Part shown: one piece after another, positions 1 to 64,000 of the stretch
Position numbering within the stretch: the first letter of the stretch is position 1
How the letters are laid out: each line of letters begins with the position of its first letter
Assembly (NCBI RefSeq): GCF_002165255.2
Contig: NZ_CP028561.1
Span: forward strand, 248,001-312,000
Direction of reading: 5' to 3'
DNA: 64,000 nucleotides
Origin: Acinetobacter sp. WCHA45
Lineage (GTDB): Bacteria > Pseudomonadota > Gammaproteobacteria > Pseudomonadales > Moraxellaceae
Program-made: the position numbers and the translations under genes
The notes under the pieces: generated by a model
Seen by the model: the letters and a program-made list of their open reading frames with translations, nothing else
Databases searched by the model: none
Told to the model about the DNA's origin: nothing

Positions 1-813
1 GGTGGTTCAGGCAAACAGGCAAGATCGGTAATTGATGGTTTACAGGCTGATGTTGTGACATTGGCTTTGGCGAATGATATTGATGAAATTGCCAATGCAG
101 GTCTCATTCGTAAAGATTGGCAAAAACAATTTAAAAATAATTCTGCACCTTACACATCAACGGTTGTCTTCCTTGTGCGCAAAGGAAATCCGAAAAATAT
201 CCGTGATTGGAATGATCTCACCAAAGCGGGTGTCGAAATTATTACCCCAAATCCGAAAACAGTGGGTGCACCGCGTTGGATTTATTTATCTGCATGGAGC
301 TATGCCTTGAAACAACCCGGTGGTAATGATGCTAAAGCCCGTGATTTAGTGAAAAAATTATACCAAAATGTCAAAGTACTTGATTCGGGAGCGCGGGGTT
401 CTTTAACTACATTCGCTGAGCGAGGTATAGGCGATGTGTTACTGTCATGGGAAAATGAAGCTTTATTGGCGACCCAAGGTTTAGGTAAAGATAAATACGA
501 TATTGTTTATCCATCAATTTCGATTTTGGCTGAGCCTTCAGTTGCGATTGTAGATAAAACCGTGGATAAAGATGGTCATCGCAATTTAGCGCGCGGTTAT
601 TTAAATTTTCTTTATTCACCTTTAGGGCAGGAACTTGCAGCAAAACATTATTTCCGTCCACGTAATCCGCAAGTTGCAGCAAAATATGCAAAACAATTTC
701 CAAAGATCAAACTCTTCAGCATTAATGATGTATTTGGTGGATGGGCAAAAGCGCAAAAAACCCACTTTGTGAATGGTGCGATTTTTGATCAAATTTATGC
801 AGATAAACAGTAA
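1..813 (+). CDS. sbp: Periplasmic sulfate/thiosulfate-binding protein, 5' end outside the window
   Basis: This is the C-terminal 270 residues of an ABC importer substrate-binding protein that captures sulfate (or thiosulfate) in the periplasm for the CysTWA-type transporter. The frame is open from base 1, so the start codon and signal peptide lie upstream. The first residues read [14 protein letters not shown] and then [15 protein letters not shown], both characteristic of the Sbp/CysP family, and the rest covers the second lobe, ending QIYADKQ. Sbp and CysP cannot be told apart reliably from this part. No permease gene follows: a terminator and then the murein cluster come next, so this gene ends its own transcription unit. 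Confidence 0.93.
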
Positions 814-850
814 ATAAATTATATATAAAATTTGTGATTGGATATGGGAA

Positions 851-878
851 AGCAAATACACGGAGTATTTGCTTTTTT
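851..878 (+). terminator. Rho-independent terminator after sbp
   Basis: An 8-bp inverted repeat (gcaaatac / gtatttgc) with a short loop is followed directly by six T residues. It lies about 40 bases after the sbp stop codon and separates it from the rsmH cluster. Confidence 0.85.
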
Positions 879-1010
879 GTTGCATAAAAAATGATAAGAA
901 AACGGTTTTATCTATGAAAAGTTAAGAATTCTCTACAAAAAGTCGTTTGGTACTGGGATAAAACAAGGTGATAATGTGCAGTTACATTTTTAGCTATTGA
1001 TCCTATTGTT

Positions 1011-1934
1011 ATGTCGCATATTTCTGTCTTACTTCATGAAACCGTTGATGGCGTATTGGCAGGTCGCGATACTGGTATTTTTGTCGATGCAACGTTTGGT
1101 CGAGGAGGGCATACCAAGCTCTTACTTTCCAAATTGGATCAAAATGCGCGTGTTTACGCCTTTGATAAAGATCCTCAGGCACTTGAAGTTGCCGCACAAT
1201 TAGAACAAGAAGATTCGCGGTTTAAAATTATTCATGCCAGTTTTGCCGATATTCAGGCGGAATTAATAAATATTGGTATTACCGAAGTTGACGGCATTAT
1301 GGCCGATTTGGGTGTGTCTTCACCACAACTTGACCAAGCAGAACGTGGGTTTAGCTTTATGCAAGATGGCCCACTAGACATGCGTATGGATAATTCTCAA
1401 GGTTTAACTGCGGCGGAATGGTTACTTGAAATCGAAGAAGAAAAATTAGCCAATATTATTTTCCAATATGGCGAAGAGCGTTATAGCCGTCGTATTGCCA
1501 AAGCGATTAAATTGGCAGGTGAAATTACGACAACTGCTCAACTTGCAGAAATTGTCAAAGTTGCTCATCCGAAATGGGAAAAGCATAAACATCCTGCAAC
1601 GCGTACTTTCCAAGCGATTCGTATTGCAATTAACAAAGAGCTTGATGATATTGAAACGTTTTTACCGCAAGCTGTAGAATTGTTGAAAGTACAAGGACAG
1701 TTAGCTGTGATTAGCTTCCACTCTTTGGAAGATCGTTTGATTAAACAATTTATTCAAAAAGAATCAACTTTAGCGGAAGATCATGGTTGGGGAATGCCTC
1801 AAGCACAGGTTGATACGCGACGTTTAAAGAAAGTGTCTCGTATTCGTGCGAGTGAAGCAGAAGTAAAAGCAAATCCTCGTTCACGTAGTGCATGGTTACG
1901 TGTAGCAGAGCGTTTAGAGCAGAAAGGCAGATAA
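1011..1934 (+). CDS. rsmH: 16S rRNA (cytosine-1402 N4)-methyltransferase RsmH
   Basis: RsmH (MraW) methylates N4 of C1402 in the decoding centre of 16S rRNA with S-adenosylmethionine. At 307 residues it has the family's normal length. The SAM-binding signature DATFGRGGHT is at residues 26-35, and the family motif HPATRTFQAIRIAIN lies near residue 190. It is the first gene of the division and cell-wall cluster; mraZ, which precedes it in many bacteria, is absent. Its TAA overlaps the ftsL ATG by one base, implying translational coupling. The ATG at 1011 is the only start that gives the conserved N-terminus (HISVLLHETVDG). Confidence 0.97.
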   Translation: MSHISVLLHETVDGVLAGRDTGIFVDATFGRGGHTKLLLSKLDQNARVYAFDKDPQALEVAAQLEQEDSRFKIIHASFADIQAELINIGITEVDGIMADLGVSSPQLDQAERGFSFMQDGPLDMRMDNSQGLTAAEWLLEIEEEKLANIIFQYGEERYSRRIAKAIKLAGEITTTAQLAEIVKVAHPKWEKHKHPATRTFQAIRIAINKELDDIETFLPQAVELLKVQGQLAVISFHSLEDRLIKQFIQKESTLAEDHGWGMPQAQVDTRRLKKVSRIRASEAEVKANPRSRSAWLRVAERLEQKGR

Positions 1935-2272
1935 TGAATAAAAAGAATGATGATGAGATCATATCTAGCAGCAAGAAAGGACTGAAAAAAGTTGTAGTGT
2001 ATGCTGTGCTGATTGCGATGGTATTCACAAGCGCAATGATGGTGGTCTTTCAAGTGTTTGAATATCGTCATGATTATCGTGATTTAAGTGCTTATATGCG
2101 TGAAAGAGACGATCTGAATGCAGAATGGGGGCGCTTGCTGATTGAACAGCAAACGTTTGGTGCAACTGCGCAGATTGGCTCTCGTGCTGTTACACAATTG
2201 CGGATGTTTTCACCACCCGCAGCACAAACGGTTGTGATTTCTTTACCTATGACTTCAAAGCAAGACAAATAA
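1934..2272 (+). CDS. ftsL: Cell division protein FtsL
   Basis: A 112-residue bitopic inner-membrane protein that, with FtsB and FtsQ, connects early and late divisome parts and activates FtsWI. It has a short basic cytoplasmic tail, one membrane segment at about residues 20-40, then a heptad-like periplasmic stretch (around DLSAYMRERDDLNAEWGRLL) typical of the FtsL coiled coil. FtsL sequences diverge strongly; assignment rests on size, topology and position between rsmH and ftsI. The start used is the ATG that overlaps the rsmH stop; an in-frame upstream ATG at 1892 lies inside rsmH and would add 14 unrelated residues. Confidence 0.92.
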   Translation: MNKKNDDEIISSSKKGLKKVVVYAVLIAMVFTSAMMVVFQVFEYRHDYRDLSAYMRERDDLNAEWGRLLIEQQTFGATAQIGSRAVTQLRMFSPPAAQTVVISLPMTSKQDK

Positions 2273-2282
2273 GGCATGCTGT

Positions 2283-4112
2283 ATGGCAGATAAGCGAAGT
2301 AAACCAATACGAAAAAAACAGCAGTCTATTTCTGAAAGACCGACACTTGCTTTAGACATGTGGCGATTTTATTTGCTTTGGGGTACGGTATTGCTGTGCT
2401 TTATTGTATTGATTGCACGTGCATTTTATGTGCAAGTGGTCAATAAAGACTTTTTACAAAATAAAGCGAATGCCAATATTTTGCGTACGGAACGCCTAGA
2501 AGCAATGCGTGGTGTGATTAGTGATCGCCACGGAGTGCCTTTAGCGATTAGTACACCGATCATGAAAATTGTGATTGACCCAAGAGATTATTGGGAAACG
2601 AAACAGCAATTTGATGAAATCACAGCCGAATTAAAAAAAGATCCACATAACCGAAAATTAAAACGTCAATTACCTGATAAAAACTTGAATTTGGATGAGT
2701 TGGCAGATGCGGTTGGTGTAGACCGTGCTGATCTCAAAAAGCAAATGGAAGCTCGTCCACGCTCACGTTATTTGGTACTACAAAAAGAAATTCCACCACA
2801 GCAAGCTGACCTCATTACCAAGCGAAACTTTCAAGGGGTTTATGCTGAAAAGACGTATAAGCGTTACTATCCGCAACCACAGCCGAATGCACAAATTATT
2901 GGTTTAACCAATAGTGAAGGTGTTGGGGTTGAAGGTTTAGAGATGCAACTGAATAAACAGTTGTCAGGCGTCGATGGTGAACAAAAAATTATTCGGGATA
3001 AAAAAGGTAATCGTCTTAAAGTCTCAGAAGTGATTAAAGAAGTCGAGTCAGGTGAAAATGTCACGCTCAGTATCGACTCACGTTTGCAATATATTATGTA
3101 TCGTGAATTGACCGCTGCTGGTGTTGCAAATAATGCTCGTTCGGCAACCGCTATTGCTGTAGATGTAAAAACTGGTGAAATTTTAGCAATGACCAGTTGG
3201 CCGTCATATAACCCAAATGATAAAAATGGTTTAGCCAACAAAGATGCAATGCGTAACCGTGGTGCAATCGATATGTTCGAACCGGGTTCGACGATGAAGC
3301 CATTTACTGTTGCAGCTGCCTTGGAAAGTGGCAAATACACGCCAAACACAATCGTGAATACCTCACCAGGTTCAATGAAGTTGGGATGGCATACCATTCG
3401 TGATACACACAACTATGGTGCATTAACCCTGACAGGTATTATTGTTAAATCATCTAACGTGGGTTCAGCCAAACTTGCGTTATCGTTACCTAAAGATGCG
3501 ATTCCATCATTCTTCCGTCGTGTCGGTTTTGGGCATCGTTCTGATGTGAAATTTCCAGGCGAGAGCGCAGGGCTGTTGTATTCGGGTGATAAGTTGAACC
3601 CCTCTCAGTTGGGTACGATGGCGTATGGTTATGGCTTAAACGCAACCATTCTCCAAGTTGCACAAGGTTATGCGATGCTCGCAAACCATGGTGTGGAAAT
3701 GCCATTAAGTCTTAGAAAATTAGATCAAGCACCCCAAGGTAAGCAAGTTCTTGATCCTAAGATTGCAGATCAAGTGTTATTGATGCTTGAGCAAGTTACT
3801 ATGCCAGGTGGTACAGCTACACAGGCCAATATTCCTGGTTATCGTGTGGGTGGTAAAACAGGTACGGCACATAAATTACGAGCTGACCGTAAAGGTTATT
3901 CGAGTAATGAATATCGTGCCTTATTTGCTGGGATTGCTCCAGTGAGTGATCCTCGTCTGGCGATGATTGTCGTCGTTGAAAATCCTCAAGGTCGTTATTA
4001 TGGTGGTCTCGTTGCAGCGCCCGTTTTTGCGAGAATTATGCAAGAATCGCTACGATTACTGAATGTACCTTTAGATAAACCACTTGATACCTCTATAAAA
4101 TCCAATCCGTAG
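2283..4112 (+). CDS. ftsI: Peptidoglycan D,D-transpeptidase FtsI (PBP3)
   Basis: The septal class B penicillin-binding protein cross-links new peptidoglycan with FtsW during division. In this 609-residue protein a short basic tail is followed by a membrane anchor at about residues 28-50, the pedestal domain, and the transpeptidase domain. The three active-site motifs are intact: STMK at 336-339 (catalytic Ser336, the same number as in A. baumannii PBP3), SSN at 390-392 and KTG at 525-527. It follows ftsL by 10 bases and precedes murE by 7, so it is co-transcribed. It is a beta-lactam target; no motif looks altered. Confidence 0.97.
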   Translation: MADKRSKPIRKKQQSISERPTLALDMWRFYLLWGTVLLCFIVLIARAFYVQVVNKDFLQNKANANILRTERLEAMRGVISDRHGVPLAISTPIMKIVIDPRDYWETKQQFDEITAELKKDPHNRKLKRQLPDKNLNLDELADAVGVDRADLKKQMEARPRSRYLVLQKEIPPQQADLITKRNFQGVYAEKTYKRYYPQPQPNAQIIGLTNSEGVGVEGLEMQLNKQLSGVDGEQKIIRDKKGNRLKVSEVIKEVESGENVTLSIDSRLQYIMYRELTAAGVANNARSATAIAVDVKTGEILAMTSWPSYNPNDKNGLANKDAMRNRGAIDMFEPGSTMKPFTVAAALESGKYTPNTIVNTSPGSMKLGWHTIRDTHNYGALTLTGIIVKSSNVGSAKLALSLPKDAIPSFFRRVGFGHRSDVKFPGESAGLLYSGDKLNPSQLGTMAYGYGLNATILQVAQGYAMLANHGVEMPLSLRKLDQAPQGKQVLDPKIADQVLLMLEQVTMPGGTATQANIPGYRVGGKTGTAHKLRADRKGYSSNEYRALFAGIAPVSDPRLAMIVVVENPQGRYYGGLVAAPVFARIMQESLRLLNVPLDKPLDTSIKSNP

Positions 4113-4119
4113 GTAGATT

Positions 4120-5619
4120 ATGTCGATTAGTTTTCAGCAGATATATCCGATTCATATCGATGCGGCTTGGTTCACTCAGCCTTTTCAAGGCTTTTGTCTA
4201 GACAGCCGTAAGATTGAAGTTGGGCAGATTTTTATTGCTTTAAGTAGTTATAGCCAACCTGAAAAAACCCGTCAATTTGCACAAAATGCGCTGAATGCAG
4301 GGGCATTGGCGGTCATTAGTGAAACAAGTTTGGGGCTTGCGAACGAATGGGTTTGCCCTGAAGTACGTTTTCTTATGGGTGAATGGCAGCAGCAATATTT
4401 ACAAGCGGTCGATCCTGTAGAGTTATTACGTGGTATTGCAGTCACAGGTACCAATGGTAAAACCACGATTTCACGCTTAATTGCAGAGTTAATTAGTTCG
4501 CAAGGGCAAGGCTGTGCAGTGATGGGGACAACAGGCAATGGTATCTTGCCAAACTTGACCCCCTCAACCCACACCACTTTAGATGCGCTGCAATTACAGC
4601 AGGCATTGCATGATTACGCTAAACAAGGGGCTAATTTTGTTGCACTTGAGGCGAGTTCGCATGGTCTGGAACAAGGTCGTCTGAATGGTTGCGATCTTGA
4701 GATAGCAGTTTATAGTAATTTAAGTCGTGATCATTTGGATTATCACGGTACTTTAGAGGCTTATGCAGAAGCTAAGGCGCTATTATTTAAATTTACTACA
4801 TTAAAAGTCGTTGTGATTAACATCGACGATGCACATGCAAACGTGATGCTGGCTGCTGCGAAAGAAAATCCATCAAAACCGAAAGTTTTGACTTATTCTT
4901 TGACTCAAACTTCTGCGGATTATTATATTGATCATTTGCAATATCGCTTGAGTGGTGCAAGTTTTACATTGATTAGTCCAACAGGTAGATTTGCTGTGCA
5001 AAGCCCATTGCTTGGACATTTTAATGTAGAAAATTTATTAGCAAGCTTGATTGCAGCAGAATATGCTGGTTTTTCGCTTGCTGATTTAGTGCAGTTTGTT
5101 CCGCAACTTAAGGGTGCACCAGGACGAATGCAAGTCATTCAAGATGCGGATCGTCTATTTGTCGTTGATTATGCACATACACCTGATGCATTGATTCAGG
5201 TGTTAACCACGTTGAAACGTCATGTCACTGGACAATTATGGGCGGTATTTGGCTGCGGTGGTGATCGCGATCGCGGTAAGCGTCCTTTAATGACTCAGGC
5301 TGCGCTTGATCATGCTAATCCAGTAGTTCTCACCTCGGATAATCCACGAACTGAAAACCCTGAACAGATTTTTGCTGATATGAAGCAGGGAATTGATTTT
5401 GCAGAACACAGCGTACATGAAATTCATGATCGCCGTGAAGCGATTAAATTTGTGGTTGCTCAAGCTCAAGCTGGAGATATTGTCGTGATTGCTGGCAAAG
5501 GTCATGAAAACTATCAGGAAGTAGATGGCGTTCGTCACTGGTTTGATGATGTAGTCGAAGTGCAATCTGCGATTAATGCTCAGCCACATTCTGTAGATTC
5601 AGCTTATCCTGCACACTAA
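4120..5619 (+). CDS. murE: UDP-MurNAc-L-Ala-D-Glu:meso-diaminopimelate ligase MurE
   Basis: A cytoplasmic Mur ligase that adds the third residue of the stem peptide at the cost of ATP. The P-loop GTNGKTT is at 110-116, the lysine expected to be carbamylated is at about 219, and the DNPR motif at 407-410 marks specificity for meso-diaminopimelate rather than lysine, as expected for a Gram-negative. Length (499 aa) is normal. It sits between ftsI and murF in one operon. Confidence 0.97.
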   Translation: MSISFQQIYPIHIDAAWFTQPFQGFCLDSRKIEVGQIFIALSSYSQPEKTRQFAQNALNAGALAVISETSLGLANEWVCPEVRFLMGEWQQQYLQAVDPVELLRGIAVTGTNGKTTISRLIAELISSQGQGCAVMGTTGNGILPNLTPSTHTTLDALQLQQALHDYAKQGANFVALEASSHGLEQGRLNGCDLEIAVYSNLSRDHLDYHGTLEAYAEAKALLFKFTTLKVVVINIDDAHANVMLAAAKENPSKPKVLTYSLTQTSADYYIDHLQYRLSGASFTLISPTGRFAVQSPLLGHFNVENLLASLIAAEYAGFSLADLVQFVPQLKGAPGRMQVIQDADRLFVVDYAHTPDALIQVLTTLKRHVTGQLWAVFGCGGDRDRGKRPLMTQAALDHANPVVLTSDNPRTENPEQIFADMKQGIDFAEHSVHEIHDRREAIKFVVAQAQAGDIVVIAGKGHENYQEVDGVRHWFDDVVEVQSAINAQPHSVDSAYPAH

Positions 5620-5641
5620 GGTTAAAAGGTAAATAAAGCGT

Positions 5642-7051
5642 ATGCATACTTCAACAACCAGCACCGTTCCACTAGAACCTTGGACAGCAGAGCAATTACA
5701 ACAAGCGACTCAAGGTGGATGGCATAATCATAAGATTCCACAAAGCGAAATTAAACGTATTTTGACTGACTCTCGTCATGCTGAAGCTGGAGATGTTTTT
5801 CTTGCTTTAAAAGGTGAGCGCTTTGATGCTCATAATTTTGTAGCACAAGTGGCGACGCAAGGTTGTGAGATTGCCATCGTAGAGCGCCCAATTGATGCAG
5901 ATATTGCACAACTCGTCGTTAAAGATACACGTTTGGCTTTAGGGCATCTTGGAGCGTATCGCCGTCAGCAAAATCCACAGTTGAAAGTGATTGCTTTAAC
6001 AGGCAGTAGTGGTAAAACCACCACGAAAGAAATGTTGGGTAGTATTTTATCCCGTTTAGCACCAACCTTGATCACGCGTGGCAACCTGAATAATGATTTG
6101 GGTGTGCCGATGATGTTGCTGGAACTGCGTCAGGAGCATCAATATGCTGTGATGGAGTTGGGTGCCAGTCACCAAGGTGAAATTGATTACACCTCGAATC
6201 TGGTGCAGCCACATGTGGCGGGGATTTTGAATATTGGTACAGCGCATTTGGGTGAATTTGGTGGCCGTGAGGGCATTTGTCGCGCTAAATCAGAAATCTA
6301 TTCGCATATTTTGCCTGACGGAATATCGGTTGTTCCCGCTGATGATGATTTTACAGCGACTATTCGTGAAAATGCTCAAGCTCATTCAATGTTGAGTTTT
6401 GGTGATGGTGGCGATGTGTTTGCGACAGAGGTTGAATTACATCCTCAATCAGCAAAATTCAATTTACATACTCCACAGGGTATCCGTACAGTAGATCTAC
6501 CGTTTGCAGGTGCTCATAATGTGCAAAATGCAACTGCTGCAACAGCATTTGCCTTGGCAATTGGGATTGCGCTTGATGATGTTGTACAAGGCTTAGAACA
6601 AGCACAGGGTGCCAAAGGGCGTCTGAATTTTATTCAACACCAAAATCACTTATTCATTGATGATACTTATAATGCCAATCCAACTTCAATGCGTGCAGCA
6701 GCAGAAGTTCTTGCTCAACAAACGGGCATTAAAGTGATGGTAATCGGGGATATTGGTGAGCTTGGAAGTACAGCAGCGCAACAACATTATTTGTTGGGCC
6801 GAGATTTGGTTTCGATGCAAGGTATTCATTTTGTAGTTGCAGTGGGTGAATTCTCACCTGCCACTCAAGAAGGTGCAAGAAGCACACAATACGGTAAAAA
6901 ATTACAAGCTTTTCTGAATCAGGGGCAAGCTTTGTCATTTTTAATGAGTTTAGTAGAGACACATCAACCCCAGCACATGAGTTTCCTATTTAAAGGTTCT
7001 CGCTATACCCATATGGAAACGTTGATGGCTGACTTGATGGAGAAGATTTAA
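5642..7051 (+). CDS. murF: UDP-MurNAc-tripeptide:D-Ala-D-Ala ligase MurF
   Basis: MurF adds the D-Ala-D-Ala dipeptide to complete the cytoplasmic UDP-MurNAc-pentapeptide. The 469-residue protein has an N-terminal substrate domain, a central ATPase domain with P-loop GSSGKTT at 121-127, and a C-terminal Rossmann-like domain. The stop codon is followed immediately by the mraY ATG, so the two are probably translationally coupled. Confidence 0.96.
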   Translation: MHTSTTSTVPLEPWTAEQLQQATQGGWHNHKIPQSEIKRILTDSRHAEAGDVFLALKGERFDAHNFVAQVATQGCEIAIVERPIDADIAQLVVKDTRLALGHLGAYRRQQNPQLKVIALTGSSGKTTTKEMLGSILSRLAPTLITRGNLNNDLGVPMMLLELRQEHQYAVMELGASHQGEIDYTSNLVQPHVAGILNIGTAHLGEFGGREGICRAKSEIYSHILPDGISVVPADDDFTATIRENAQAHSMLSFGDGGDVFATEVELHPQSAKFNLHTPQGIRTVDLPFAGAHNVQNATAATAFALAIGIALDDVVQGLEQAQGAKGRLNFIQHQNHLFIDDTYNANPTSMRAAAEVLAQQTGIKVMVIGDIGELGSTAAQQHYLLGRDLVSMQGIHFVVAVGEFSPATQEGARSTQYGKKLQAFLNQGQALSFLMSLVETHQPQHMSFLFKGSRYTHMETLMADLMEKI

Positions 7052-8170
7052 ATGTTGTTATGGTTATTTGAACAATTGGCAGGCTATAACAGCTCTTTCC
7101 AAGTGGTTCGTTATTTAACATTACGCTCTTTGTTGAGTGTATTAACTGCTTTGACCATTGGCTTGGCTTTGGGGCCTGTGATGATCCGTAAATTACAAGC
7201 CTTAAAATATGGTCAGGCAGTAAGCTCATTTGCTCCTGAAAATCATGCGAAGAAGATGGGAACACCAACGATGGGCGGGATCTTAATTCTGCTCTCAATT
7301 GGTATTAGTACCTTATTATGGGCTGATTTATCAAACCCTTATGTTTGGATTGTATTGGGTGTTATGGTGGTCTTTGGTGCTGTTGGTTGGGCAGATGACT
7401 GGATTAAAGTTCGTTATAAAGATAATGCTGGTTTACCTGCACGTAAAAAATTCTTTTGGACTTCTGTGGCATCATTAGGTGCTGGTATTGCTTTATATCT
7501 AATTGCAAAGCAACAAGATAATCCAATGAATACTGCAAATATGCTAGATTTGCTGATTCCATTCTTTAAGAATCTCTCCATTCCACTTTCAGCGGTGCCG
7601 TTTGGTTTAGCATTTATTGTTTTCACTTATTTGGTGATTAATGGGGCGTCAAATGCAGTCAATCTGACGGATGGATTGGATGGATTGGCAATTATGCCAA
7701 TTGTCATGGTTGCAGCAGGTTTGGGTGTATTTGCCTATTTATCAGGTGATATTCGGTTTGCCAATTATTTGCATATTTCCTATGTAAAATATACCTCTGA
7801 ACTGGTGGTGGTGTGTTCAGCCATGGTTGGCGCAGGTTTGGCTTTCCTTTGGTATAATGCGCATCCTGCTCAAGTATTCATGGGTGATGTCGGGGCTTTG
7901 GCACTTGGTGCGATGCTAGGTACAATTGCTGTTATGGTCCGCCAAGAAATCGTTTTTGCGATTATGGGTGGTGTCTTTGTAATGGAAGCCGTTTCTGTGT
8001 TTTTACAAATTGGTTCATTACGAATGCGGAATAAGCGCGTTTTCTTGATGGCACCTTTACACCATCATTATGAAAAACAAGGTTGGAAGGAAACACAGGT
8101 TGTTATTCGTTTTTGGATTATTACCATTTTCCTTGTTGTGTTAGGCTTAATGACCTTAAAGTTGCGTTAA
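7052..8170 (+). CDS. mraY: Phospho-MurNAc-pentapeptide translocase MraY
   Basis: This polytopic inner-membrane enzyme transfers phospho-MurNAc-pentapeptide to undecaprenyl phosphate, forming lipid I. It has 372 residues and about ten hydrophobic segments. Conserved acidic residues are visible: the Asp pair at 115-116 (GWADDW), and Asp207/Asp210 in NLTDGLDG; a histidine-rich loop ([12 protein letters not shown]) lies near the C-terminus. It is the last gene of the cluster here and is followed by a strong terminator, so murD, ftsW, murG, murC, ddl and ftsQAZ must be elsewhere. Confidence 0.97.
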
Positions 8171-8180
8171 ACCATGATTC

Positions 8181-8211
8181 AAAAAGAAGCTGGTGATCAC
8201 CAGCTTTTTTT
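8181..8211 (+). terminator. Rho-independent terminator after mraY
   Basis: A perfect 18-base palindrome (agctggtgatcaccagct) is followed by a run of seven T, 17 bases after the mraY stop. It closes the murein gene cluster just before rlmA. Confidence 0.88.
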
Positions 8212-8228
8212 ATGTTTGGAGAAAATAG

Positions 8229-9047
8229 ATGAATTTATTGATGTGTCCTGTTTGTCGCCAATCATTGAATTTGGTTGAGCGTTCTTGGCGTTGTGAAAAA
8301 GGCCATCATTATGATGTCGCCAAACAAGGTTATGTCAATCTGCATGTCGTACAACATAAGCATAGTAAGACACCAGGGGATACTGCAGAGTCGGTATTGG
8401 CTCGTCGTGAATTTTTGCAAACAGGTGCTTATCAGCCGTTACAGCAGGCGATTGTTGAACTGTTGCAGCGGCTCAGGCCGAAAACTATTTTAGATATTGG
8501 TTGTGGTGAAGGTTATTACACCAGTGCGATGCAAGCGCATACTCAACACTGTATAGGTGTGGACATTGCTAAAACAGCTGTACAACGAGCTGCAAAACTC
8601 AACTCCAAAGTCACTTGGGTTGTTGGGACGGGTGCAACATTGCTCGTACAGGATCATTCAATCGACGTGTGTACTAGTTTATTTAGTCCAATTCCACAAG
8701 AAGAGATTACACGTGTTCTTCAAGAGAATGGTCATCTGATTGTGGTGACACCTGCACCTCGACATCTCTATAGGTTGCGTGAAGCTTTATTTGAGCAAGT
8801 AAATTTACACGAACCAGAAAAATTTTTAGAACAGCTAGATGGTCAATTTGAATTGCAGCAACAACAGCTTGTCGAGAGTGCAATCGAGTTAGATCAACAA
8901 GCGCTAAAAAATTTGATTGCTATGACACCTTATGCTTATAAAGCGAATCCTGAACGAAGAATGATTTTAGAACAAGAACAGCATTTCTTAGTGACAGCCG
9001 CTTTTCAAATTTATGTATTCCAAAAAAGAAAGAAGCCATCAATTTGA
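8229..9047 (+). CDS. rlmA: 23S rRNA (guanine-N1)-methyltransferase RlmA
   Basis: A class I SAM-dependent methyltransferase of the RlmA family, which methylates a guanine in 23S rRNA helix 35 (G745 in E. coli). The N-terminal zinc-binding knuckle is seen as Cys6, Cys9, Cys22 and His26, followed by the SAM motif ILDIGCGEGYYTSAM near residue 90. Length is 272 aa, close to the E. coli protein. It is a single gene between the mraY terminator and a convergent terminator shared with mrcA. The exact target base (G745 or G748) cannot be decided from sequence; RlmAI is the Gram-negative type. Confidence 0.92.
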   Translation: MNLLMCPVCRQSLNLVERSWRCEKGHHYDVAKQGYVNLHVVQHKHSKTPGDTAESVLARREFLQTGAYQPLQQAIVELLQRLRPKTILDIGCGEGYYTSAMQAHTQHCIGVDIAKTAVQRAAKLNSKVTWVVGTGATLLVQDHSIDVCTSLFSPIPQEEITRVLQENGHLIVVTPAPRHLYRLREALFEQVNLHEPEKFLEQLDGQFELQQQQLVESAIELDQQALKNLIAMTPYAYKANPERRMILEQEQHFLVTAAFQIYVFQKRKKPSI

Positions 9048-9058
9048 TGGCTTCTTTT
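9029..9058. terminator. Bidirectional terminator between rlmA and mrcA
   Basis: Inverted repeat agaagccatcaa / ttgatggcttct is flanked by A-rich sequence on the left and T-rich sequence on the right, so it can end transcription from both sides. The rlmA stop codon lies within the stem. Confidence 0.85.
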
Positions 9059-9066
9059 AAATTTAC

Positions 9067-11619
9067 TTATTGAATATTATTAATTAAATTTTCAATACCA
9101 TCATGTTCTTTTTGGGGTGATGCTGTTTCCATCGCTGGAACAATAATTTGCTCTTCATCAGATGGTGCTGTATCTGGTAAATCTGAGAAGTCAGTTTGCG
9201 CGGAGCGAGTTGGTGCAACAGGAGCAGGACGATAAAGTGGGCGTGCCAACGGTGGGGAAGCACGATATTCTTTTTGCCCTTCATTTTTCTCCAGTTGTAA
9301 TTTGTCGAATGAAATTGGATCTTTCGCGTCTTTATCGAAATGTACCCAAGCTGATGGCGTATCTTTAAGCGAATTCGCCATGAAATTCGTCCAAATTGGT
9401 AAAGCAGCAACTCCGCCATATTCACGTCGACCGAGTGTACGAGGTTGATCAAAACCAACCCAGGCGATTGCAACTAATTTTCCATTAAAACCTGCAAACC
9501 ATGCATCTTTTGCATCATTGGTTGTTCCTGTTTTTCCACCTAAATCGTTACGACCGATTTTAAGTGCTGCTCGTCCAGTACCATGCTGAATCACATCGCG
9601 TAAAATATTAGCCATATCATAAGCTGAGCTAGATTTTAAAATGCGTTGCGCTTGGCGATAATTACTATTTGTCGTTGCGGCTGTTTGAGAGTTAGATGTA
9701 ACAGTTTCAGATGCGGCAGATACATCATCTAAAGTTTCATTGGTGATTTCATTTACAGCATCTTGCTCTTGAATAGCATCGGCTGTTGCATAGGCATTTG
9801 GATCACTAATACAAGGGATACAAGCGTATTCTGGATTTGCTTCATAAATTACTTTGCCTGATGCATCTTCTATTCGTTTAATAAAATGGGGCTGAATGCG
9901 ATAACCGCCATTTGCAAAAGTGGCGTAGCCTGTAGCCATTTGCACAGGGAGTACTAGAGGTGTTCCTAATGCGATTGTGTAGTTACGAGGAATTTGATCT
10001 TCTTGTAATCCAAAATCCATAAATAGTTGGCGTGTGCGTTCAATTCCCACAGTTTGCAATAGTCGGACTGATACAGTATTTCGTGATAAATAGAGCGCAC
10101 GGCGCAGGGGGATCATCCCAAGATAGCGTCCATCGGAGTTTTTTGGAGACCATTTACCAATACTGATGGGGCTATCGTTCACCATGCTATAAGGTGTCAT
10201 ACCACGTTCAAGTGCCAATGCATAAACAAATGGTTTAATAGTTGAACCTGGTTGTCTCCACCCTTGTAACGCACGGTTAAACTTAGATTGATAAAAACTA
10301 TAGCCGCCAACAACAGCTTCTATGGAGCCATCATTTGGATTCAATGCAATCAATTGACCTTGAACTTTAGGAACCTGTACTAAAGACCAAACGGTTTTGT
10401 TTTCATTGGGGCGTAATCGAATAATATCTTTCACTTTAACGATTTGTGAAGCATTCGACATAGCGCCGCCTACACTGTTCGCATTCCGATAAGGGCGAAC
10501 CCATGACATTCCTGCCCAATTTACGGTAACTGTTGAGCCATCTTGCATCAAGGCATCAAAAGAATTGTTATTCACTTTTATGACTTGTGCTGGATAGGTG
10601 TTTGCATATGGAACAAACTGGTTAAGAGGTTTGTCATGTGCTTCTGGTCCACGCCAACCATGGCGGCGATCATAGGCTTCTAAACCGTCTTGAATTGATT
10701 CTTCAGCGTAACGTTGACGGTTACTATCAATCGTCGTATATACCTTATATCCTGAATCAATTGCTTGCTCGCCAAAGTTTTCAACCAATTCTGAACGAAC
10801 CATTTCGCCAACGTACGGGAAAACATTACTGACAGAGCGATCAATCATATTCAGGTTGATTGGCTCAGCAACAGCTTTTTGATATTGACTCTGATTAATA
10901 TAGCCAAGTTGTAGCATACGCCCTAAAATCCAATTCCGGCGTTCAAGTGCGCGTTCAGGATTGACGACAGGGTTGTATTTTGATGGTGCTTTCGGTAATC
11001 CTGCAATCATTGCCATTTGCGCAATGGTAAGTTGATTAATATTTTTGTTGTAATAGATTTGTGCAGCTGCAGCAATTCCGTAAGCATTTTTGCCTAAGAA
11101 GATCTTATTGACGTATGAGCTTAGAATTTCTTGTTTGGTGAGATTTTGCTCGATTTTGCGAGCAAGAAAAACTTCAGTTAGTTTGCGTTTAAGTGTTCGT
11201 TCTGGACTCAAATAATAGTTTTTTGCTACCTGCATGGTAATGGTTGAACCACCAGTTTGTACATCTGACCCTGTAATAGATTCTGTTAGTGCTCGCCCCA
11301 AGCCCTTAAAACTAATCCCATTATGTTCAAAAAATGACGAATCTTCTGCTGCTAGAAATGCATGGATAAACGCTGGTGGAATCTGTTCGTATTTCACTGG
11401 AATGGAAAGTTTGCCGCCATATTCTGCAATTAACTTATTATCTGCCGTGTAAACTTGCAATGGTTTTAGTAAAGGTGCCTTTTTTAATGAACTCATATCA
11501 GGCAAAGAGGGTGCTAGATAGAGATACATGCCATAAAATCCCATTGGAAGTGAGACTAATATAATAATAAGCATCAAAAAAAATGGACGAACAATACCAG
11601 AACTGGATAGCTTTTTCAT
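9067..11619 (-). CDS. mrcA: Bifunctional penicillin-binding protein 1A
   Basis: A class A PBP that polymerises glycan strands and cross-links them in the periplasm. The 850-residue protein has one N-terminal membrane anchor (about residues 12-35), a GT51 glycosyltransferase domain with catalytic Glu92 in AAEDSSFFEHNG, an OB-like insert, and a transpeptidase domain with STIK at 459-462, SRN at 512-514 and KTG at 696-698. A Ser/Thr/Ala-rich insert (about 610-655) separates the last two motifs, and the tail is Pro-rich. It is divergent from pilM across 162 bases, the order found in other Gammaproteobacteria. Confidence 0.96.
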   Translation of the reverse strand: MKKLSSSGIVRPFFLMLIIILVSLPMGFYGMYLYLAPSLPDMSSLKKAPLLKPLQVYTADNKLIAEYGGKLSIPVKYEQIPPAFIHAFLAAEDSSFFEHNGISFKGLGRALTESITGSDVQTGGSTITMQVAKNYYLSPERTLKRKLTEVFLARKIEQNLTKQEILSSYVNKIFLGKNAYGIAAAAQIYYNKNINQLTIAQMAMIAGLPKAPSKYNPVVNPERALERRNWILGRMLQLGYINQSQYQKAVAEPINLNMIDRSVSNVFPYVGEMVRSELVENFGEQAIDSGYKVYTTIDSNRQRYAEESIQDGLEAYDRRHGWRGPEAHDKPLNQFVPYANTYPAQVIKVNNNSFDALMQDGSTVTVNWAGMSWVRPYRNANSVGGAMSNASQIVKVKDIIRLRPNENKTVWSLVQVPKVQGQLIALNPNDGSIEAVVGGYSFYQSKFNRALQGWRQPGSTIKPFVYALALERGMTPYSMVNDSPISIGKWSPKNSDGRYLGMIPLRRALYLSRNTVSVRLLQTVGIERTRQLFMDFGLQEDQIPRNYTIALGTPLVLPVQMATGYATFANGGYRIQPHFIKRIEDASGKVIYEANPEYACIPCISDPNAYATADAIQEQDAVNEITNETLDDVSAASETVTSNSQTAATTNSNYRQAQRILKSSSAYDMANILRDVIQHGTGRAALKIGRNDLGGKTGTTNDAKDAWFAGFNGKLVAIAWVGFDQPRTLGRREYGGVAALPIWTNFMANSLKDTPSAWVHFDKDAKDPISFDKLQLEKNEGQKEYRASPPLARPLYRPAPVAPTRSAQTDFSDLPDTAPSDEEQIIVPAMETASPQKEHDGIENLINNIQ

Positions 11620-11781
11620 AATAAGTAAGTTTTAATAAGAGCGAATGGCAAACTAATTATGGTCAGTATATCCTTTAGCCTTACGGATTGTTAGATGAGA
11701 TATTGTATCCGTATCAATTAAAGACCAAAACAAATTAGTGAGTTGTATTTTTGGGGATAAAAAAATAAATAGGAATGTACT

Positions 11782-12840
11782 GTGCTCAGGTTATATCGTA
11801 AACCAAATAAGGGGTTAGTGGGTGTCGATATTAGTTCGACAACTGTTAAGTTATTGGAGCTCTCTGTAAAGAACGGTAGATATTGGGTTGAAAGCTATGC
11901 TGTGATGCCACTGCCTGAAAACAGTGTCGTAGAAAAAAGCATCATCAATCCAGAAGCAGTTGGTGACGCGCTTGAAAGAGTCGTTAACCTTGCTAATCCG
12001 CATACGACGAATGTGGCTATAGCTGTGCCAACTTCAATGGTGATTAATAAAATCATTGAAATGGATGCAGATATGACAGCCGATGAACGAGAAGTTCAAA
12101 TTCGTATGGATGCTGAGCAATACATTCCGTTCCCATTGGATGAAGTAAGTCTAGATTTTGAAGTCTTACCTGACAAATTAGCAAACCCAAATCGTGTAAA
12201 TGTATTGTTAGTGGCAACGCGTACAGAAAATGTTGACACACGTGTAGATGTTCTTGAGCTGGCTAATTTATCTGCAAAAATTGCTGATGTTGAAAGTTAT
12301 GCCATGGAACGTGCTTTCAGTGTATTCGCAGATACTTTGCCAATAGGTGCAAACACAGTTGGTATTTTAGATATTGGTCATACTATGACCACCTTATCTG
12401 TCATGCAGAAAGGTAAAATTATCTATACACGTGAACAGGTATTTGGTGGTCGACAGCTAACCCAGGATGTTCAGAGCCGTTACGGTTTGTCTTTTGAAGA
12501 GGCTGGGCGTGCGAAAAAAGAAAGAACACTGCCTGACGACTATGATACGGAAGTGCTCGAACCTTTTTTAGATGCCGTAGTTCAACAGGCAGCTCGCTCA
12601 CTTCAGTTTTTCTTTTCATCATCACAGTTCAATGAGATTGACCATATTTTATTGGCAGGTGGTAATGCCAATATTCCTGGTTTAGCCAAGTTGTTACAAC
12701 AAAAACTAGGTTATCGCGTCACCATTTCCAATCCATTCTTACAAATGGGCTTTTCTCCGCAGATTGATATTAAAAAAATTGAAAATGATGCTTCCTCATT
12801 GATGGTTGCATGTGGTTTAGCATTGAGGAGTTTTGATTAG
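11782..12840 (+). CDS. pilM: Type IV pilus assembly ATPase-like protein PilM
   Basis: A cytoplasmic actin-fold protein that binds the N-terminal tail of PilN and links the inner-membrane alignment complex to the motor. The N-terminal signature VGVDISSTTVKLLEL and later GILDIGHTMTTLSV are nucleotide-binding phosphate motifs of the FtsA/PilM fold. It starts with GTG, preceded by an AGGA about 7 bases upstream. The TAG stop shares its G with the GTG start of pilN. First gene of pilMNOPQ. Confidence 0.96.
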   Translation: MLRLYRKPNKGLVGVDISSTTVKLLELSVKNGRYWVESYAVMPLPENSVVEKSIINPEAVGDALERVVNLANPHTTNVAIAVPTSMVINKIIEMDADMTADEREVQIRMDAEQYIPFPLDEVSLDFEVLPDKLANPNRVNVLLVATRTENVDTRVDVLELANLSAKIADVESYAMERAFSVFADTLPIGANTVGILDIGHTMTTLSVMQKGKIIYTREQVFGGRQLTQDVQSRYGLSFEEAGRAKKERTLPDDYDTEVLEPFLDAVVQQAARSLQFFFSSSQFNEIDHILLAGGNANIPGLAKLLQQKLGYRVTISNPFLQMGFSPQIDIKKIENDASSLMVACGLALRSFD

Positions 12841-13463
12841 TGGCAAAGATTAACTTACTCCCTTGGCGTGATGAGCTAAGAGAACAAAAAAAGAAACAGT
12901 TCGTTGCATTTTGTGCTGGGGTAGCAGCATTAGGCGTAGTATCAGTTTTTTCTGGGTGGATGTACTTTGACCATAAGTTGAATGATCAAGAACAGGCAAA
13001 TCAGCTAATTGTAAGTACTAACCAGAATTTAGATACTCAACTTAAGTCATTAGATGGTTTGCAAGAACGACGTAATGCAATCATTGAGCGTATGAAGTTG
13101 ATTCAAGGCTTACAAGGGCAGCGTCCAATTACCGTGCGTCTGGTTGATGAACTGGTACGTGTGACACCACCAACCATGTATCTTACTAAATTTACCCGTA
13201 CAGGGGATAAGTTCACCATTGAAGGAAAGGCGGAAAGTCCAAATACAGTGGCTGAACTGTTGCGTAATCTTGAGGCATCACCTTGGTATCGCAATGCCTT
13301 TATGAATTCATTTCTGGCAGCTGAAGAGAAAAAAGATAAAACAGCAGCATCTCTTGTGCCACGTGTTGAAGAAAACTATGGAAGCTTTGTTGTAACCGTG
13401 GATTTAGGGGAAATAGGGACAACTGCGGAAGCTGATCCAGCAGCATCAGGAGTGGCGCAATGA
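12840..13463 (+). CDS. pilN: Type IV pilus inner-membrane protein PilN
   Basis: A bitopic protein of the alignment subcomplex. The N-terminal motif INLLPWR (residues 4-10) is the known PilM-binding peptide of PilN. It is followed by one membrane segment (about 22-42), a coiled coil and a ferredoxin-like periplasmic domain. The start is GTG, overlapping the pilM stop by one base; the pilO ATG overlaps its stop by four (ATGA). Confidence 0.95.
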   Translation: MAKINLLPWRDELREQKKKQFVAFCAGVAALGVVSVFSGWMYFDHKLNDQEQANQLIVSTNQNLDTQLKSLDGLQERRNAIIERMKLIQGLQGQRPITVRLVDELVRVTPPTMYLTKFTRTGDKFTIEGKAESPNTVAELLRNLEASPWYRNAFMNSFLAAEEKKDKTAASLVPRVEENYGSFVVTVDLGEIGTTAEADPAASGVAQ

Positions 13464-14206
13464 ACTTAGAGAAGTCAGATGATTTAAATCAAGAGACGGT
13501 GGCGATCAAGAAAAAGAAGATGACTGTAGAGCAGTTCTTCCAACAATTTAATACGTTGGATATGAATAACTACGGTAGCTGGCCTGCGTCTGTCAAAATA
13601 ACCTGCTGGATTTTTATTTTTCTGGCTGTGCTTGCTCTAGGGTATTTTGTCGTAATTAGAGGTCAACTTGATGATATTGCAAATGCTCAAGCACAAGAGC
13701 AAAGTTTATTAAATGAATTTAAAGAAAAAGATTCTAAATTACGTAATTTGCAGCAATATCAAGCTCAATTACAAGAAATGGAAGCAAATTTCAATCAACA
13801 ATTAGAACAACTACCGAAAGAAACTGAAATTCCAAGTTTAGTTGAAGATATTAATTTAACTGGTGTGAACTCTGGATTAAAGTTTAAAAATATCCGCTTA
13901 GAAAATGAAGTAAAGCAAGAGTTTTTTATTGAGCAGCCCATTAGTATTGAAGCTACGGGGGATTATCATGCTTTTGGTGCATTTACTACAGGTATTGCCG
14001 CCCTGCCACGTATTGTGACCCTGCATGATTTTACGGTTGAAGCAACAGAAGATACTCAGAAAAAATCTGATATTCCAGTCATTAATTATACGGTAAAAGC
14101 AAAAACTTATCGCTATGTCGGTGCGGATGAGCAAGCAGATGCCAATCCATCTACAAGTGTAACCAATTCTACAAGTACTCCACCTGCACAAGGGGGGCAA
14201 CATTAA
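13460..14206 (+). CDS. pilO: Type IV pilus inner-membrane protein PilO
   Basis: PilN's partner in the alignment subcomplex. The 248-residue protein has a longer cytoplasmic tail (about 45 residues), one membrane segment at about 47-70, a strongly charged coiled coil (about 72-125), then a periplasmic domain that contacts PilP. It overlaps pilN by 4 bases, and its TAA overlaps the pilP ATG by one base. The tail after residue 220 is Ser/Thr/Pro-rich. Confidence 0.94.
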   Translation: MNLEKSDDLNQETVAIKKKKMTVEQFFQQFNTLDMNNYGSWPASVKITCWIFIFLAVLALGYFVVIRGQLDDIANAQAQEQSLLNEFKEKDSKLRNLQQYQAQLQEMEANFNQQLEQLPKETEIPSLVEDINLTGVNSGLKFKNIRLENEVKQEFFIEQPISIEATGDYHAFGAFTTGIAALPRIVTLHDFTVEATEDTQKKSDIPVINYTVKAKTYRYVGADEQADANPSTSVTNSTSTPPAQGGQH

Positions 14207-14733
14207 TGAATAATTATAAAATTTTCCTGGGATTGATATTCGCTGTTGGATTGGTCGGGTGTGATTCCCGTATTGATGCAGTCAATCAGCAGATGGCAGA
14301 AATTCGCAATCAGCCACCTTTACCGATTGAACCTGCACCTATATTTACACCTGTACCATTATTTAACTATGCGGCACATCAGTTAAAAAGCCCGTTTATG
14401 CCAAGTTCTCTGGCTGCTGAACTTAAGATTATGGCAGGTAAGCGTGTTTATCCTAATTTTAATCGTCAGCCACAGCCATTAGAGAGTTATGCTCTTGAGG
14501 CCTTGAATATGAAAGGTAGTATGCGTGGTAAGCAAAATGACACGATCGCCTTGATTCAAACACCAGATGGTCAGATTGAACGTGTACAGGTTGGTAGTTA
14601 TTTGGGTATGAACCAAGGGCGTGTAGTTAAAATTAGCCCTACACAAATTGATTTAATAGAAATTGTGCCAGATGGGCGAGAGGGTTATGTGGAAAGGCCT
14701 AGAACACTCGTTTTAATTGGACCAGCACAGTAG
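14206..14733 (+). CDS. pilP: Type IV pilus lipoprotein PilP
   Basis: An inner-membrane lipoprotein that bridges PilNO to the PilQ secretin. The signal peptide ends in a lipobox LVGC with the lipidated Cys at residue 19. A flexible Pro-rich linker follows, and then the HR-like beta domain (from about residue 85) that binds the N0 domain of PilQ. Length 175 aa is typical. Confidence 0.95.
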   Translation: MNNYKIFLGLIFAVGLVGCDSRIDAVNQQMAEIRNQPPLPIEPAPIFTPVPLFNYAAHQLKSPFMPSSLAAELKIMAGKRVYPNFNRQPQPLESYALEALNMKGSMRGKQNDTIALIQTPDGQIERVQVGSYLGMNQGRVVKISPTQIDLIEIVPDGREGYVERPRTLVLIGPAQ

Positions 14734-14748
14734 ATTAAGGGAATAACA

Positions 14749-16938
14749 ATGAAAAAACAGTTTAAAGATTCTTTATTTGGGGAAGCGAAGACCATGAATC
14801 ATGCATTTCGTCAGTTTTCTATGGGTGCTGTTGCCATCGCAATCATGCAAGCTGCATCTGCACAAGTGAGTATGACGAATATTGTTCCAATGAGTTTGGC
14901 TGATCAAGGTACAGAAATTCGTGTGATGTTTAATGGATTGCCTCCACAACCGCAGGCATATCAATTGGAAAAACCTTCTCGATTGATTTTAGATTTTGAT
15001 AAAACGCAACAAAATTTGAAACAGGCATCAATACCAGTATCAACTAATGAAGCATCAACAATTGATGTTGCAGCTGATGATCAGCGTTCACGTCTAGTTG
15101 TTAATTTAAAGGAAGCAGGAGCATTTACGACACGTGTTGAAGGGAACACGTTTATTCTTAAAATAAATGCAGTTCAACCAGTAAATGCTGTTCGTAATGC
15201 TACGGTTGTCAGACAACCACAGCAAGGTGTATCAAATATTGGTTTCCAGCGCGGTAAGGATGGCGAGGGGTTGGTTGTTATTGACCTATTGGGAAATAAC
15301 ACACCTGTCGATGTACAGCAGCAAGGTAGTAAGATTGTGGTGCGAACAATGGGGAACAAAATTCCAGCCCATTTGGCGCGTCGTTTAAATACCAACGATT
15401 TTGCTACACCTGTCGCAAGTGTAGATGCTTATAATGATAAAGGTAACGGTGTTATCACCATTCAGTCTGCTGGTAGTTATGAATATATGGCTTACCAAGC
15501 GGAAAATAAATTAACGATTAGTCTTAAGCGCCCAGAAGATAAATCTTCTCCGAAAGCTAAAGCCCAAGTCTATACTGGGAATAAAATTTCATTAGATTTT
15601 CAAGATATTGAGGTGCGTCGAGTTCTGCAGCTGTTGGCTGATTTTACCAGTATAAACATGGTTGCAGCTGATACCGTACAAGGTAATATTACGCTGCGGT
15701 TGAAAGATGTGCCTTGGGATCAGGTTCTGGATATTGTATTAAAAACCAAGAATTTGGATAAGCGCCGTAATGGCAATGTAATCTGGATTGCACCTGTTTC
15801 TGAGTTAATTAAGGCAGAAGAAGAAGAAGCCAAAGCAATTGCACAAAGTATTAAGCTTTCTCCAATACAAACAGAATATATTAAGTTGAGTTATGCAAAA
15901 GCTGCTGATATTGAGAAATTAATTACTCAGGGTAAAAATAGTGGCTCAGGTAACAGCTCTTCAGGTCCGAATAATAATGCTGATCCATTGGGAGATAGTG
16001 TTGGGAGTTTGTTAAGTCCTCGTGGTACGATTTCTACTGACCCTCGCACGAATACACTGATTATTAATGACACGTCACAAAAAATTGATCAAATTCGTAA
16101 AATGGTCGATTTGCTGGATGTATCAGTTAAGCAGGTAATGATTGAGGCACGTATTGTCAGTGCAAGTACCGATTTTACGAAAGAAATGGGTGTTAAATGG
16201 GGTATTCTATCGCAAGGTATTACTAGTAATAATGATTTGTTAGTAGGTGGTAGTAATACTACTTTATGGAACTTAAGAAAGCCTACTAAAGATAGTGATA
16301 CAGGGGGGTGGAAATATGAAATTGAACGTCCAAGTAACCTAAATGTTGATTTGGGGGCAACAGCAGTAGGTGCGAGTCGTATTGCTTTTGGTTTAATCAG
16401 TTTGTCAGATTTTATGCTGGATCTAGAACTGTCTGCGGTTCAGGCGGATGGTTATGGTGAAGTCATTTCAACGCCTAAAGTTATGACTGCGGATAAACAA
16501 ACTGCAAAAATTGAGTCAGGTACTCAAGTTCCTTTTTCATCCTCAACGGGTACTGGGGCAAATGCAACGCCGAAAATCGAATTTAAAGATGTGGTATTAA
16601 GTTTAGATGTAACGCCGAGTATTACACCAGATGGAAAGGTTCAAATGAATCTTGATATTAAGAAAGATAGTATTGCTGGTGTAACCCCTCAAGGACAATT
16701 CTATTTTAATAAAAACATGGTGAATACTAATGTCTTGGTTAATAATGGTGAAACGGTGGTATTAGGCGGTATTTTTGAACAAGAAAATCTAAACAAACAA
16801 ACCAAGGTGCCATTTTTAGGTGATTTACCTTTCATGGGCAAATTATTCCGTCGTGATTCGAAAACTGAAAATAAACGTGAACTACTTATTTTTGTGACAC
16901 CAAGAATTGTTAATGACACTTTGACGAGAAATCATTAA
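14749..16938 (+). CDS. pilQ: Type IV pilus secretin PilQ
   Basis: The outer-membrane channel through which the pilus passes and DNA enters. In 729 residues it has a signal peptide (ending near ASA, about residue 38), AMIN-type beta domains (about 40-270) that bind peptidoglycan, an N0/STN domain (from YTGNKISLDFQDIEV), an N1 domain with a Ser/Gly/Asn-rich loop around 400-415, and a C-terminal secretin domain with VPFLGDLPFMGKLFR. It follows pilP by 15 bases. A second ATG (codon 16) would give a shorter signal peptide; the first is kept. Confidence 0.96.
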   Translation: MKKQFKDSLFGEAKTMNHAFRQFSMGAVAIAIMQAASAQVSMTNIVPMSLADQGTEIRVMFNGLPPQPQAYQLEKPSRLILDFDKTQQNLKQASIPVSTNEASTIDVAADDQRSRLVVNLKEAGAFTTRVEGNTFILKINAVQPVNAVRNATVVRQPQQGVSNIGFQRGKDGEGLVVIDLLGNNTPVDVQQQGSKIVVRTMGNKIPAHLARRLNTNDFATPVASVDAYNDKGNGVITIQSAGSYEYMAYQAENKLTISLKRPEDKSSPKAKAQVYTGNKISLDFQDIEVRRVLQLLADFTSINMVAADTVQGNITLRLKDVPWDQVLDIVLKTKNLDKRRNGNVIWIAPVSELIKAEEEEAKAIAQSIKLSPIQTEYIKLSYAKAADIEKLITQGKNSGSGNSSSGPNNNADPLGDSVGSLLSPRGTISTDPRTNTLIINDTSQKIDQIRKMVDLLDVSVKQVMIEARIVSASTDFTKEMGVKWGILSQGITSNNDLLVGGSNTTLWNLRKPTKDSDTGGWKYEIERPSNLNVDLGATAVGASRIAFGLISLSDFMLDLELSAVQADGYGEVISTPKVMTADKQTAKIESGTQVPFSSSTGTGANATPKIEFKDVVLSLDVTPSITPDGKVQMNLDIKKDSIAGVTPQGQFYFNKNMVNTNVLVNNGETVVLGGIFEQENLNKQTKVPFLGDLPFMGKLFRRDSKTENKRELLIFVTPRIVNDTLTRNH

Positions 16939-16975
16939 TATATTTTGAATAATCGCAATTAATATAGGTGGCGCG

Positions 16976-17515
16976 TTGCAAGGCAAAGCGTTTGAAACCC
17001 TACCAAATATTTATTTGGTAGGGCCGATGGGGGCAGGAAAAACAACAGTTGGTCGACATTTAGCAGAATTGTTGGGGCGTGAATTCATTGATAGTGATCA
17101 TGAAATTGAGCGTAAAACAGGTGCTACAATCCCTTGGATTTTTGAAAAAGAGGGCGAATCTGGTTTTCGAGCACGTGAAACTAATGTGTTAAATGACCTA
17201 ACTGCACGTTCTGCCCTTGTTTTGGCGACTGGTGGTGGTGCGGTAACACAATCGGAAAATCGAAAGTTTTTAAAACAGCGAGGTATCGTTGTTTATCTAT
17301 ATACTCCTGTAGAGCTTCAGCTACAGCGAACTCATCGCGATAAGAATCGTCCATTGTTGCAAGTAGAAAACCCAGAAAAGAAATTAAGAGATTTGTTAAC
17401 TGTGCGAGATCCACTTTATCGTGAGGTTGCACATTTCATTGTTGAAACAAATCAGGGTGCAGCGCGAGACTTAGCGCAAAAAATTCTACAGCTTATTTTA
17501 TCTAAACAAATTTAG
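16976..17515 (+). CDS. aroK: Shikimate kinase
   Basis: Phosphorylates shikimate at the 3-OH with ATP in aromatic amino acid synthesis. Walker A is GPMGAGKTT (16-24), the shikimate-binding Asp is in FIDSDHEIE, and the GGG motif is in LATGGGAV. The start is a TTG preceded by a ribosome-binding site (aggtgg) 5 bases upstream; no in-frame ATG or GTG lies between this and the previous stop that would keep the conserved N-terminus. Downstream of pilQ, as usual. Confidence 0.94.
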   Translation: MQGKAFETLPNIYLVGPMGAGKTTVGRHLAELLGREFIDSDHEIERKTGATIPWIFEKEGESGFRARETNVLNDLTARSALVLATGGGAVTQSENRKFLKQRGIVVYLYTPVELQLQRTHRDKNRPLLQVENPEKKLRDLLTVRDPLYREVAHFIVETNQGAARDLAQKILQLILSKQI

Positions 17516-17539
17516 TAATTTTCTTGTTGGTCTAATTTT

Positions 17540-18622
17540 ATGCAAACACTACATGTTGAATTGGGTGATCGTCGCTATCCTATTTTTATTGGAAGTAATT
17601 TAAATCCCAGAGATTTGCTAGCGCCATATATTCATGGTCGACAAGTGATGTTGGTTTCCAATACAACCGTTGCACCATTATATTTGCAACATTATGTTGA
17701 TGGATTGCGCCAGTTAGATAAACAGATTGCACAATGTATTTTACCCGACGGTGAGCAATTTAAAGACATTGAACATTTGAATTTAATTTTTGATGCGCTT
17801 TTGGAATCAGGTTTTAATCGTGATTGCACAGTGCTTGCATTAGGTGGTGGAGTCATTGGTGATATGGCTGGTTTTGCATCAGCTTGTTTCCAGCGCGGAG
17901 TGAATTTTATTCAAGTACCAACTACATTATTATCTCAAGTTGATTCAAGTGTGGGTGGGAAGACAGGAATCAATCATCCATTAGGTAAAAACATGTTGGG
18001 TGCGTTTCAGCAACCTCAAGTTGTATTAGCGGATATGGCACAGCTTGATACTTTACCAGACCGTGAACTTTCTGCTGGTTTGGCTGAAGTGATTAAATAT
18101 GCATTACTAGGTGATGTGGATTTTCTAGTATGGTTAGAACAGAACATGGATGCGCTTGTTGCACGTGATGCGAATTTACTCGCAGAAGCAGTCTATCGCT
18201 CATGCGCACATAAAGCTAGAATTGTGGCTAATGATGAAAAAGAGCAGGGTGAGCGTGCACTTCTAAATTTAGGGCATACTTTTGGGCATGCAATCGAATC
18301 CTATCTAGGTTATGGGGTATGGTTACATGGTGAAGCGGTTGCAACAGGTATGGTCATGGCGGCAGATTTGTCACACCGTCTAGGTTGGATATCTGCTGAA
18401 GATGTTGAGCGTACAAAAAGAATTATTCTACGTGCCCATTTACCGATATCATGTCCACAGATTCCACTCGACGAATTTTTGGCTTATATGTCGCATGATA
18501 AAAAAGTGCTCAATGGTCAATTACGTTTGGTTTTACTTAAGAAGTTAGGCCAAGCGGTAATTACCAAAGATTTTGATGTGGATTTAATGAAGCAAACGAT
18601 TCTTGCGAACCAATCTTCATAA
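17540..18622 (+). CDS. aroB: 3-dehydroquinate synthase
   Basis: An NAD- and metal-dependent enzyme that converts DAHP to 3-dehydroquinate, the second shikimate pathway step. Recognised by [21 protein letters not shown] (NAD binding), [11 protein letters not shown] and the metal-ligand motif [12 protein letters not shown]. Length is 360 aa, the family norm. It follows aroK by 24 bases and is probably in the same transcript. Confidence 0.97.
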
Positions 18623-18641
18623 TCAATATATTGAGAAAAAT

Positions 18642-19508
18642 ATGCTTATTTCTAGATCAATCTGGCAAAATATTCAACAATACAGCTGGCTCACGCTTGC
18701 AATTGTATGCTTGATTGCTGCATTGGTCTTTTGGGGAATTACTGATGGAGATGCTTTGGTTGAGGTAGATCAACCAGCTAAAACTGAAGTTCAAATTCAA
18801 CCTGAAAAAGTGACTGCAACTGCTCATCTAGGTGCCTTTTCTAATGAGGTGAAGCCGCTAGATTTAACAACCAGAGTTGTTGTTTCTAATGAGCATGCAC
18901 CAGAATTTCGTGGCACTAAATTTATTAAAGAAAATCAGAAAAAATGGACGATGGAAATTTTTCGTAGTTCAGATGAAGCAATTGTTAAAAATTTTTTGTT
19001 GAGTCGATTAGATCGGAAAAAGTTTATTTATTTCCGCTTAACTGGTGAGGATCAGGCAGAACAATATGTTCTTGCTTATGGTATGTCACCAAATATGGAG
19101 GAAGCAAATCGTCAATTTGCTCAATTGAATTTGGTACTTCCGCAATCCGTGCAACCTAAAGCCCAGCAATTATCAAAATATGCAGAGTTTGTGAATGATT
19201 TAGGGTTTGATGAATTAAAAACAGCGACAAATCAGCTTTATGATATTCAGTTAAAACCCGCAGCGCTACCTAAAGTGGACGAGAGTTTGTTGGCTGCAGG
19301 GGCGGTGGTTTCACAAGGCAGTTTGGGTGTTAGTTCAGAAAAGCCAGCAGTTGATCCTGCAATAGCAACTCAGACAACAGTCACACAGCGTGATGCTCAA
19401 GGTAACGTGGTAAACGTCAAACAAAGCCAATCTTCAACACAAAACCCTGAAAAATTGAAAGAAAATTCAGATTCTTCTAAACGCGATGTGGTAGATCCAT
19501 TCAATTAG
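18642..19508 (+). CDS. SPOR-like single-pass membrane protein
   Basis: A 288-residue protein with a membrane segment at about residues 18-38 and a long periplasmic part. Residues about 95-155 (KKWTMEIFRSS to EEANRQFAQL) resemble a SPOR domain, which binds denuded septal glycan; this is a family-level impression from pattern, not proven. The tail is low-complexity, rich in Gln, Ser and Thr. It sits 19 bases after aroB, the place where many Gammaproteobacteria carry damX, so a DamX-like division role is plausible. The ATG at 18642 is chosen; an upstream ATG at 18603 lies inside aroB. Confidence 0.75.
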   Translation: MLISRSIWQNIQQYSWLTLAIVCLIAALVFWGITDGDALVEVDQPAKTEVQIQPEKVTATAHLGAFSNEVKPLDLTTRVVVSNEHAPEFRGTKFIKENQKKWTMEIFRSSDEAIVKNFLLSRLDRKKFIYFRLTGEDQAEQYVLAYGMSPNMEEANRQFAQLNLVLPQSVQPKAQQLSKYAEFVNDLGFDELKTATNQLYDIQLKPAALPKVDESLLAAGAVVSQGSLGVSSEKPAVDPAIATQTTVTQRDAQGNVVNVKQSQSSTQNPEKLKENSDSSKRDVVDPFN

Positions 19509-19965
19509 TATTGCACTAATTTTGAGCATTATTGGCGCTTTTTTAAGGCGAAATGACTTATTTTGGTGCAAAAAAACCTGATAAGATATAGCTTTAGCCT
19601 ATTATAAATTAAGGTTATTTTAATTTTTTTAATGATTTAGTAAATTTATGATTAATTGGTATGTTTTTTGCTTCCTTGTGGTGCTAATTTATCTGCTCAT
19701 TGCACTTTTTCACACTAAACACCCAATTAATTTAGTGAAATGGAAAGTTTTTGTGCTTTACAAACATTGGTGAAGGTGTAATAACTGAAAACACTTTATA
19801 TGCTTGAGTACGCTGTTTCTTCTTAAAGAAAGGCGTATATTGCAAATCCGCCAGGAAAAATGTTTTTGCGAAGCATTGAACTTTATATGAGTTGATCGGC
19901 AATATCGCAGAAAATGAATTGATTGTTTGTTGCTCGAAAGAGCCATGTTGAAAGAAGGGTACGCT
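19509..19965. other. 457-base intergenic region before gltB
   Basis: AT-rich spacer between the SPOR-like gene and gltB. It holds one possible 41-codon gene (19648-19773). The last 190 bases must contain the gltB leader, but I see no single convincing promoter or operator. No terminator of standard form was found after the SPOR-like gene; a short ttagt/actaa hairpin at about 19504-19520 is weak. Confidence 0.5.
19648..19773 (+). CDS. Possible small membrane protein, 41 aa
   Basis: A short open frame starting ATG in an otherwise gene-free stretch. Its product begins MINWYVFCFLVVLIYLLIAL, almost entirely one membrane-spanning helix, followed by a basic, aromatic tail (HTKHPINLVKWKVFVLYKHW). 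This composition is that of a real single-pass microprotein, but the region is AT-rich, there is no clear ribosome-binding site, and I know no homologue. Treat as a candidate. Confidence 0.35.
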   Translation: MINWYVFCFLVVLIYLLIALFHTKHPINLVKWKVFVLYKHW

Positions 19966-22900
19966 ATGCACATGCCATCGCCTAATACTGTAGCTCCCGC
20001 TCAAGGCTTATATCAGCCTGATGAGTTTAAGGATAACTGTGGTTTTGGTCTGATTGCCCATATGAAGGGTGAATCAAGCCATCATCTGGTCGAAACTGCG
20101 ATTCACAGTTTAAGTTGCATGACGCACCGTGGTGGTATTGCCGCGGATGGTAAAACAGGAGATGGTTGCGGATTGTTATTGGCAATGCCAAAACAATTTT
20201 TCCGTGAAGAAGCTCAGAAGCTAGGCAGTAATCTAACTGAGATTTTTGCTGCAGGCACAGTATTTTTGAATATTGACCCTGCTTTAGCTCAAAATGCAAA
20301 AAACATTTTAAATAAAGAAATTGCAGCAGAAGGTTTAACGGTTGCGGCATGGCGTGTTGTACCAACAAATAATGATGCTTTAGGTGAAATTGCATTACAA
20401 TCACTCCCAGCATTTGAACAAATTCTAGTGAACTGCCCAATGGGTTTGACTGAAGTTGAATTTAACCGCAAGTTATTTTTAGCTCGTCGCCGTGCAGAAC
20501 AACAATTACAAAATGACCCATTATTCTATGTGACCACACTTGCAACAACTGTTATCACATATAAAGGCTTAATGATGCCAGCAGCAATTGCTGACTTCTA
20601 TACCGACTTAGCTGATGAACGTCTAAAATCGCATATTGTGGTATTCCATCAGCGTTTCTCAACCAATACTTTGCCACGTTGGCCATTGGCTCAGCCATTC
20701 CGTTATCTTGCGCATAATGGTGAAATTAACACCATTACAGCAAACCGTAACTGGGCACTGGCTCGTACGCCAAAGTTTGAAAATCCATTACTGCCGGGTT
20801 TAACTGAGTTAAATCCGATTGTAAACCGTACTGGTTCGGATTCATCAAGCCTAGACAATATGCTTGAAATTCTTGTTGGTGGCGGAATGGACTTATTCCG
20901 TGCACTTCGTATGTTGGTTCCACCAGCATGGCAGAATGTTGAAACTTTAGATGCTGATCTACGTGCATTCTATGAATTTAACTCTAAGCATATGGAAGCT
21001 TGGGATGGTCCAGCAGGTCTTGTGATCCAAGATGGTCGTCACGCGATTTGTATGTTGGATCGTAATGGTTTACGCCCTGCACGTTGGGTGATTACCAAAA
21101 ATGATTACATCACGCTTGCATCAGAGATTGGTGTATGGGGTTATGAACCAGAAGATGTTGTGTCTAAAGGTCGTGTTGGTCCTGGTCAAATCTTGGTTGT
21201 AGATACTTTGACAGGCAAAGTGCTTGATACGAAAGATGTCAGCAATCACCTTAAAAACATGCGTCCGTATCGTGAATGGTTGCGTGACCATGCGATTCGT
21301 TTGAAAGCGGATCCTCAGCTTGAAGAACAATTGAGTGATCAAGGTTTAACTGGTGATGCATTAAAAGCGGCTCAAAAAATGTTTATGGTGACATTTGAAG
21401 AGCGTGATCAGATTTTGCGTCCAATCGCAGAAAGTGGTCAGGAAGCTGTTGGTTCAATGGGTGATGATACCCCAATGGCAGTCTTGTCTCGTCAAGTTCG
21501 CCATGTATCAGACTATTTCCGTCAACAGTTTGCGCAAGTGACTAACCCACCAATCGATCCATTACGTGAATCGATCGTAATGTCATTGGAAACATGTTTG
21601 GGTCGTGAGCAAAATGTGTTTGAACAGGGTCCTGAACACGCTGACCGCATCATTATTTCAAGCCCTGTATTGTCACATTCAAAAATGCAGCAGCTTCGTG
21701 ATGTTGAAAAAGAACGTGCGGGTTATGCTGTTGCTGATATCAATCTGAATTATGCAGAAACCGAAGGTTTACAAGCCGCAGTTGCACGTATTTGTGAAGA
21801 AGCTGCACAAGCTGTTCGTGATGGTAAAACTTTAATCGTTTTGACCGATAAAAATATTCGTGAAGGCTTCTTGCCAGCAAACTCAGCATTGGTAACTGGT
21901 GCAGTACATCATTACTTAATTCAAGTTGGTTTACGTACTGATGCAAATATTTTGGTTGAGACAGGTTTCGCACGTGATCCACATCAATTTGCAGTACTGC
22001 TAGGTTTTGGTGCGACAGCAATTTACCCGTATTTAGCTTATGACGTGATTAATGATTTGGTTGCGAAAGGCGAATTATTGGGTGACCCAATTTATGCGCA
22101 AGCAAACTTCCGTAAAGGGATTGAGAAAGGTCTATTAAAAGTTCTTTCTAAAATGGGGATCTCGACAGTTGCCTCTTATCGTGGCGGCCAACTGTTTGAA
22201 GCAGTAGGTTTGTCATCTGAAGTCGTGGATAAATGTTTCCTTGGTGTACCAAGTCGTATCCAAGGTGCGACTTTCGCTGATTTAGAAAATGACCAGAAAA
22301 AATTGGCAAGCACAGCTTGGTCAAATCGCAAGCCAATTGATCAGGGTGGTTTACTCAAATTCGTATTCGGTAAAGAGTACCATGCGTTCAACCCTGATGT
22401 GATTAACTCATTGCATAAAGCGGTTCGTTCAGGTCAATATCAAGACTTTAAAGAATATGCTGAGCTAGTAAACAACCGTCCAGTTGCTACGATTCGTGAC
22501 TTATTCAAGTTAAAAACAACCGATTCGATTGCGATTGATCAAGTTGAAACGATTGAAGAGATTCTACCGCGTTTTGACTCTGCGGGAATGTCTTTAGGTG
22601 CATTGTCTCCAGAAGCACATGAAGCAATTGCAATTGCGATGAATACGATTGGTGGTCGTTCGAACTCTGGTGAGGGTGGTGAAGATCCTGCACGTTACGG
22701 CACGATTCGTAACTCGAAAATCAAACAGATTGCATCAGGTCGTTTTGGTGTAACTCCTGCGTACTTAACGTCTGCTGAAGTGTTGCAGATTAAAGTGGCA
22801 CAGGGCGCGAAACCAGGTGAGGGTGGTCAGTTACCAGGTGGTAAAGTGAATGGCTTAATTGCACGTTTACGTTACTCAGTACCGGGTGTGACTTTGATTT

Positions 22901-24450
22901 CTCCGCCTCCGCATCATGACATTTACTCAATTGAAGATTTGTCACAATTGATCTTTGACTTGAAGCAAGTCAATCCTCAAGCGATGGTATCGGTAAAACT
23001 AGTATCAGAGCCAGGTGTTGGAACGATTGCGGCTGGTGTGGCAAAAGCATACGCTGACTTTATTACCATTTCAGGTTATGACGGTGGTACAGCAGCATCT
23101 CCACTTTCATCGATTCACCACGCGGGCTCGCCTTGGGAATTGGGTTTAAGTGAAGCGCATCAAGCACTTCGTGTAAATGATTTGCGTGGTAAGGTTCGTG
23201 TTCAAACGGATGGTGGTTTAAAAACTGGTTTAGACGTGATCAAGGCAGCTATTTTAGGTGCTGAAAGCTTTGGTTTTGGTTCTACGCCAATGATCGCGTT
23301 AGGTTGTAAATACCTACGTATCTGTCACTTGAATAACTGTGCAACTGGTGTCGCAACACAGCAAGACCATTTACGTCAAGAGCATTATATTGGCGAACCA
23401 GAAATGCTAATCAACTTCTTCAAGTTTATTGCTGAAGAAACACGTGAATGGTTGGCTGCTTTAGGTGTTGCATCACTCAAAGATTTGATTGGTCGTGTTG
23501 ATTTGCTTGAGGTTTTACCAGGCGAAACTGAAAAGCATGCGCATCTTGATCTCAGTGCATTATTGACATCACATCCTGCTGCTGAAGGCAAAGCTCAGTA
23601 TTGCCAAGTTCAAGGTAATGCATCATTTGATAAAGGTGTTTTAGCTGAGAAAATGGTGGCTGAGATGTTACCAGCAATTGAAGCGGGTACAGGTGGTTCG
23701 TTTAACTTCACTGTTGGTAACTGTGACCGTTCGATCGGTGCGCGTATTTCTGGTGAAATTGCACGTCGTTATGGCAACTTGGGTATGGAAAACAGTCCAG
23801 TAGTCATGAATCTTGTAGGTACTGCTGGTCAGTCACTTGGTGTTTGGAACGCTGGTGGTTTGCATATCAAACTTGAAGGTGATGCAAACGATTACGTGGG
23901 TAAAGGTATGGCGGGTGGTCGTGTGTCGATCTTCCCACCAAAAGGTTCACCGTTCCAGACACAAAATACTGCAATCATCGGTAACACTTGTTTGTATGGT
24001 GCGACTGGCGGTAAGTTATTTGCTGCTGGTACTGCGGGTGAGCGTTTCGCTGTTCGTAACTCAGGTGCTTTTGCAGTCATTGAAGGTGCTGGCGATCACT
24101 GCTGTGAATATATGACAGGTGGTGTGGTAACTGTCTTAGGTAAAGTTGGTCATAACTTTGGTGCGGGTATGACAGGCGGTTTCGCTTATGTACTTGACCT
24201 TGATAACGACTTTGTTGACTACTATAACCATGAGTTGATTGACCTAAATCGTATCTCGACTGAGGCGATGGAAGATCATAAAGAAAACCTCCTCCGTATT
24301 CTCGATGAGCATATTCAAGAGACAGGAAGTGCTTGGGCATACAAAATCCGTAATGAGTTCGACTTCTATAGTCGTAAGTTCTGGCTTGTAAAACCAAAAG
24401 CTGCTAATTTGCAATCGCTTTTGAAAACAACCCAAGCCGATCCACAATAA
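19966..24450 (+). CDS. gltB: Glutamate synthase (NADPH) large subunit
   Basis: GOGAT alpha subunit; converts glutamine and 2-oxoglutarate to two glutamates, tunnelling ammonia between sites. From the ATG at 19966 the product is 1494 residues. A 24-residue propeptide precedes Cys25 (KDNC), the N-terminal nucleophile after cleavage. Domains: type II glutaminase, central domain, FMN-binding synthase domain, with the 3Fe-4S ligands at Cys1114, Cys1120 and Cys1125, then the C-terminal beta-helix with GXXG repeats. The start has aaagaagg 7 bases upstream; an in-frame ATG at 19927 has none. Paired with gltD downstream. Confidence 0.97.
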
Positions 24451-24474
24451 TTCCACGACTGCAAAGACATAGGC

Positions 24475-25943
<1,469 letters not shown>

Positions 25944-25968
25944 TTCATCTTTTTAGTTTGATTGCGAT

Positions 25969-25997
25969 AAAGCCTGCTCAAGCAGGCTTTATTTTTT
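25969..25997 (+). terminator. Rho-independent terminator after gltD
   Basis: Inverted repeat aaagcctgct / agcaggcttt with a tight loop is followed by a T-rich tract, 26 bases after the gltD stop. Confidence 0.88.
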
Positions 25998-26023
25998 CAT
26001 CTTATTTTTTTGGTCTTGGAAAA

Positions 26024-26188
26024 ATGTTTATTCAACTGATTCCAGAATACTTGTCTTATTATCAAGCAGATTTTCATCCTGCGAAACATGACTATACGAA
26101 ATTAGTGAATTATTGGAACGCACGTATGGTAGATGAGTATCGTATGGTCAGTTTTCAAGAAGAAAAATTTTCAAAATTATATAGTTAA
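26024..26188 (+). CDS. Hypothetical protein, 54 aa
   Basis: Small soluble-looking protein (MFIQLIPEYLSYYQADF at the N-terminus) rich in aromatic and charged residues, without membrane segment or signal. The ATG at 26024 is preceded by ggaaaa; a longer frame from 25892 would run through gltD and its terminator and is not credible. It stands alone between two terminators, suggesting its own short transcript. I do not recognise the family. Confidence 0.6.
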   Translation: MFIQLIPEYLSYYQADFHPAKHDYTKLVNYWNARMVDEYRMVSFQEEKFSKLYS

Positions 26189-26222
26189 TTCATTTTTTAC
26201 AAACATAAATGTTGTGCTTAAC

Positions 26223-26260
26223 AAGGCATTACTCAAGGTCATTCAGTAATGTCTTTTTTA
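26223..26260 (+). terminator. Probable terminator after the 54-aa gene
   Basis: Inverted repeat cattact / agtaatg, extendable across one mismatch by aag/ctt, is followed by six T and an AT-rich stretch. Confidence 0.65.
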
Positions 26261-26368
26261 TTTAAATACGTATAAAGTAACTTTAATAAATGTTACACAG
26301 CGAACAAAAAATCACATTACAATGAATTATTGCAAAAAATATAAAGAAAAACCTGAGGATAAATTTTT

Positions 26369-26959
26369 ATGAAAGTTATTAAGAAAACCGCATTAGCAAC
26401 AGTATTAACAAGCAGCTTGTTGTTCACAGGTTGTGGATATAATACTTTGCAAGTGAAAGATGAAGCTGTGAGTGCTTCATGGTCAGAAGTACAAAACCAA
26501 TATCAACGTCGTGCTGATTTAGTTCCAAATCTTGTTAATGTCGTGAAAGGCTATGCTAAACATGAGGAACAAGTGCTCACAGAGGTGACTCAAGCACGCT
26601 CGAATGTTGCGGGTTTAAAAGTGGATAAAGAAGTTTTAGAAGACCCAGCGCTATTCGAAAAATATCAACAAGCACAAACTCAATTGACAGGTGCATTATC
26701 TCGTTTAATTGCGGTTTCAGAAAATTATCCAGATTTAAAAGCCAATGAACAATTCCGTGATTTACAAGCACAATTGGAAGGTACAGAAAATCGAATTGCG
26801 GTTGCTCGTAATCGATATATTACGACAGTGCAAGATTACAATTCATATGTGCGTCAGTTCCCACAAGCAATGACGGCAAAAGTCATTGGTATGAAAACCA
26901 AAGAGAACTTTAAAGCAGAGCAATCTGCGCAGCAAGCGCCAACAGTTTCATTTAATTAA
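26369..26959 (+). CDS. lemA: LemA family lipoprotein
   Basis: LemA-family proteins are four-helix-bundle membrane-attached proteins of unclear function, often next to TPM-domain proteins. The signal peptide ends in the lipobox LFTGC with Cys22, so this copy is lipid-anchored rather than N-terminally membrane-spanning. Family signatures are visible: QVKDEAVSASWSEVQNQYQRR, RADLVPNLVNVVKGYAKHE and ENYPDLKANEQF. 196 aa is typical. It is followed 37 bases later by two TPM-domain genes, the usual company. Confidence 0.94.
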   Translation: MKVIKKTALATVLTSSLLFTGCGYNTLQVKDEAVSASWSEVQNQYQRRADLVPNLVNVVKGYAKHEEQVLTEVTQARSNVAGLKVDKEVLEDPALFEKYQQAQTQLTGALSRLIAVSENYPDLKANEQFRDLQAQLEGTENRIAVARNRYITTVQDYNSYVRQFPQAMTAKVIGMKTKENFKAEQSAQQAPTVSFN

Positions 26960-26996
26960 GATTTGAAATTGTTCTTAATGGGTTTGGAGTTGCCAT

Positions 26997-28058
26997 ATGT
27001 TGGAAGAAATTAGACAAAAACTTAAGCAGCTTTCGGCTGTCCTCATGATTGTTTTTGTAACACTATTTTTTCAACATACAGTTTGGGCTGAGGTTGCGAC
27101 TGCAACAGATGAAACTGATTTAGTTGTTGCAGGTAAAATGATTCAGCAGCCACAACAAAATCAATCACAACCAAACACTACAGCACAACAAGCACCTATT
27201 TTACCGCAAGTTGCCAATGATATGGCTGAGGGTGAATCCATACGTGGTTTACCGACATTAAATCAGCCCATCATAGATCAAGCCAAAATATTAAGTGAGG
27301 CGGAAACACAGCAACTCAATCAAAAAATACTGACGTTGTATCAGCAGGGTAAAGCTCAGATAGGAGTGATTATTGTACCCACCACTGGACAGGAAGCGAT
27401 TTTTGATTTTGCTTTACGTACAGGTGAAAAATGGCAATTAGGTTCTGCTAAACGTGATAATGGTTTGTTGATGGCAATTGCAGTCAATGATCGCAAAATT
27501 CAGATTCTAACAGGTTATGGTCTCGAAGGTGTTTTACCTGATGTGGTTCTTAGCCGCATTATTCGTAATCAGATCACACCCTCTTTTAAACAAGGTCAGT
27601 ATGCACAAGGAATCTCATCAGGTTTGGATGAAATTAGCCGTATTGTGAACCTTGACCCTGAAATTGCCCAACAGGCTGCCCAAGAGCTTAAGGATCAACA
27701 TGACCAAGCCTTACACGAGCAGCAAGCGAAAGATAATACGCTAACTATGGCGCTATTTATCCTTATCGCTGGTATTGTCGGTTCATTCATTGTTGGCAAT
27801 CGTTTAAGTGCCTCCACTGCGGCAGTAGCTGCAACGGTTGCAGGACTAGTCAATGGGGCGGGGCTTGTGATGAGTTTATTACTCGGTATTGGAATTTTTT
27901 TTCTACTTATTACTTCATTGGCACAGCTTGTTTTTCAGGCCTTTTTGTCGAGTGGTGGGCGAGGGGGCAGTGGAGGAGGCTTTGGCGGTGGCAGTGGAGG
28001 TGGTTATAGTGGCGGCGGTGGCAGCTTTGGCGGGGGAGGAGCATCAGGCTCATGGTAA
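26997..28058 (+). CDS. TPM-domain membrane protein (YgcG type) with glycine-rich tail
   Basis: A 353-residue protein with an N-terminal signal or anchor (about residues 12-31), a Gln-rich linker, a TPM domain (about 85-220; motif GYGLEGVLPDVVLSRIIR), two hydrophobic segments (about 247-310) and a C-terminal tail of Gly/Ser/Phe/Tyr repeats ending SGSW. This architecture is shared by many YgcG-like envelope proteins found with LemA. TPM domains are linked to envelope quality control and photosystem repair in other organisms; the function here is not known. Its end overlaps the next gene. Confidence 0.88.
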   Translation: MLEEIRQKLKQLSAVLMIVFVTLFFQHTVWAEVATATDETDLVVAGKMIQQPQQNQSQPNTTAQQAPILPQVANDMAEGESIRGLPTLNQPIIDQAKILSEAETQQLNQKILTLYQQGKAQIGVIIVPTTGQEAIFDFALRTGEKWQLGSAKRDNGLLMAIAVNDRKIQILTGYGLEGVLPDVVLSRIIRNQITPSFKQGQYAQGISSGLDEISRIVNLDPEIAQQAAQELKDQHDQALHEQQAKDNTLTMALFILIAGIVGSFIVGNRLSASTAAVAATVAGLVNGAGLVMSLLLGIGIFFLLITSLAQLVFQAFLSSGGRGGSGGGFGGGSGGGYSGGGGSFGGGGASGSW

Positions 28059-28612
28059 TAAAGACAGATACAACACAGATTATTACCCAGCCTAAGCTGG
28101 ATGAGCAAGTTCAACCAAGCTTAAAGCGCTGGTTTAAACACTTCCTCTATATATCTTCTATGCATAATTATTTCAATAAAAACGATAGGATACAGATCGC
28201 TAAGGCTGTGCAGCATGCTGAAAAAGGTCATGCTGGTGAAATTCAGGTAGTGATAGAAGGACATATTCCATGTTCACAAGCCTATCACCAGAATACACGG
28301 CTACGTGCTCAGCAGCTATTTGCTGAATTAGGTGTTTGGGATACTGAACTCAATAGTGGGGTTTTGCTTTATTTAAATCTGTGTGAGCGCAAAGTTGAGA
28401 TTGTGATTGATCGGGGACTAAAAAATGCAACACAAGCTGAGACATGGAATGAAATTTGCCAAAATATCATTGTGAACTTAACCCAAAAACAATATTTGCG
28501 AGCTGTGACTGGTGGCGTGAATGAAATTGGTCAAATATTGGATCAATACTATGTAAAAACTGATCTGCATGATCAAAATGAATTGCCGAATGAACCCATT
28601 ATACTGAAGTAG
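28052..28612 (+). CDS. Cytoplasmic-looking TPM-domain protein
   Basis: Second TPM-domain protein, 186 aa, overlapping the previous gene by 7 bases. It keeps the TPM core (about residues 55-165: GEIQVVIEG, SGVLLYLNLCERKVEIVIDRG) but has neither a signal peptide nor a clear membrane segment; an amphipathic FKHFLYIS stretch near residue 30 might touch the membrane. A LemA-TPM-TPM trio with one long Gly-tailed and one short partner recurs in proteobacteria and probably works as one envelope system. Confidence 0.82.
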   Translation: MVIKTDTTQIITQPKLDEQVQPSLKRWFKHFLYISSMHNYFNKNDRIQIAKAVQHAEKGHAGEIQVVIEGHIPCSQAYHQNTRLRAQQLFAELGVWDTELNSGVLLYLNLCERKVEIVIDRGLKNATQAETWNEICQNIIVNLTQKQYLRAVTGGVNEIGQILDQYYVKTDLHDQNELPNEPIILK

Positions 28613-28677
28613 ATATAAACTATTGATTTTATTTTTTAAATTTTTTTAAAAATAATATTCTGTATTTTTAATTGTAT

Positions 28678-28691
28678 AGAGAATATTCTCT
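28678..28691. repeat. Palindromic 12-mer repeat upstream of pilA, copy 1
   Basis: agagaatattctct is a perfect 14-base palindrome. Its first 12 bases recur exactly at 28884-28895. Two copies of a palindrome within one promoter region suggest a dimeric regulator site, but AT-rich chance matches are possible. Confidence 0.45.
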
Positions 28692-28836
28692 TTATTCAGA
28701 TAGACGGATAGCAAAATTTCTATCTTTATAAATTCTTTTTTTTGTGATTTGTTTCGCTCATTTTTAAAACAAGTAGAAAATAATCAAGGTTGAACCTCTA
28801 CTACGTTAAAGATAAAAAGCGAAAGTTGACATTTTT

Positions 28837-28860
28837 TGTCATTTTTGTCTTTCGTGTGTC
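28837..28860 (+). promoter_or_regulatory. Three TGTC boxes, possible PilR sites
   Basis: TGTC occurs at 28837, 28846 and 28857, about 105-130 bases before the predicted transcription start. PilR sites in the Pseudomonas aeruginosa pilA promoter are described as spaced repeats ending in (C/G)TGTC at a comparable distance. Only the third copy has a G before TGTC, so the match is partial. Confidence 0.4.
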
Positions 28861-28883
28861 AGGATTGATTTATATATGAACAA

Positions 28884-28895
28884 AGAGAATATTCT
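28884..28895. repeat. Palindromic 12-mer repeat upstream of pilA, copy 2
   Basis: Exact 12-base match (agagaatattct) to 28678-28689, here with a shorter perfect core (agaatattct). It lies about 45 bases upstream of the sigma-54 type -24 element. Confidence 0.45.
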
Positions 28896-28938
28896 TTAAG
28901 TCTCTGTTTTTTTGCGTTAAAATTGGCTAAGCTAAGGA

Positions 28939-28955
28939 TTGGCATAGAACATGCT
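28939..28955 (+). promoter_or_regulatory. Sigma-54 (RpoN) type -24/-12 promoter of pilA
   Basis: ttggcatagaacatgct matches the TGGCAC-N5-TTGCA consensus with the invariant GG (28941-28942) and GC (28953-28954) exactly 12 bases apart. The predicted start, near 28966, leaves a 43-base leader before the pilA ATG. Major pilin genes of Pseudomonas are RpoN/PilR-dependent, which supports the reading. Confidence 0.75.
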
Positions 28956-29008
28956 AAATACAAAGTAGCTTGAAAGGCTTATAAAAATTTATACATTGGA
29001 GAAATGTT

Positions 29009-29434
29009 ATGAACACAATGCAAAAGGGTTTTACTCTTATCGAATTGATGATCGTTGTAGCGATCATTGGTATTTTGGCGGCAATTGCGATCCCTGCTTA
29101 CCAAGACTACACCATTCGTGCCCAAGTAACTGAAGGGGTAAACCTAATGGCTGGAGCAAAAGCATCTGTAACAGAGGTTTTTAATGATTCAGGTACTTTT
29201 CCAGCAACGAATAGTGCTGCTGGTCTACCAACAGCGACTTCAATTAAAGGTTCTTATGTAACTAAGGTTGAGTTGGCAACAGGTGGTGTAATTGTTGCCA
29301 CTTATGGCAACAAGGCAAATTCTAGTATTAGTGGTGGAACTTGTCGTGTTACCCCAGCTAATAACGGTGGTAGTATTTCTTGGACAGGTACTTGCTCATT
29401 TGATCAAAAATGGCGTCCAAAAGCGTTCCGTTAA
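29009..29434 (+). CDS. pilA: Type IV major pilin, intact
   Basis: The main subunit of the type IV pilus, used for twitching and DNA uptake. The seven-residue leader MNTMQKG ends at the prepilin peptidase site, giving a mature protein beginning [20 protein letters not shown] with the conserved Glu5. The globular part has one Cys pair near the C-terminus (GTCRV and GTCSF) that would form the D-loop disulfide; the chain ends KAFR, so there is no C-terminal serine of the kind modified by TfpO ligases. Total 141 aa. A terminator follows, then the glycan block. Only about the first 60 residues resemble the remnant pilin at 49795. Confidence 0.95.
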
Positions 29435-29451
29435 TTTTAACTTCGCTTAAC

Positions 29452-29480
29452 AAGAACCCGACTCGTTCGGGTTCTTTTAT
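29452..29480 (+). terminator. Rho-independent terminator after pilA
   Basis: Inverted repeat aagaacccga / tcgggttctt, five-base loop, followed by a T-rich end. It ends pilin transcription, so the glycan genes downstream rely on read-through or on a promoter of their own that I could not place. Confidence 0.88.
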
Positions 29481-29503
29481 ATCCTGTCCAACGAATTTAT
29501 GAT

Positions 29504-31471
29504 ATGAAAAAAAAATTACAGAATTTTGGGGTAATGGGTTCAATTGTATTATTGGGCTTGGGCTTTATTGTTACGTTTTTTTATATCTACCTGCAAGCTA
29601 TGGGGCTAACTTGGCAGTTTGATGATTATATCAACTTAAAAGACTTATCCAATGCTAGTTCAGTGCAAGGTTTAAATAATTTTATTTTTGGCGGTGTGGC
29701 AGGCCCAACAGGCCGCCCGATTTCGTTGCTGACTTTTTTAGCGAACTATAATGACTGGATGAACAATCATCCATGGGGTTTTGTAAAAACTACGCTGATT
29801 TGGCATCTACTGAATGCCTGCTTAATATTTTTATTAGTCTTCAATATTGCAAAGATATATATTAATAATACCAATCAAAGCTACATTTTTGCCCTCATGG
29901 TTGCTATGGTTTGGGTTATTTTACCGATTCACGCCAGTGCCAATCTGATTCCCATCCAGCGCATGACCCATGTTTCTGCATTTTTTATGCTAAGTACATT
30001 ACTAGGTTATGTGTACTTTAGAACATATCTTTCGAGCAAACAGTCACCCATTTTAAATTTGATACTGGTCATCGGCTGGGTCGTCATTGGTACGATTTTG
30101 GCTGTGTATTCCAAAGAAAATGGTGCGGTTGTTGTCACAATGCTCGCACTACTAGAGCTTTATTTCTTAAAACGTATCACTTACCCTGCTTATCCTAAAC
30201 TGTGGACACTTGGTATTTATTTAGCACTCTTGATTGTTCCTCTGTTTATGCTGCTCTATTTAGTCAAAAATTGGGCTGGAATTAATCATCACTTTGAGTT
30301 TTATCGGGACCGTAGTTTAGCTGATCATCTAGCAACTCAAATCATCATTTTGTGGGAATATTTAAAACAAATCATCCTTCCAAGAGCCGCATTATTAGGA
30401 CCTTTTCATGATGGGCATATCGTTTATCATTGGACAATGTGGCAACCTTATGTCGCTTTGATAGCATGGCTGGTTGCTATTTTTGTGGGTTGGAAATACA
30501 AAGCCTATAGATTAGGCAAGTTTTTATTATTTGCTTTGGTTTGGTATTTTGCAGCTCATCAGATTGAGTCTAGTATTATTCCATTAGAATTATATTTTGA
30601 GCACCGTAATTATTTAGCCAGTTTGGGCTGGGTGGTTTTAATCGCAGTACTATTTGCTGAGATATATAAAAAATATCAAGGGCTTAGTCCTTGGCACATA
30701 TTAGGCGGTATTTATATTTTATATTTATTATTTAACTTACAACAAATTACATCATTATGGGGGAAACCTTTATTGGCTGCTGAAATGTGGAGCACCTATC
30801 AACCAGACTCACCTAGAGCAGCACAAATGTTGGCGGCTCAGTACAAACAAGAAGGTTTTAGAGAGGCATCTATTGAGGTACTAAATGATTTTGCTCAATT
30901 ACATCCAAAAAACATTTCTTTAGAAATGCAAGTTTTCTCCGAAACTTGTGAAAAAAACTCATCTCAGCAAAATATTAATCAATTAAACTCACTCAAAAAA
31001 AATGTAGCTAAAATTTCACTACCTGCAGACATCACGGTAAATATTGCTAGTTTAGGGGAGAATATTCGACAAAAGAAATGTGCAGGAGTGACACTAAAAA
31101 ATTATCTTAATTTTTTAATGGTAGCAGCACAAGTTCCCAAAATTAAACAAAATGCGAATGTCATGCATCATGTTAATTATGAAACTGCTCTAACCTATCA
31201 AGAAATGGATAATACTGAAGCTTATTTAACCTATGCAACCCGAGCTTTCTACAATTATCCAAGTTTAAGTATCGCAGAAAAAATTGCGCTTACTTATTTT
31301 AAGCAAGCAAATAATGAAAAAACATTAGCATGGATAAAAGAAGCACTACAATATGCACCTTCAAATGCGAATGGTGATGCATGGCGTAAAAGTTTAAAAA
31401 GTCTAGCTGAAACGATCAAATCAATCGAAAGTCAACGTAGCAAAGTGGATAACACACCACATGAAAAATAA
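29504..31471 (+). CDS. GT-C/TMTC-like polytopic membrane protein with TPR-like tail; candidate pilin glycosyltransferase
   Basis: A 655-residue protein. The first 430 residues have about 10-12 membrane segments; the first outside loop carries WQFDDY (Asp40-Asp41), in the place where GT-C enzymes and TMTC proteins hold their catalytic acid. The last 200 residues are soluble and helical with TPR-like spacing (for example ASIEVLNDFAQLHPKN and EKTLAWIKEALQYAPSN). GT-C enzymes use polyprenyl-phosphate-linked sugars on the periplasmic side. The gene begins 69 bases after pilA, the position held by the GT-C pilin arabinosyltransferase TfpW in some P. aeruginosa, and overlaps the next gene by 11 bases. 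The membrane fold is well supported; the role as pilin glycosyltransferase is inference. Confidence 0.6.
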   Translation: MKKKLQNFGVMGSIVLLGLGFIVTFFYIYLQAMGLTWQFDDYINLKDLSNASSVQGLNNFIFGGVAGPTGRPISLLTFLANYNDWMNNHPWGFVKTTLIWHLLNACLIFLLVFNIAKIYINNTNQSYIFALMVAMVWVILPIHASANLIPIQRMTHVSAFFMLSTLLGYVYFRTYLSSKQSPILNLILVIGWVVIGTILAVYSKENGAVVVTMLALLELYFLKRITYPAYPKLWTLGIYLALLIVPLFMLLYLVKNWAGINHHFEFYRDRSLADHLATQIIILWEYLKQIILPRAALLGPFHDGHIVYHWTMWQPYVALIAWLVAIFVGWKYKAYRLGKFLLFALVWYFAAHQIESSIIPLELYFEHRNYLASLGWVVLIAVLFAEIYKKYQGLSPWHILGGIYILYLLFNLQQITSLWGKPLLAAEMWSTYQPDSPRAAQMLAAQYKQEGFREASIEVLNDFAQLHPKNISLEMQVFSETCEKNSSQQNINQLNSLKKNVAKISLPADITVNIASLGENIRQKKCAGVTLKNYLNFLMVAAQVPKIKQNANVMHHVNYETALTYQEMDNTEAYLTYATRAFYNYPSLSIAEKIALTYFKQANNEKTLAWIKEALQYAPSNANGDAWRKSLKSLAETIKSIESQRSKVDNTPHEK

Positions 31472-32315
31472 GTTTAGTATTGTACTCCCTGCCAAAAACG
31501 AATCAGGGGCAATCGGGCAAACCATTGAACGCATTAAGCAGCTCAATATTGCCCATGAAATTATTGTGGTGAATGATGGTTCTACAGACCAAACGAAACA
31601 AGTTGCAGAATCTGCTGGAGCAAAAGTCGTCTCCCACCCCTACTCAAAAGGTAATGGTGCAGCCATTAAAACAGGCGCACGTACTGCAACGGGTGAAATT
31701 ATTATATTTATGGATGCTGATGGACAGCATGACCCGCAAGACATCCCTCACTTACTAGAAAAAATTGAACAAGGCTATGATTTAGTTGTTGGTGCAAGAC
31801 AAAAAGGCTCACAAGCTAGTGTTGGTCGTGGTATTGCCAATGCACTTTACAACAACCTTGCCACATATATGACTGAACAAATAGTAGAAGACCTCACCTC
31901 TGGTTTTCGTGCAGTCCGTGCAGTCAAATTCCGTGAATTTTTATATTTACTGCCTAATGGTTTTTCTTATCCAACTACTAGCACCATGGCATTTTTCCGC
32001 GCAGGTTATTCGGTCACTTATGTGCCAATTCATGCGGCTAAACGCATAGGCAAAAGTCATATTCAACCGCTGAAAGATGGAGTACGCTTCTTTTTAATTA
32101 TTTTTAAGATTGCGACACTTTATTCACCGTTAAAGATGTTTTTACCTATCGCTGTTTTATTATTTATTTTAGCGACGGCATGGTATGGATATACTCTATA
32201 TGAGTACGGTCGTTTTACCAATATGAGTGCGTTACTTTATACAGGCAGTATTATGATTTTTTTAATGGGTTTAATTTCAGAGCAGATAACTGCTTTAATG
32301 TATAAAGAGAAGTAA
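31461..32315 (+). CDS. GT2 glycosyltransferase, polyprenyl-phosphate sugar synthase type
   Basis: A family 2 glycosyltransferase of the DPM1/GtrB kind, which moves a sugar from a nucleotide donor onto polyprenyl phosphate at the cytoplasmic face. Seen: FSIVLPAKNES, the donor motif VVNDGSTDQT, the DxD-type motif MDADGQHDP (about residues 90-98), and SGFRAVRA. Two C-terminal hydrophobic segments (about 228-275) anchor it. It overlaps the preceding GT-C-like gene by 11 bases; together they form the minimal pair needed to make and use a lipid-phosphate sugar. The sugar cannot be read from sequence. Confidence 0.85.
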   Translation: MKNKFSIVLPAKNESGAIGQTIERIKQLNIAHEIIVVNDGSTDQTKQVAESAGAKVVSHPYSKGNGAAIKTGARTATGEIIIFMDADGQHDPQDIPHLLEKIEQGYDLVVGARQKGSQASVGRGIANALYNNLATYMTEQIVEDLTSGFRAVRAVKFREFLYLLPNGFSYPTTSTMAFFRAGYSVTYVPIHAAKRIGKSHIQPLKDGVRFFLIIFKIATLYSPLKMFLPIAVLLFILATAWYGYTLYEYGRFTNMSALLYTGSIMIFLMGLISEQITALMYKEK

Positions 32316-32323
32316 ATAGAATC

Positions 32324-34045
32324 GTGTTAAATAGTTTAGAACAACTCTGGCAAATTCTATCGCCCTTAGATAAACGTAAAGTCATTTATGTTTTCATTTT
32401 AGTCATGGGGATGGCTTTTATTGAGTCGGCTGGTGTTATTTCTATTATGCCTTTTTTGGCAGTACTATCGAACCCCAATGTTGTTGAGTCAAACTCCTAT
32501 TTAAAGCAGCTCTATGATTTTACGGGAGCTGCAAATAAACAAAACTTTATACTATATTTAGGCTTTCTCTCACTATTTATTGTTGTATGCTCAACCATAT
32601 TCAAAATTGTGACCCAATATGCGGTGAATCGTTTTGCGAGTTTACAGCGTCACTATTTCTCCACTCGCTTACTTAAAACTTATTTGCAACAAAACTATGA
32701 GTTTTTTATTCAGCGAAATAGTGCAACCTTGGTTAAGAACATTCTGTCCGAAGTCGATCAACTCATTTGGACTATGATCTTACCCGCTTTAACTCTCATG
32801 TCTTATGGTGTTGTATTATTATCTATGGTCGGCATTCTTCTGCTGTATGATCCGCTCATGGCTATTGCAACAGCTTTTGTGCTCGGTCTATTTTACGCCA
32901 GCATTTATATGCTAGTTCGAAAAAAGCTGACACAAATTGGGCAAGAATTTACCCAAGCCAACAAAGAGCGTTACCAAACCTGTCAAGAAGCCCTTGCTGG
33001 TATTAAAGACGTGATGATTAACAATGCAGAACATGGATATATTAAGCAATTTGAGGAATCCTCTCGTGTATTTGCACGGCATATCGCTACACGCGAAACA
33101 CTAGGACAAGTACCACTCAATGTTATAGAAACAGTAGGTTATGGTTGCTTAATTGTTTTAGCCATGCTTTTAGTGGTTTCAGGAAACGAAGTGTCACATA
33201 TTTTGCCTGTGCTTGGTCTATATGGTTTTGCTGCTTACCGTATGCTTCCTGCTGCACAAAATATGTATCGCGCTATTTCTCAAATTAAGTTTTCTGAGCA
33301 GGTCTTGTCACTGCTTAAACCTGAGTTCGCATTAGAAAAAGATGAGTTGAAGCATATAGAAAAAGATAGCACTCAATATTTGAAATTTGAAAATTCCATA
33401 CGTTTAGAGAATATAAGTTTTGCTTATCCCAATCGAATAGAGTCTCCCATCCTAAACAACTTTAGTTTGGAAGTTAAAAAAAACGCTAGCTTGGGTATTG
33501 TTGGAAAAAGCGGCAGTGGCAAAAGTACGCTGATGGATATCATGCTGGGCCTACTCTCCCCACAACAAGGTAAAGTGTATATTGATGATGTCGAGTTGAC
33601 AGCAGATAATATAACCCAATGGAGAGGTTTAGTTGGTTATGTACCACAGAATATTTATTTGGCAGATAAATCTATTGCAGAAAATATTGCTTTTGGCGTA
33701 GCGAAAATAGATATAGATTTAAGGCAAGTTGAGTTTGTAGCCAAGCAAGCACAAATTGATAATTTTATTCAAAGTCAATTGCCTTTGGGTTATCATACAC
33801 TTGTTGGGGAGCGTGGTGTTATGCTTTCAGGTGGACAGCGGCAACGTATAGGTATTGCAAGAGCTTTGTATAAAAATCCACAAGTTTTATTTATGGATGA
33901 AGCGACCAGTGCACTAGATACTGAAACCGAGCAAGCAGTGAATGAAGCTATTCAAAACTTAAATGGAAAAATGACGATGGTGATTATCGCGCATCGGGAA
34001 AGTGCCGTTGAAAAATGTGACCATATACTTGATCTTTATCGCTAA
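32324..34045 (+). CDS. ABC exporter, PglK/MsbA-like lipid-linked glycan flippase
   Basis: A 573-residue half-transporter with six membrane segments (about residues 20-310) fused to an ATPase. Walker A GKSGSGKST is at 394-402, the signature LSGGQ at 500-504, Walker B VLFMDEA at about 520-526, and the H-loop in IIAHRES. MsbA lies elsewhere in most genomes; position inside a glycan locus suggests a PglK-type flippase for lipid-linked sugars. The start is GTG 8 bases after the previous stop. Substrate is inferred from context. Confidence 0.82.
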   Translation: MLNSLEQLWQILSPLDKRKVIYVFILVMGMAFIESAGVISIMPFLAVLSNPNVVESNSYLKQLYDFTGAANKQNFILYLGFLSLFIVVCSTIFKIVTQYAVNRFASLQRHYFSTRLLKTYLQQNYEFFIQRNSATLVKNILSEVDQLIWTMILPALTLMSYGVVLLSMVGILLLYDPLMAIATAFVLGLFYASIYMLVRKKLTQIGQEFTQANKERYQTCQEALAGIKDVMINNAEHGYIKQFEESSRVFARHIATRETLGQVPLNVIETVGYGCLIVLAMLLVVSGNEVSHILPVLGLYGFAAYRMLPAAQNMYRAISQIKFSEQVLSLLKPEFALEKDELKHIEKDSTQYLKFENSIRLENISFAYPNRIESPILNNFSLEVKKNASLGIVGKSGSGKSTLMDIMLGLLSPQQGKVYIDDVELTADNITQWRGLVGYVPQNIYLADKSIAENIAFGVAKIDIDLRQVEFVAKQAQIDNFIQSQLPLGYHTLVGERGVMLSGGQRQRIGIARALYKNPQVLFMDEATSALDTETEQAVNEAIQNLNGKMTMVIIAHRESAVEKCDHILDLYR

Positions 34046-34056
34046 TGGGGCTTTAA

Positions 34057-35121
34057 ATGAGATTCTTAATTACTGGGGGTGCGGGTTTTATTGGTTCAGC
34101 GTTAATTCGTTTTATCCTTAAACAAACAGATCATAGTGTATTAAATGTTGATAAATTAACTTATGCGGGTAATTTAGAGTCACTGAAAGAAATAGAACAA
34201 GATTCAAACTACCAGTTTAGAAGAATTGATATTTGTAATGCTGTAGATATTTCACAAGCAATCAAAGATTTTAAACCTGATGTAATTATGCATCTGGCAG
34301 CAGAATCCCATGTAGATCGTTCAATTGATGGTCCTGCCGACTTTATTCAGACTAATATAGTGGGTACTTATACATTATTAGAAGCTACACGAATGTACTG
34401 GATGAAGCTTAAAAGTGAGGCTCAGAAAAAATTTCGCTTTCATCATATTTCAACTGATGAAGTGTATGGAGACTTAGAGACTACAACTCATCTTTTTACA
34501 GAAATGACACCTTATGCGCCAAGTTCTCCATATTCTGCTTCTAAAGCAAGTTCAGACCACTTAGTACGTGCTTGGCATCGAACTTATGGACTACCTGTTA
34601 TTATTACAAATTGTTCTAATAATTATGGTCCATATCACTTCCCTGAAAAATTAATTCCATTAATTATTTTGAATGCCTTAGAGGCAAAACCCTTACCTGT
34701 ATATGGTAATGGCCAGCAAGTTCGAGATTGGCTATTTGTTGAGGATCATGCACGTGCTTTATACAAGGTCGTGACTGAAGGATGTGTAGGCGAAGCCTAT
34801 AATATTGGTGGCAATAATGAAAAGAAAAATATTGAAGTCATAGAAACCATCTGCAAAATTTTAGATAGATTAAAACCACAAGCTAATGGACAGTCTTATA
34901 AAGAACTTATTACTTTTGTGAAAGATCGTCCTGGGCATGATTTACGTTATGCCATTGATGCAACGAAAATTAAGAAGGAATTGGGATGGTCACCAATTGA
35001 AACCTTTGAAACGGGCATTCAAAAAACCATAGAGTGGTATTTAAATAATTTAGATTGGTGTCATCGAGTACAAGATGGTAGCTACCAACGAGAAAGATTA
35101 GGAGTTAATAACAATGTCTAA
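34057..35121 (+). CDS. rfbB: dTDP-glucose 4,6-dehydratase
   Basis: An extended short-chain dehydrogenase that makes dTDP-4-keto-6-deoxyglucose. NAD-binding GGAGFIGS (7-14), the catalytic set Thr133-Asp134-Glu135 (STDEVYGD) and Tyr159/Lys163 (YSASK) are all present. 354 aa. Overlaps rfbA by 8 bases. It feeds FdtA rather than rhamnose synthesis here, since rfbC and rfbD are absent from the locus. Confidence 0.96.
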
Positions 35122-35995
35122 TACAACAAAAGGTATTGTTTTAGCTGGTGGGTCGGGGACTCGTTTATATCCTATCACTAAAGGTGTGTCTAAACAGCTA
35201 TTACCTATCTATGATAAACCTATGGTTTATTACCCAATTTCAGTATTAATGCTCGCAGGAATACGTGAAATATTAATTATTAGTACGCCTGAAGATATTG
35301 ATGGATTTAAGCGATTATTAGGTGATGGTACGCAGTTTGGTATCCAATTAAGCTATGCAGTTCAAGCTAGCCCTGATGGTTTAGCTCAAGCTTTTATCAT
35401 TGGTGAAGAGTTTATTGGTAAAAACAATGTGTGTTTGGTGCTTGGAGACAATATTTTTTATGGTCAAGGCTTTACTCCAATGTTACAAAAAGCGGTGAGT
35501 CGTAAAACTGGAGCAACCGTTTTTGGTTATCAAGTCAAAGATCCAGAACGCTTTGGTGTGGTGGAATTTAATGAAAATAAACGTGTGATTTCTTTAGAAG
35601 AGAAACCAAAGCAGCCTAAATCCAATTTTGCGGTAACTGGTCTATATTTTTATGATAATGATGTAGTCGAGATTGCTAAAAAAGTAAAGCCGTCAGAGCG
35701 TGGTGAAGTGGAAATTACGACAGTCAATCAGATGTATCTTGAACGTGGTGATTTACATGTAGAACTTTTAGGTCGTGGCTTTGCATGGTTAGATACAGGA
35801 ACGCATGAAAGCTTAATGGAAGCAGGAATGTTTGTAGAAACCATTGAAAAGCGTCAAGGCTTTAAAATTGCATGTTTGGAAGAAATTTCCTTTAATAATG
35901 GTTGGTTAAATAAAGAGCAAGTTTTAGCCATCGGTCGAAGCATGCATAAGAATTATTATGGTCGATATTTGATTTCTTTGGTAGATGAAAAATGA
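35114..35995 (+). CDS. rfbA: Glucose-1-phosphate thymidylyltransferase
   Basis: Makes dTDP-glucose from glucose-1-phosphate and dTTP, the entry step of the deoxysugar branch. The nucleotide-binding signature [11 protein letters not shown] (about residues 9-19) and [16 protein letters not shown] are diagnostic, and LGDNIFYG carries the metal-binding Asp. 293 aa, normal length. Its TGA overlaps the fdtA ATG by four bases. Confidence 0.96.
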
Positions 35996-36387
35996 GTTTA
36001 ATCAAACTGATTAATTTACCTAATTTAAGTGATGATCGTGGTGGATTGATAGCAATTGAATCTGACCAATCCATACCCTTTGAAATAAAACGGGTATATT
36101 ATATTTTTAATACTGCAAATAAACCACGTGGTTTTCATGCGCATAAAGATCTAAAACAGCTTGTTATTTGTATTCATGGACAATGCCGCTTTGTTTTAGA
36201 TAATGGGATTAAGAAGGATGAGATAATCCTAAACTCACCTATCCAGGGACTTGTTATTGAAAGTATGACTTGGCGTGAAATACATGAATTTTCTGAAGAT
36301 TGTATATTATTGGTCTTGGCAAGTGAATACTATGATGAAAGTGATTATATTCGAGATTATGATGAATTTTTAGAGTTTGTGAAATGA
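35992..36387 (+). CDS. fdtA: dTDP-4-keto-6-deoxyglucose 3,4-ketoisomerase (FdtA/QdtA family)
   Basis: A small cupin that moves the keto group from C4 to C3, giving the substrate for a C3 aminotransferase. The family motif RVYYIF then RGFHAHK is present with the two catalytic histidines at about 49 and 51. 131 aa. FdtA (galacto product, toward Fuc3NAc) and QdtA (gluco product, toward Qui3NAc) differ by few residues, so the stereochemistry is not settled by reading. Overlaps both neighbours by 4 bases. Confidence 0.9.
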
Positions 36388-36905
36388 ATTTAAGTTTAAA
36401 GACAATACGCCTACGCTTTGTTGAAGAGTTAGATGCTGAATTTATTTTAAAACTTCGATTGGATAGCCGCTATAACAAATTTTTATCTAACGTTAGCGAT
36501 GATATTCAAGTGCAAAGAGATTGGATTAAAAAATATAAAGTTGATGAGGGAAATAAAGAGCAATTTTATTTTATTATTGAGCGTTTGGATGGTGTGCCAT
36601 GTGGTACTGTTCGAATATATGACTTGAAAGAAGATTCCTTTTGTTGGGGTAGTTGGATATTGAACGAAGATAAAACACCATACTCAGCTTGGGAATGTTC
36701 ATATTTGATTTATAAGTTTGGATTTGAAGTATTAAAGTGCAATAAATCACATTTTAATGTTATGAAAGGAAATGAAGGTGTTATTAACTTCCATAAAAAA
36801 ATGGGAGCAATAGAGATGTATGAAGATGAAAAAAATTTATTTTTTATGATAACACAGCAAGATGTGACCCAATATTTTAATAAAGTTATTAAAATAATCA
36901 TATAA
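36384..36905 (+). CDS. GNAT-family N-acyltransferase, probable amino-sugar acetyltransferase
   Basis: A 173-residue GNAT protein of the RimJ/RimL kind: SLKTIRLRFVEELDAEFI at the N-terminus, the substrate strand FYFIIERLDGVPCGTVRI, and the C-terminal NVMKGNEGVINFHKKMGA where acetyl-CoA binds. It is coupled to fdtA by a 4-base overlap. By position it should acylate the 3-amino group made by the aminotransferase at 41612, as GNAT enzymes such as WecD do for other dTDP-amino sugars. The donor could be acetyl-CoA or an acyl-ACP from the next genes; sequence does not decide. Confidence 0.75.
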   Translation: MNLSLKTIRLRFVEELDAEFILKLRLDSRYNKFLSNVSDDIQVQRDWIKKYKVDEGNKEQFYFIIERLDGVPCGTVRIYDLKEDSFCWGSWILNEDKTPYSAWECSYLIYKFGFEVLKCNKSHFNVMKGNEGVINFHKKMGAIEMYEDEKNLFFMITQQDVTQYFNKVIKIII

Positions 36906-36953
36906 CTCGATTAAATTTGTTAAGATAGGATTTAATATTAAAGAGGACTTGAA

Positions 36954-37181
36954 ATGGACAGTAAGCTGCAAAAAATATTTGCTGAAACCATCGGTATTTC
37001 TATTGATAAGATTGCCGATGATTTAAAATATTCATCTATTCCTGAATGGGACTCTATCACACATATGACACTGATTGCTGTCATAGAACAAGAATTTGAT
37101 ATCATGATTGATGCTGAAGATGTAATTGACATGAATAGCTTTGCTAAAGCAAAAGAAATTGTTGCTAAATATATGGATTAA
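36954..37181 (+). CDS. Acyl carrier protein
   Basis: A 75-residue acidic carrier protein. The phosphopantetheine attachment site is Ser34 in EWDSITHM, a variant of the usual DSL. It is distinct from the housekeeping AcpP and is clustered with an SDR reductase, an AMP-ligase, LuxE and LuxC, so it probably carries a short acyl chain dedicated to this glycan locus. A 48-base gap precedes it, the largest in the cassette, with agaggac as ribosome-binding site. Confidence 0.88.
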   Translation: MDSKLQKIFAETIGISIDKIADDLKYSSIPEWDSITHMTLIAVIEQEFDIMIDAEDVIDMNSFAKAKEIVAKYMD

Positions 37182-37183
37182 AA

Positions 37184-37918
37184 ATGAATGATAAAGTTGT
37201 ATTTATAACAGGTGCTTCTCGTGGTATCGGTGCTGCTTGTGCAAATTTACTTGCAGCAGAAGGATATAAGCTCGTGCTTCATGCTAGAAATGAGGAATCC
37301 TTAAATACTTTACTCAAATCATTACCTTCATCCTGTGCAGATAGTTTATTACTATTTTATGATTTAGCTGATCCACATGCCATAAGTAGAGCCTTTCAAG
37401 CTATATTTAAACGATATAAAAAGTTAGATGCTCTAGTCAATAATGCTGGCATTATGCAACCCGCAAAACTAGGAATGATTGCGTATGATCAGCTTTCCCA
37501 TACACTTGATATTAATCTCACGGCTGCGATCCTACATATGCAAGGCGCGACCAAATTAATGATGCGAAATAAAAGTGGCTCTATCATTAATATGTCTTCT
37601 ATTATCGGTTTACAGGGGTATGAAGGGCAAATACCGTATTCGGCAGCAAAAGCAGGTTTAATTGGTGCTACGCTATCAGCAGCTAAGGAATTAGCACCAA
37701 ATCAAATCCGCGTGAATGCTGTCGCACCTGGTTATATAGATACAGATTTAAATAGCCAACATGGTGAAAATATTCATCAAGAAAATTTACAACGTGTACG
37801 CATGGGGCGTATGGGGAAAGCTGATGAGGTGGCTCATCTTGTGAGCTTCTTAGCTTCCGATCAAGCGAGTTATATTACAGGACAAGTTATTGGTATTGAT
37901 GGTGGAATGAGTCTATGA
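37184..37918 (+). CDS. Short-chain dehydrogenase/reductase, FabG-like
   Basis: A classical SDR of 244 residues: cofactor motif TGASRGIG (9-16), NNAG (87-90), catalytic Ser139 region, Tyr152 and Lys156 (YSAAK), and the FabG-type ending GQVIGIDGGMSL. With a private ACP next to it, reduction of a 3-oxoacyl-ACP to the 3-hydroxy form is the likeliest job; action on a sugar nucleotide is possible. It starts 2 bases after the ACP stop and overlaps the ligase by 4 bases. Confidence 0.85.
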   Translation: MNDKVVFITGASRGIGAACANLLAAEGYKLVLHARNEESLNTLLKSLPSSCADSLLLFYDLADPHAISRAFQAIFKRYKKLDALVNNAGIMQPAKLGMIAYDQLSHTLDINLTAAILHMQGATKLMMRNKSGSIINMSSIIGLQGYEGQIPYSAAKAGLIGATLSAAKELAPNQIRVNAVAPGYIDTDLNSQHGENIHQENLQRVRMGRMGKADEVAHLVSFLASDQASYITGQVIGIDGGMSL

Positions 37919-39261
37919 ACTTTTGGGAATTGGAAAATCAGCCCCCAGAAAATGTTGCGATTATCGCTCAAAATGGTAACGAGCACACTTATAGTTCACT
38001 ACTTAATTTAGTTCATGAACAAGAAGTTCAATTATATAAGTTTCCCAAAAGAACATTGGGGTTTATTCTGTGCGATAATCGTTTGGTTGATATCGTGCTT
38101 TATCTTGCTTGCATACGAACACACCAAGTTCTACTGTTATTAGACTCACAAATATCTGGTGAGCAATTAAAAAACCTTCAAGATATTTATCAACCCCACT
38201 GGATTGCAAATAATGGCGTGATAACATTACAAAAAAATGTAAAAGATGCTCAATTGCATACAGACCTGAGTTTATTACTTAGTACATCAGGTAGTACGGG
38301 TAGTCCTAAATTAGTTCGTTTAACAAGATCCTCATTACAAGCTAATGCTGATTCGATCGTAATGTATTTAAATATTAATGAGAACGAACGAGCTATCACT
38401 TCTCTACCTATGAGCTATGCCTATGGTTTATCGATTATCAATAGCCACTTACTAAAAGGTGCAACTTTAGTTCTAAACACAGATAGTGTACTTAGCCGAG
38501 AATTTATTGAGCGTATGCATAAACAAAGGGTTACTTCTTTTGCGGGTGTACCTTATATGTATCAAATGTTATATCGCACAGCTTTTTTTAAGCAAGACTT
38601 ACCTAGTTTAAAAACACTCACCCAAGCAGGTGGTTATTTGGAAGATAAGTTACAACGTTTTGTGGCGAATTATGCACAAGAAAAAGGTTTGCATTTCTTT
38701 GTTATGTATGGACAAACAGAAGCCTGTGCTCGGATTAGCTATGTTCCGACAAACACAATTATCAATAAGATTGGTTCTATTGGTGTCCCTGTTCCAAACG
38801 GAAAATTAGAACTTAATCCGACTAGTGGTGAGCTTATTTATTATGGTTCTAATGTGATGCTTGGTTATGCTGAAACACGAGAAGACTTAGCATTAGGCGA
38901 TCAATACAAAGGATGTTTGGCTACTGGAGATATAGCACGTCAAGATGAAGAAGGTTTTTATTATATTACAGGAAGAATAAAAAGGTTTATCAAAGTTGGT
39001 GGTCACCGTATTGGTTTAGATGAAGTGGAACAGGCATTGCAGTCACACCTTGAAGTTTCTATCGCAGCAAGTGGAAAAGATGATTACTTAATAATATGGT
39101 TGGAAAGTTCTGATGAAAGTTTAGTTGAATACGCTCATGACTATATACGTCAGCAATATGCTATTCACCCAACAATGACGAAATTGGTGTTGGTTGAACA
39201 CTTACCATTACTTACATCGGGCAAAAAGGATTATCTCGCCTTAATGGGTAAAAGCTTATGA
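37915..39261 (+). CDS. AMP-dependent acyl ligase
   Basis: An adenylate-forming enzyme of the ANL superfamily, 448 aa, short for the family. The P-loop LSTSGSTGSPK is at about 122-132, the adenine-binding YGQTEA motif at about 260, TGD in LATGDIAR, and the C-terminal TSGKKDY lysine. It probably activates a carboxylic acid and loads it onto the neighbouring ACP. The acid is unknown. Overlaps both neighbours by 4 bases. Confidence 0.85.
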   Translation: MNFWELENQPPENVAIIAQNGNEHTYSSLLNLVHEQEVQLYKFPKRTLGFILCDNRLVDIVLYLACIRTHQVLLLLDSQISGEQLKNLQDIYQPHWIANNGVITLQKNVKDAQLHTDLSLLLSTSGSTGSPKLVRLTRSSLQANADSIVMYLNINENERAITSLPMSYAYGLSIINSHLLKGATLVLNTDSVLSREFIERMHKQRVTSFAGVPYMYQMLYRTAFFKQDLPSLKTLTQAGGYLEDKLQRFVANYAQEKGLHFFVMYGQTEACARISYVPTNTIINKIGSIGVPVPNGKLELNPTSGELIYYGSNVMLGYAETREDLALGDQYKGCLATGDIARQDEEGFYYITGRIKRFIKVGGHRIGLDEVEQALQSHLEVSIAASGKDDYLIIWLESSDESLVEYAHDYIRQQYAIHPTMTKLVLVEHLPLLTSGKKDYLALMGKSL

Positions 39262-40340
39262 TCCACTCTTTCAATTTGCTTGATATTCATCAACCCTACG
39301 GTTTTAGTGCTAAACAAAAAGATGTAACATTATTAGCTGTATTAAATGAGCTAACAACCCTGCATATAAAAAATTGCCCGTCTTATGCTAACATTGTCGA
39401 ACGTCTTTTTCCCAATACAATACAAGCCGAATCTTTAGAAGATGTACCTTTCTTACCTGTAAGCCTATTTAAATCAATGAATTTAAAAAGCGTACCAGAA
39501 TCAGAAATAATTAAAATACTGACTTCTAGTGGTACGACTGGGCAGGCTGTATCACATATTTATTTAGATCGTGAAACATCAATCCGCCAGACACAGGTAC
39601 TCAGTGCCATCATAGCTTCATTTTTAGGCAATAAACGTTTACCCATGGTCGTAGTGGACTCTGCTGATTTACTCAAAGATCGTACTAAATTTAATGCTCG
39701 TACTGCGGGTATTTTAGGGTTCTCAATTTATGGGCGTGATCACTGTTATTGCTTAAATGATAAACTAGAACTTGATGCATCTATCCTAAAATCTTGGCTC
39801 GATAAATACACCAATACACCAGTATTAATTTTTGGTTTTACTTTCATAGTATGGCAAGGGTTATATCAAAGTGCCATAAAGCAAGGTATAAAACTAAGAT
39901 TCCCAAAGGGTAGTTTGTTAATTCATGGTGGTGGTTGGAAACGATTGATAGAGCAGAGTGTTAGTAACAATGTATTTAAAGCTAGTTTAAACAAACTATT
40001 TGGAATTGAGCATGTACATAACTATTATGGCATGGTGGAACAAGCTGGGACTATTTATATGGAGTGTGAACATGGTTTTTTACACACCTCTAGTAATTCA
40101 AATATAATTATTCGCAATCCATACACTTTAAAACCTGTTAAAATAGGGGAAGAGGGTATCATTCAAGTGCAAAGTTCTATTCCATTGAGTTATTCTGGTC
40201 ATTCACTACTTACTGAAGATATAGGAACGATACACGGTAAAGATAATTGTAAATGTGGTCGATTAGGGGAATTTTTTACCGTAAATGGACGGTTACCAAA
40301 AGCCGAAATTCGCGGTTGTAGTGATACACGGGCATTTTAA
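39258..40340 (+). CDS. LuxE-type acyl-protein synthetase
   Basis: LuxE in luminous bacteria activates a fatty acid as acyl-AMP and passes it through its own cysteine to LuxC. This 360-residue protein shows the LuxE pattern: SYANIVERLF, VPFLPVSLFKS, the adenylation loop TSSGTTGQAVSHIY, and NYYGMVEQAGTIYMECEHG. No luciferase genes are present, so the role is in fatty aldehyde or related chemistry for the glycan. It is followed by luxC with a one-base overlap, as expected for a LuxE-LuxC complex. Confidence 0.85.
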   Translation: MIHSFNLLDIHQPYGFSAKQKDVTLLAVLNELTTLHIKNCPSYANIVERLFPNTIQAESLEDVPFLPVSLFKSMNLKSVPESEIIKILTSSGTTGQAVSHIYLDRETSIRQTQVLSAIIASFLGNKRLPMVVVDSADLLKDRTKFNARTAGILGFSIYGRDHCYCLNDKLELDASILKSWLDKYTNTPVLIFGFTFIVWQGLYQSAIKQGIKLRFPKGSLLIHGGGWKRLIEQSVSNNVFKASLNKLFGIEHVHNYYGMVEQAGTIYMECEHGFLHTSSNSNIIIRNPYTLKPVKIGEEGIIQVQSSIPLSYSGHSLLTEDIGTIHGKDNCKCGRLGEFFTVNGRLPKAEIRGCSDTRAF

Positions 40341-41584
40341 TGAACGAAATTCAATATATTCTAGGGGTAGGTAATTCAAATTCCCCATTAAAAATTGTTT
40401 TACAAAATCTAAGTTCTTGCCTTGTTTGGCAACCTTTTGATGAGCGTAGTGTTGAATTTGTTAAATGTTTTGCCCAAAAACTTTTGACCACTAAAGGTAT
40501 TCGTCAATATCCTGAATTAGTCGCATTAGGTCATTGGTTTCGTGGAGCAAACTTAAAACAACTGATAAAAAACTACCCTGCAGAAACAGAAAACAGCCTT
40601 GTACTAGGGCGTGGGTTAGCTTTTCATATTGCACCAAGTAATGTTGATTCTGTATTCATGTATTCATGGTTGCTTTCTTTATTAGCAGGTAATACAAATA
40701 TTGTGCGAGTATCACAAAAGATGAGTGATGCACAAACGTTTTTAATTAATATATTAGCTGAAACATTGAATGAATGCGTTGGTAAACCTATTCAAGAAAG
40801 AATCGTATTACTTACTTATCCGCATAACACTAGCATTACTCAGGAAATATCAGAAGCCTGTTTAATTCGTATAGTTTGGGGTGGAAATAGTACTGTACAA
40901 GCTATACGCTCAATCCCGTTACGTCCTACTGCCACAGAAATTTGCTTTCCAGACAGATTTTCAATTTGTGCTATTCGTGCTGATTCAATGCTTAAACTCA
41001 ATATCGAAGAACAAAACAGGCTTGCGGCAAATTTCTATAAAGATGCATTTTGGTTTGCTCAACAGGCGTGTTCCTCACCACGCTTAATTACATGGGTAGG
41101 AGATGAGAAAACAATTCAGCAAGCACAGGAGCAATTTTGGAATGCATTAAATATTGAAATAGCAACGCATCCTATAGAAAACTCAGAAGCAATGAACATG
41201 GCACGTATCAATGCAAGTTTTGAGTATGCTGGAGTCGCTTTAGCCAAACCCACTGGAAATAAAGGCTTAGAAATCGAATATCCACTCAAACTACAACTAG
41301 AATGTCCATTACAAGAAACCATAAAAAATATACATTGCGGTAATGGGCTATTTTTAGAAAACCGTGTTCATCAGCTTACAGATTTAGCCATACAGCTTAG
41401 TGATAAAGAACAAACGCTTACTACTTTTGGTTTTACAAAAGATGAGTTAAAAGAATTCATATTAAATCTTCCTCCAAGGGCAGTAGATCGGATTGTAAAA
41501 ATTGGCGATGCTTTGTCTTTTGCGCCAATATGGGATGGACAGGATTTAATCGTAGCCTTTAGTCGTAAAATCCTATTGTCGTAA
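40340..41584 (+). CDS. LuxC-type acyl-CoA/acyl-protein reductase
   Basis: An NADPH-dependent reductase that turns an activated acyl group into an aldehyde. The aldehyde-dehydrogenase-like core has GLAFHIAPSNVDSVF (about 93-107) and the catalytic Cys244 in FAQQACSSPRLI, the same context as the acylated cysteine of Vibrio LuxC. 414 aa is somewhat shorter than the luminous enzymes (about 480). Last gene of the five-gene ACP-SDR-ligase-LuxE-LuxC cassette. Confidence 0.87.
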   Translation: MNEIQYILGVGNSNSPLKIVLQNLSSCLVWQPFDERSVEFVKCFAQKLLTTKGIRQYPELVALGHWFRGANLKQLIKNYPAETENSLVLGRGLAFHIAPSNVDSVFMYSWLLSLLAGNTNIVRVSQKMSDAQTFLINILAETLNECVGKPIQERIVLLTYPHNTSITQEISEACLIRIVWGGNSTVQAIRSIPLRPTATEICFPDRFSICAIRADSMLKLNIEEQNRLAANFYKDAFWFAQQACSSPRLITWVGDEKTIQQAQEQFWNALNIEIATHPIENSEAMNMARINASFEYAGVALAKPTGNKGLEIEYPLKLQLECPLQETIKNIHCGNGLFLENRVHQLTDLAIQLSDKEQTLTTFGFTKDELKEFILNLPPRAVDRIVKIGDALSFAPIWDGQDLIVAFSRKILLS

Positions 41585-41611
41585 TTAGTATTTTTAGATG
41601 GAAAAGTAACT

Positions 41612-42739
41612 ATGATCCCTTTCCTAGACCTAAGATCCATTAACACACGATACCGAACAGAGCTGATTGAAGCTTGTACTCGTGTCGTAGATTCGGGTTT
41701 GTATATTGATGGACAAGAATTAAAACTGTTCGAGCAAAATTTTGCAAACTATTGTGGGGTTAAATTTGCAATTGGCGTAGCGAATGGCTTAGATGCACTT
41801 ATTTTAACTTTAAGGGCTTGGAAAGAACTTGGTAAATTACAAGATGGTGATGAAGTGATCGTGCCATCTAATACCTACATAGCAAGTATTTTAGCGATCA
41901 GCGCCAATCAACTTAAACCTGTATTGGTAGAACCTGATATAGATACGTTTAATCTTGATCCAAACAAAATTGAAGCGGCTATTACAGACAAAACTAAAGT
42001 TATTTTACCAGTTCATTTATATGGTCAACTAGCAGCAATGCCTCAAATCATGGCAATTGCCCAAAAACATGACTTATTAGTTTTAGAAGATTCTGCACAA
42101 AGTCATGGTGCAGAACTGCACGGTAAAAAAGCTGGAAATTGGGGGGATGCGTCAGGATTCAGTTTTTATCCTGGGAAAAACCTAGGGGCTTTGGGAGATG
42201 CAGGGGCAATTACGACCAACGACGAAGCGCTTGCTCAAATGCTTCGTGCGCTGCGCAATTATGGTTCACATGAGAAATATCAAAATCTTATACAGGGCGT
42301 AAATAGTCGTTTAGATGAAATTCAAGCGGCTATGCTTGATATTAAACTCCAATTTTTAGATCAAGAAACACAGTGCCGTCGTAATGTTGCCCAAATGTAT
42401 TTGCAGGGAATAAAGAATCCTTTAATCCAACTTCCAAAAATAGAAAAAGACGCTAGTGATTATAAGCAGCATGTTTGGCATTTATTTGTCATTCGCACTA
42501 AACATCGTGAGGCATTACAACAATACTTTGCCGAACATGACATACAAACTTTGATTCATTATCCTATTCCACCTCATAAACAACAAGCTTATCGGGAGTG
42601 GAGCGACATGAGTTTTCCTATTTCAGAGCAGATACATAGTGAGGTTTTGAGTTTACCAATAAGTCCATTAGTTGAACTTGCGGATATAATGAAAATTATA
42701 GAAATAATTAATGTAGGTAAATGGTATAGAGATGAATAG
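41612..42739 (+). CDS. fdtB: DegT/DnrJ/EryC1 aminotransferase, FdtB-like
   Basis: A PLP-dependent sugar aminotransferase, 375 aa, that by context converts the FdtA product to dTDP-3-amino-3,6-dideoxyhexose. PLP lysine Lys189 is in [27 protein letters not shown] and [11 protein letters not shown] are typical of the family. Its gene is separated from fdtA by the acyl cassette, which suggests that the cassette was inserted into, or assembled with, the deoxysugar operon. Overlaps the next gene by 8 bases. Confidence 0.88.
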
Positions 42740-43979
42740 TTTTTTAAGAAAAATAAGGAAAATATTATTTTTGAATTATTTTTTGAGAAATATTTATTTT
42801 TTTATTTATGGGTTTAAAACCGTTGAAAGAAAAATTACGTGGATGGATGAATATAAACAAATAGAATTTTTAAAAGAAAATGAAATATGCCGTATAAGTA
42901 CGCCAAAAATAAAGGGAAAAAATAGATCATTTTATAAAAATGTTCCTCATGTATATATGTATTCTTTAAAAAATGTGGTTGGTGTGTTGAATTCATCTTC
43001 TTTTTATTCGGAAGATGTTGCCTTTATAGAGAGATTTCGATGGATTGAGCAGGATGTAGCAGACTATTCTGATGGACATCTTATTATACATGATGGTGTA
43101 AGTGCTATATTTAAGTGTGAGAAAAGAGATATTTTTGTTGAAAACAGGAATGCTTTGTTTTTGGGAGGTAATGGATCTTATAATTACTTTCATTGGATGA
43201 TTGAGATTTTGCCCAAGCTTCTAATACTAAAAAAAAGCATTATTGATAATCTTAATATTGAATGCATAGTTGTTAATGGGATTGTTAAAGAAATAGATAA
43301 TTTCAGAATACCATTGGAAATATTGAGAGATAAGTTAAATATTCAGATAGTTTTTTATAATCAAGGTGGTTTTGTTGAATTTAAAAATCTATTTTATATA
43401 ACTACATTTAATCACGTATTATTTAATGTTAAAGGTCAGGTTGAAGAAAATCAATGCTATTTTTCAAAAGAAGTTTTATTTGAATTAAGTGGAATTTTTA
43501 CTTCTTACGCTAGTTCTAGCAATGTTGTGAGTAAAAAGTTTCCAGAAAAATTTTTTATAAGAAGAGGGGTGGGGATTAGCAATTATAACAAGAGGAATTA
43601 TAATGAAGATGAAGTTGTTAGTATTATGAATGACTTTAATATTGAATGTATTTATATTGAAGATTATAGCTTTTTGGAACAAGTCCAGTTGTTTTCTAAT
43701 GCCAAGTTGATCGTAGCCCCTAGTGGTGCTTTTTTTACAAATTTAATCTTTTGCAAGAAGAATACTTTAATTATTAGTTGGCTCACCCCGAAGACTGCAA
43801 ATTTTTCAGTTTATTCAACTATTTCTCATTTATTTGATCTTGATATGAATTTTATTTTGGCTGAACAGAGTCAGAACGAGGGTATACATGGGGAATACTA
43901 TTTGAATCCTAACGAGTTTCGTAACTTTTTAAGTCAAGCTTTGGTTAAAATAGAAAATAATATTACTGAGGTTTATTAA
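42732..43979 (+). CDS. GT61-family glycosyltransferase
   Basis: A 415-residue protein with the GT61 (DUF563) pattern: [19 protein letters not shown] in the middle, [16 protein letters not shown], and the C-terminal [20 protein letters not shown]-terminal residues 1-25 are hydrophobic and basic. The gene is clearly more AT-rich than its neighbours, with heavy use of ata, aga and tta codons, a sign of separate, recent acquisition. Sugar and linkage are unknown. Confidence 0.8.
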
Positions 43980-43980
43980 A

Positions 43981-44982
43981 TTGAATAATTCCCCTTTAAT
44001 TACATTGTTCTTATTTTCATACAATCAAGAGAAGTATATTAAACAGGCTGTCGAATCAGCCCTTGCGCAAGATTATCCAAATTTAGAGGTAATTATTTCA
44101 GATGATCATTCGACAGACAATACTGTAGGTATTATTCAGTCCATTATTCAAGATTATTCTGGGAAGCACAAAGTTGCGTTAAACATTAATCCCACTAATC
44201 TTGGAATTGGGGAACATGTCAATATTGCATTTAAAATGGCAAAAGGTGAATTCATCGTATTTGCTGCAGGTGATGATATATCTTTACCCCAACGTGTTAG
44301 TGGTGTTGTAGATCGATGGTTAGAGTTAGACAAAAAAGTTGATGCAATTTATAGTGATGCAAAATTAATCGATCAAGATGGTCGTGACTGTGGAAATCTT
44401 GTCGTTGCTTTATCTGAATTAAAACCAATAGCCTATAATTTGATTTCATATAAGCCAGAAAATGGTGTGCATTTGCTCATGGGTGCGAGTGGTGCTTATG
44501 CAAAAAATTTAAATAATTCGTTTGGCGGTTTATTACCCAATGTAAATATTGAAGATATTCCTTTAACCATAAGAGCGAGTTTAAGTAATGGCGTCAGTTA
44601 TATACATGAGCCTCTCGTCTTATACCGTCAAAATGTTTCGGTTTGGTTGCCACGAAAGTTAGAAAATGAAGGTTTTTCTCGACATCGTAATCGAATGCTT
44701 TATCGACTAAAAACCAATTATTATGTCGCTAAACAAATTGTTCATGATGTTGATTGTGTAAATGCTGATCAACAGACCAAAAGAGCTGCTGAAGATCGTT
44801 TTGTCGCCACGGCATTTGTTCAGAGATGTATCGAAAAAGAATGTTTTTTATTACTCTCTTTTTTACGTTCATTGAATAAAACAACTTGTTGGCGGTACAT
44901 GCTTTTCCCTGCTATTTTTGCTGCAAATCCTAAAATTCATCGCATCATTTATAAAACCTACAGTCTGTTCAAAGGATCTTAG
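43981..44982 (+). CDS. GT2-family glycosyltransferase
   Basis: A GT-A fold family 2 transferase of 333 aa: LITLFLFSYNQEKYIKQAVES, the DDHSTDNT donor loop (about 40-47), and AAGDDISLPQR as the DxD equivalent. No clear membrane segment. It starts with TTG directly after the GT61 stop (one base between), and its stop abuts the next ATG. It adds one sugar to the lipid-linked glycan, identity unknown. Confidence 0.85.
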   Translation: MNNSPLITLFLFSYNQEKYIKQAVESALAQDYPNLEVIISDDHSTDNTVGIIQSIIQDYSGKHKVALNINPTNLGIGEHVNIAFKMAKGEFIVFAAGDDISLPQRVSGVVDRWLELDKKVDAIYSDAKLIDQDGRDCGNLVVALSELKPIAYNLISYKPENGVHLLMGASGAYAKNLNNSFGGLLPNVNIEDIPLTIRASLSNGVSYIHEPLVLYRQNVSVWLPRKLENEGFSRHRNRMLYRLKTNYYVAKQIVHDVDCVNADQQTKRAAEDRFVATAFVQRCIEKECFLLLSFLRSLNKTTCWRYMLFPAIFAANPKIHRIIYKTYSLFKGS

Positions 44983-45909
44983 ATGATTGAAACCGCACCT
45001 ATAGTTTTCGCTGTTGTGGTTACATATAATCGGAAACAATTGCTCATGCAGTGTTTAACTGCCTTAGCCAATCAAACTCAGTCACTGAGTAAAATTATCA
45101 TTGTAGACAACGCTTCTACGGATGGAACACTACAGGAATTGCATCAATCTGGTTTATTAGAAAATCCATGTATGCAACTTCTTTCCTTAGCACAAAATAC
45201 AGGTGGCGCAGGGGGCTTTTCCGCAGGGATGCAGTATGCTTTTGAACAGGGAGCTGATTATGTCTGGATGATGGATGATGATGCTATGCCATATCTTACA
45301 GCTCTCGAAGAACTAATGAAGTATGCGACACCTCAACATATTTATGCGTCTTTAGCGATACAAGATCAACAAATCTCATGGGAGATGACCGTAAAGAACG
45401 GTGACATTTGGCGAGCAACGCATAATCCAGCAGATATCTTAGCGGAAATGGAAGTGTATTCTTTACCTTTTTTAGGGTTTATGATTCACCGTGAAATCGT
45501 TGAAAAAATTGGGTTGCCTGACACTTCGTTCTTTATCGCTGCTGATGACACCGAGTATTGTTTAAGAGCAAAGCAAGCGGGCTTTAAACTTTATCTAACA
45601 GGGCAAAGTTTAATTGAACACCCGAAAGCGCAACATCAAGAATATAAAATATTAGGCAAAAAAATTAACTACGTATCGTTACCCCCATGGAAACGTTACT
45701 ACGATACGCGGAATAGAATTTTTATCGCAAAGAAGTATTTTGGGTTTAAGCTCTATTCACAAACCATACCCAGTATTTTATTTCGATTATGCATCTCGAT
45801 GCTGGTTGAAAAAAATAAATATCTACAGTTGAAAGCTTATTATTTGGGTTTGTACGATGGTTTGACAGCTCAAAGTGGAAAACGCCACGAACATAGAGGA
45901 TTAATATAG
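44983..45909 (+). CDS. GT2-family transferase, GlfT2-like galactofuranosyltransferase
   Basis: A 308-residue family 2 transferase with VVTYNRKQLLMQCL, DNASTDGT, NTGGAGGFSAGM and the WMMDDDAMP metal motif. The GGAGGF loop followed by DDD is typical of GlfT2/WbbI-like galactofuranosyltransferases. The UDP-galactopyranose mutase gene follows 2 bases downstream, so use of UDP-galactofuranose is a strong inference from context. Confidence 0.8.
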   Translation: MIETAPIVFAVVVTYNRKQLLMQCLTALANQTQSLSKIIIVDNASTDGTLQELHQSGLLENPCMQLLSLAQNTGGAGGFSAGMQYAFEQGADYVWMMDDDAMPYLTALEELMKYATPQHIYASLAIQDQQISWEMTVKNGDIWRATHNPADILAEMEVYSLPFLGFMIHREIVEKIGLPDTSFFIAADDTEYCLRAKQAGFKLYLTGQSLIEHPKAQHQEYKILGKKINYVSLPPWKRYYDTRNRIFIAKKYFGFKLYSQTIPSILFRLCISMLVEKNKYLQLKAYYLGLYDGLTAQSGKRHEHRGLI

Positions 45910-45911
45910 AA

Positions 45912-47006
45912 ATGAACGTTCTGATTATTGGTGCTGGCTTCGCTGGTTCAGTTACAGCCCGTGAATTGGCAGAGGCAGGACATAAAGTATTAGTTATAGA
46001 TCGTCGAGATCATATCGCTGGCAATGCTTATGATGTAAAAGATGGACATGGCATCTTAATCCATCAATACGGTCCTCATATTTTTCACACCAATAGTGAG
46101 CGTATATTTAACTATTTATCCCAATTTACCGAATGGTGCCCCTACGAACATCGGGTACGTGGCGTAGTCAATGGTCAGGAATATCCCTTCCCGATTAATA
46201 GAGACACCCTCAATCAACTTTATGGTTTAGATTTAACTGAAGAACAAGCAGCTGAATATTTTGAAAAAGTACGTGAACCAAAAGAAAAAGTACTAACCAG
46301 TGAAGATGTTGTACTTAATTCAGTCGGTCGAGATTTATATGAAAAGTTCTTCTTAAACTACACCAAAAAACAGTGGGGGCTAGATCCTTCACAGTTAAAA
46401 GCAGGTGTAGCGGCACGTATTCCAACACGTACCAATACCGATGACCGATACTTTACCGATACTTATCAAACAATGCCATTACATGGTTATACAGCTATGT
46501 TTGAAAATATGCTGAATCATCCAAACATTACGGTTAAATTAAGTACAGACTATAAAGATTTGCTGGCACAAGGTGTCGAGTATGATCATCTGATTTATAC
46601 AGGTTGTATAGATGAGTTTTATGACTATAAATTTGGCAAGCTACCTTACCGCTCCTTACGCTTTGAGCATCAACACCTAGAAAATACTAAACAATACCAA
46701 AGTGTCGGAACTATAAACTATCCAAATGACTTTGAATTTACTCGCATTACTGAATTTAAACACCTTACAGGGCAACAACACCCTGCCACCTCAATTGTTC
46801 GGGAGTATCCAACAGCTGAAGGTGATCCTTACTACCCAATTCCACGTGATGAAAACGAGGCTTTATTCAAAAAGTACAAATCCTTAGCAGACTGTGAAAA
46901 AAATGTTACTTTTGTTGGTCGTTTAGCAGAGTATCGCTATTACAATATGGATCAAGTTGTAGGTGCGGCGTTGAATGCTGTAGATAAAATACTGGAGAAA
47001 AAATAA
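45912..47006 (+). CDS. glf: UDP-galactopyranose mutase
   Basis: A flavoenzyme that interconverts UDP-galactopyranose and UDP-galactofuranose, giving the donor for Galf residues. FAD-binding GAGFAGSVTARELAEAGH begins at residue 7; IHQYGPHIFHT, KQWGLDPSQL and AEYRYYNMDQVVGAAL are diagnostic. 364 aa. It implies galactofuranose in the surface glycan. Confidence 0.96.
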   Translation: MNVLIIGAGFAGSVTARELAEAGHKVLVIDRRDHIAGNAYDVKDGHGILIHQYGPHIFHTNSERIFNYLSQFTEWCPYEHRVRGVVNGQEYPFPINRDTLNQLYGLDLTEEQAAEYFEKVREPKEKVLTSEDVVLNSVGRDLYEKFFLNYTKKQWGLDPSQLKAGVAARIPTRTNTDDRYFTDTYQTMPLHGYTAMFENMLNHPNITVKLSTDYKDLLAQGVEYDHLIYTGCIDEFYDYKFGKLPYRSLRFEHQHLENTKQYQSVGTINYPNDFEFTRITEFKHLTGQQHPATSIVREYPTAEGDPYYPIPRDENEALFKKYKSLADCEKNVTFVGRLAEYRYYNMDQVVGAALNAVDKILEKK

Positions 47007-48116
47007 TTGAAAATCGCATTCTTGTGTAAACGACAATATATGTCTAAAGATGTCATTTTAGATAAATATGCGCGTTTATACGAGATTCCGAATCAATTGG
47101 CACATCTTGGGCACCAAGTTGAATGTTTTTGTTTGAGTTATCAATCACATCATGAAGGCACTTGGGATGAGTCCAATCATGAAAAAAAACTTATTTGGCA
47201 CTCAAAAAGTTATAAGGGCTTAAAAAAACTGGGATTATTCACTTATCCTTTTTTACTTTTACAAAAATTAAAACAATACCAACCAGATATTGTTATTGCT
47301 GCATCAGATATTCCACATATTGTTTGGGGTGCATGGTGTGCTAAACGGCTTAAAGTACCCTTCATAGCAGATCTCTATGACAATTTTGAAGGCTTTGGGC
47401 AAGCTCGCATCCCTGGTATGAAGCATCTTTTACGTCAAGCAGTCTGCCAAGCTCAATTAGTCACAACAACTAGTCAACCATTAGCAGAATTAGTGATTCA
47501 TGATTATGCAGCACAAGCTAAAGTTATTTCTCTACCAAGCACGGTTGATCTAACTACCTTTAGGTCCGGTAATAAATCTAATGCACGGGAAAGATTTGGT
47601 TTACTACCGAATAAACAATATATTGGCACGGCAGGTGGATTGTATAAAGACAAAGGTGTGGAAGTAATTTATCAAGCATGGGAAAAACTTAAACATGAAA
47701 TGCCTAACGTACATTTAGTACTTGCAGGCCCCTATCAACCTGATTATCCACCTCCCGAAGAAGAACGAGTCCATTATTTGGGTAGTTTAGCACACCATGA
47801 AATTTCGACACTTTTTCAAGCTTTAGATCTTGGCATCATTTCAATTTTAGATACCCCTTTTGGACGTTATTGCTTCCCTCAAAAAGCCTATGAAATGTTG
47901 GCATGCGATTTACCTGTCGTTGTAGCGAATATTGGTGAGATGAGTTACTTGTTTAGAGATTCACCACAAGTTCTATTTCAGACAGGCAATGCCAATGATT
48001 TAGCCTCAAAAATTCAACAGCAATTACAATCTCCGCAACAACAAAGTATTGTTGTTGAGGATTGGGCTACTATTATACAGCGTCTTGAACCAATGATTAC
48101 TGCATTGAAATTTTAG
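47007..48116 (+). CDS. GT4-family glycosyltransferase
   Basis: A GT-B fold family 4 transferase, 369 aa. The N-terminal acceptor domain starts MKIAFLCKRQYMSKD; the donor domain has GTAGGLYKDKGVEV, HLVLAGPYQ, and the EX7E-like region FPQKAYEMLACDLPVV. Starts with TTG right after the glf stop. Its last 20 bases overlap the 3' end of the convergent GT4 gene. Confidence 0.86.
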   Translation: MKIAFLCKRQYMSKDVILDKYARLYEIPNQLAHLGHQVECFCLSYQSHHEGTWDESNHEKKLIWHSKSYKGLKKLGLFTYPFLLLQKLKQYQPDIVIAASDIPHIVWGAWCAKRLKVPFIADLYDNFEGFGQARIPGMKHLLRQAVCQAQLVTTTSQPLAELVIHDYAAQAKVISLPSTVDLTTFRSGNKSNARERFGLLPNKQYIGTAGGLYKDKGVEVIYQAWEKLKHEMPNVHLVLAGPYQPDYPPPEEERVHYLGSLAHHEISTLFQALDLGIISILDTPFGRYCFPQKAYEMLACDLPVVVANIGEMSYLFRDSPQVLFQTGNANDLASKIQQQLQSPQQQSIVVEDWATIIQRLEPMITALKF

Positions 48117-49323
48117 TGTTAAAATTTTGAATGCTGTCTTTTAAGATATTGCCATAGGCATAAGCAACACTATCCCAATCAATTAATTTCAGCGCATGCT
48201 GTCGAATCCTTAAAGTACGTTCAGCTGCTAATGTCGGTTCATTTAGTGTTTTTGAAATGGCAGATACCAATTCTTGAGTATTATGCGGATGAACTGCAAT
48301 ATGCTGAATATCTTCACCGAGTAAGTCTTCTATTCCAACCACATGTCCAACTACTGCAGGACAACCACAACCAATCGCTTCCATCAACGCAACGGGTAAT
48401 CCTTCTTGATCCCCATTATCTGCTCGCACAAAAGGTGCCACAAAAAGTGTCGCTTGTTGATACATTTGAGGTAACTGGTCTTGTGAGCGTGCACCCAAAA
48501 AGTTAACATTTTTTCCAAGATTCAATCGTGCAACTTGTTGTTTTAATGCAGACTCTTCAGGGCCAAACCCAACAATATTTAAACGTAATTCAGGATGCTT
48601 ATTCACTAAAATAGCCAAGGCATCCAACAAAAAGTTGAGCCCTTTTTTTGGCACCAATCGCCCTACAAAAAGCAACTCATTATGATGGCGTTTTATATTA
48701 GGGTTTGGAATAAACCGATGCTGTAAGTCTACTCCCATTGGAATTACATCTAGATGTTGAGGTCGTATGCACATTTGTGACAAATAGTCTTGCATAGCCT
48801 GACTAACCACTGTCATCGTAGTGGCATCTTCAGCAACCTGTTTTTTTATTTTCGTGAGCATATTCCCCTGTAACCCAAATAGATCTCCACCGTGTGAAGT
48901 TACAATATAAGGAAGATTGAATTGTTTGCTAAATCGACTTGCTATCCAACCTTGTGGAATTAACCAATGTGCATGAATAACATCAACCTTTTGTGTATCT
49001 AAAATTTTTCTAACTGCAAAATATTGTCCTATCAGAAAACTAGGAACAAGCAACCATTTCCACCAAAAAGCTTTCAAATTGTTAACAATGCCGCCATTAT
49101 TGACCAATAATTGTAATTTTTTAGGGGCATATTTATAACGAACGACCTGAACACCATCTAGGAACCCATTCGGATCGGCATTTACAGCATCGGGTACAAG
49201 TGCAATTACATGAAATTGCTGAGTAAGTCTTTTACAGAGTTCATGAACAAACCCAGGCTCATGATCATTTTCCCAGCGTGGATAAGTTGATGCTAAAACC
49301 AGTACTGTTTTTTTTTGCTTCAT
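48097..49323 (-). CDS. GT4-family glycosyltransferase, opposite strand
   Basis: A 408-residue GT-B transferase: LVLASTYPRWENDHEPGFV, VIHAHWLIPQGW, SHGGDLFGLQG, LLFVGRLVPKKGLNFLL and the EX7E motif EGLPVALMEAIGCGCPAVVG, all typical of family 4 enzymes. It is the only gene of the block on the minus strand and converges on the previous GT4 with a 20-base overlap. It may be a later addition at the island edge. Confidence 0.87.
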   Translation of the reverse strand: MKQKKTVLVLASTYPRWENDHEPGFVHELCKRLTQQFHVIALVPDAVNADPNGFLDGVQVVRYKYAPKKLQLLVNNGGIVNNLKAFWWKWLLVPSFLIGQYFAVRKILDTQKVDVIHAHWLIPQGWIASRFSKQFNLPYIVTSHGGDLFGLQGNMLTKIKKQVAEDATTMTVVSQAMQDYLSQMCIRPQHLDVIPMGVDLQHRFIPNPNIKRHHNELLFVGRLVPKKGLNFLLDALAILVNKHPELRLNIVGFGPEESALKQQVARLNLGKNVNFLGARSQDQLPQMYQQATLFVAPFVRADNGDQEGLPVALMEAIGCGCPAVVGHVVGIEDLLGEDIQHIAVHPHNTQELVSAISKTLNEPTLAAERTLRIRQHALKLIDWDSVAYAYGNILKDSIQNFNTKISMQ

Positions 49324-49408
49324 AGTAATATCTTATAGACAATAAACGGTGGATTCGAGTAAAAAGTTCGATAGTATAAAGGACAGCCGTCACTTTATTA
49401 GGTATAAG

Positions 49409-49723
49409 CTAGTCTATATCTTTTTGTTGAAGGTTGTTTAAATCATCTTTAATTTGTTGAGTCTGCTTATGAGTCATACCTTCGATGAAGATAATTTTCG
49501 CATGTATTTGAGAATTAAACTTTAGTATTTTCTTTCTAGCCTGTTGAATTAACTTGTTTAGAACAGAATTAGGGTGAAGTTTACCACCGATTTGAGCGTC
49601 CAGCTTTATTAGACCATCACAGTTGCACTTTATTATTGAATTTATGACTTTAAATTCCTTGGATTTTGAAGTTAAATGACATGGACAGTTTATTCTTTCA
49701 TGTCTACATGAACATACGACCAT
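49409..49723 (-). CDS. Hypothetical Cys-rich protein, 104 aa
   Basis: An open frame with no counterpart on the other strand, so not a shadow. The product has three CxC pairs in the first 34 residues (CSC, CPC, CNC), suggesting a zinc-binding head, followed by a basic helical tail (ARKKILKFNSQIHAK) ending in Gln/Asp-rich sequence. No good ribosome-binding site is seen before the ATG at 49723. It lies at the island edge next to the pilin remnant. I do not recognise the family. Confidence 0.45.
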   Translation of the reverse strand: MVVCSCRHERINCPCHLTSKSKEFKVINSIIKCNCDGLIKLDAQIGGKLHPNSVLNKLIQQARKKILKFNSQIHAKIIFIEGMTHKQTQQIKDDLNNLQQKDID

Positions 49724-49794
49724 ATGGACAAGGTAAAATTAAAATTAATATAATAAAAATCAATTATATAGTATTCGTCCATATGTATTAATTT

Positions 49795-50268
49795 ATGGAT
49801 TGTATTGAATTAATGATCGTTGTGGCGATTATCGGTATCTTGGCTGCGGTTGCGATTCCTGCGTATCAGGATTACACCAAGCGTGCGAAAGTAACGGAAG
49901 GCTTATCTTTGGCTGGTAGTGCAAAAACTGCTGTTGCTGAAAATGCATCTAATGGTGCTAAGTATAGTTTAGGTTGGGCTACACCAGCAGCTACTGCCAA
50001 TGTTAAAACGGTTGCTGTAGATGATAAAACAGGTGAGATTACAATTACGTATGATACTCCTGTTGCTCCAGCTTCTAAGAATACACTAATTCTAGCTCCT
50101 TTCACTGGTGGTGCTACTCCTGCTGCACTTCCTGACTCAACATCAGCGTATACTCCACCAGCTGATGCTGTTCAATGGCAATGTCTAGCTGCTGGTGCGA
50201 CTAAAAAAGTTTCTACAATGACAGCAGGTACTTTGGAAGCAAAACTAGCTCCATCTAACTGTCGTTAA
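49795..50268 (+). pseudogene. Type IV pilin remnant without leader and promoter
   Basis: The body of a second major pilin. Pilin homology begins abruptly at residue 4 of the mature sequence: the frame reads MDC then [17 protein letters not shown], where an intact pilin would have [14 protein letters not shown]. Without the leader peptide and cleavage site it cannot be processed, and no sigma-54 promoter is present upstream. The rest is undamaged: about 150 codons, a Cys pair (WQCLAAG and SNCR at the end), and a normal terminator. At DNA level it differs from pilA at many third positions even in the conserved part, so it is not a recent copy. TfpZ and PglL genes follow. It could be a silent donor cassette or simply debris. 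Confidence 0.8.
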
Positions 50269-50275
50269 TTTATGC

Positions 50276-50308
50276 AAAAAAAAAGACTGGTTCGCCAGTC
50301 TTTTTTTG
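50276..50308 (+). terminator. Rho-independent terminator after the pilin remnant
   Basis: Stem aagactgg / ccagtctt with a ttcg loop, flanked by a run of A before and seven T after, 15 bases after the remnant's stop. Confidence 0.88.
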
Positions 50309-50334
50309 GAATTAAGTTCTATAGGGTGATGAAA

Positions 50335-50595
50335 ATGAATATTAAAAATATTAATTTTTACTGGTAAATATGCAAAAATGAAAAATTTGGGATTAATGTT
50401 GAAGCGGGGGTAACTCAAAGAATAATAATTCAAATTTCTCAAGAAGCTTTGCAAGATATTAAGCCCGAAAATAGAAATGATTCAGTCAAAGAACAATTTA
50501 GTTCTAACCGCATTAAATTTGAAAAAATTGCAGAAGATAAAATTCGTGATTTTTCTAGTAGAATATCAATCGGCAGTGCAGATATTCTGAAATAA
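50335..50595 (+). pseudogene. Small gene interrupted by an in-frame stop
   Basis: ATG at 50335 opens an 86-codon frame that is open to TAA at 50593 except for a single TAA at 50365 (codon 11). The two parts read MNIKNINFYW and then, after the stop, a frame containing RIIIQISQEALQDIKPENR and IRDFSSRISIGSADILK. This resembles the short Acinetobacter DUF1488-like proteins (an IxxISQEALQD core), an impression from pattern only. No usable start lies between the stop and the core. The 356-base stretch between the pilin remnant and tfpZ holds only this and the terminator. Confidence 0.55.
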
Positions 50596-50624
50596 AGTCT
50601 GTATATGAACTAGAGCTCTTTTCT

Positions 50625-51359
50625 ATGTCCAAACGCCTAAAGTTTTTCCTTAGCCATTTATTGCTCTCATTTTTAGTCGCTTTATCGGTCGTTGGAGTAG
50701 TCTTTTTTATTTGGTATCCATCTTCACTTGCGACAGCTGTTGGCGTGACCCATATCTTTTTAATGTTATTGGCCATCGACGTGATTTTAGGACCACTTTT
50801 AGGCTTGTTAGTCTATAAAGAAGGTAAAAAAACACTCAAATTTGACCTAGGTGTCATTATTTTCATTCAAATTGTGGCTTTGTGTTATGGGGTGTTTAGT
50901 ATTGAACAAGGTCGGCCTGCATGGTTGGTTTATAATGTAGATCGTTTTGAATTGGTTAGAAAAAATGAATTGGTTGACAGTAATATTCAGCAAGCACAGT
51001 CAGAATTTCAAAAACCTTCATGGTTTAAACCTCAATATGTAGGTGTGGAACTTGCCAAAGATATCCAAACTCGCAATGATGATATGTTTGTAGAAGTGAT
51101 GGGCGGGATTTCCATCGCTCAAAAACCTGAGCGTTATGTACCGATGGCTGAAGTTAAACACCAAATCCAACAACGTGCCCAAAACTTGGAATTGCTTAAG
51201 CAATTCAATGATCAGCAATCTGTACAGAAAATTTTAGCCAAATATCCTCAAGCAGATGCTTTTGTTCCACTCAAAGCAACAGCAGTCGATATGACGGTAT
51301 TGATTAATAAAGAAAAAGGTGAAGTTGTTAAAATTGTAGATCTTCGCCCTTGGAAGTAA
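50625..51359 (+). CDS. tfpZ: TfpX/TfpZ-family type IV pilin accessory protein
   Basis: A 244-residue inner-membrane protein with three hydrophobic segments (about 10-32, 40-63, 73-93) and a periplasmic domain containing RPAWLVYNVDRFELV, a hallmark of the family. These proteins accompany particular pilin alleles in Pseudomonas and Acinetobacter and aid assembly of that pilin. Here the expected partner is the remnant pilin just upstream, not the intact pilA 20 kb away. A terminator follows, then pglL. Confidence 0.88.
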   Translation: MSKRLKFFLSHLLLSFLVALSVVGVVFFIWYPSSLATAVGVTHIFLMLLAIDVILGPLLGLLVYKEGKKTLKFDLGVIIFIQIVALCYGVFSIEQGRPAWLVYNVDRFELVRKNELVDSNIQQAQSEFQKPSWFKPQYVGVELAKDIQTRNDDMFVEVMGGISIAQKPERYVPMAEVKHQIQQRAQNLELLKQFNDQQSVQKILAKYPQADAFVPLKATAVDMTVLINKEKGEVVKIVDLRPWK

Positions 51360-51394
51360 ATTGTAGTTTTTATCTTATATTTAATTTGTGTGTT

Positions 51395-51429
51395 AAGGCT
51401 TAGCGATATAATTCACTAAGCCTTTTTAT
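51395..51429 (+). terminator. Rho-independent terminator after tfpZ
   Basis: Inverted repeat aaggcttag / ctaagcctt with a 12-base loop, then five T. It ends only about 12 bases before the pglL ATG, so pglL expression probably depends on read-through or on a promoter within this short gap. Confidence 0.75.
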
Positions 51430-51441
51430 TCTGTATAAAGT

Positions 51442-53076
51442 ATGCCATTTCTATGTCTCATTCTTGCTAGCCTCTTACTTAGCTTCGCTTGGCTATCACC
51501 ATTTCATACCTATCCCTGGGTGACATTTTCCAGTGAGCTGGCAAGCTTCGGAGCTGCTTTGGCGTTACTGGGTGTTTTGTTCAAACAAAATATTAGAATT
51601 CCTAAACCACAACTTTTGATGTTGCCGTTGCTTTTGATTCCTGTATTTCAATGGCTATTTGGACTCGTTCCAGATTTTAGTGTGGCATTGCTAAGTTTTT
51701 CATATGTTTTTATGTTTTGGTTGATGATGATAGGTGGATATAACCTGTCCTCTACATCTGAAAATCGTCAACGCTCTATGCAAGGGTTGAGTTATATCGT
51801 ACTGAGCGTTGCTTTTATAAGTAGTTTGATTGCGATTGTTCAATGGTTGAATTTAGAGTCAAACTTTAATTGGGTTATTCAGCTCAAAGGTAACCGCCCA
51901 TATGCAAATTTTGGTCAACCCAATAATTTAGCTACATTTTTGATTATAGGTTTAATGGGGGCATTGTTCTTATATGAAACGCATAAAGCATCTTTGTGGC
52001 TACTTATCCCAGCAAGCTTATCTATCTTATTTGCGATCTGCTTAACTCAGTCACGTACTTCCTTCCTAGTCTGTATTTTTATTTGTATCTATTGGGTGAT
52101 TAAGCAATATAAGAATAAACCAAGGCTTAATTTTATTAAGTTATTTGGTTGGGCTGCTACTTATTTTTTAATTGCGGGCTATTTATTGCCTATTATCGCA
52201 CAAGTCATGACGACAAGTGTTGGAGAGGCGGTAACCCATACAGCATCACTAGCACAACGTGCAGGTTCAGGGCATGAGCGTCTTGGGATGTGGATGCAAA
52301 TTATACATGCCATAGGTGAGCGTCCGTGGTTTGGTTATGGCTGGAATCAAACAAGTGTCGCGGTTGTGGAAAGTATTCATTTTAATACCGTGCAAGTTTG
52401 GTTTAATAGCGCGCATAATATCGTGTTAGATCTGTTGGTTTGGAATGGTTTGCCATTAGGCTTTTTAATTATTGCGTACTTTGCGATTTGGTTATTTTGG
52501 TTAAGTAAAAATGCAAAAGATACAATTTCGATTGTGGCAATATTAATGGTCAGCGCAATTTTGATGCATGCGATGTTGGAGTTTCCGCAGCGTTATGCTT
52601 ACTTTTTATTGCCAATGGGTTTTTTGTTGGGGTTAATTCAAGCTCAAACGCCAAATTTAAACGGTGTTAGCTTACATCGAAATATTATTCGTTGTGTATG
52701 GCTCGTTTCTCTGATTGTCTTACTGTTGATTTGGCGAGATTACAAACTGTTCCAAGAGAATAGTAAATTGGTTTTTAAGCAAAAACCAGTTTCAGAAGAA
52801 ATATTGGGAAGTTCTAAAATATTGATACTTACTCAATTTCAGCAAAGATTAGATTGGATTGCTTTAAAGCCTCAGACATTGATGTCTGATTCAGATCTTA
52901 GCGTAATTGGCGAAATGGTTGAAAATAAGGCTACACCTTATAATTTAAAAAAATATGCACAATTACTTGTTTATAATCATAAGCTTGATGAAGCGGAGCA
53001 ACAATTATTTGTTTTACAACAATTGTATAAGCAAAAAATAAGCTTGGTAGAAATTATGGAATTAAATAATAAATAA
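51442..53076 (+). CDS. pglL: PglL-type O-oligosaccharyltransferase (pilin-adjacent)
   Basis: A polytopic enzyme that transfers preassembled lipid-linked glycan to serine or threonine of exported proteins in the periplasm. 544 aa, about 11 membrane segments, with the PglL signature RPYANFGQPNNLATFL (about 150-165), a long periplasmic loop, the Wzy_C-type motif SGHERLGMWMQIIHAIGERPWFGYGW holding the conserved His, and a C-terminal soluble tail. Acinetobacter strains often have two such enzymes, one next to the pilin gene and devoted to it; this is the pilin-adjacent one by position. O-antigen ligase WaaL is the nearest alternative, less likely next to tfpZ. Confidence 0.87.
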   Translation: MPFLCLILASLLLSFAWLSPFHTYPWVTFSSELASFGAALALLGVLFKQNIRIPKPQLLMLPLLLIPVFQWLFGLVPDFSVALLSFSYVFMFWLMMIGGYNLSSTSENRQRSMQGLSYIVLSVAFISSLIAIVQWLNLESNFNWVIQLKGNRPYANFGQPNNLATFLIIGLMGALFLYETHKASLWLLIPASLSILFAICLTQSRTSFLVCIFICIYWVIKQYKNKPRLNFIKLFGWAATYFLIAGYLLPIIAQVMTTSVGEAVTHTASLAQRAGSGHERLGMWMQIIHAIGERPWFGYGWNQTSVAVVESIHFNTVQVWFNSAHNIVLDLLVWNGLPLGFLIIAYFAIWLFWLSKNAKDTISIVAILMVSAILMHAMLEFPQRYAYFLLPMGFLLGLIQAQTPNLNGVSLHRNIIRCVWLVSLIVLLLIWRDYKLFQENSKLVFKQKPVSEEILGSSKILILTQFQQRLDWIALKPQTLMSDSDLSVIGEMVENKATPYNLKKYAQLLVYNHKLDEAEQQLFVLQQLYKQKISLVEIMELNNK

Positions 53077-53088
53077 ACTTGTAAAATT

Positions 53089-53122
53089 CATCTACTTTAT
53101 CTTTTAAGGGATAAAGTAGATG
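53089..53122. terminator. Perfect 13-base inverted repeat between convergent pglL and bfr
   Basis: catctactttatc / gataaagtagatg around an eight-base loop, in the 53-base gap between two convergent genes. Flanks are AT-rich but without a long T run on either side, so it is a probable bidirectional terminator of non-classical form. Confidence 0.6.
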
Positions 53123-53129
53123 ACATGCT

Positions 53130-53594
53130 TTAAATTTGGCTTTGGATATAGTTTTCAATACCCACATTTTCAATGAGGTCGAGTTGGGTATCAAGCCAGT
53201 CCCAATATTCTTCTTCTTTCTCTAATATTTCCTGAACTAAATCACGTGTAACGTAGTCTTGTTGTGCTTCAGCAAGTTCAACAGCTTGTTTAATCGCTTC
53301 AATGTTTTCTTTTACTTTACGAATGTCGCAATTGAGGACTTCGATGGTATGTTGTCCAATATACAACTTGCCTAGATGCTGTAAATTAGGTAGGCCTTCT
53401 AAGAATAAGATCCGTTCAATGACCTTATCCGCATGCTTCATTTGACGAATTGATTCTTTATATTCAGCGGAGCCAAGTTTTTCAATTCCCCAGTCATTAA
53501 ACATACGAGAGTGTAAAAAATATTGGTTAATTGCAGTTAAATGGTGATAAAGCACCTGATTCAGTTGATTAATCACGTCTCGATTGCCTTTCAT
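53130..53594 (-). CDS. bfr: Bacterioferritin subunit lacking ferroxidase ligands
   Basis: A 154-residue bacterioferritin that forms 24-mer iron-storage shells. Overall similarity to E. coli Bfr is clear (INQYFLHSRMFNDWG, ERILFLEGLPNLQ), and the haem ligand Met52 and His54 are kept. By alignment to E. coli Bfr, the diiron ferroxidase ligands Glu18, Glu51, Glu94 and His130 are His18, Gln51, Val and Tyr; only Glu127 and His54 remain. Such subunits (haem-binding, non-catalytic) are known from two-gene bacterioferritins that co-assemble with a catalytic partner. The bfd gene lies upstream on the same strand. Confidence 0.92.
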   Translation of the reverse strand: MKGNRDVINQLNQVLYHHLTAINQYFLHSRMFNDWGIEKLGSAEYKESIRQMKHADKVIERILFLEGLPNLQHLGKLYIGQHTIEVLNCDIRKVKENIEAIKQAVELAEAQQDYVTRDLVQEILEKEEEYWDWLDTQLDLIENVGIENYIQSQI

Positions 53595-53859
53595 TGCACT
53601 TACTCCATAACACCATGATGCCCTAGTTTTTAAGGCAATTTATATGATTTTAATCAACAAATAATAATCTGACGAGTAAATTATAGAACGGCAAATGAAA
53701 ATCACAATCAAAATACGAAAAGCATTTTGGATTGGTACTAAAGTGAATCACTGAAATAAAAAAACCGCTTATCTGAGGAGTGGTTAAAGTTCGACAAGAA
53801 GGGGTGTAGTCGTAAACAGATCGTTAAATGAGGTTGTTGAGATATTGGATTAATTTAGA

Positions 53860-54054
53860 TTATGCAGCAACTGAAATACGAGCAGCTATTTCTGCGAGCT
53901 CATCACTAATAATAGAACGGGCTTCGGGTGCACAACGACCACAGCAAGTGCCTAAGTCGAGTAAATCACGAATTTCACGATAACTTTCAGCGCCGTTTGC
54001 AACAGCGTCTTTGATATCTTGATCTGTGATTCCACGGCATAAACAGACATACAT
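53860..54054 (-). CDS. bfd: Bacterioferritin-associated ferredoxin
   Basis: A 64-residue 2Fe-2S protein that binds bacterioferritin and reduces its stored iron for release. Cluster ligands are Cys4, Cys6, Cys38 and Cys41 (CLC and CCGRC), at the same positions as E. coli Bfd. The start MYVCLCRG at 54054 is chosen over an ATG 15 bases upstream because it gives the family N-terminus. A Fur-box-like sequence sits immediately upstream, in line with known iron-starvation induction. 265 gene-free bases separate it from bfr. Confidence 0.93.
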   Translation of the reverse strand: MYVCLCRGITDQDIKDAVANGAESYREIRDLLDLGTCCGRCAPEARSIISDELAEIAARISVAA

Positions 54055-54079
54055 GGGAGTGATCCACAAATATTAATGC

Positions 54080-54109
54080 GATAATTGATATTATTGATAA
54101 TTGTTATCG
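54080..54109 (-). promoter_or_regulatory. Fur box upstream of bfd
   Basis: The 15-mer tgataat-t-gttatcg (54095-54109) matches the 7-1-7 Fur consensus TGATAAT-N-ATTATCA at 12 of 14 positions, and a further gataattgatatta half-site pair adjoins it. It lies 26-55 bases upstream of the bfd start. Confidence 0.75.
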
Positions 54110-54162
54110 TTTGTCAATGAATTTCATTCTTAGAGTGAATATATTCTTATTGAGAATTTGAA

Positions 54163-54192
54163 TAAAAAAATACCACCTGATCGGTAGTATTC
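54163..54192 (-). terminator. Rho-independent terminator after ridA
   Basis: Read on the minus strand: aatactacc / ggtggtatt around a five-base loop, followed by a run of T. It lies about 35 bases after the ridA stop. Confidence 0.8.
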
Positions 54193-54226
54193 TTTCTTTA
54201 TTTTATCTATTTGATAAATATCGCAT

Positions 54227-54616
54227 TTAATTCTGTGTTGGAATGATAACAATACCATCCATTTCGACTAATGCACCTTTAGGTAGGCTTGCGACACCCA
54301 ATGCTGCACGAGCTGGATAGGGCTGGGCAAAATATTCGCCCATAATTTGATTCACCAATTGGAAGTGAGAAAGATCTGTAAGGAAGATATTCAATTTAGC
54401 GATATCTGCTAAGCTGCCACCTGCGGCTGCACATACTGCTTTTAGATTGTCGAATACACGACGAATCTGAGCCTCAATACCTTCTACAAGTTCCATACTG
54501 TATGGGTCTAAGCCAATTTGACCTGAAAGATAGAGCGTATTGCCAACAAGAATTGCTTGAGAATATGTTCCGATAGCAGCAGGGGCGTGTTCAGTATGAA
54601 TAACTTGACGTGACAT
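54227..54616 (-). CDS. ridA: RidA family reactive intermediate/imine deaminase
   Basis: RidA hydrolyses 2-aminoacrylate and related imines formed by PLP enzymes, protecting other PLP enzymes from damage. The trimeric family pattern is complete: IGTYSQAI near the N-terminus, [10 protein letters not shown], and the catalytic arginine in [21 protein letters not shown]. 129 aa. It follows spoT on the same strand, an arrangement found in other Gammaproteobacteria. Confidence 0.95.
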
Positions 54617-54788
54617 TAAGCTCTCCTATGTCATTGTTTCTATCTTAAACAATGTGACTTTAACACAAAAGTTTGGCTCCGAAACGGTCGAATACTGTTT
54701 AGTCGCAATTGTTTGCAAATGATTCATTAGCTTTAAGAATAAGGAATCTTTCAATTTTAATTCTGGGCGAACATCGTGTATTAAACGA

Positions 54789-56897
54789 TTAACTGACTTT
54801 TGCAACCTCTGGTTGGGCGATTGGCATATTTAAGCGTTCAATCCGTGGGAAGCCAAAATGCATGCGTAAATCACGAATAATTTGGGCAATTTGATTTCGA
54901 TTGCTCACGACTATATTCACATAGGTTTTCTGGTCTTGTGAATAGACCATTTCTACGCCTGTTTTGGCCTTTCGGCATTGATAAATCAGGTCAGAAATTT
55001 GTTCGTCACTCATCGTCATATGAATACATAAGAAAGCACTAAAGCGAACATCATCAATTTCTTCTGATTGCCAGTGTAAAGGCATAATGTTTTCAGGATG
55101 GAGGTGCTGTTCATGCAGTAAATTACGGCAGCGTGAACGGTGTACGATTAAACCACGTCGAGATAAATGTCCCTGAATTGGATCGCCAAGCACAGGATTG
55201 CAACAGTGTGCATATTTTACATCAACACCCTCAGTTCCTAAAATCAAGCGATCAGAAGTTTCATGATGCTGAGAATGGTAATCTTGAGCAAATAAATGAT
55301 TTGCAACCAATTGAGGTAATAAATCCCCAACTGCGATTTGTTCAAATAGCGTATCTTTATTAGCTAAATGTCGCCACTCAAGCACACTAATCCAGTCTTC
55401 TGCTGAAAGGTCATCTATAGAGCGATGAAATAGTTTTAAAGCGCGATTAAGTGCTTGTTGACCGACAAGACGTTGCTCATCAATGTCTTGTTCTCTTAAC
55501 AAATTCTGTAATGCACGGCGTGCTTTTTGAGTATTAATAAAACTGAGCCAATCTGGATTCGGTGTTGCTAATACGTCTGTGATAATTTCAACTACTTGTC
55601 CGCTATGCAATGGGGTTGAAAGAGGACGAATTTCACCATCCACTTTTGAGCCAACGGCATGATTGCCTAAAAACAGGCTGGCTGAGTAGGCGAAGTCGAC
55701 GACAGTCGCGCCTTGAGGAAGTTCATGTAATTGGCCGTGTGGCGTATAGACCCAAATTTTTTCCTGATGTAAATAATCAAGTAAGTCACTAAAAGTGGTT
55801 TTTGCACAATCACTGTCTATGAGCGTATTTAGGTTCTGCATCGAAGCTTGAATTGCCGAACGGCATGCTTGAGGTGCATTCTCCCCGAGTACTACACCAA
55901 AACGAGCAGCTTTACGCATTAATTCGGTTTGGATCGTCAAAGATAATGTTGTTTTTTCACCTTTTAGCTTAATCATTAATGATTGATTACCACCCGGTAA
56001 TGGGCGGCGAATATAATCGTTATATTGTAAAACTTGGAAATTATCTTTTAATGCTTCAACGAGACGATCACAGTCTGCAATGCTATTTAAAATAATTTCA
56101 AAGGCATGGCTATGACTGAGCTCATTTAAATCAATTTCACTTTTTACGAAATGACGTAGTAATTCAATATTATTATTTTTCTTTTTAATACGACCTTGTA
56201 GATTATATTTTTTAAGCAAATCTGATAATTTTTGCTCCCATACTGCTTGGTATTCACAACGTTTGGGTTTGGTTTCTAATAATGCGGTTTGCACATCATT
56301 AAACATATCCAAATCAAGATTTTGATAACATAAGTGTTCTAGGTTGTCGGCCATTTCATTCATACCGACTAAACGTGCCATAGGTACGAAAATATCAAAG
56401 GTTTCTTGCGCGATACGTGCTCGTTTATCTGGACGTAATGCGCCTAAAGTCGTCATATTATGATAGCGATCTGCGAGTTTAATAATAATGACACGAGGAT
56501 CTTGTAAGGTGGCTTGTAGAATTTTGCGGAATGATGCCGCCTTATTATATTCCTTATCACTAGAGTGGCTGAGTTTGGTCACACCATCAACAAGTTCGGC
56601 AACAACAGATCCAAATTTTTCACCAATCTCATCTTTGCTAAATTCGGTATCTTCAATGACATCGTGTAATAAAGCTGCCATAAGCGTCTCGGCATCTAAA
56701 CGCATATGCGCCAGAATGCAACTCACAGCAATAGGATGAAGAACATAGGGTTCACCGCTTTTTCGCATAACACCACTATGTGCTAAATCAGCAAAATCAC
56801 AGGCAGCAAGTACACTCTGAATATCACTATCTTTAAGATAGGCTTCAATAATGACCTTGAGTTGTTGCTTGGCTTGGCTGACCTCTTCGCCTGGCAT
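54789..56897 (-). CDS. spoT: SpoT, (p)ppGpp hydrolase with decayed synthetase domain
   Basis: A RelA/SpoT homologue of 702 residues: HD hydrolase, synthetase-like, TGS and ACT domains. The hydrolase site is intact (His54, His78-Asp79, Glu82-Asp83 in HDVIEDT). The synthetase region is degenerate: the family's catalytic Asp/Arg strand reads SHAFEIILN, the NGYQSLHT motif reads GGNQSLMI, and the EVQIRT glutamate motif is absent (LTIQTEL). Loss of synthetase activity in Moraxellaceae SpoT is known, so this should be a dedicated hydrolase, with ppGpp made by RelA elsewhere. ridA follows. Confidence 0.95.
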   Translation of the reverse strand: MPGEEVSQAKQQLKVIIEAYLKDSDIQSVLAACDFADLAHSGVMRKSGEPYVLHPIAVSCILAHMRLDAETLMAALLHDVIEDTEFSKDEIGEKFGSVVAELVDGVTKLSHSSDKEYNKAASFRKILQATLQDPRVIIIKLADRYHNMTTLGALRPDKRARIAQETFDIFVPMARLVGMNEMADNLEHLCYQNLDLDMFNDVQTALLETKPKRCEYQAVWEQKLSDLLKKYNLQGRIKKKNNNIELLRHFVKSEIDLNELSHSHAFEIILNSIADCDRLVEALKDNFQVLQYNDYIRRPLPGGNQSLMIKLKGEKTTLSLTIQTELMRKAARFGVVLGENAPQACRSAIQASMQNLNTLIDSDCAKTTFSDLLDYLHQEKIWVYTPHGQLHELPQGATVVDFAYSASLFLGNHAVGSKVDGEIRPLSTPLHSGQVVEIITDVLATPNPDWLSFINTQKARRALQNLLREQDIDEQRLVGQQALNRALKLFHRSIDDLSAEDWISVLEWRHLANKDTLFEQIAVGDLLPQLVANHLFAQDYHSQHHETSDRLILGTEGVDVKYAHCCNPVLGDPIQGHLSRRGLIVHRSRCRNLLHEQHLHPENIMPLHWQSEEIDDVRFSAFLCIHMTMSDEQISDLIYQCRKAKTGVEMVYSQDQKTYVNIVVSNRNQIAQIIRDLRMHFGFPRIERLNMPIAQPEVAKVS

Positions 56898-57054
56898 AAA
56901 ACACCTTTTATAACATGAATTCAGGAATAAATAAGATTAGCTTCTAATGAAAAGCATATTGTGAAACTTGTCAATTTGTTCATTAGAAAAACTCGTAAAT
57001 TTTTTCAATGAAATATATTGTTTTTACCAATATAGCACTGAAATTTTCAACAAA

Positions 57055-57080
57055 CAAAAAAGCCCAGTGTATTCACAATG
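57055..57080 (-). terminator. Rho-independent terminator after rpoZ
   Basis: On the minus strand aagccca...tgggctt with an internal gtg/cac pairing is followed by six T, about 25 bases after the rpoZ stop. spoT therefore needs its own promoter in 56898-57054 or read-through. Confidence 0.75.
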
Positions 57081-57105
57081 GGCTTTTAGACAAAGCAAAT
57101 CAAAT

Positions 57106-57384
57106 TTAGAAAGAGAAGCCTTCTAAATTTAATGAGTTTGTAGACAACACCATATCAAGATTTGAAGTCTGATAATCTTGATCGCGTTGTTTTAAAATTT
57201 CTTTAGTGACATGACCTGCCGCAATTTCGCGTAATGAAACGACTGTTGGTTTATCATTATCCCATTCTACAGTTGGTTCCATACCTTGACGTGCTAATTG
57301 GCGTGCACGTTTACTCGCTACCAGTACTAACTCAAAACGGTTATCTACGTGGTCTAAACAATCTTCAACGGTTACACGTGCCAT
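57106..57384 (-). CDS. rpoZ: RNA polymerase omega subunit
   Basis: A 92-residue subunit that helps beta-prime folding and forms part of a ppGpp site on RNA polymerase. The N-terminus [21 protein letters not shown] continuing to [12 protein letters not shown] is the omega signature. It lies between gmk and spoT, the conserved gmk-rpoZ-spoT order. Confidence 0.96.
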
Positions 57385-57454
57385 AAGTTGTCTCGTTTGA
57401 ACATTACATTTGAAAAGACTAAATAGTATAAAAGGCTTTTAAATAAGACTCAAG

Positions 57455-58078
57455 TTATTCGCGATTAAGGGTGATTAACTTTTCAATTAATTGCTGGTGA
57501 CGAGCACTTTGCTGTAAGGTAACTAAACGATTTGCTGTAATAATTGCTTCTAAATCATGAACAGCTTTATTGAAATCATCATTGATGATGATGTAATCGA
57601 AATTTGCGAAATGACGCATATCTTCTACAGCACAACTTAAACGATGTTCAATTACTTCAACTGAATCTGTTCCTCGATTAGATAATCGTTGTCTTAAATC
57701 ATATTGAGTTGGCGGCAAGATAAAGATTTGTTTTGATTCAGGAAAAAGTCGACGAACTTGATCGGCACCCTGCCAGTCAATTTCGAGTAATACATCATGA
57801 CCTTGTTGTAATTGTTCTTTGACTTTGGCTTGAGATGTACCGTAGTAATTACCAAATACTTCTGCATACTCAATAAAACCACCTTGTTCTACTTGAGCTA
57901 AAAAAGTTTCAGTATCAGTAAAATGATAGTGAACACCGTCAAGTTCACCAGGGCGTTGACCACGTGTAGTATGAGAGACAGAAACGTGTAAATTGCTGAC
58001 TCGATCGAGTAGGGCTTTTACGAGAGATGTTTTGCCCGTTCCTGATGCCGCAGAAACGACAAACAATAGACCCGACAT
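57455..58078 (-). CDS. gmk: Guanylate kinase
   Basis: Phosphorylates GMP or dGMP to the diphosphate. P-loop SAASGTGKTSL (about residues 8-18), SHTTRGQRPGE for GMP binding, and LEIDWQGADQVR are all present. The ATG at 58078 (MSGLLFVVSAASG, 207 aa) is preferred to the in-frame ATG at 58132, which would add 18 residues not seen in the family and approach the divergent ispH. Confidence 0.95.
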   Translation of the reverse strand: MSGLLFVVSAASGTGKTSLVKALLDRVSNLHVSVSHTTRGQRPGELDGVHYHFTDTETFLAQVEQGGFIEYAEVFGNYYGTSQAKVKEQLQQGHDVLLEIDWQGADQVRRLFPESKQIFILPPTQYDLRQRLSNRGTDSVEVIEHRLSCAVEDMRHFANFDYIIINDDFNKAVHDLEAIITANRLVTLQQSARHQQLIEKLITLNRE

Positions 58079-58180
58079 GATATTTTTCCTGATATGATAA
58101 AATATCTTGGCTATTGTAGTGTAGCGTGCCATTAAACGAAATAGTTTGGCATAAATATTCAGGTGATAAGAGAGGATGTT

Positions 58181-59131
58181 ATGGAAATTGTATTGGCCAA
58201 TCCGCGAGGTTTCTGTGCTGGTGTTGACCGTGCGATAGCAATCGTCAATCGCGCACTAGAATGTTTTAATCCGCCAATTTATGTCCGTCATGAAGTCGTA
58301 CACAACAAGTTTGTGGTTGATGATCTACGTCAGCGTGGCGCAGTGTTTGTTGATGAGCTGGATCAAGTGCCAGATGGCTCGATTGTAATTTTTAGTGCTC
58401 ATGGTGTTTCAAAAGCGGTACAACAAGAAGCGGATCGTCGAGGTCTAAAAGTATTTGACGCAACTTGTCCTTTAGTGACTAAAGTACATATTGAGGTCAC
58501 GAAATATGCTAGAGAAGGAACGGAAGCAATCTTAATTGGGCATGAGGGGCATCCTGAAGTTGAGGGGACCATGGGGCAATATGATAAGTCTAGCGGCGGA
58601 AAGATTTATCTGGTTGAAGATGAAGAAGATGTTGAAGCTTTGGTAGTTGAGCATCCTGATAAAGTTGCATTTGTCACTCAAACGACGCTTTCGATTGATG
58701 ATACGGCTAAGGTCATCGATGCCTTAAGAACTAAATTTCCTAAGATCCAAGGTCCGAGGAAAGATGATATTTGTTATGCCACTCAAAATCGTCAAGATGC
58801 GGTACGTGATTTGGCGGAACAATGTGATGTAGTGTTGGTGGTAGGTTCTCCGAATTCATCGAATTCAAATCGCTTACGTGAGTTGGCAGAGCGGATGGGG
58901 AAATCTGCTTATCTCGTGGATAATGCTGATCAGCTTGAAAAAGAATGGTTTAAGCAGGAAAGTAAAATCGGTGTGACTGCAGGTGCATCTGCACCAGAGA
59001 TACTGATTAAACAAGTGATCCAGCGTTTACAGGATTGGGGTGCAACACCTCCACAAGAGTTACAGGGGCGAGAGGAAAATATTACTTTTAGTCTACCCAA
59101 AGAGTTGCGAATACAGGTGATACAGGCCTAA
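58181..59131 (+). CDS. ispH: 4-hydroxy-3-methylbut-2-enyl diphosphate reductase
   Basis: The last enzyme of the MEP isoprenoid pathway; reduces HMBPP to IPP and DMAPP with a 4Fe-4S cluster. Cluster cysteines Cys12, Cys96 and Cys198 are present, as are substrate residues in RHEVVHN, SAHGV and [11 protein letters not shown]. The ATG at 58181 (316 aa, [14 protein letters not shown]) has gagagga 4 bases upstream; a GTG at 58163 is in frame but too close to the promoter and not conserved. Divergent from gmk. Confidence 0.96.
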
Positions 59132-59154
59132 TTCCTATAGAAAAATGTGAACTC

Positions 59155-59188
59155 AAAACGGATGGACGACACTCCATCCGTTTTTTTA
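59155..59188 (+). terminator. Rho-independent terminator after ispH
   Basis: Inverted repeat aaaacggatgg / ccatccgtttt with an eight-base loop, followed by further T residues; it lies 23 bases after the ispH stop and isolates the minor-pilin operon. Confidence 0.88.
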
Positions 59189-59271
59189 TGATGCTTATCT
59201 GCTTTGTATTGGTTCTGTAAGAATACAATTTAATATAGAGTAAGGAATTTTAAAAGAGTTGGGTGTAAGCG

Positions 59272-59736
59272 ATGAGGAACAATCGGGGATTCACCTTAAT
59301 TGAGTTGTTGGTGACGATTGCCGTTTTTGCGATTATTGCAATGATGGCCGCTCCTTCTTTTCGTACAATGCAAATCAATCAGAAACTTAAACTATCTGTA
59401 ATGGAAATGAAAACAGGCATTCAACAAGGACGCAGCCGAGCGATTCTAACACGTAGTCCCACAGTCATTTGTCCGAGTACCATTACTAAAGACAGTTGTG
59501 GTGCAAATATTACAGGATACGGTTCACTTTCAGATAAGCAGAAAACGGACAGTGTATTACTTCCAAAAATTGATAGTCTCGTTTCTATAAAATCAGGAAG
59601 TGATAATAATTTCTTGTTTAATCCGCAGGGGATTACTACAAATAAAACCATTACCTTATGTGGTAACAATAAATCTTTTGCAATTAATGTAGATGGGCCA
59701 GGTGTCATTACAGTAACAGAGGGTGGGGCGTGTTAA
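59272..59736 (+). CDS. fimT: GspH/FimT-family minor pseudopilin
   Basis: A 154-residue prepilin with leader MRNNRG and mature start FTLIELLVTIAVFAIIAM, carrying Glu5. The GspH/FimT domain follows (QGRSRAILTRSPTVICPS, FNPQG). Minor pilins of this kind prime pilus assembly and, for some FimT proteins, bind DNA during uptake. First gene of a tightly packed operon; its TAA overlaps the pilV ATG by one base. FimT and FimU are alternative names for the position. Confidence 0.88.
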   Translation: MRNNRGFTLIELLVTIAVFAIIAMMAAPSFRTMQINQKLKLSVMEMKTGIQQGRSRAILTRSPTVICPSTITKDSCGANITGYGSLSDKQKTDSVLLPKIDSLVSIKSGSDNNFLFNPQGITTNKTITLCGNNKSFAINVDGPGVITVTEGGAC

Positions 59737-60242
59737 TGAAAAAAATGATGTATAACGCCCAAAAAGGTGTGGGGATGATGGAGGTGCTAGTTGCAATGGT
59801 CATTCTATCGATTGCAATTTTAGGTTTTGTTGCGTTACAGGTAAGAGCGACCGCAGCGACAGATGAAGCCTTAAATCGTTCTGATGCTTTGGTTATTTTA
59901 AATGGTTTGGCAGAAAAAATTCGTATCAATACCACGGGGAATTATAAAGCAGCAGTTCCCACTACCGTACCTACATGTGTTGCAGCGAAAAATTGTAATA
60001 GTGACAACCAGGCTTTGGCTGATTTGTATGCCCAAAAGCAGTTTGCAGATACTAAGGGTATAAGTTTAGGTGTGGCAGATTGTGCCAATACCTCTAGTGC
60101 CCAAACCCGACTTTGTTTGATTGCCGCATGGGATTCAACCACAGCAACCATTGGAGCAGGTACTGTTAGCGATCGTTGTTTAAATAGTACAGATGGTAAA
60201 TATGCGCCTGATTCACACTGTTTAGTGCTGGAGGCATATTGA
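59736..60242 (+). CDS. pilV: Minor pilin PilV
   Basis: A 168-residue prepilin with an 11-residue leader ending QKG and mature start VGMMEVLVAMVILSIAILGF, typical of PilV/GspI. Glu5 is kept. It forms part of the tip complex with PilW, PilX and PilY1. The ATG at 59736 is chosen; a GTG 6 bases earlier is in frame but lies inside fimT. The stop overlaps the pilW ATG by one base. Confidence 0.9.
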   Translation: MKKMMYNAQKGVGMMEVLVAMVILSIAILGFVALQVRATAATDEALNRSDALVILNGLAEKIRINTTGNYKAAVPTTVPTCVAAKNCNSDNQALADLYAQKQFADTKGISLGVADCANTSSAQTRLCLIAAWDSTTATIGAGTVSDRCLNSTDGKYAPDSHCLVLEAY

Positions 60243-61267
60243 TGAATAAATTACACCAGACTGGTTTTACCCTCATTGAGTTAATGATTTCCCTAACATT
60301 GGGCTTAATTCTGGTTGCTGTAGCCATTCAACTCTTGGTGAGTGGGCAGGTCAATTATCGAATTCAGACCGCAGCAGCTTCTGTGCAGGACAGTGGGGTT
60401 TTTGGTTTAAATGCAGTGACTAAAAATATCCGTTTAGCCAATCATGGCAATGCAGGGGCAATGAATGACGAGACACGTTATGGTGGTATTGTGTTGAGTG
60501 CCCAAACCACAACGGGAGCAGGTACACCTCCAGCAACGCCAGATGGTAATTTAAAAGGTTTAAAGAAAGCGGATGGTTCTAATATAACAGGGGATAACTA
60601 TATCTCTAAAAATGCCTATAACGACAGTGCTGTCAGTACATACCCTAAAAGTGACCAATTGGTAATTATTTATCAGGCTCCTGAAAATATGGTGACCTGT
60701 ACAGGGCGGAATGTTAAAGGTCCAGTGCGTAGTTTAACGGCTTTGACCCGTGGTTGGTATGTAGTTGAGCGCTACTATATTAAAAAAAGAAGTAGCAGTA
60801 ATGAAGCAGATTTATATTGTTCAGATGCTTTATTTACTGCACAAGGAGAGCCAGTTAACCAGACCCATACTGTCGGTACGAATACCACGACAATTGCAGC
60901 TACAGAAACGCTCAATGCCGATTATGGTTTGGGAGGGGAGATGATTGCTCGGAATGTAGAGTATATGCGTATACAGCTTATGGTGCGGAATAGCAACAAT
61001 ACCATTGCAACCATGGGAATAAATGACTACTTGGCTCTAGTTGTTGATAGTGATAATACCACTGCGACCCCAGCGCATCGTCCTGCCATTACAGGCATTA
61101 ATCTTGGATTACTGACTCGCTCTAATGAAACAGTTCCAAATGGTACTGTTGGGACTTATAAGATTCTGGATAAAACGCTAACTGCACCGAACGATAAATA
61201 TATGCGCCATGTATACACGACAACCGTTGCATTACGTAATGGTGGTTTAGGAGACACCATTCCATGA
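60242..61267 (+). CDS. pilW: Minor pilin PilW
   Basis: A 341-residue prepilin: leader MNKLHQTG, mature start [20 protein letters not shown] with Glu5, then a large GspJ/PilW-like globular domain. Its size, clearly above that of the other minor pilins, is typical. An in-frame TTG one codon earlier is less likely than the ATG that overlaps the pilV stop. It overlaps pilX by 4 bases. Confidence 0.9.
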   Translation: MNKLHQTGFTLIELMISLTLGLILVAVAIQLLVSGQVNYRIQTAAASVQDSGVFGLNAVTKNIRLANHGNAGAMNDETRYGGIVLSAQTTTGAGTPPATPDGNLKGLKKADGSNITGDNYISKNAYNDSAVSTYPKSDQLVIIYQAPENMVTCTGRNVKGPVRSLTALTRGWYVVERYYIKKRSSSNEADLYCSDALFTAQGEPVNQTHTVGTNTTTIAATETLNADYGLGGEMIARNVEYMRIQLMVRNSNNTIATMGINDYLALVVDSDNTTATPAHRPAITGINLGLLTRSNETVPNGTVGTYKILDKTLTAPNDKYMRHVYTTTVALRNGGLGDTIP

Positions 61268-62088
61268 AAAAAAATTCCTATCAGCAAGGTTCAACCCTTA
61301 TTGTAGTGCTGATTTTATTGGTGCTGATTAGTATTGGTGGTGTGTATGCCATACGCCATAGTATTTTTAATTTAAAAATGGCGACTAGTGCGCAAGTACA
61401 AACTTTATTAATGCAAACCTCTGATGTTGCTTTAGCACGATTAGAAAAGAACTTTAATGACAATGAAGCAACTAATTTAGGTGGTACGCCAATTGGTCAG
61501 GTTTTTCTGGATGGTAATCAGGGTTTGGAACTCCAGTTTTGTTTTAAACCAACTGAGGTAGGTTCTGATAATGCTTTAAAAAATAACTTATTTTTTGATT
61601 TGCGTGAATTTCGTATTATCGAACGTAATTCAGCAACCACAACAGATGCAAAAAGTACGGCAGAGTCGGGAAATTATGATGCAGTGTGTAACCCTGCCAC
61701 GATGTTCTCCATTAGTCGTAAGGCATTGGTGACACAAGTTGCTGTGGTGAATCCTGACGACCCAGCAGTTGAAATGGGGCGTTTCGATCTGGCTGCAAAA
61801 GGCAATGATTTAAAGGATGCAGCAAATATTGAAACCAAGCGTGTTCGGGTCACAGTAACATCATTTACTCCAGCGCTTGCTTCGGCTTCGGTGGATGATA
61901 TGAATATCTGTTTAAAGCAACGCATGATGGATGATTCACTGCTTAGAAATAGAGCGGATAGTAGTGCTTCACCTGCACAGGTGAAAGTTGAGACTCTACA
62001 TGAGTGTTTAAATAAGTTGGGTGTGCCTATCAATACGCAAACGGCAGAGTATGTGGTGCGTTTGTCTGATAGTAAGAGCAATAGCTAA
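61264..62088 (+). CDS. pilX: Minor pilin PilX
   Basis: A 274-residue prepilin with leader MKKNSYQQG and mature start STLIVVLILLVLISIGGVYA. It lacks Glu5 (Val instead), as is normal for PilX/GspK-type tip subunits, which need no contact with a preceding subunit. The Cys-containing globular domain is otherwise poorly conserved; the call relies on the leader, position and this missing glutamate. Confidence 0.88.
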   Translation: MKKNSYQQGSTLIVVLILLVLISIGGVYAIRHSIFNLKMATSAQVQTLLMQTSDVALARLEKNFNDNEATNLGGTPIGQVFLDGNQGLELQFCFKPTEVGSDNALKNNLFFDLREFRIIERNSATTTDAKSTAESGNYDAVCNPATMFSISRKALVTQVAVVNPDDPAVEMGRFDLAAKGNDLKDAANIETKRVRVTVTSFTPALASASVDDMNICLKQRMMDDSLLRNRADSSASPAQVKVETLHECLNKLGVPINTQTAEYVVRLSDSKSNS

Positions 62089-62106
62089 AAGGAATGGGAG
62101 AATAAA

Positions 62107-64000
62107 ATGAAATTAAAACCTCTTGTAATAATGATGGCAATGCTCCCAGTTGGACTTTTGCCAACCAGTACTGCGACTTTCGCCAGTGATTTAACGCTTT
62201 ATAAGGGTAATACCACAGGGAAAACCTCAATTTTACTGATGCTGGATACTTCAGGAAGTATGGGGATTAGTTCTTTAGTGCTGCCCAGCACCAACCAATA
62301 TGGTAGCCCAGGGGATGTAACGACACCCTTATGTTCCAATACCAATGTTCATGAGTCTGGTGGTAATAAAGCTGGTAATGTACTTGAATTTCAATACAAT
62401 GCGAAAGATACCCGTAATCAAGTCAAAGTGAATGATACACTGGTCACCAATCCAACAAGGAATAAAACATCTTTTTATAAAGAAGTGGTGATTGACGGCA
62501 TAACAGTCCCTTATTATGTTCGTGGTTGCGGTACGGCAACAGTTAATAGTAATGGTAAGCTGATTGAAAGCAGTACGGGAAAATTCGACCGTTTATCGCG
62601 TTTAAAAGATGCGATTATCACGCTTTTGGCGGATGAGGATGGATTTTCGGGGGTGAGTATTGGTTTGGGGCACTTTTCTACCCAAACTGCCTTAAAAGTA
62701 GGGTCATCCACCAGTAATATTCAATTGGTTGATGGTCACTCGGGCAATATTCTTGTACCAAGCGCAGCATTAACCAAAGATGCTAATGGACGAGCGCAAC
62801 GTCTAAAACTGGCTCAGGCGATTGCTCAATTCCAGTCTTTGGATACCACCACCAAGCAAGATGGTTCAGCCGCAGATACTGAATCTGATGGGGGTACTAC
62901 AGTATCTAAACAACGCTATTCATCAAAAAATCCACCACAAAATATTAAAAAAGCCTCCAGTGGTACACCCACCGCCCATGCCTATGCCGAAGCTGCTGCC
63001 TATATGATGGGGACACAAACCCGAACCAGCACCGCATCAGGCGTTGTATCTTATCTTTATGATGGTACAGCGATTATGCGAAATAGAAGTAGTTCAGGGG
63101 ACTTGAATGATCAAACCTATTTTGTTTGTGTCGCACTTGGCACAACGAGGGGGACAACAAATGCTTTAGGTGGAAGCGGGAATGTTAATCAATGTGTCAA
63201 TAACTGGCCCTTCCGCGATGGCTCTATAGTAAAAGCTTCAACGGTGACTGCTGGAGTCTATGCACCTGATGGCAGTGGGGGATGGACTAAACAAAATCAG
63301 GCTCAAGTCAATAGTGCAATGGGAACGTTGAGTAAGGACTGGGATTTATATGCAAAATTTCCATCAGGTTGGCGTTATGGCGGCTGGATGAAAGTCGATT
63401 ACCCACCTATGGATATTGAGCCTGTGGCAGCCGTCGCTTGGGATGGAGATTCAATCAAGAATTTTCGTAACTTGGTCGCATATAGAACCAATCCTTTTGC
63501 TTTAACCGAAGATAAAAATGGCTATACAGATAACCTGAGTGGTGGGATTTCTTATTCTGCCAGTGACACCAAAAATGCGGCTGGAAATAAATATAATGCA
63601 GGTGGTTCAACCAATACCTGTGATGGTAATGGGATTTATTTCTTAACCGATGGTGCGCCCAACTCCACCAAAGATACCATGGCAAGAGCGATCATGAATG
63701 ATACGCTCACCAGTACTTTAACAATAGGTAGCCCAGCTGGAACATATGGCTTTTCTGCCAAACCAATAGGGTCGGGTGTATTGATTTCTCCTGCCTTAAA
63801 ATCGGGTCTGTTCTCTGGGGAAACAGGGGGTTGGGAATATATTGGTGAATATGCCAAAAAGCTGCGTAACCGTACGGACAGTTCTAATACGCAAAAAAAT
63901 CCTGCTGATATGAATATTAAAACGGCGGTAGTAGGGTTTGGAGCATCTTTTGCAGGTTTAACCAAAAATGCAGATGGAACTTACAATTGTGCCAGTGCAC
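62107..64000 (+). CDS. pilY1: PilY1-type pilus tip adhesin, 3' end outside the window
   Basis: The first 631 residues of a large secreted adhesin and mechanosensor at the pilus tip. A signal peptide (residues 1-26, ending TFA) is followed by a von Willebrand A domain: MIDAS motif DTSGSMG starts at Asp47, the [12 protein letters not shown] threonine motif is at about 285-296, and TDG is at 514-516. The roughly 220-residue insertion between the last two is usual for PilY1-like proteins. The frame is open to the window edge without a stop; the C-terminal beta-propeller must lie beyond. ATG at 62107 has gggag 8 bases upstream. Confidence 0.92.

Follow-up and report, generated by a model that had tools for sequence, protein, structure and literature searches.

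Between positions 29009 and 53076 of the window, the whole 64-kb stretch of Acinetobacter sp. WCHA45 DNA that was analysed, an intact pilin gene is followed by a terminator, a block of 19 genes, a leaderless pilin, a broken small gene, tfpZ and pglL, with bfr beyond them, confirming the layout described in an earlier note. Features lie on the forward strand (+) unless marked (−). The native pilin promoter region (28861..29008) is 96% identical to G064 over 148 bp and 96% identical to G079 over 123 bp. The intact type IV pilin (29009..29434; PF00114 and PF07963, N_methyl) has a native-like 5′ part and a foreign body: the first 102 bp are 93% identical to G079, and the body finds its best match, 67%, in G141. 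A terminator-like hairpin with a T-run was read by eye in the sequence at about 29452..29479.

The block consists of 19 glycan-type ORFs spanning 29504-49323, a 75-aa acyl carrier protein (ACP; 36954-37181) included, and contains w655, six glycosyltransferases, a PglK-like flippase, a dTDP-3-amino-6-deoxyhexose route, an acyl module and glf. It opens with w655 (29504..31471), a multi-pass membrane protein with a TPR-like C-terminus and a candidate pilin glycosyltransferase. GT2a (31461..32315; PF00535), a GT2 protein like the polyprenyl-phosphate sugar transferases AglJ/PpgS (TIGR04182, E 1e-39, below cut-off), and the PglK-like ABC flippase (32324..34045; NF050066, E 7e-109, below cut-off) follow. 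The RmlB-, RmlA- and FdtA-like genes (34057..36387; PF16363, PF00483 and PF05523), named from their families, presumably form the dTDP-6-deoxy-3-amino-hexose route. Next come the acyl module (36384..41584; GNAT, ACP, SDR, AMP ligase, LuxE and LuxC), a DegT-type, FdtB-like aminotransferase (41612..42739; PF01041), a GT61 and two GT2 glycosyltransferases (42732..45909), the UDP-galactopyranose mutase glf (45912..47006; PF03275) and a GT4 glycosyltransferase (47007..48116). The last gene of the block is a second GT4 glycosyltransferase in reverse (48097..49323, −), and most other blocks were likewise closed by a reversed GT4 of the same broad cluster in the ORF clustering.

To the right of the block, a 104-aa ORF with a cysteine-rich start (49409..49723, −), which had no relative in the other 148 genomes searched, overlaps with its start codon a site of what we identify below as the right end of a pilin-targeting recombinase element (49678..49802). 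A six-base coupling sequence, TATTGA (49803..49808), and a beheaded resident pilin body without leader or N_methyl domain (49809..50268; PF00114) complete this edge; the ORF of the headless pilin (49795-50268) starts within the element end. Beyond it lie the broken small gene (50269..50624), whose reading frame is interrupted by stops, an intact gene for the pilin accessory protein TfpZ (50625..51359; NF041437, 353 bits against a cut-off of 200), and a native, intact O-oligosaccharyltransferase of the PglL/PglS class (51442..53076; PF15864, PF04932 and PF11846). The best DNA match of TfpZ was not in the near relatives and came from G008 (81%). PglL is 95% identical to G137, G079 and G110, and bfr, also intact (TIGR00754), is 96% identical to the near relatives. 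Two further pilin-like frames, probably minor pilins, lie beyond the window (G000:C6:314436-315267).

No RNA family or tRNA gene was found in the window, and such a gene was therefore rejected as the landing site. The GC content was 0.358 in the block, 0.407 in the left flank, 0.400 in the right flank and 0.364 in the PILr-PglL segment. The earlier note had asked whether GC changes exactly at about 49800; there is no sharp step at this position because the PILr-PglL segment has the GC of the block, and GC was rejected as a boundary marker, the change being too gradual.

Insertion of the glycan block and its predicted function

We looked for TPM and bfr in 149 Acinetobacter genomes and found the two on a single contig in 126, of which 125 gave an interval shorter than 60 kb; the other 24 genomes were left out since TPM or a close bfr was not found, the two were on different contigs or, in G075, they were 209 kb apart. 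ORFs of the other 124 intervals were clustered together with the window. The intervals measured below 6 kb in 77 cases, 6-10 kb in 13 and 10 kb or more in 35. In this comparison from lemA/TPM to bfr, which the earlier note had proposed, w655 was present in 25 intervals, the recombinase-like gene c19 in 9 and neither in 91; 46 of these 91 hold TfpZ and PglL, and some of them carry other insertions. The near relatives G079 and G110 have no block, with intervals of 4.8 and 5.5 kb, and the near relative G137 has a different block. Near relatives match the window in the promoter, the pilin 5′ end, PglL and bfr but not in the body of the intact pilin, the block, the headless pilin or TfpZ, and eight of the central block genes had no DNA match in the other 124 intervals. 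Because native outer flanks enclose a foreign middle and the near relatives G079 and G110 are blockless, these sequence comparisons support the insertion of the block at this site, as the earlier note had held. The note had set against insertion the case that a full pilin stands on each side of the block in every relative. Such a layout was seen in a minority: a second leadered pilin lies to the right of the block in 8 of the 23 forward-facing w655 loci (in G083 with a variant leader, and in one case with a fragmentary block), and the others have none. In four more of the 23, G064, G071, G056 and G086, a second pilin with a leader is just after w655. Separately, the interval in G054, G132 and G091 (L135-L140) holds an additional large cluster, in which some 17 shared genes have sizes reminiscent of a type VI secretion locus.

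w655 directly adjoins the pilin in 24 of the 25 loci that have it; in G119, w655 is broken and a 105-aa ORF separates it from the pilin. w655, GT2a and PglK occur together in 21 of the 25, and w655 had no match on plasmids. Its nearest carriers include Acinetobacter sp. SwsAc4 (P0003) and A. indicus HXZ65_13730 (P0005). The protein has 8 hydrophobic segments, no Pfam or NCBIfam family match and neither a Wzy_C nor a PglL_A domain; TPR matches were found among its homologues and in the PDB, and the membrane part had no solved relative by sequence. For 59 w655 homologues, the O-antigen-ligase domain PF04932 was not among the 25 families listed out of 50, and Wzy_C_2 gave a very weak match in 2 of the 59 (best E 0.017). 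We take a resemblance of w655 to TMTC-type GT-C enzymes as a lead only.

The window shows the linkage that marks a pilin O-glycosylation locus, with the pilin next to a transferase candidate, a flippase and sugar genes. We infer that the block should assemble a lipid-linked glycan, which the PglK-like protein would flip and w655 would attach to the adjoining pilin. No phosphoglycosyltransferase family was seen in the block, and GT2a appears by sequence to resemble the polyprenyl-phosphate-charging enzymes AglJ and PpgS; a lipid-monophosphate pathway with w655 as its final step is possible. The acyl module, which lies amid sugar genes, would perhaps give an unusual N-acyl group on an amino sugar. 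In the clustering, none of its genes (36384-41584) had a relative in the other 124 intervals.

The right edge and a pilin-targeting element

Other Acinetobacter carry, at the same codons of the pilin gene, a recombinase element whose right end is matched by the 125 bp to the left of the window's headless pilin. When window positions 49678-49802 were aligned with the right ends of 11 other loci, the spacing was equal in 10, and G147 lacked the middle site. The order at the edge of the window is TATGGAC-type sites, TTATGGATTG, TATTGA and the pilin body, the position of the six bases having been compared across loci. The right end in the window has diverged and shares 71% identity with G088 over 94 bp. 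Its core pattern gave a single match in the window's genome, and the reversed control gave none. Pilin-cluster ORFs of the 125 intervals numbered 192, of which 177 had a recognised leader and 15 did not. The right end was upstream of none of the 177. Three of the 15 have a variant leader (G069, G083 and G096), and the right end accompanies 11 of the 12 truly leaderless pilins, upstream of the ORF in 10 and inside its start in G147; G144 has a leaderless pilin without an element end. Since the end is shared with leaderless pilins and absent before the leadered ones, the remnant was most likely made by site-specific integration and not by a crossover in conserved sequence.

In the relatives, the element, recognised by its trio genes, sits inside the resident pilin in 9 of the 125 intervals. 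On its left stand the promoter and leader of the pilin as far as the GFTLI codons, and TACTCCATAAGTGTCC follows them. Its right end consists of TATGGAC sites closing with CTTATGGAATG (GATTG in G088); six variable bases come next, and the resident pilin body follows this hexamer in 8 of the 9 intervals. Together with a second copy in G050 and four loci from a contig search (L144, L148, L149 and L150), 14 trio copies were available; L149 and L150 are cut by contig ends, and L148 and L152 of G047 are the same place. The left flank was a pilin leader in 11 of the 12 trio copies with a visible left end, the exception being copy 2 of G050, and likewise in G118. Pilin sequence followed the right end in 11 of the 13 copies at pilin loci, and G085 and L150 do not show it there. 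These comparisons establish both the right end and the target codon.

The gene set of the element comprises three recombinase-like genes, c18, c19 and c20, and a small gene, c21. c18 matches PF00589 (E 1.8e-9) and gave weak Xer-type matches in NCBIfam, where c19 and c20 gave none. c19 keeps R435, G458 and Y468 in 12 sequences, and in a distant relative the PF00589 match (E 0.0035) stays below cut-off; stops interrupt the c19 of G138. The integrase signal of c20 is weak, with one relative matching at E 0.025. The integrase-type catalytic genes of a tyrosine-recombinase transposon are thus carried by the relatives' element and not by the window.

A pilin with its leader was present inside all 14 trio copies and was reversed relative to the flanking genes in the 13 at pilin loci; this cargo pilin lies near the right end of the element. 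Mean identity over 36 pairs from nine elements was 85% for c19 proteins and 33% for cargo pilin bodies. Cargo and beheaded bodies were 28-35% identical in seven genomes and 62% identical in one. Because cargo pilins differ strongly both from each other and from the beheaded bodies, integration changes the pilin type. The promoter-leader stub that integration leaves behind and the cargo pilin's promoter-leader, which are in opposite orientation, matched by BLAST at 10 of 10 loci (best piece 59-252 bp, 69-87%).

The window holds a remnant, not a whole element. The right end and the GFTLI/E target are present, and the left end, the recombinase trio and the small fourth gene are lacking: TACTCCATAAGTGTCC was not found in the window with 3 mismatches allowed, ten element genes left no trace in its 64 kb (tblastn, E 0.01), and c19 had no match in the window's genome, G000 (E 0.001). 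A further right-end match was seen about 12 kb from TPM at G128:C13:953-978, in a genome outside the 125 intervals and with no c19 match.

Evidence of movement came from G050, where two element copies of 16,433 bp are 100% identical. Copy 1 is in the pilin, and copy 2 (L151 and L159) is outside it, with two pilins and TfpZ as cargo. Their identity extends over the full length, which places the cargo pilin within the element. From a reading of the translation, copy 2 is apparently inside another open frame near Rhs-type sequence. Its right hexamer, GATCGA, equals the six bases to the left of copy 1 in the pilin. Tn554/Tn916-type transposons use tyrosine recombinases, and their coupling sequence passes from the old left to the new right flank; if the hexamers are read in this way, copy 2 would derive from the pilin copy. 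These features indicate that the element is mobile, with the six-base coupling and the movement seen in one genome.

Of the 149 genomes, 19 have c19: in 10 there are close copies (80% or more), and the remaining 9 have distant copies alone. The contig search yielded nine element loci, five from genomes of the 125 intervals and four additional; the nine include A. terrae, A. towneri, A. colistiniresistens, A. terrestris, A. indicus, A. pecorum and one A. baumannii. Protein relatives of c19 numbered 211, and the best 120 of the 211 were all at least 80% identical and bore Acinetobacter names. On plasmids of other genera, relatives of c19 were found in 31 records and of c20 in 165, all below 60% identity and at 33% and 36% for the best-ranked; in the one such region examined, on a P. 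aeruginosa plasmid, no pilin was annotated. c19 had no match on phages. A search of 369 genomes of the class found none at 1e-20, an empty answer that shows little since the search ran without a positive control. Distant trio relatives are also present at other Acinetobacter sites (L153-L155, L157 and L158), where one pilin query had no match at E 0.001 within 19-kb stretches.

Proposed history of the locus

The glycan block was found in element traces at two loci. In G118, a reversed pilin-w655-GT2a block is enclosed by both ends of the element along with c16, and the trio is missing. G147 has the right end, remnants of c20 and c21 and no left end, with a reversed pilin-w655-GT2a-PglK block. 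Since these are the only two reversed blocks and both carry element traces, blocks can ride such elements. The block of the window faces the opposite way and is the sole one among the 23 forward-facing w655 loci with an element end; the other 22 have no element end and no element gene except one weak HAD-hydrolase-like match in G141. Fragments of c21 alone lie near the pilin in G024, G114, G040 and G059, four of the 91 intervals without w655 and c19. The main pilin is reversed relative to TPM and bfr in G024 (L100), G114 (L084) and G059 (L098), and also in G034, G103 and G057. Because c21 fragments adjoin the reversed pilin, G024, G114 and G059 look like decayed elements.

Taken together, these sequences suggest that the headless pilin is probably what is left of a former resident pilin, into which a mobile element related to the pilin-targeting one integrated site-specifically at the GFTLI/E codons. 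Such an element would enter the pilin gene at these codons and behead the resident pilin; since it would bring along an intact pilin of its own, reversed and close to the right end, integration would replace the pilin type. Its cargo would have included a w655-GT2 glycan block, as in G118 and G147. The promoter-leader stub would then have recombined with the cargo pilin's promoter-leader, by inversion or after uptake of donor DNA, so that the cargo pilin and the block came to lie forward behind the old promoter. The left end and the recombinases would have been lost, the right end surviving in the window. The earlier note's claim that an old promoter and leader stand before a new pilin is borne out for the parts themselves, with a native-like promoter and 5′ end and a foreign body; how the new pilin gained this promoter we infer, because the left end and the recombinases are absent and the block orientation is opposite. 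A promoter-stub trace of an inversion was sought at 49324-49720 by blastn against the 125 intervals and was not found. The lack of any left end, element gene or stub trace, the diverged right end, G144 and the element-free forward blocks count against this history.

An appreciable but smaller chance falls to two separate events. The element would have beheaded the pilin and largely decayed, and the block, which would never have ridden it, would have arrived later by natural transformation, with crossovers in the pilin promoter/5′ end and near 49400. This sequence of events fits the many forward blocks without element ends (22 of the 25 w655 loci), the left junction within shared pilin sequence and the missing left end and recombinases, but the element traces in both reversed blocks and a window block that ends less than 400 bp from the right end speak against it.

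The earlier note had instead invoked a single homologous crossover in the conserved pilin 5′ end, which would have cut the remnant at mature residue 4 and stranded the old body. A crossover is possible for the left edge, where the promoter and the first 100 bp of the intact pilin are native-like and the body is foreign. For the right edge it is contradicted: the edge is element-end sequence in register with other loci, which a crossover would not create, and the same edge is absent from the 177 pilins with a recognised leader. As an account of the whole locus, we therefore consider it improbable. It is still harder to believe that a second pilin has its normal promoter or regulatory region at 49678-49802, or that the resemblance is due to chance. 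A pilin frame with an ATG in frame does follow the motif directly, but the frame's product has no leader, and we rejected this reading on the pattern count in the genome, including the empty reversed control, and on the absence of the motif before all leadered pilins.

Relation to known systems

We lean towards regarding the pilin-targeting elements as a family of transposons that land in the major pilin gene, carry a replacement pilin with or without a glycosylation operon and switch the pilus type, decay leaving re-typed loci. If so, the element would spread through an altered receptor, the one on which pilus phages and DNA uptake depend, and permanently re-typed loci would include the window and the reversed pilins beside c21 fragments in G024, G114 and G059. 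Pilins differ greatly from one Acinetobacter genome to the next, and the appearance of entirely new pilin types has been attributed to recombination; the element would offer a way to change the pilus coat. A single event that both breaks and replaces the pilin would account for abrupt switches of type, for remnants without a head and for pilin genes in reverse, all at the same locus. The model predicts circular forms, junction hexamers and changed phage sensitivity upon integration. A search by title and abstract, with most subscription journals outside its range, did not find an element that lies in a pilin gene and carries a pilin.

In Pseudomonas, pilin allele cassettes with TfpX/Y/Z combine a pilin type, an accessory protein and glycosylation genes that vary together, and these cassettes spread by homologous recombination beside a tRNA gene. 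In Acinetobacter, by contrast, a dedicated element cuts the pilin gene itself. The Gamma-mobile-trio (GMT), reportedly described by Mahata et al. in 2024, is said to be a mobile, cargo-bearing trio with an integrase-family gene in gammaproteobacteria; to our knowledge, pilin targeting is not part of it. The trio genes had no match at E 10 to GMT-named NCBIfam models, of which the library may hold none. Work on GMT is cited in PMC12715929 and PMC11888443.

In A. baumannii, the natural-transformation gene comM is interrupted by AbaR and other islands, according to PMC11472951. The pilin-targeting element is similar in that a mobile element interrupts a natural-transformation gene; unlike it, the comM islands come with no mention of a replacement comM in the passages on them, which name no element in pilA. 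Acinetobacter comP-PglS and pilin-tfpO loci encode a pilin near its own O-oligosaccharyltransferase, as reviewed in PMC12645811. The PglL beside bfr in the window is of the same PglL/PglS class by its domains, whereas w655 of the block has no Wzy_C or PglL_A domain and has homologues with TPR repeats.

The closest likeness in mechanism that we draw is to Tn554/Tn916, with which the pilin-targeting element would share integrase-type genes and the transfer of a six-base coupling sequence. It differs from them in its three recombinase-like genes plus a small one, in its pilin-leader target and in its cargo of a replacement pilin.
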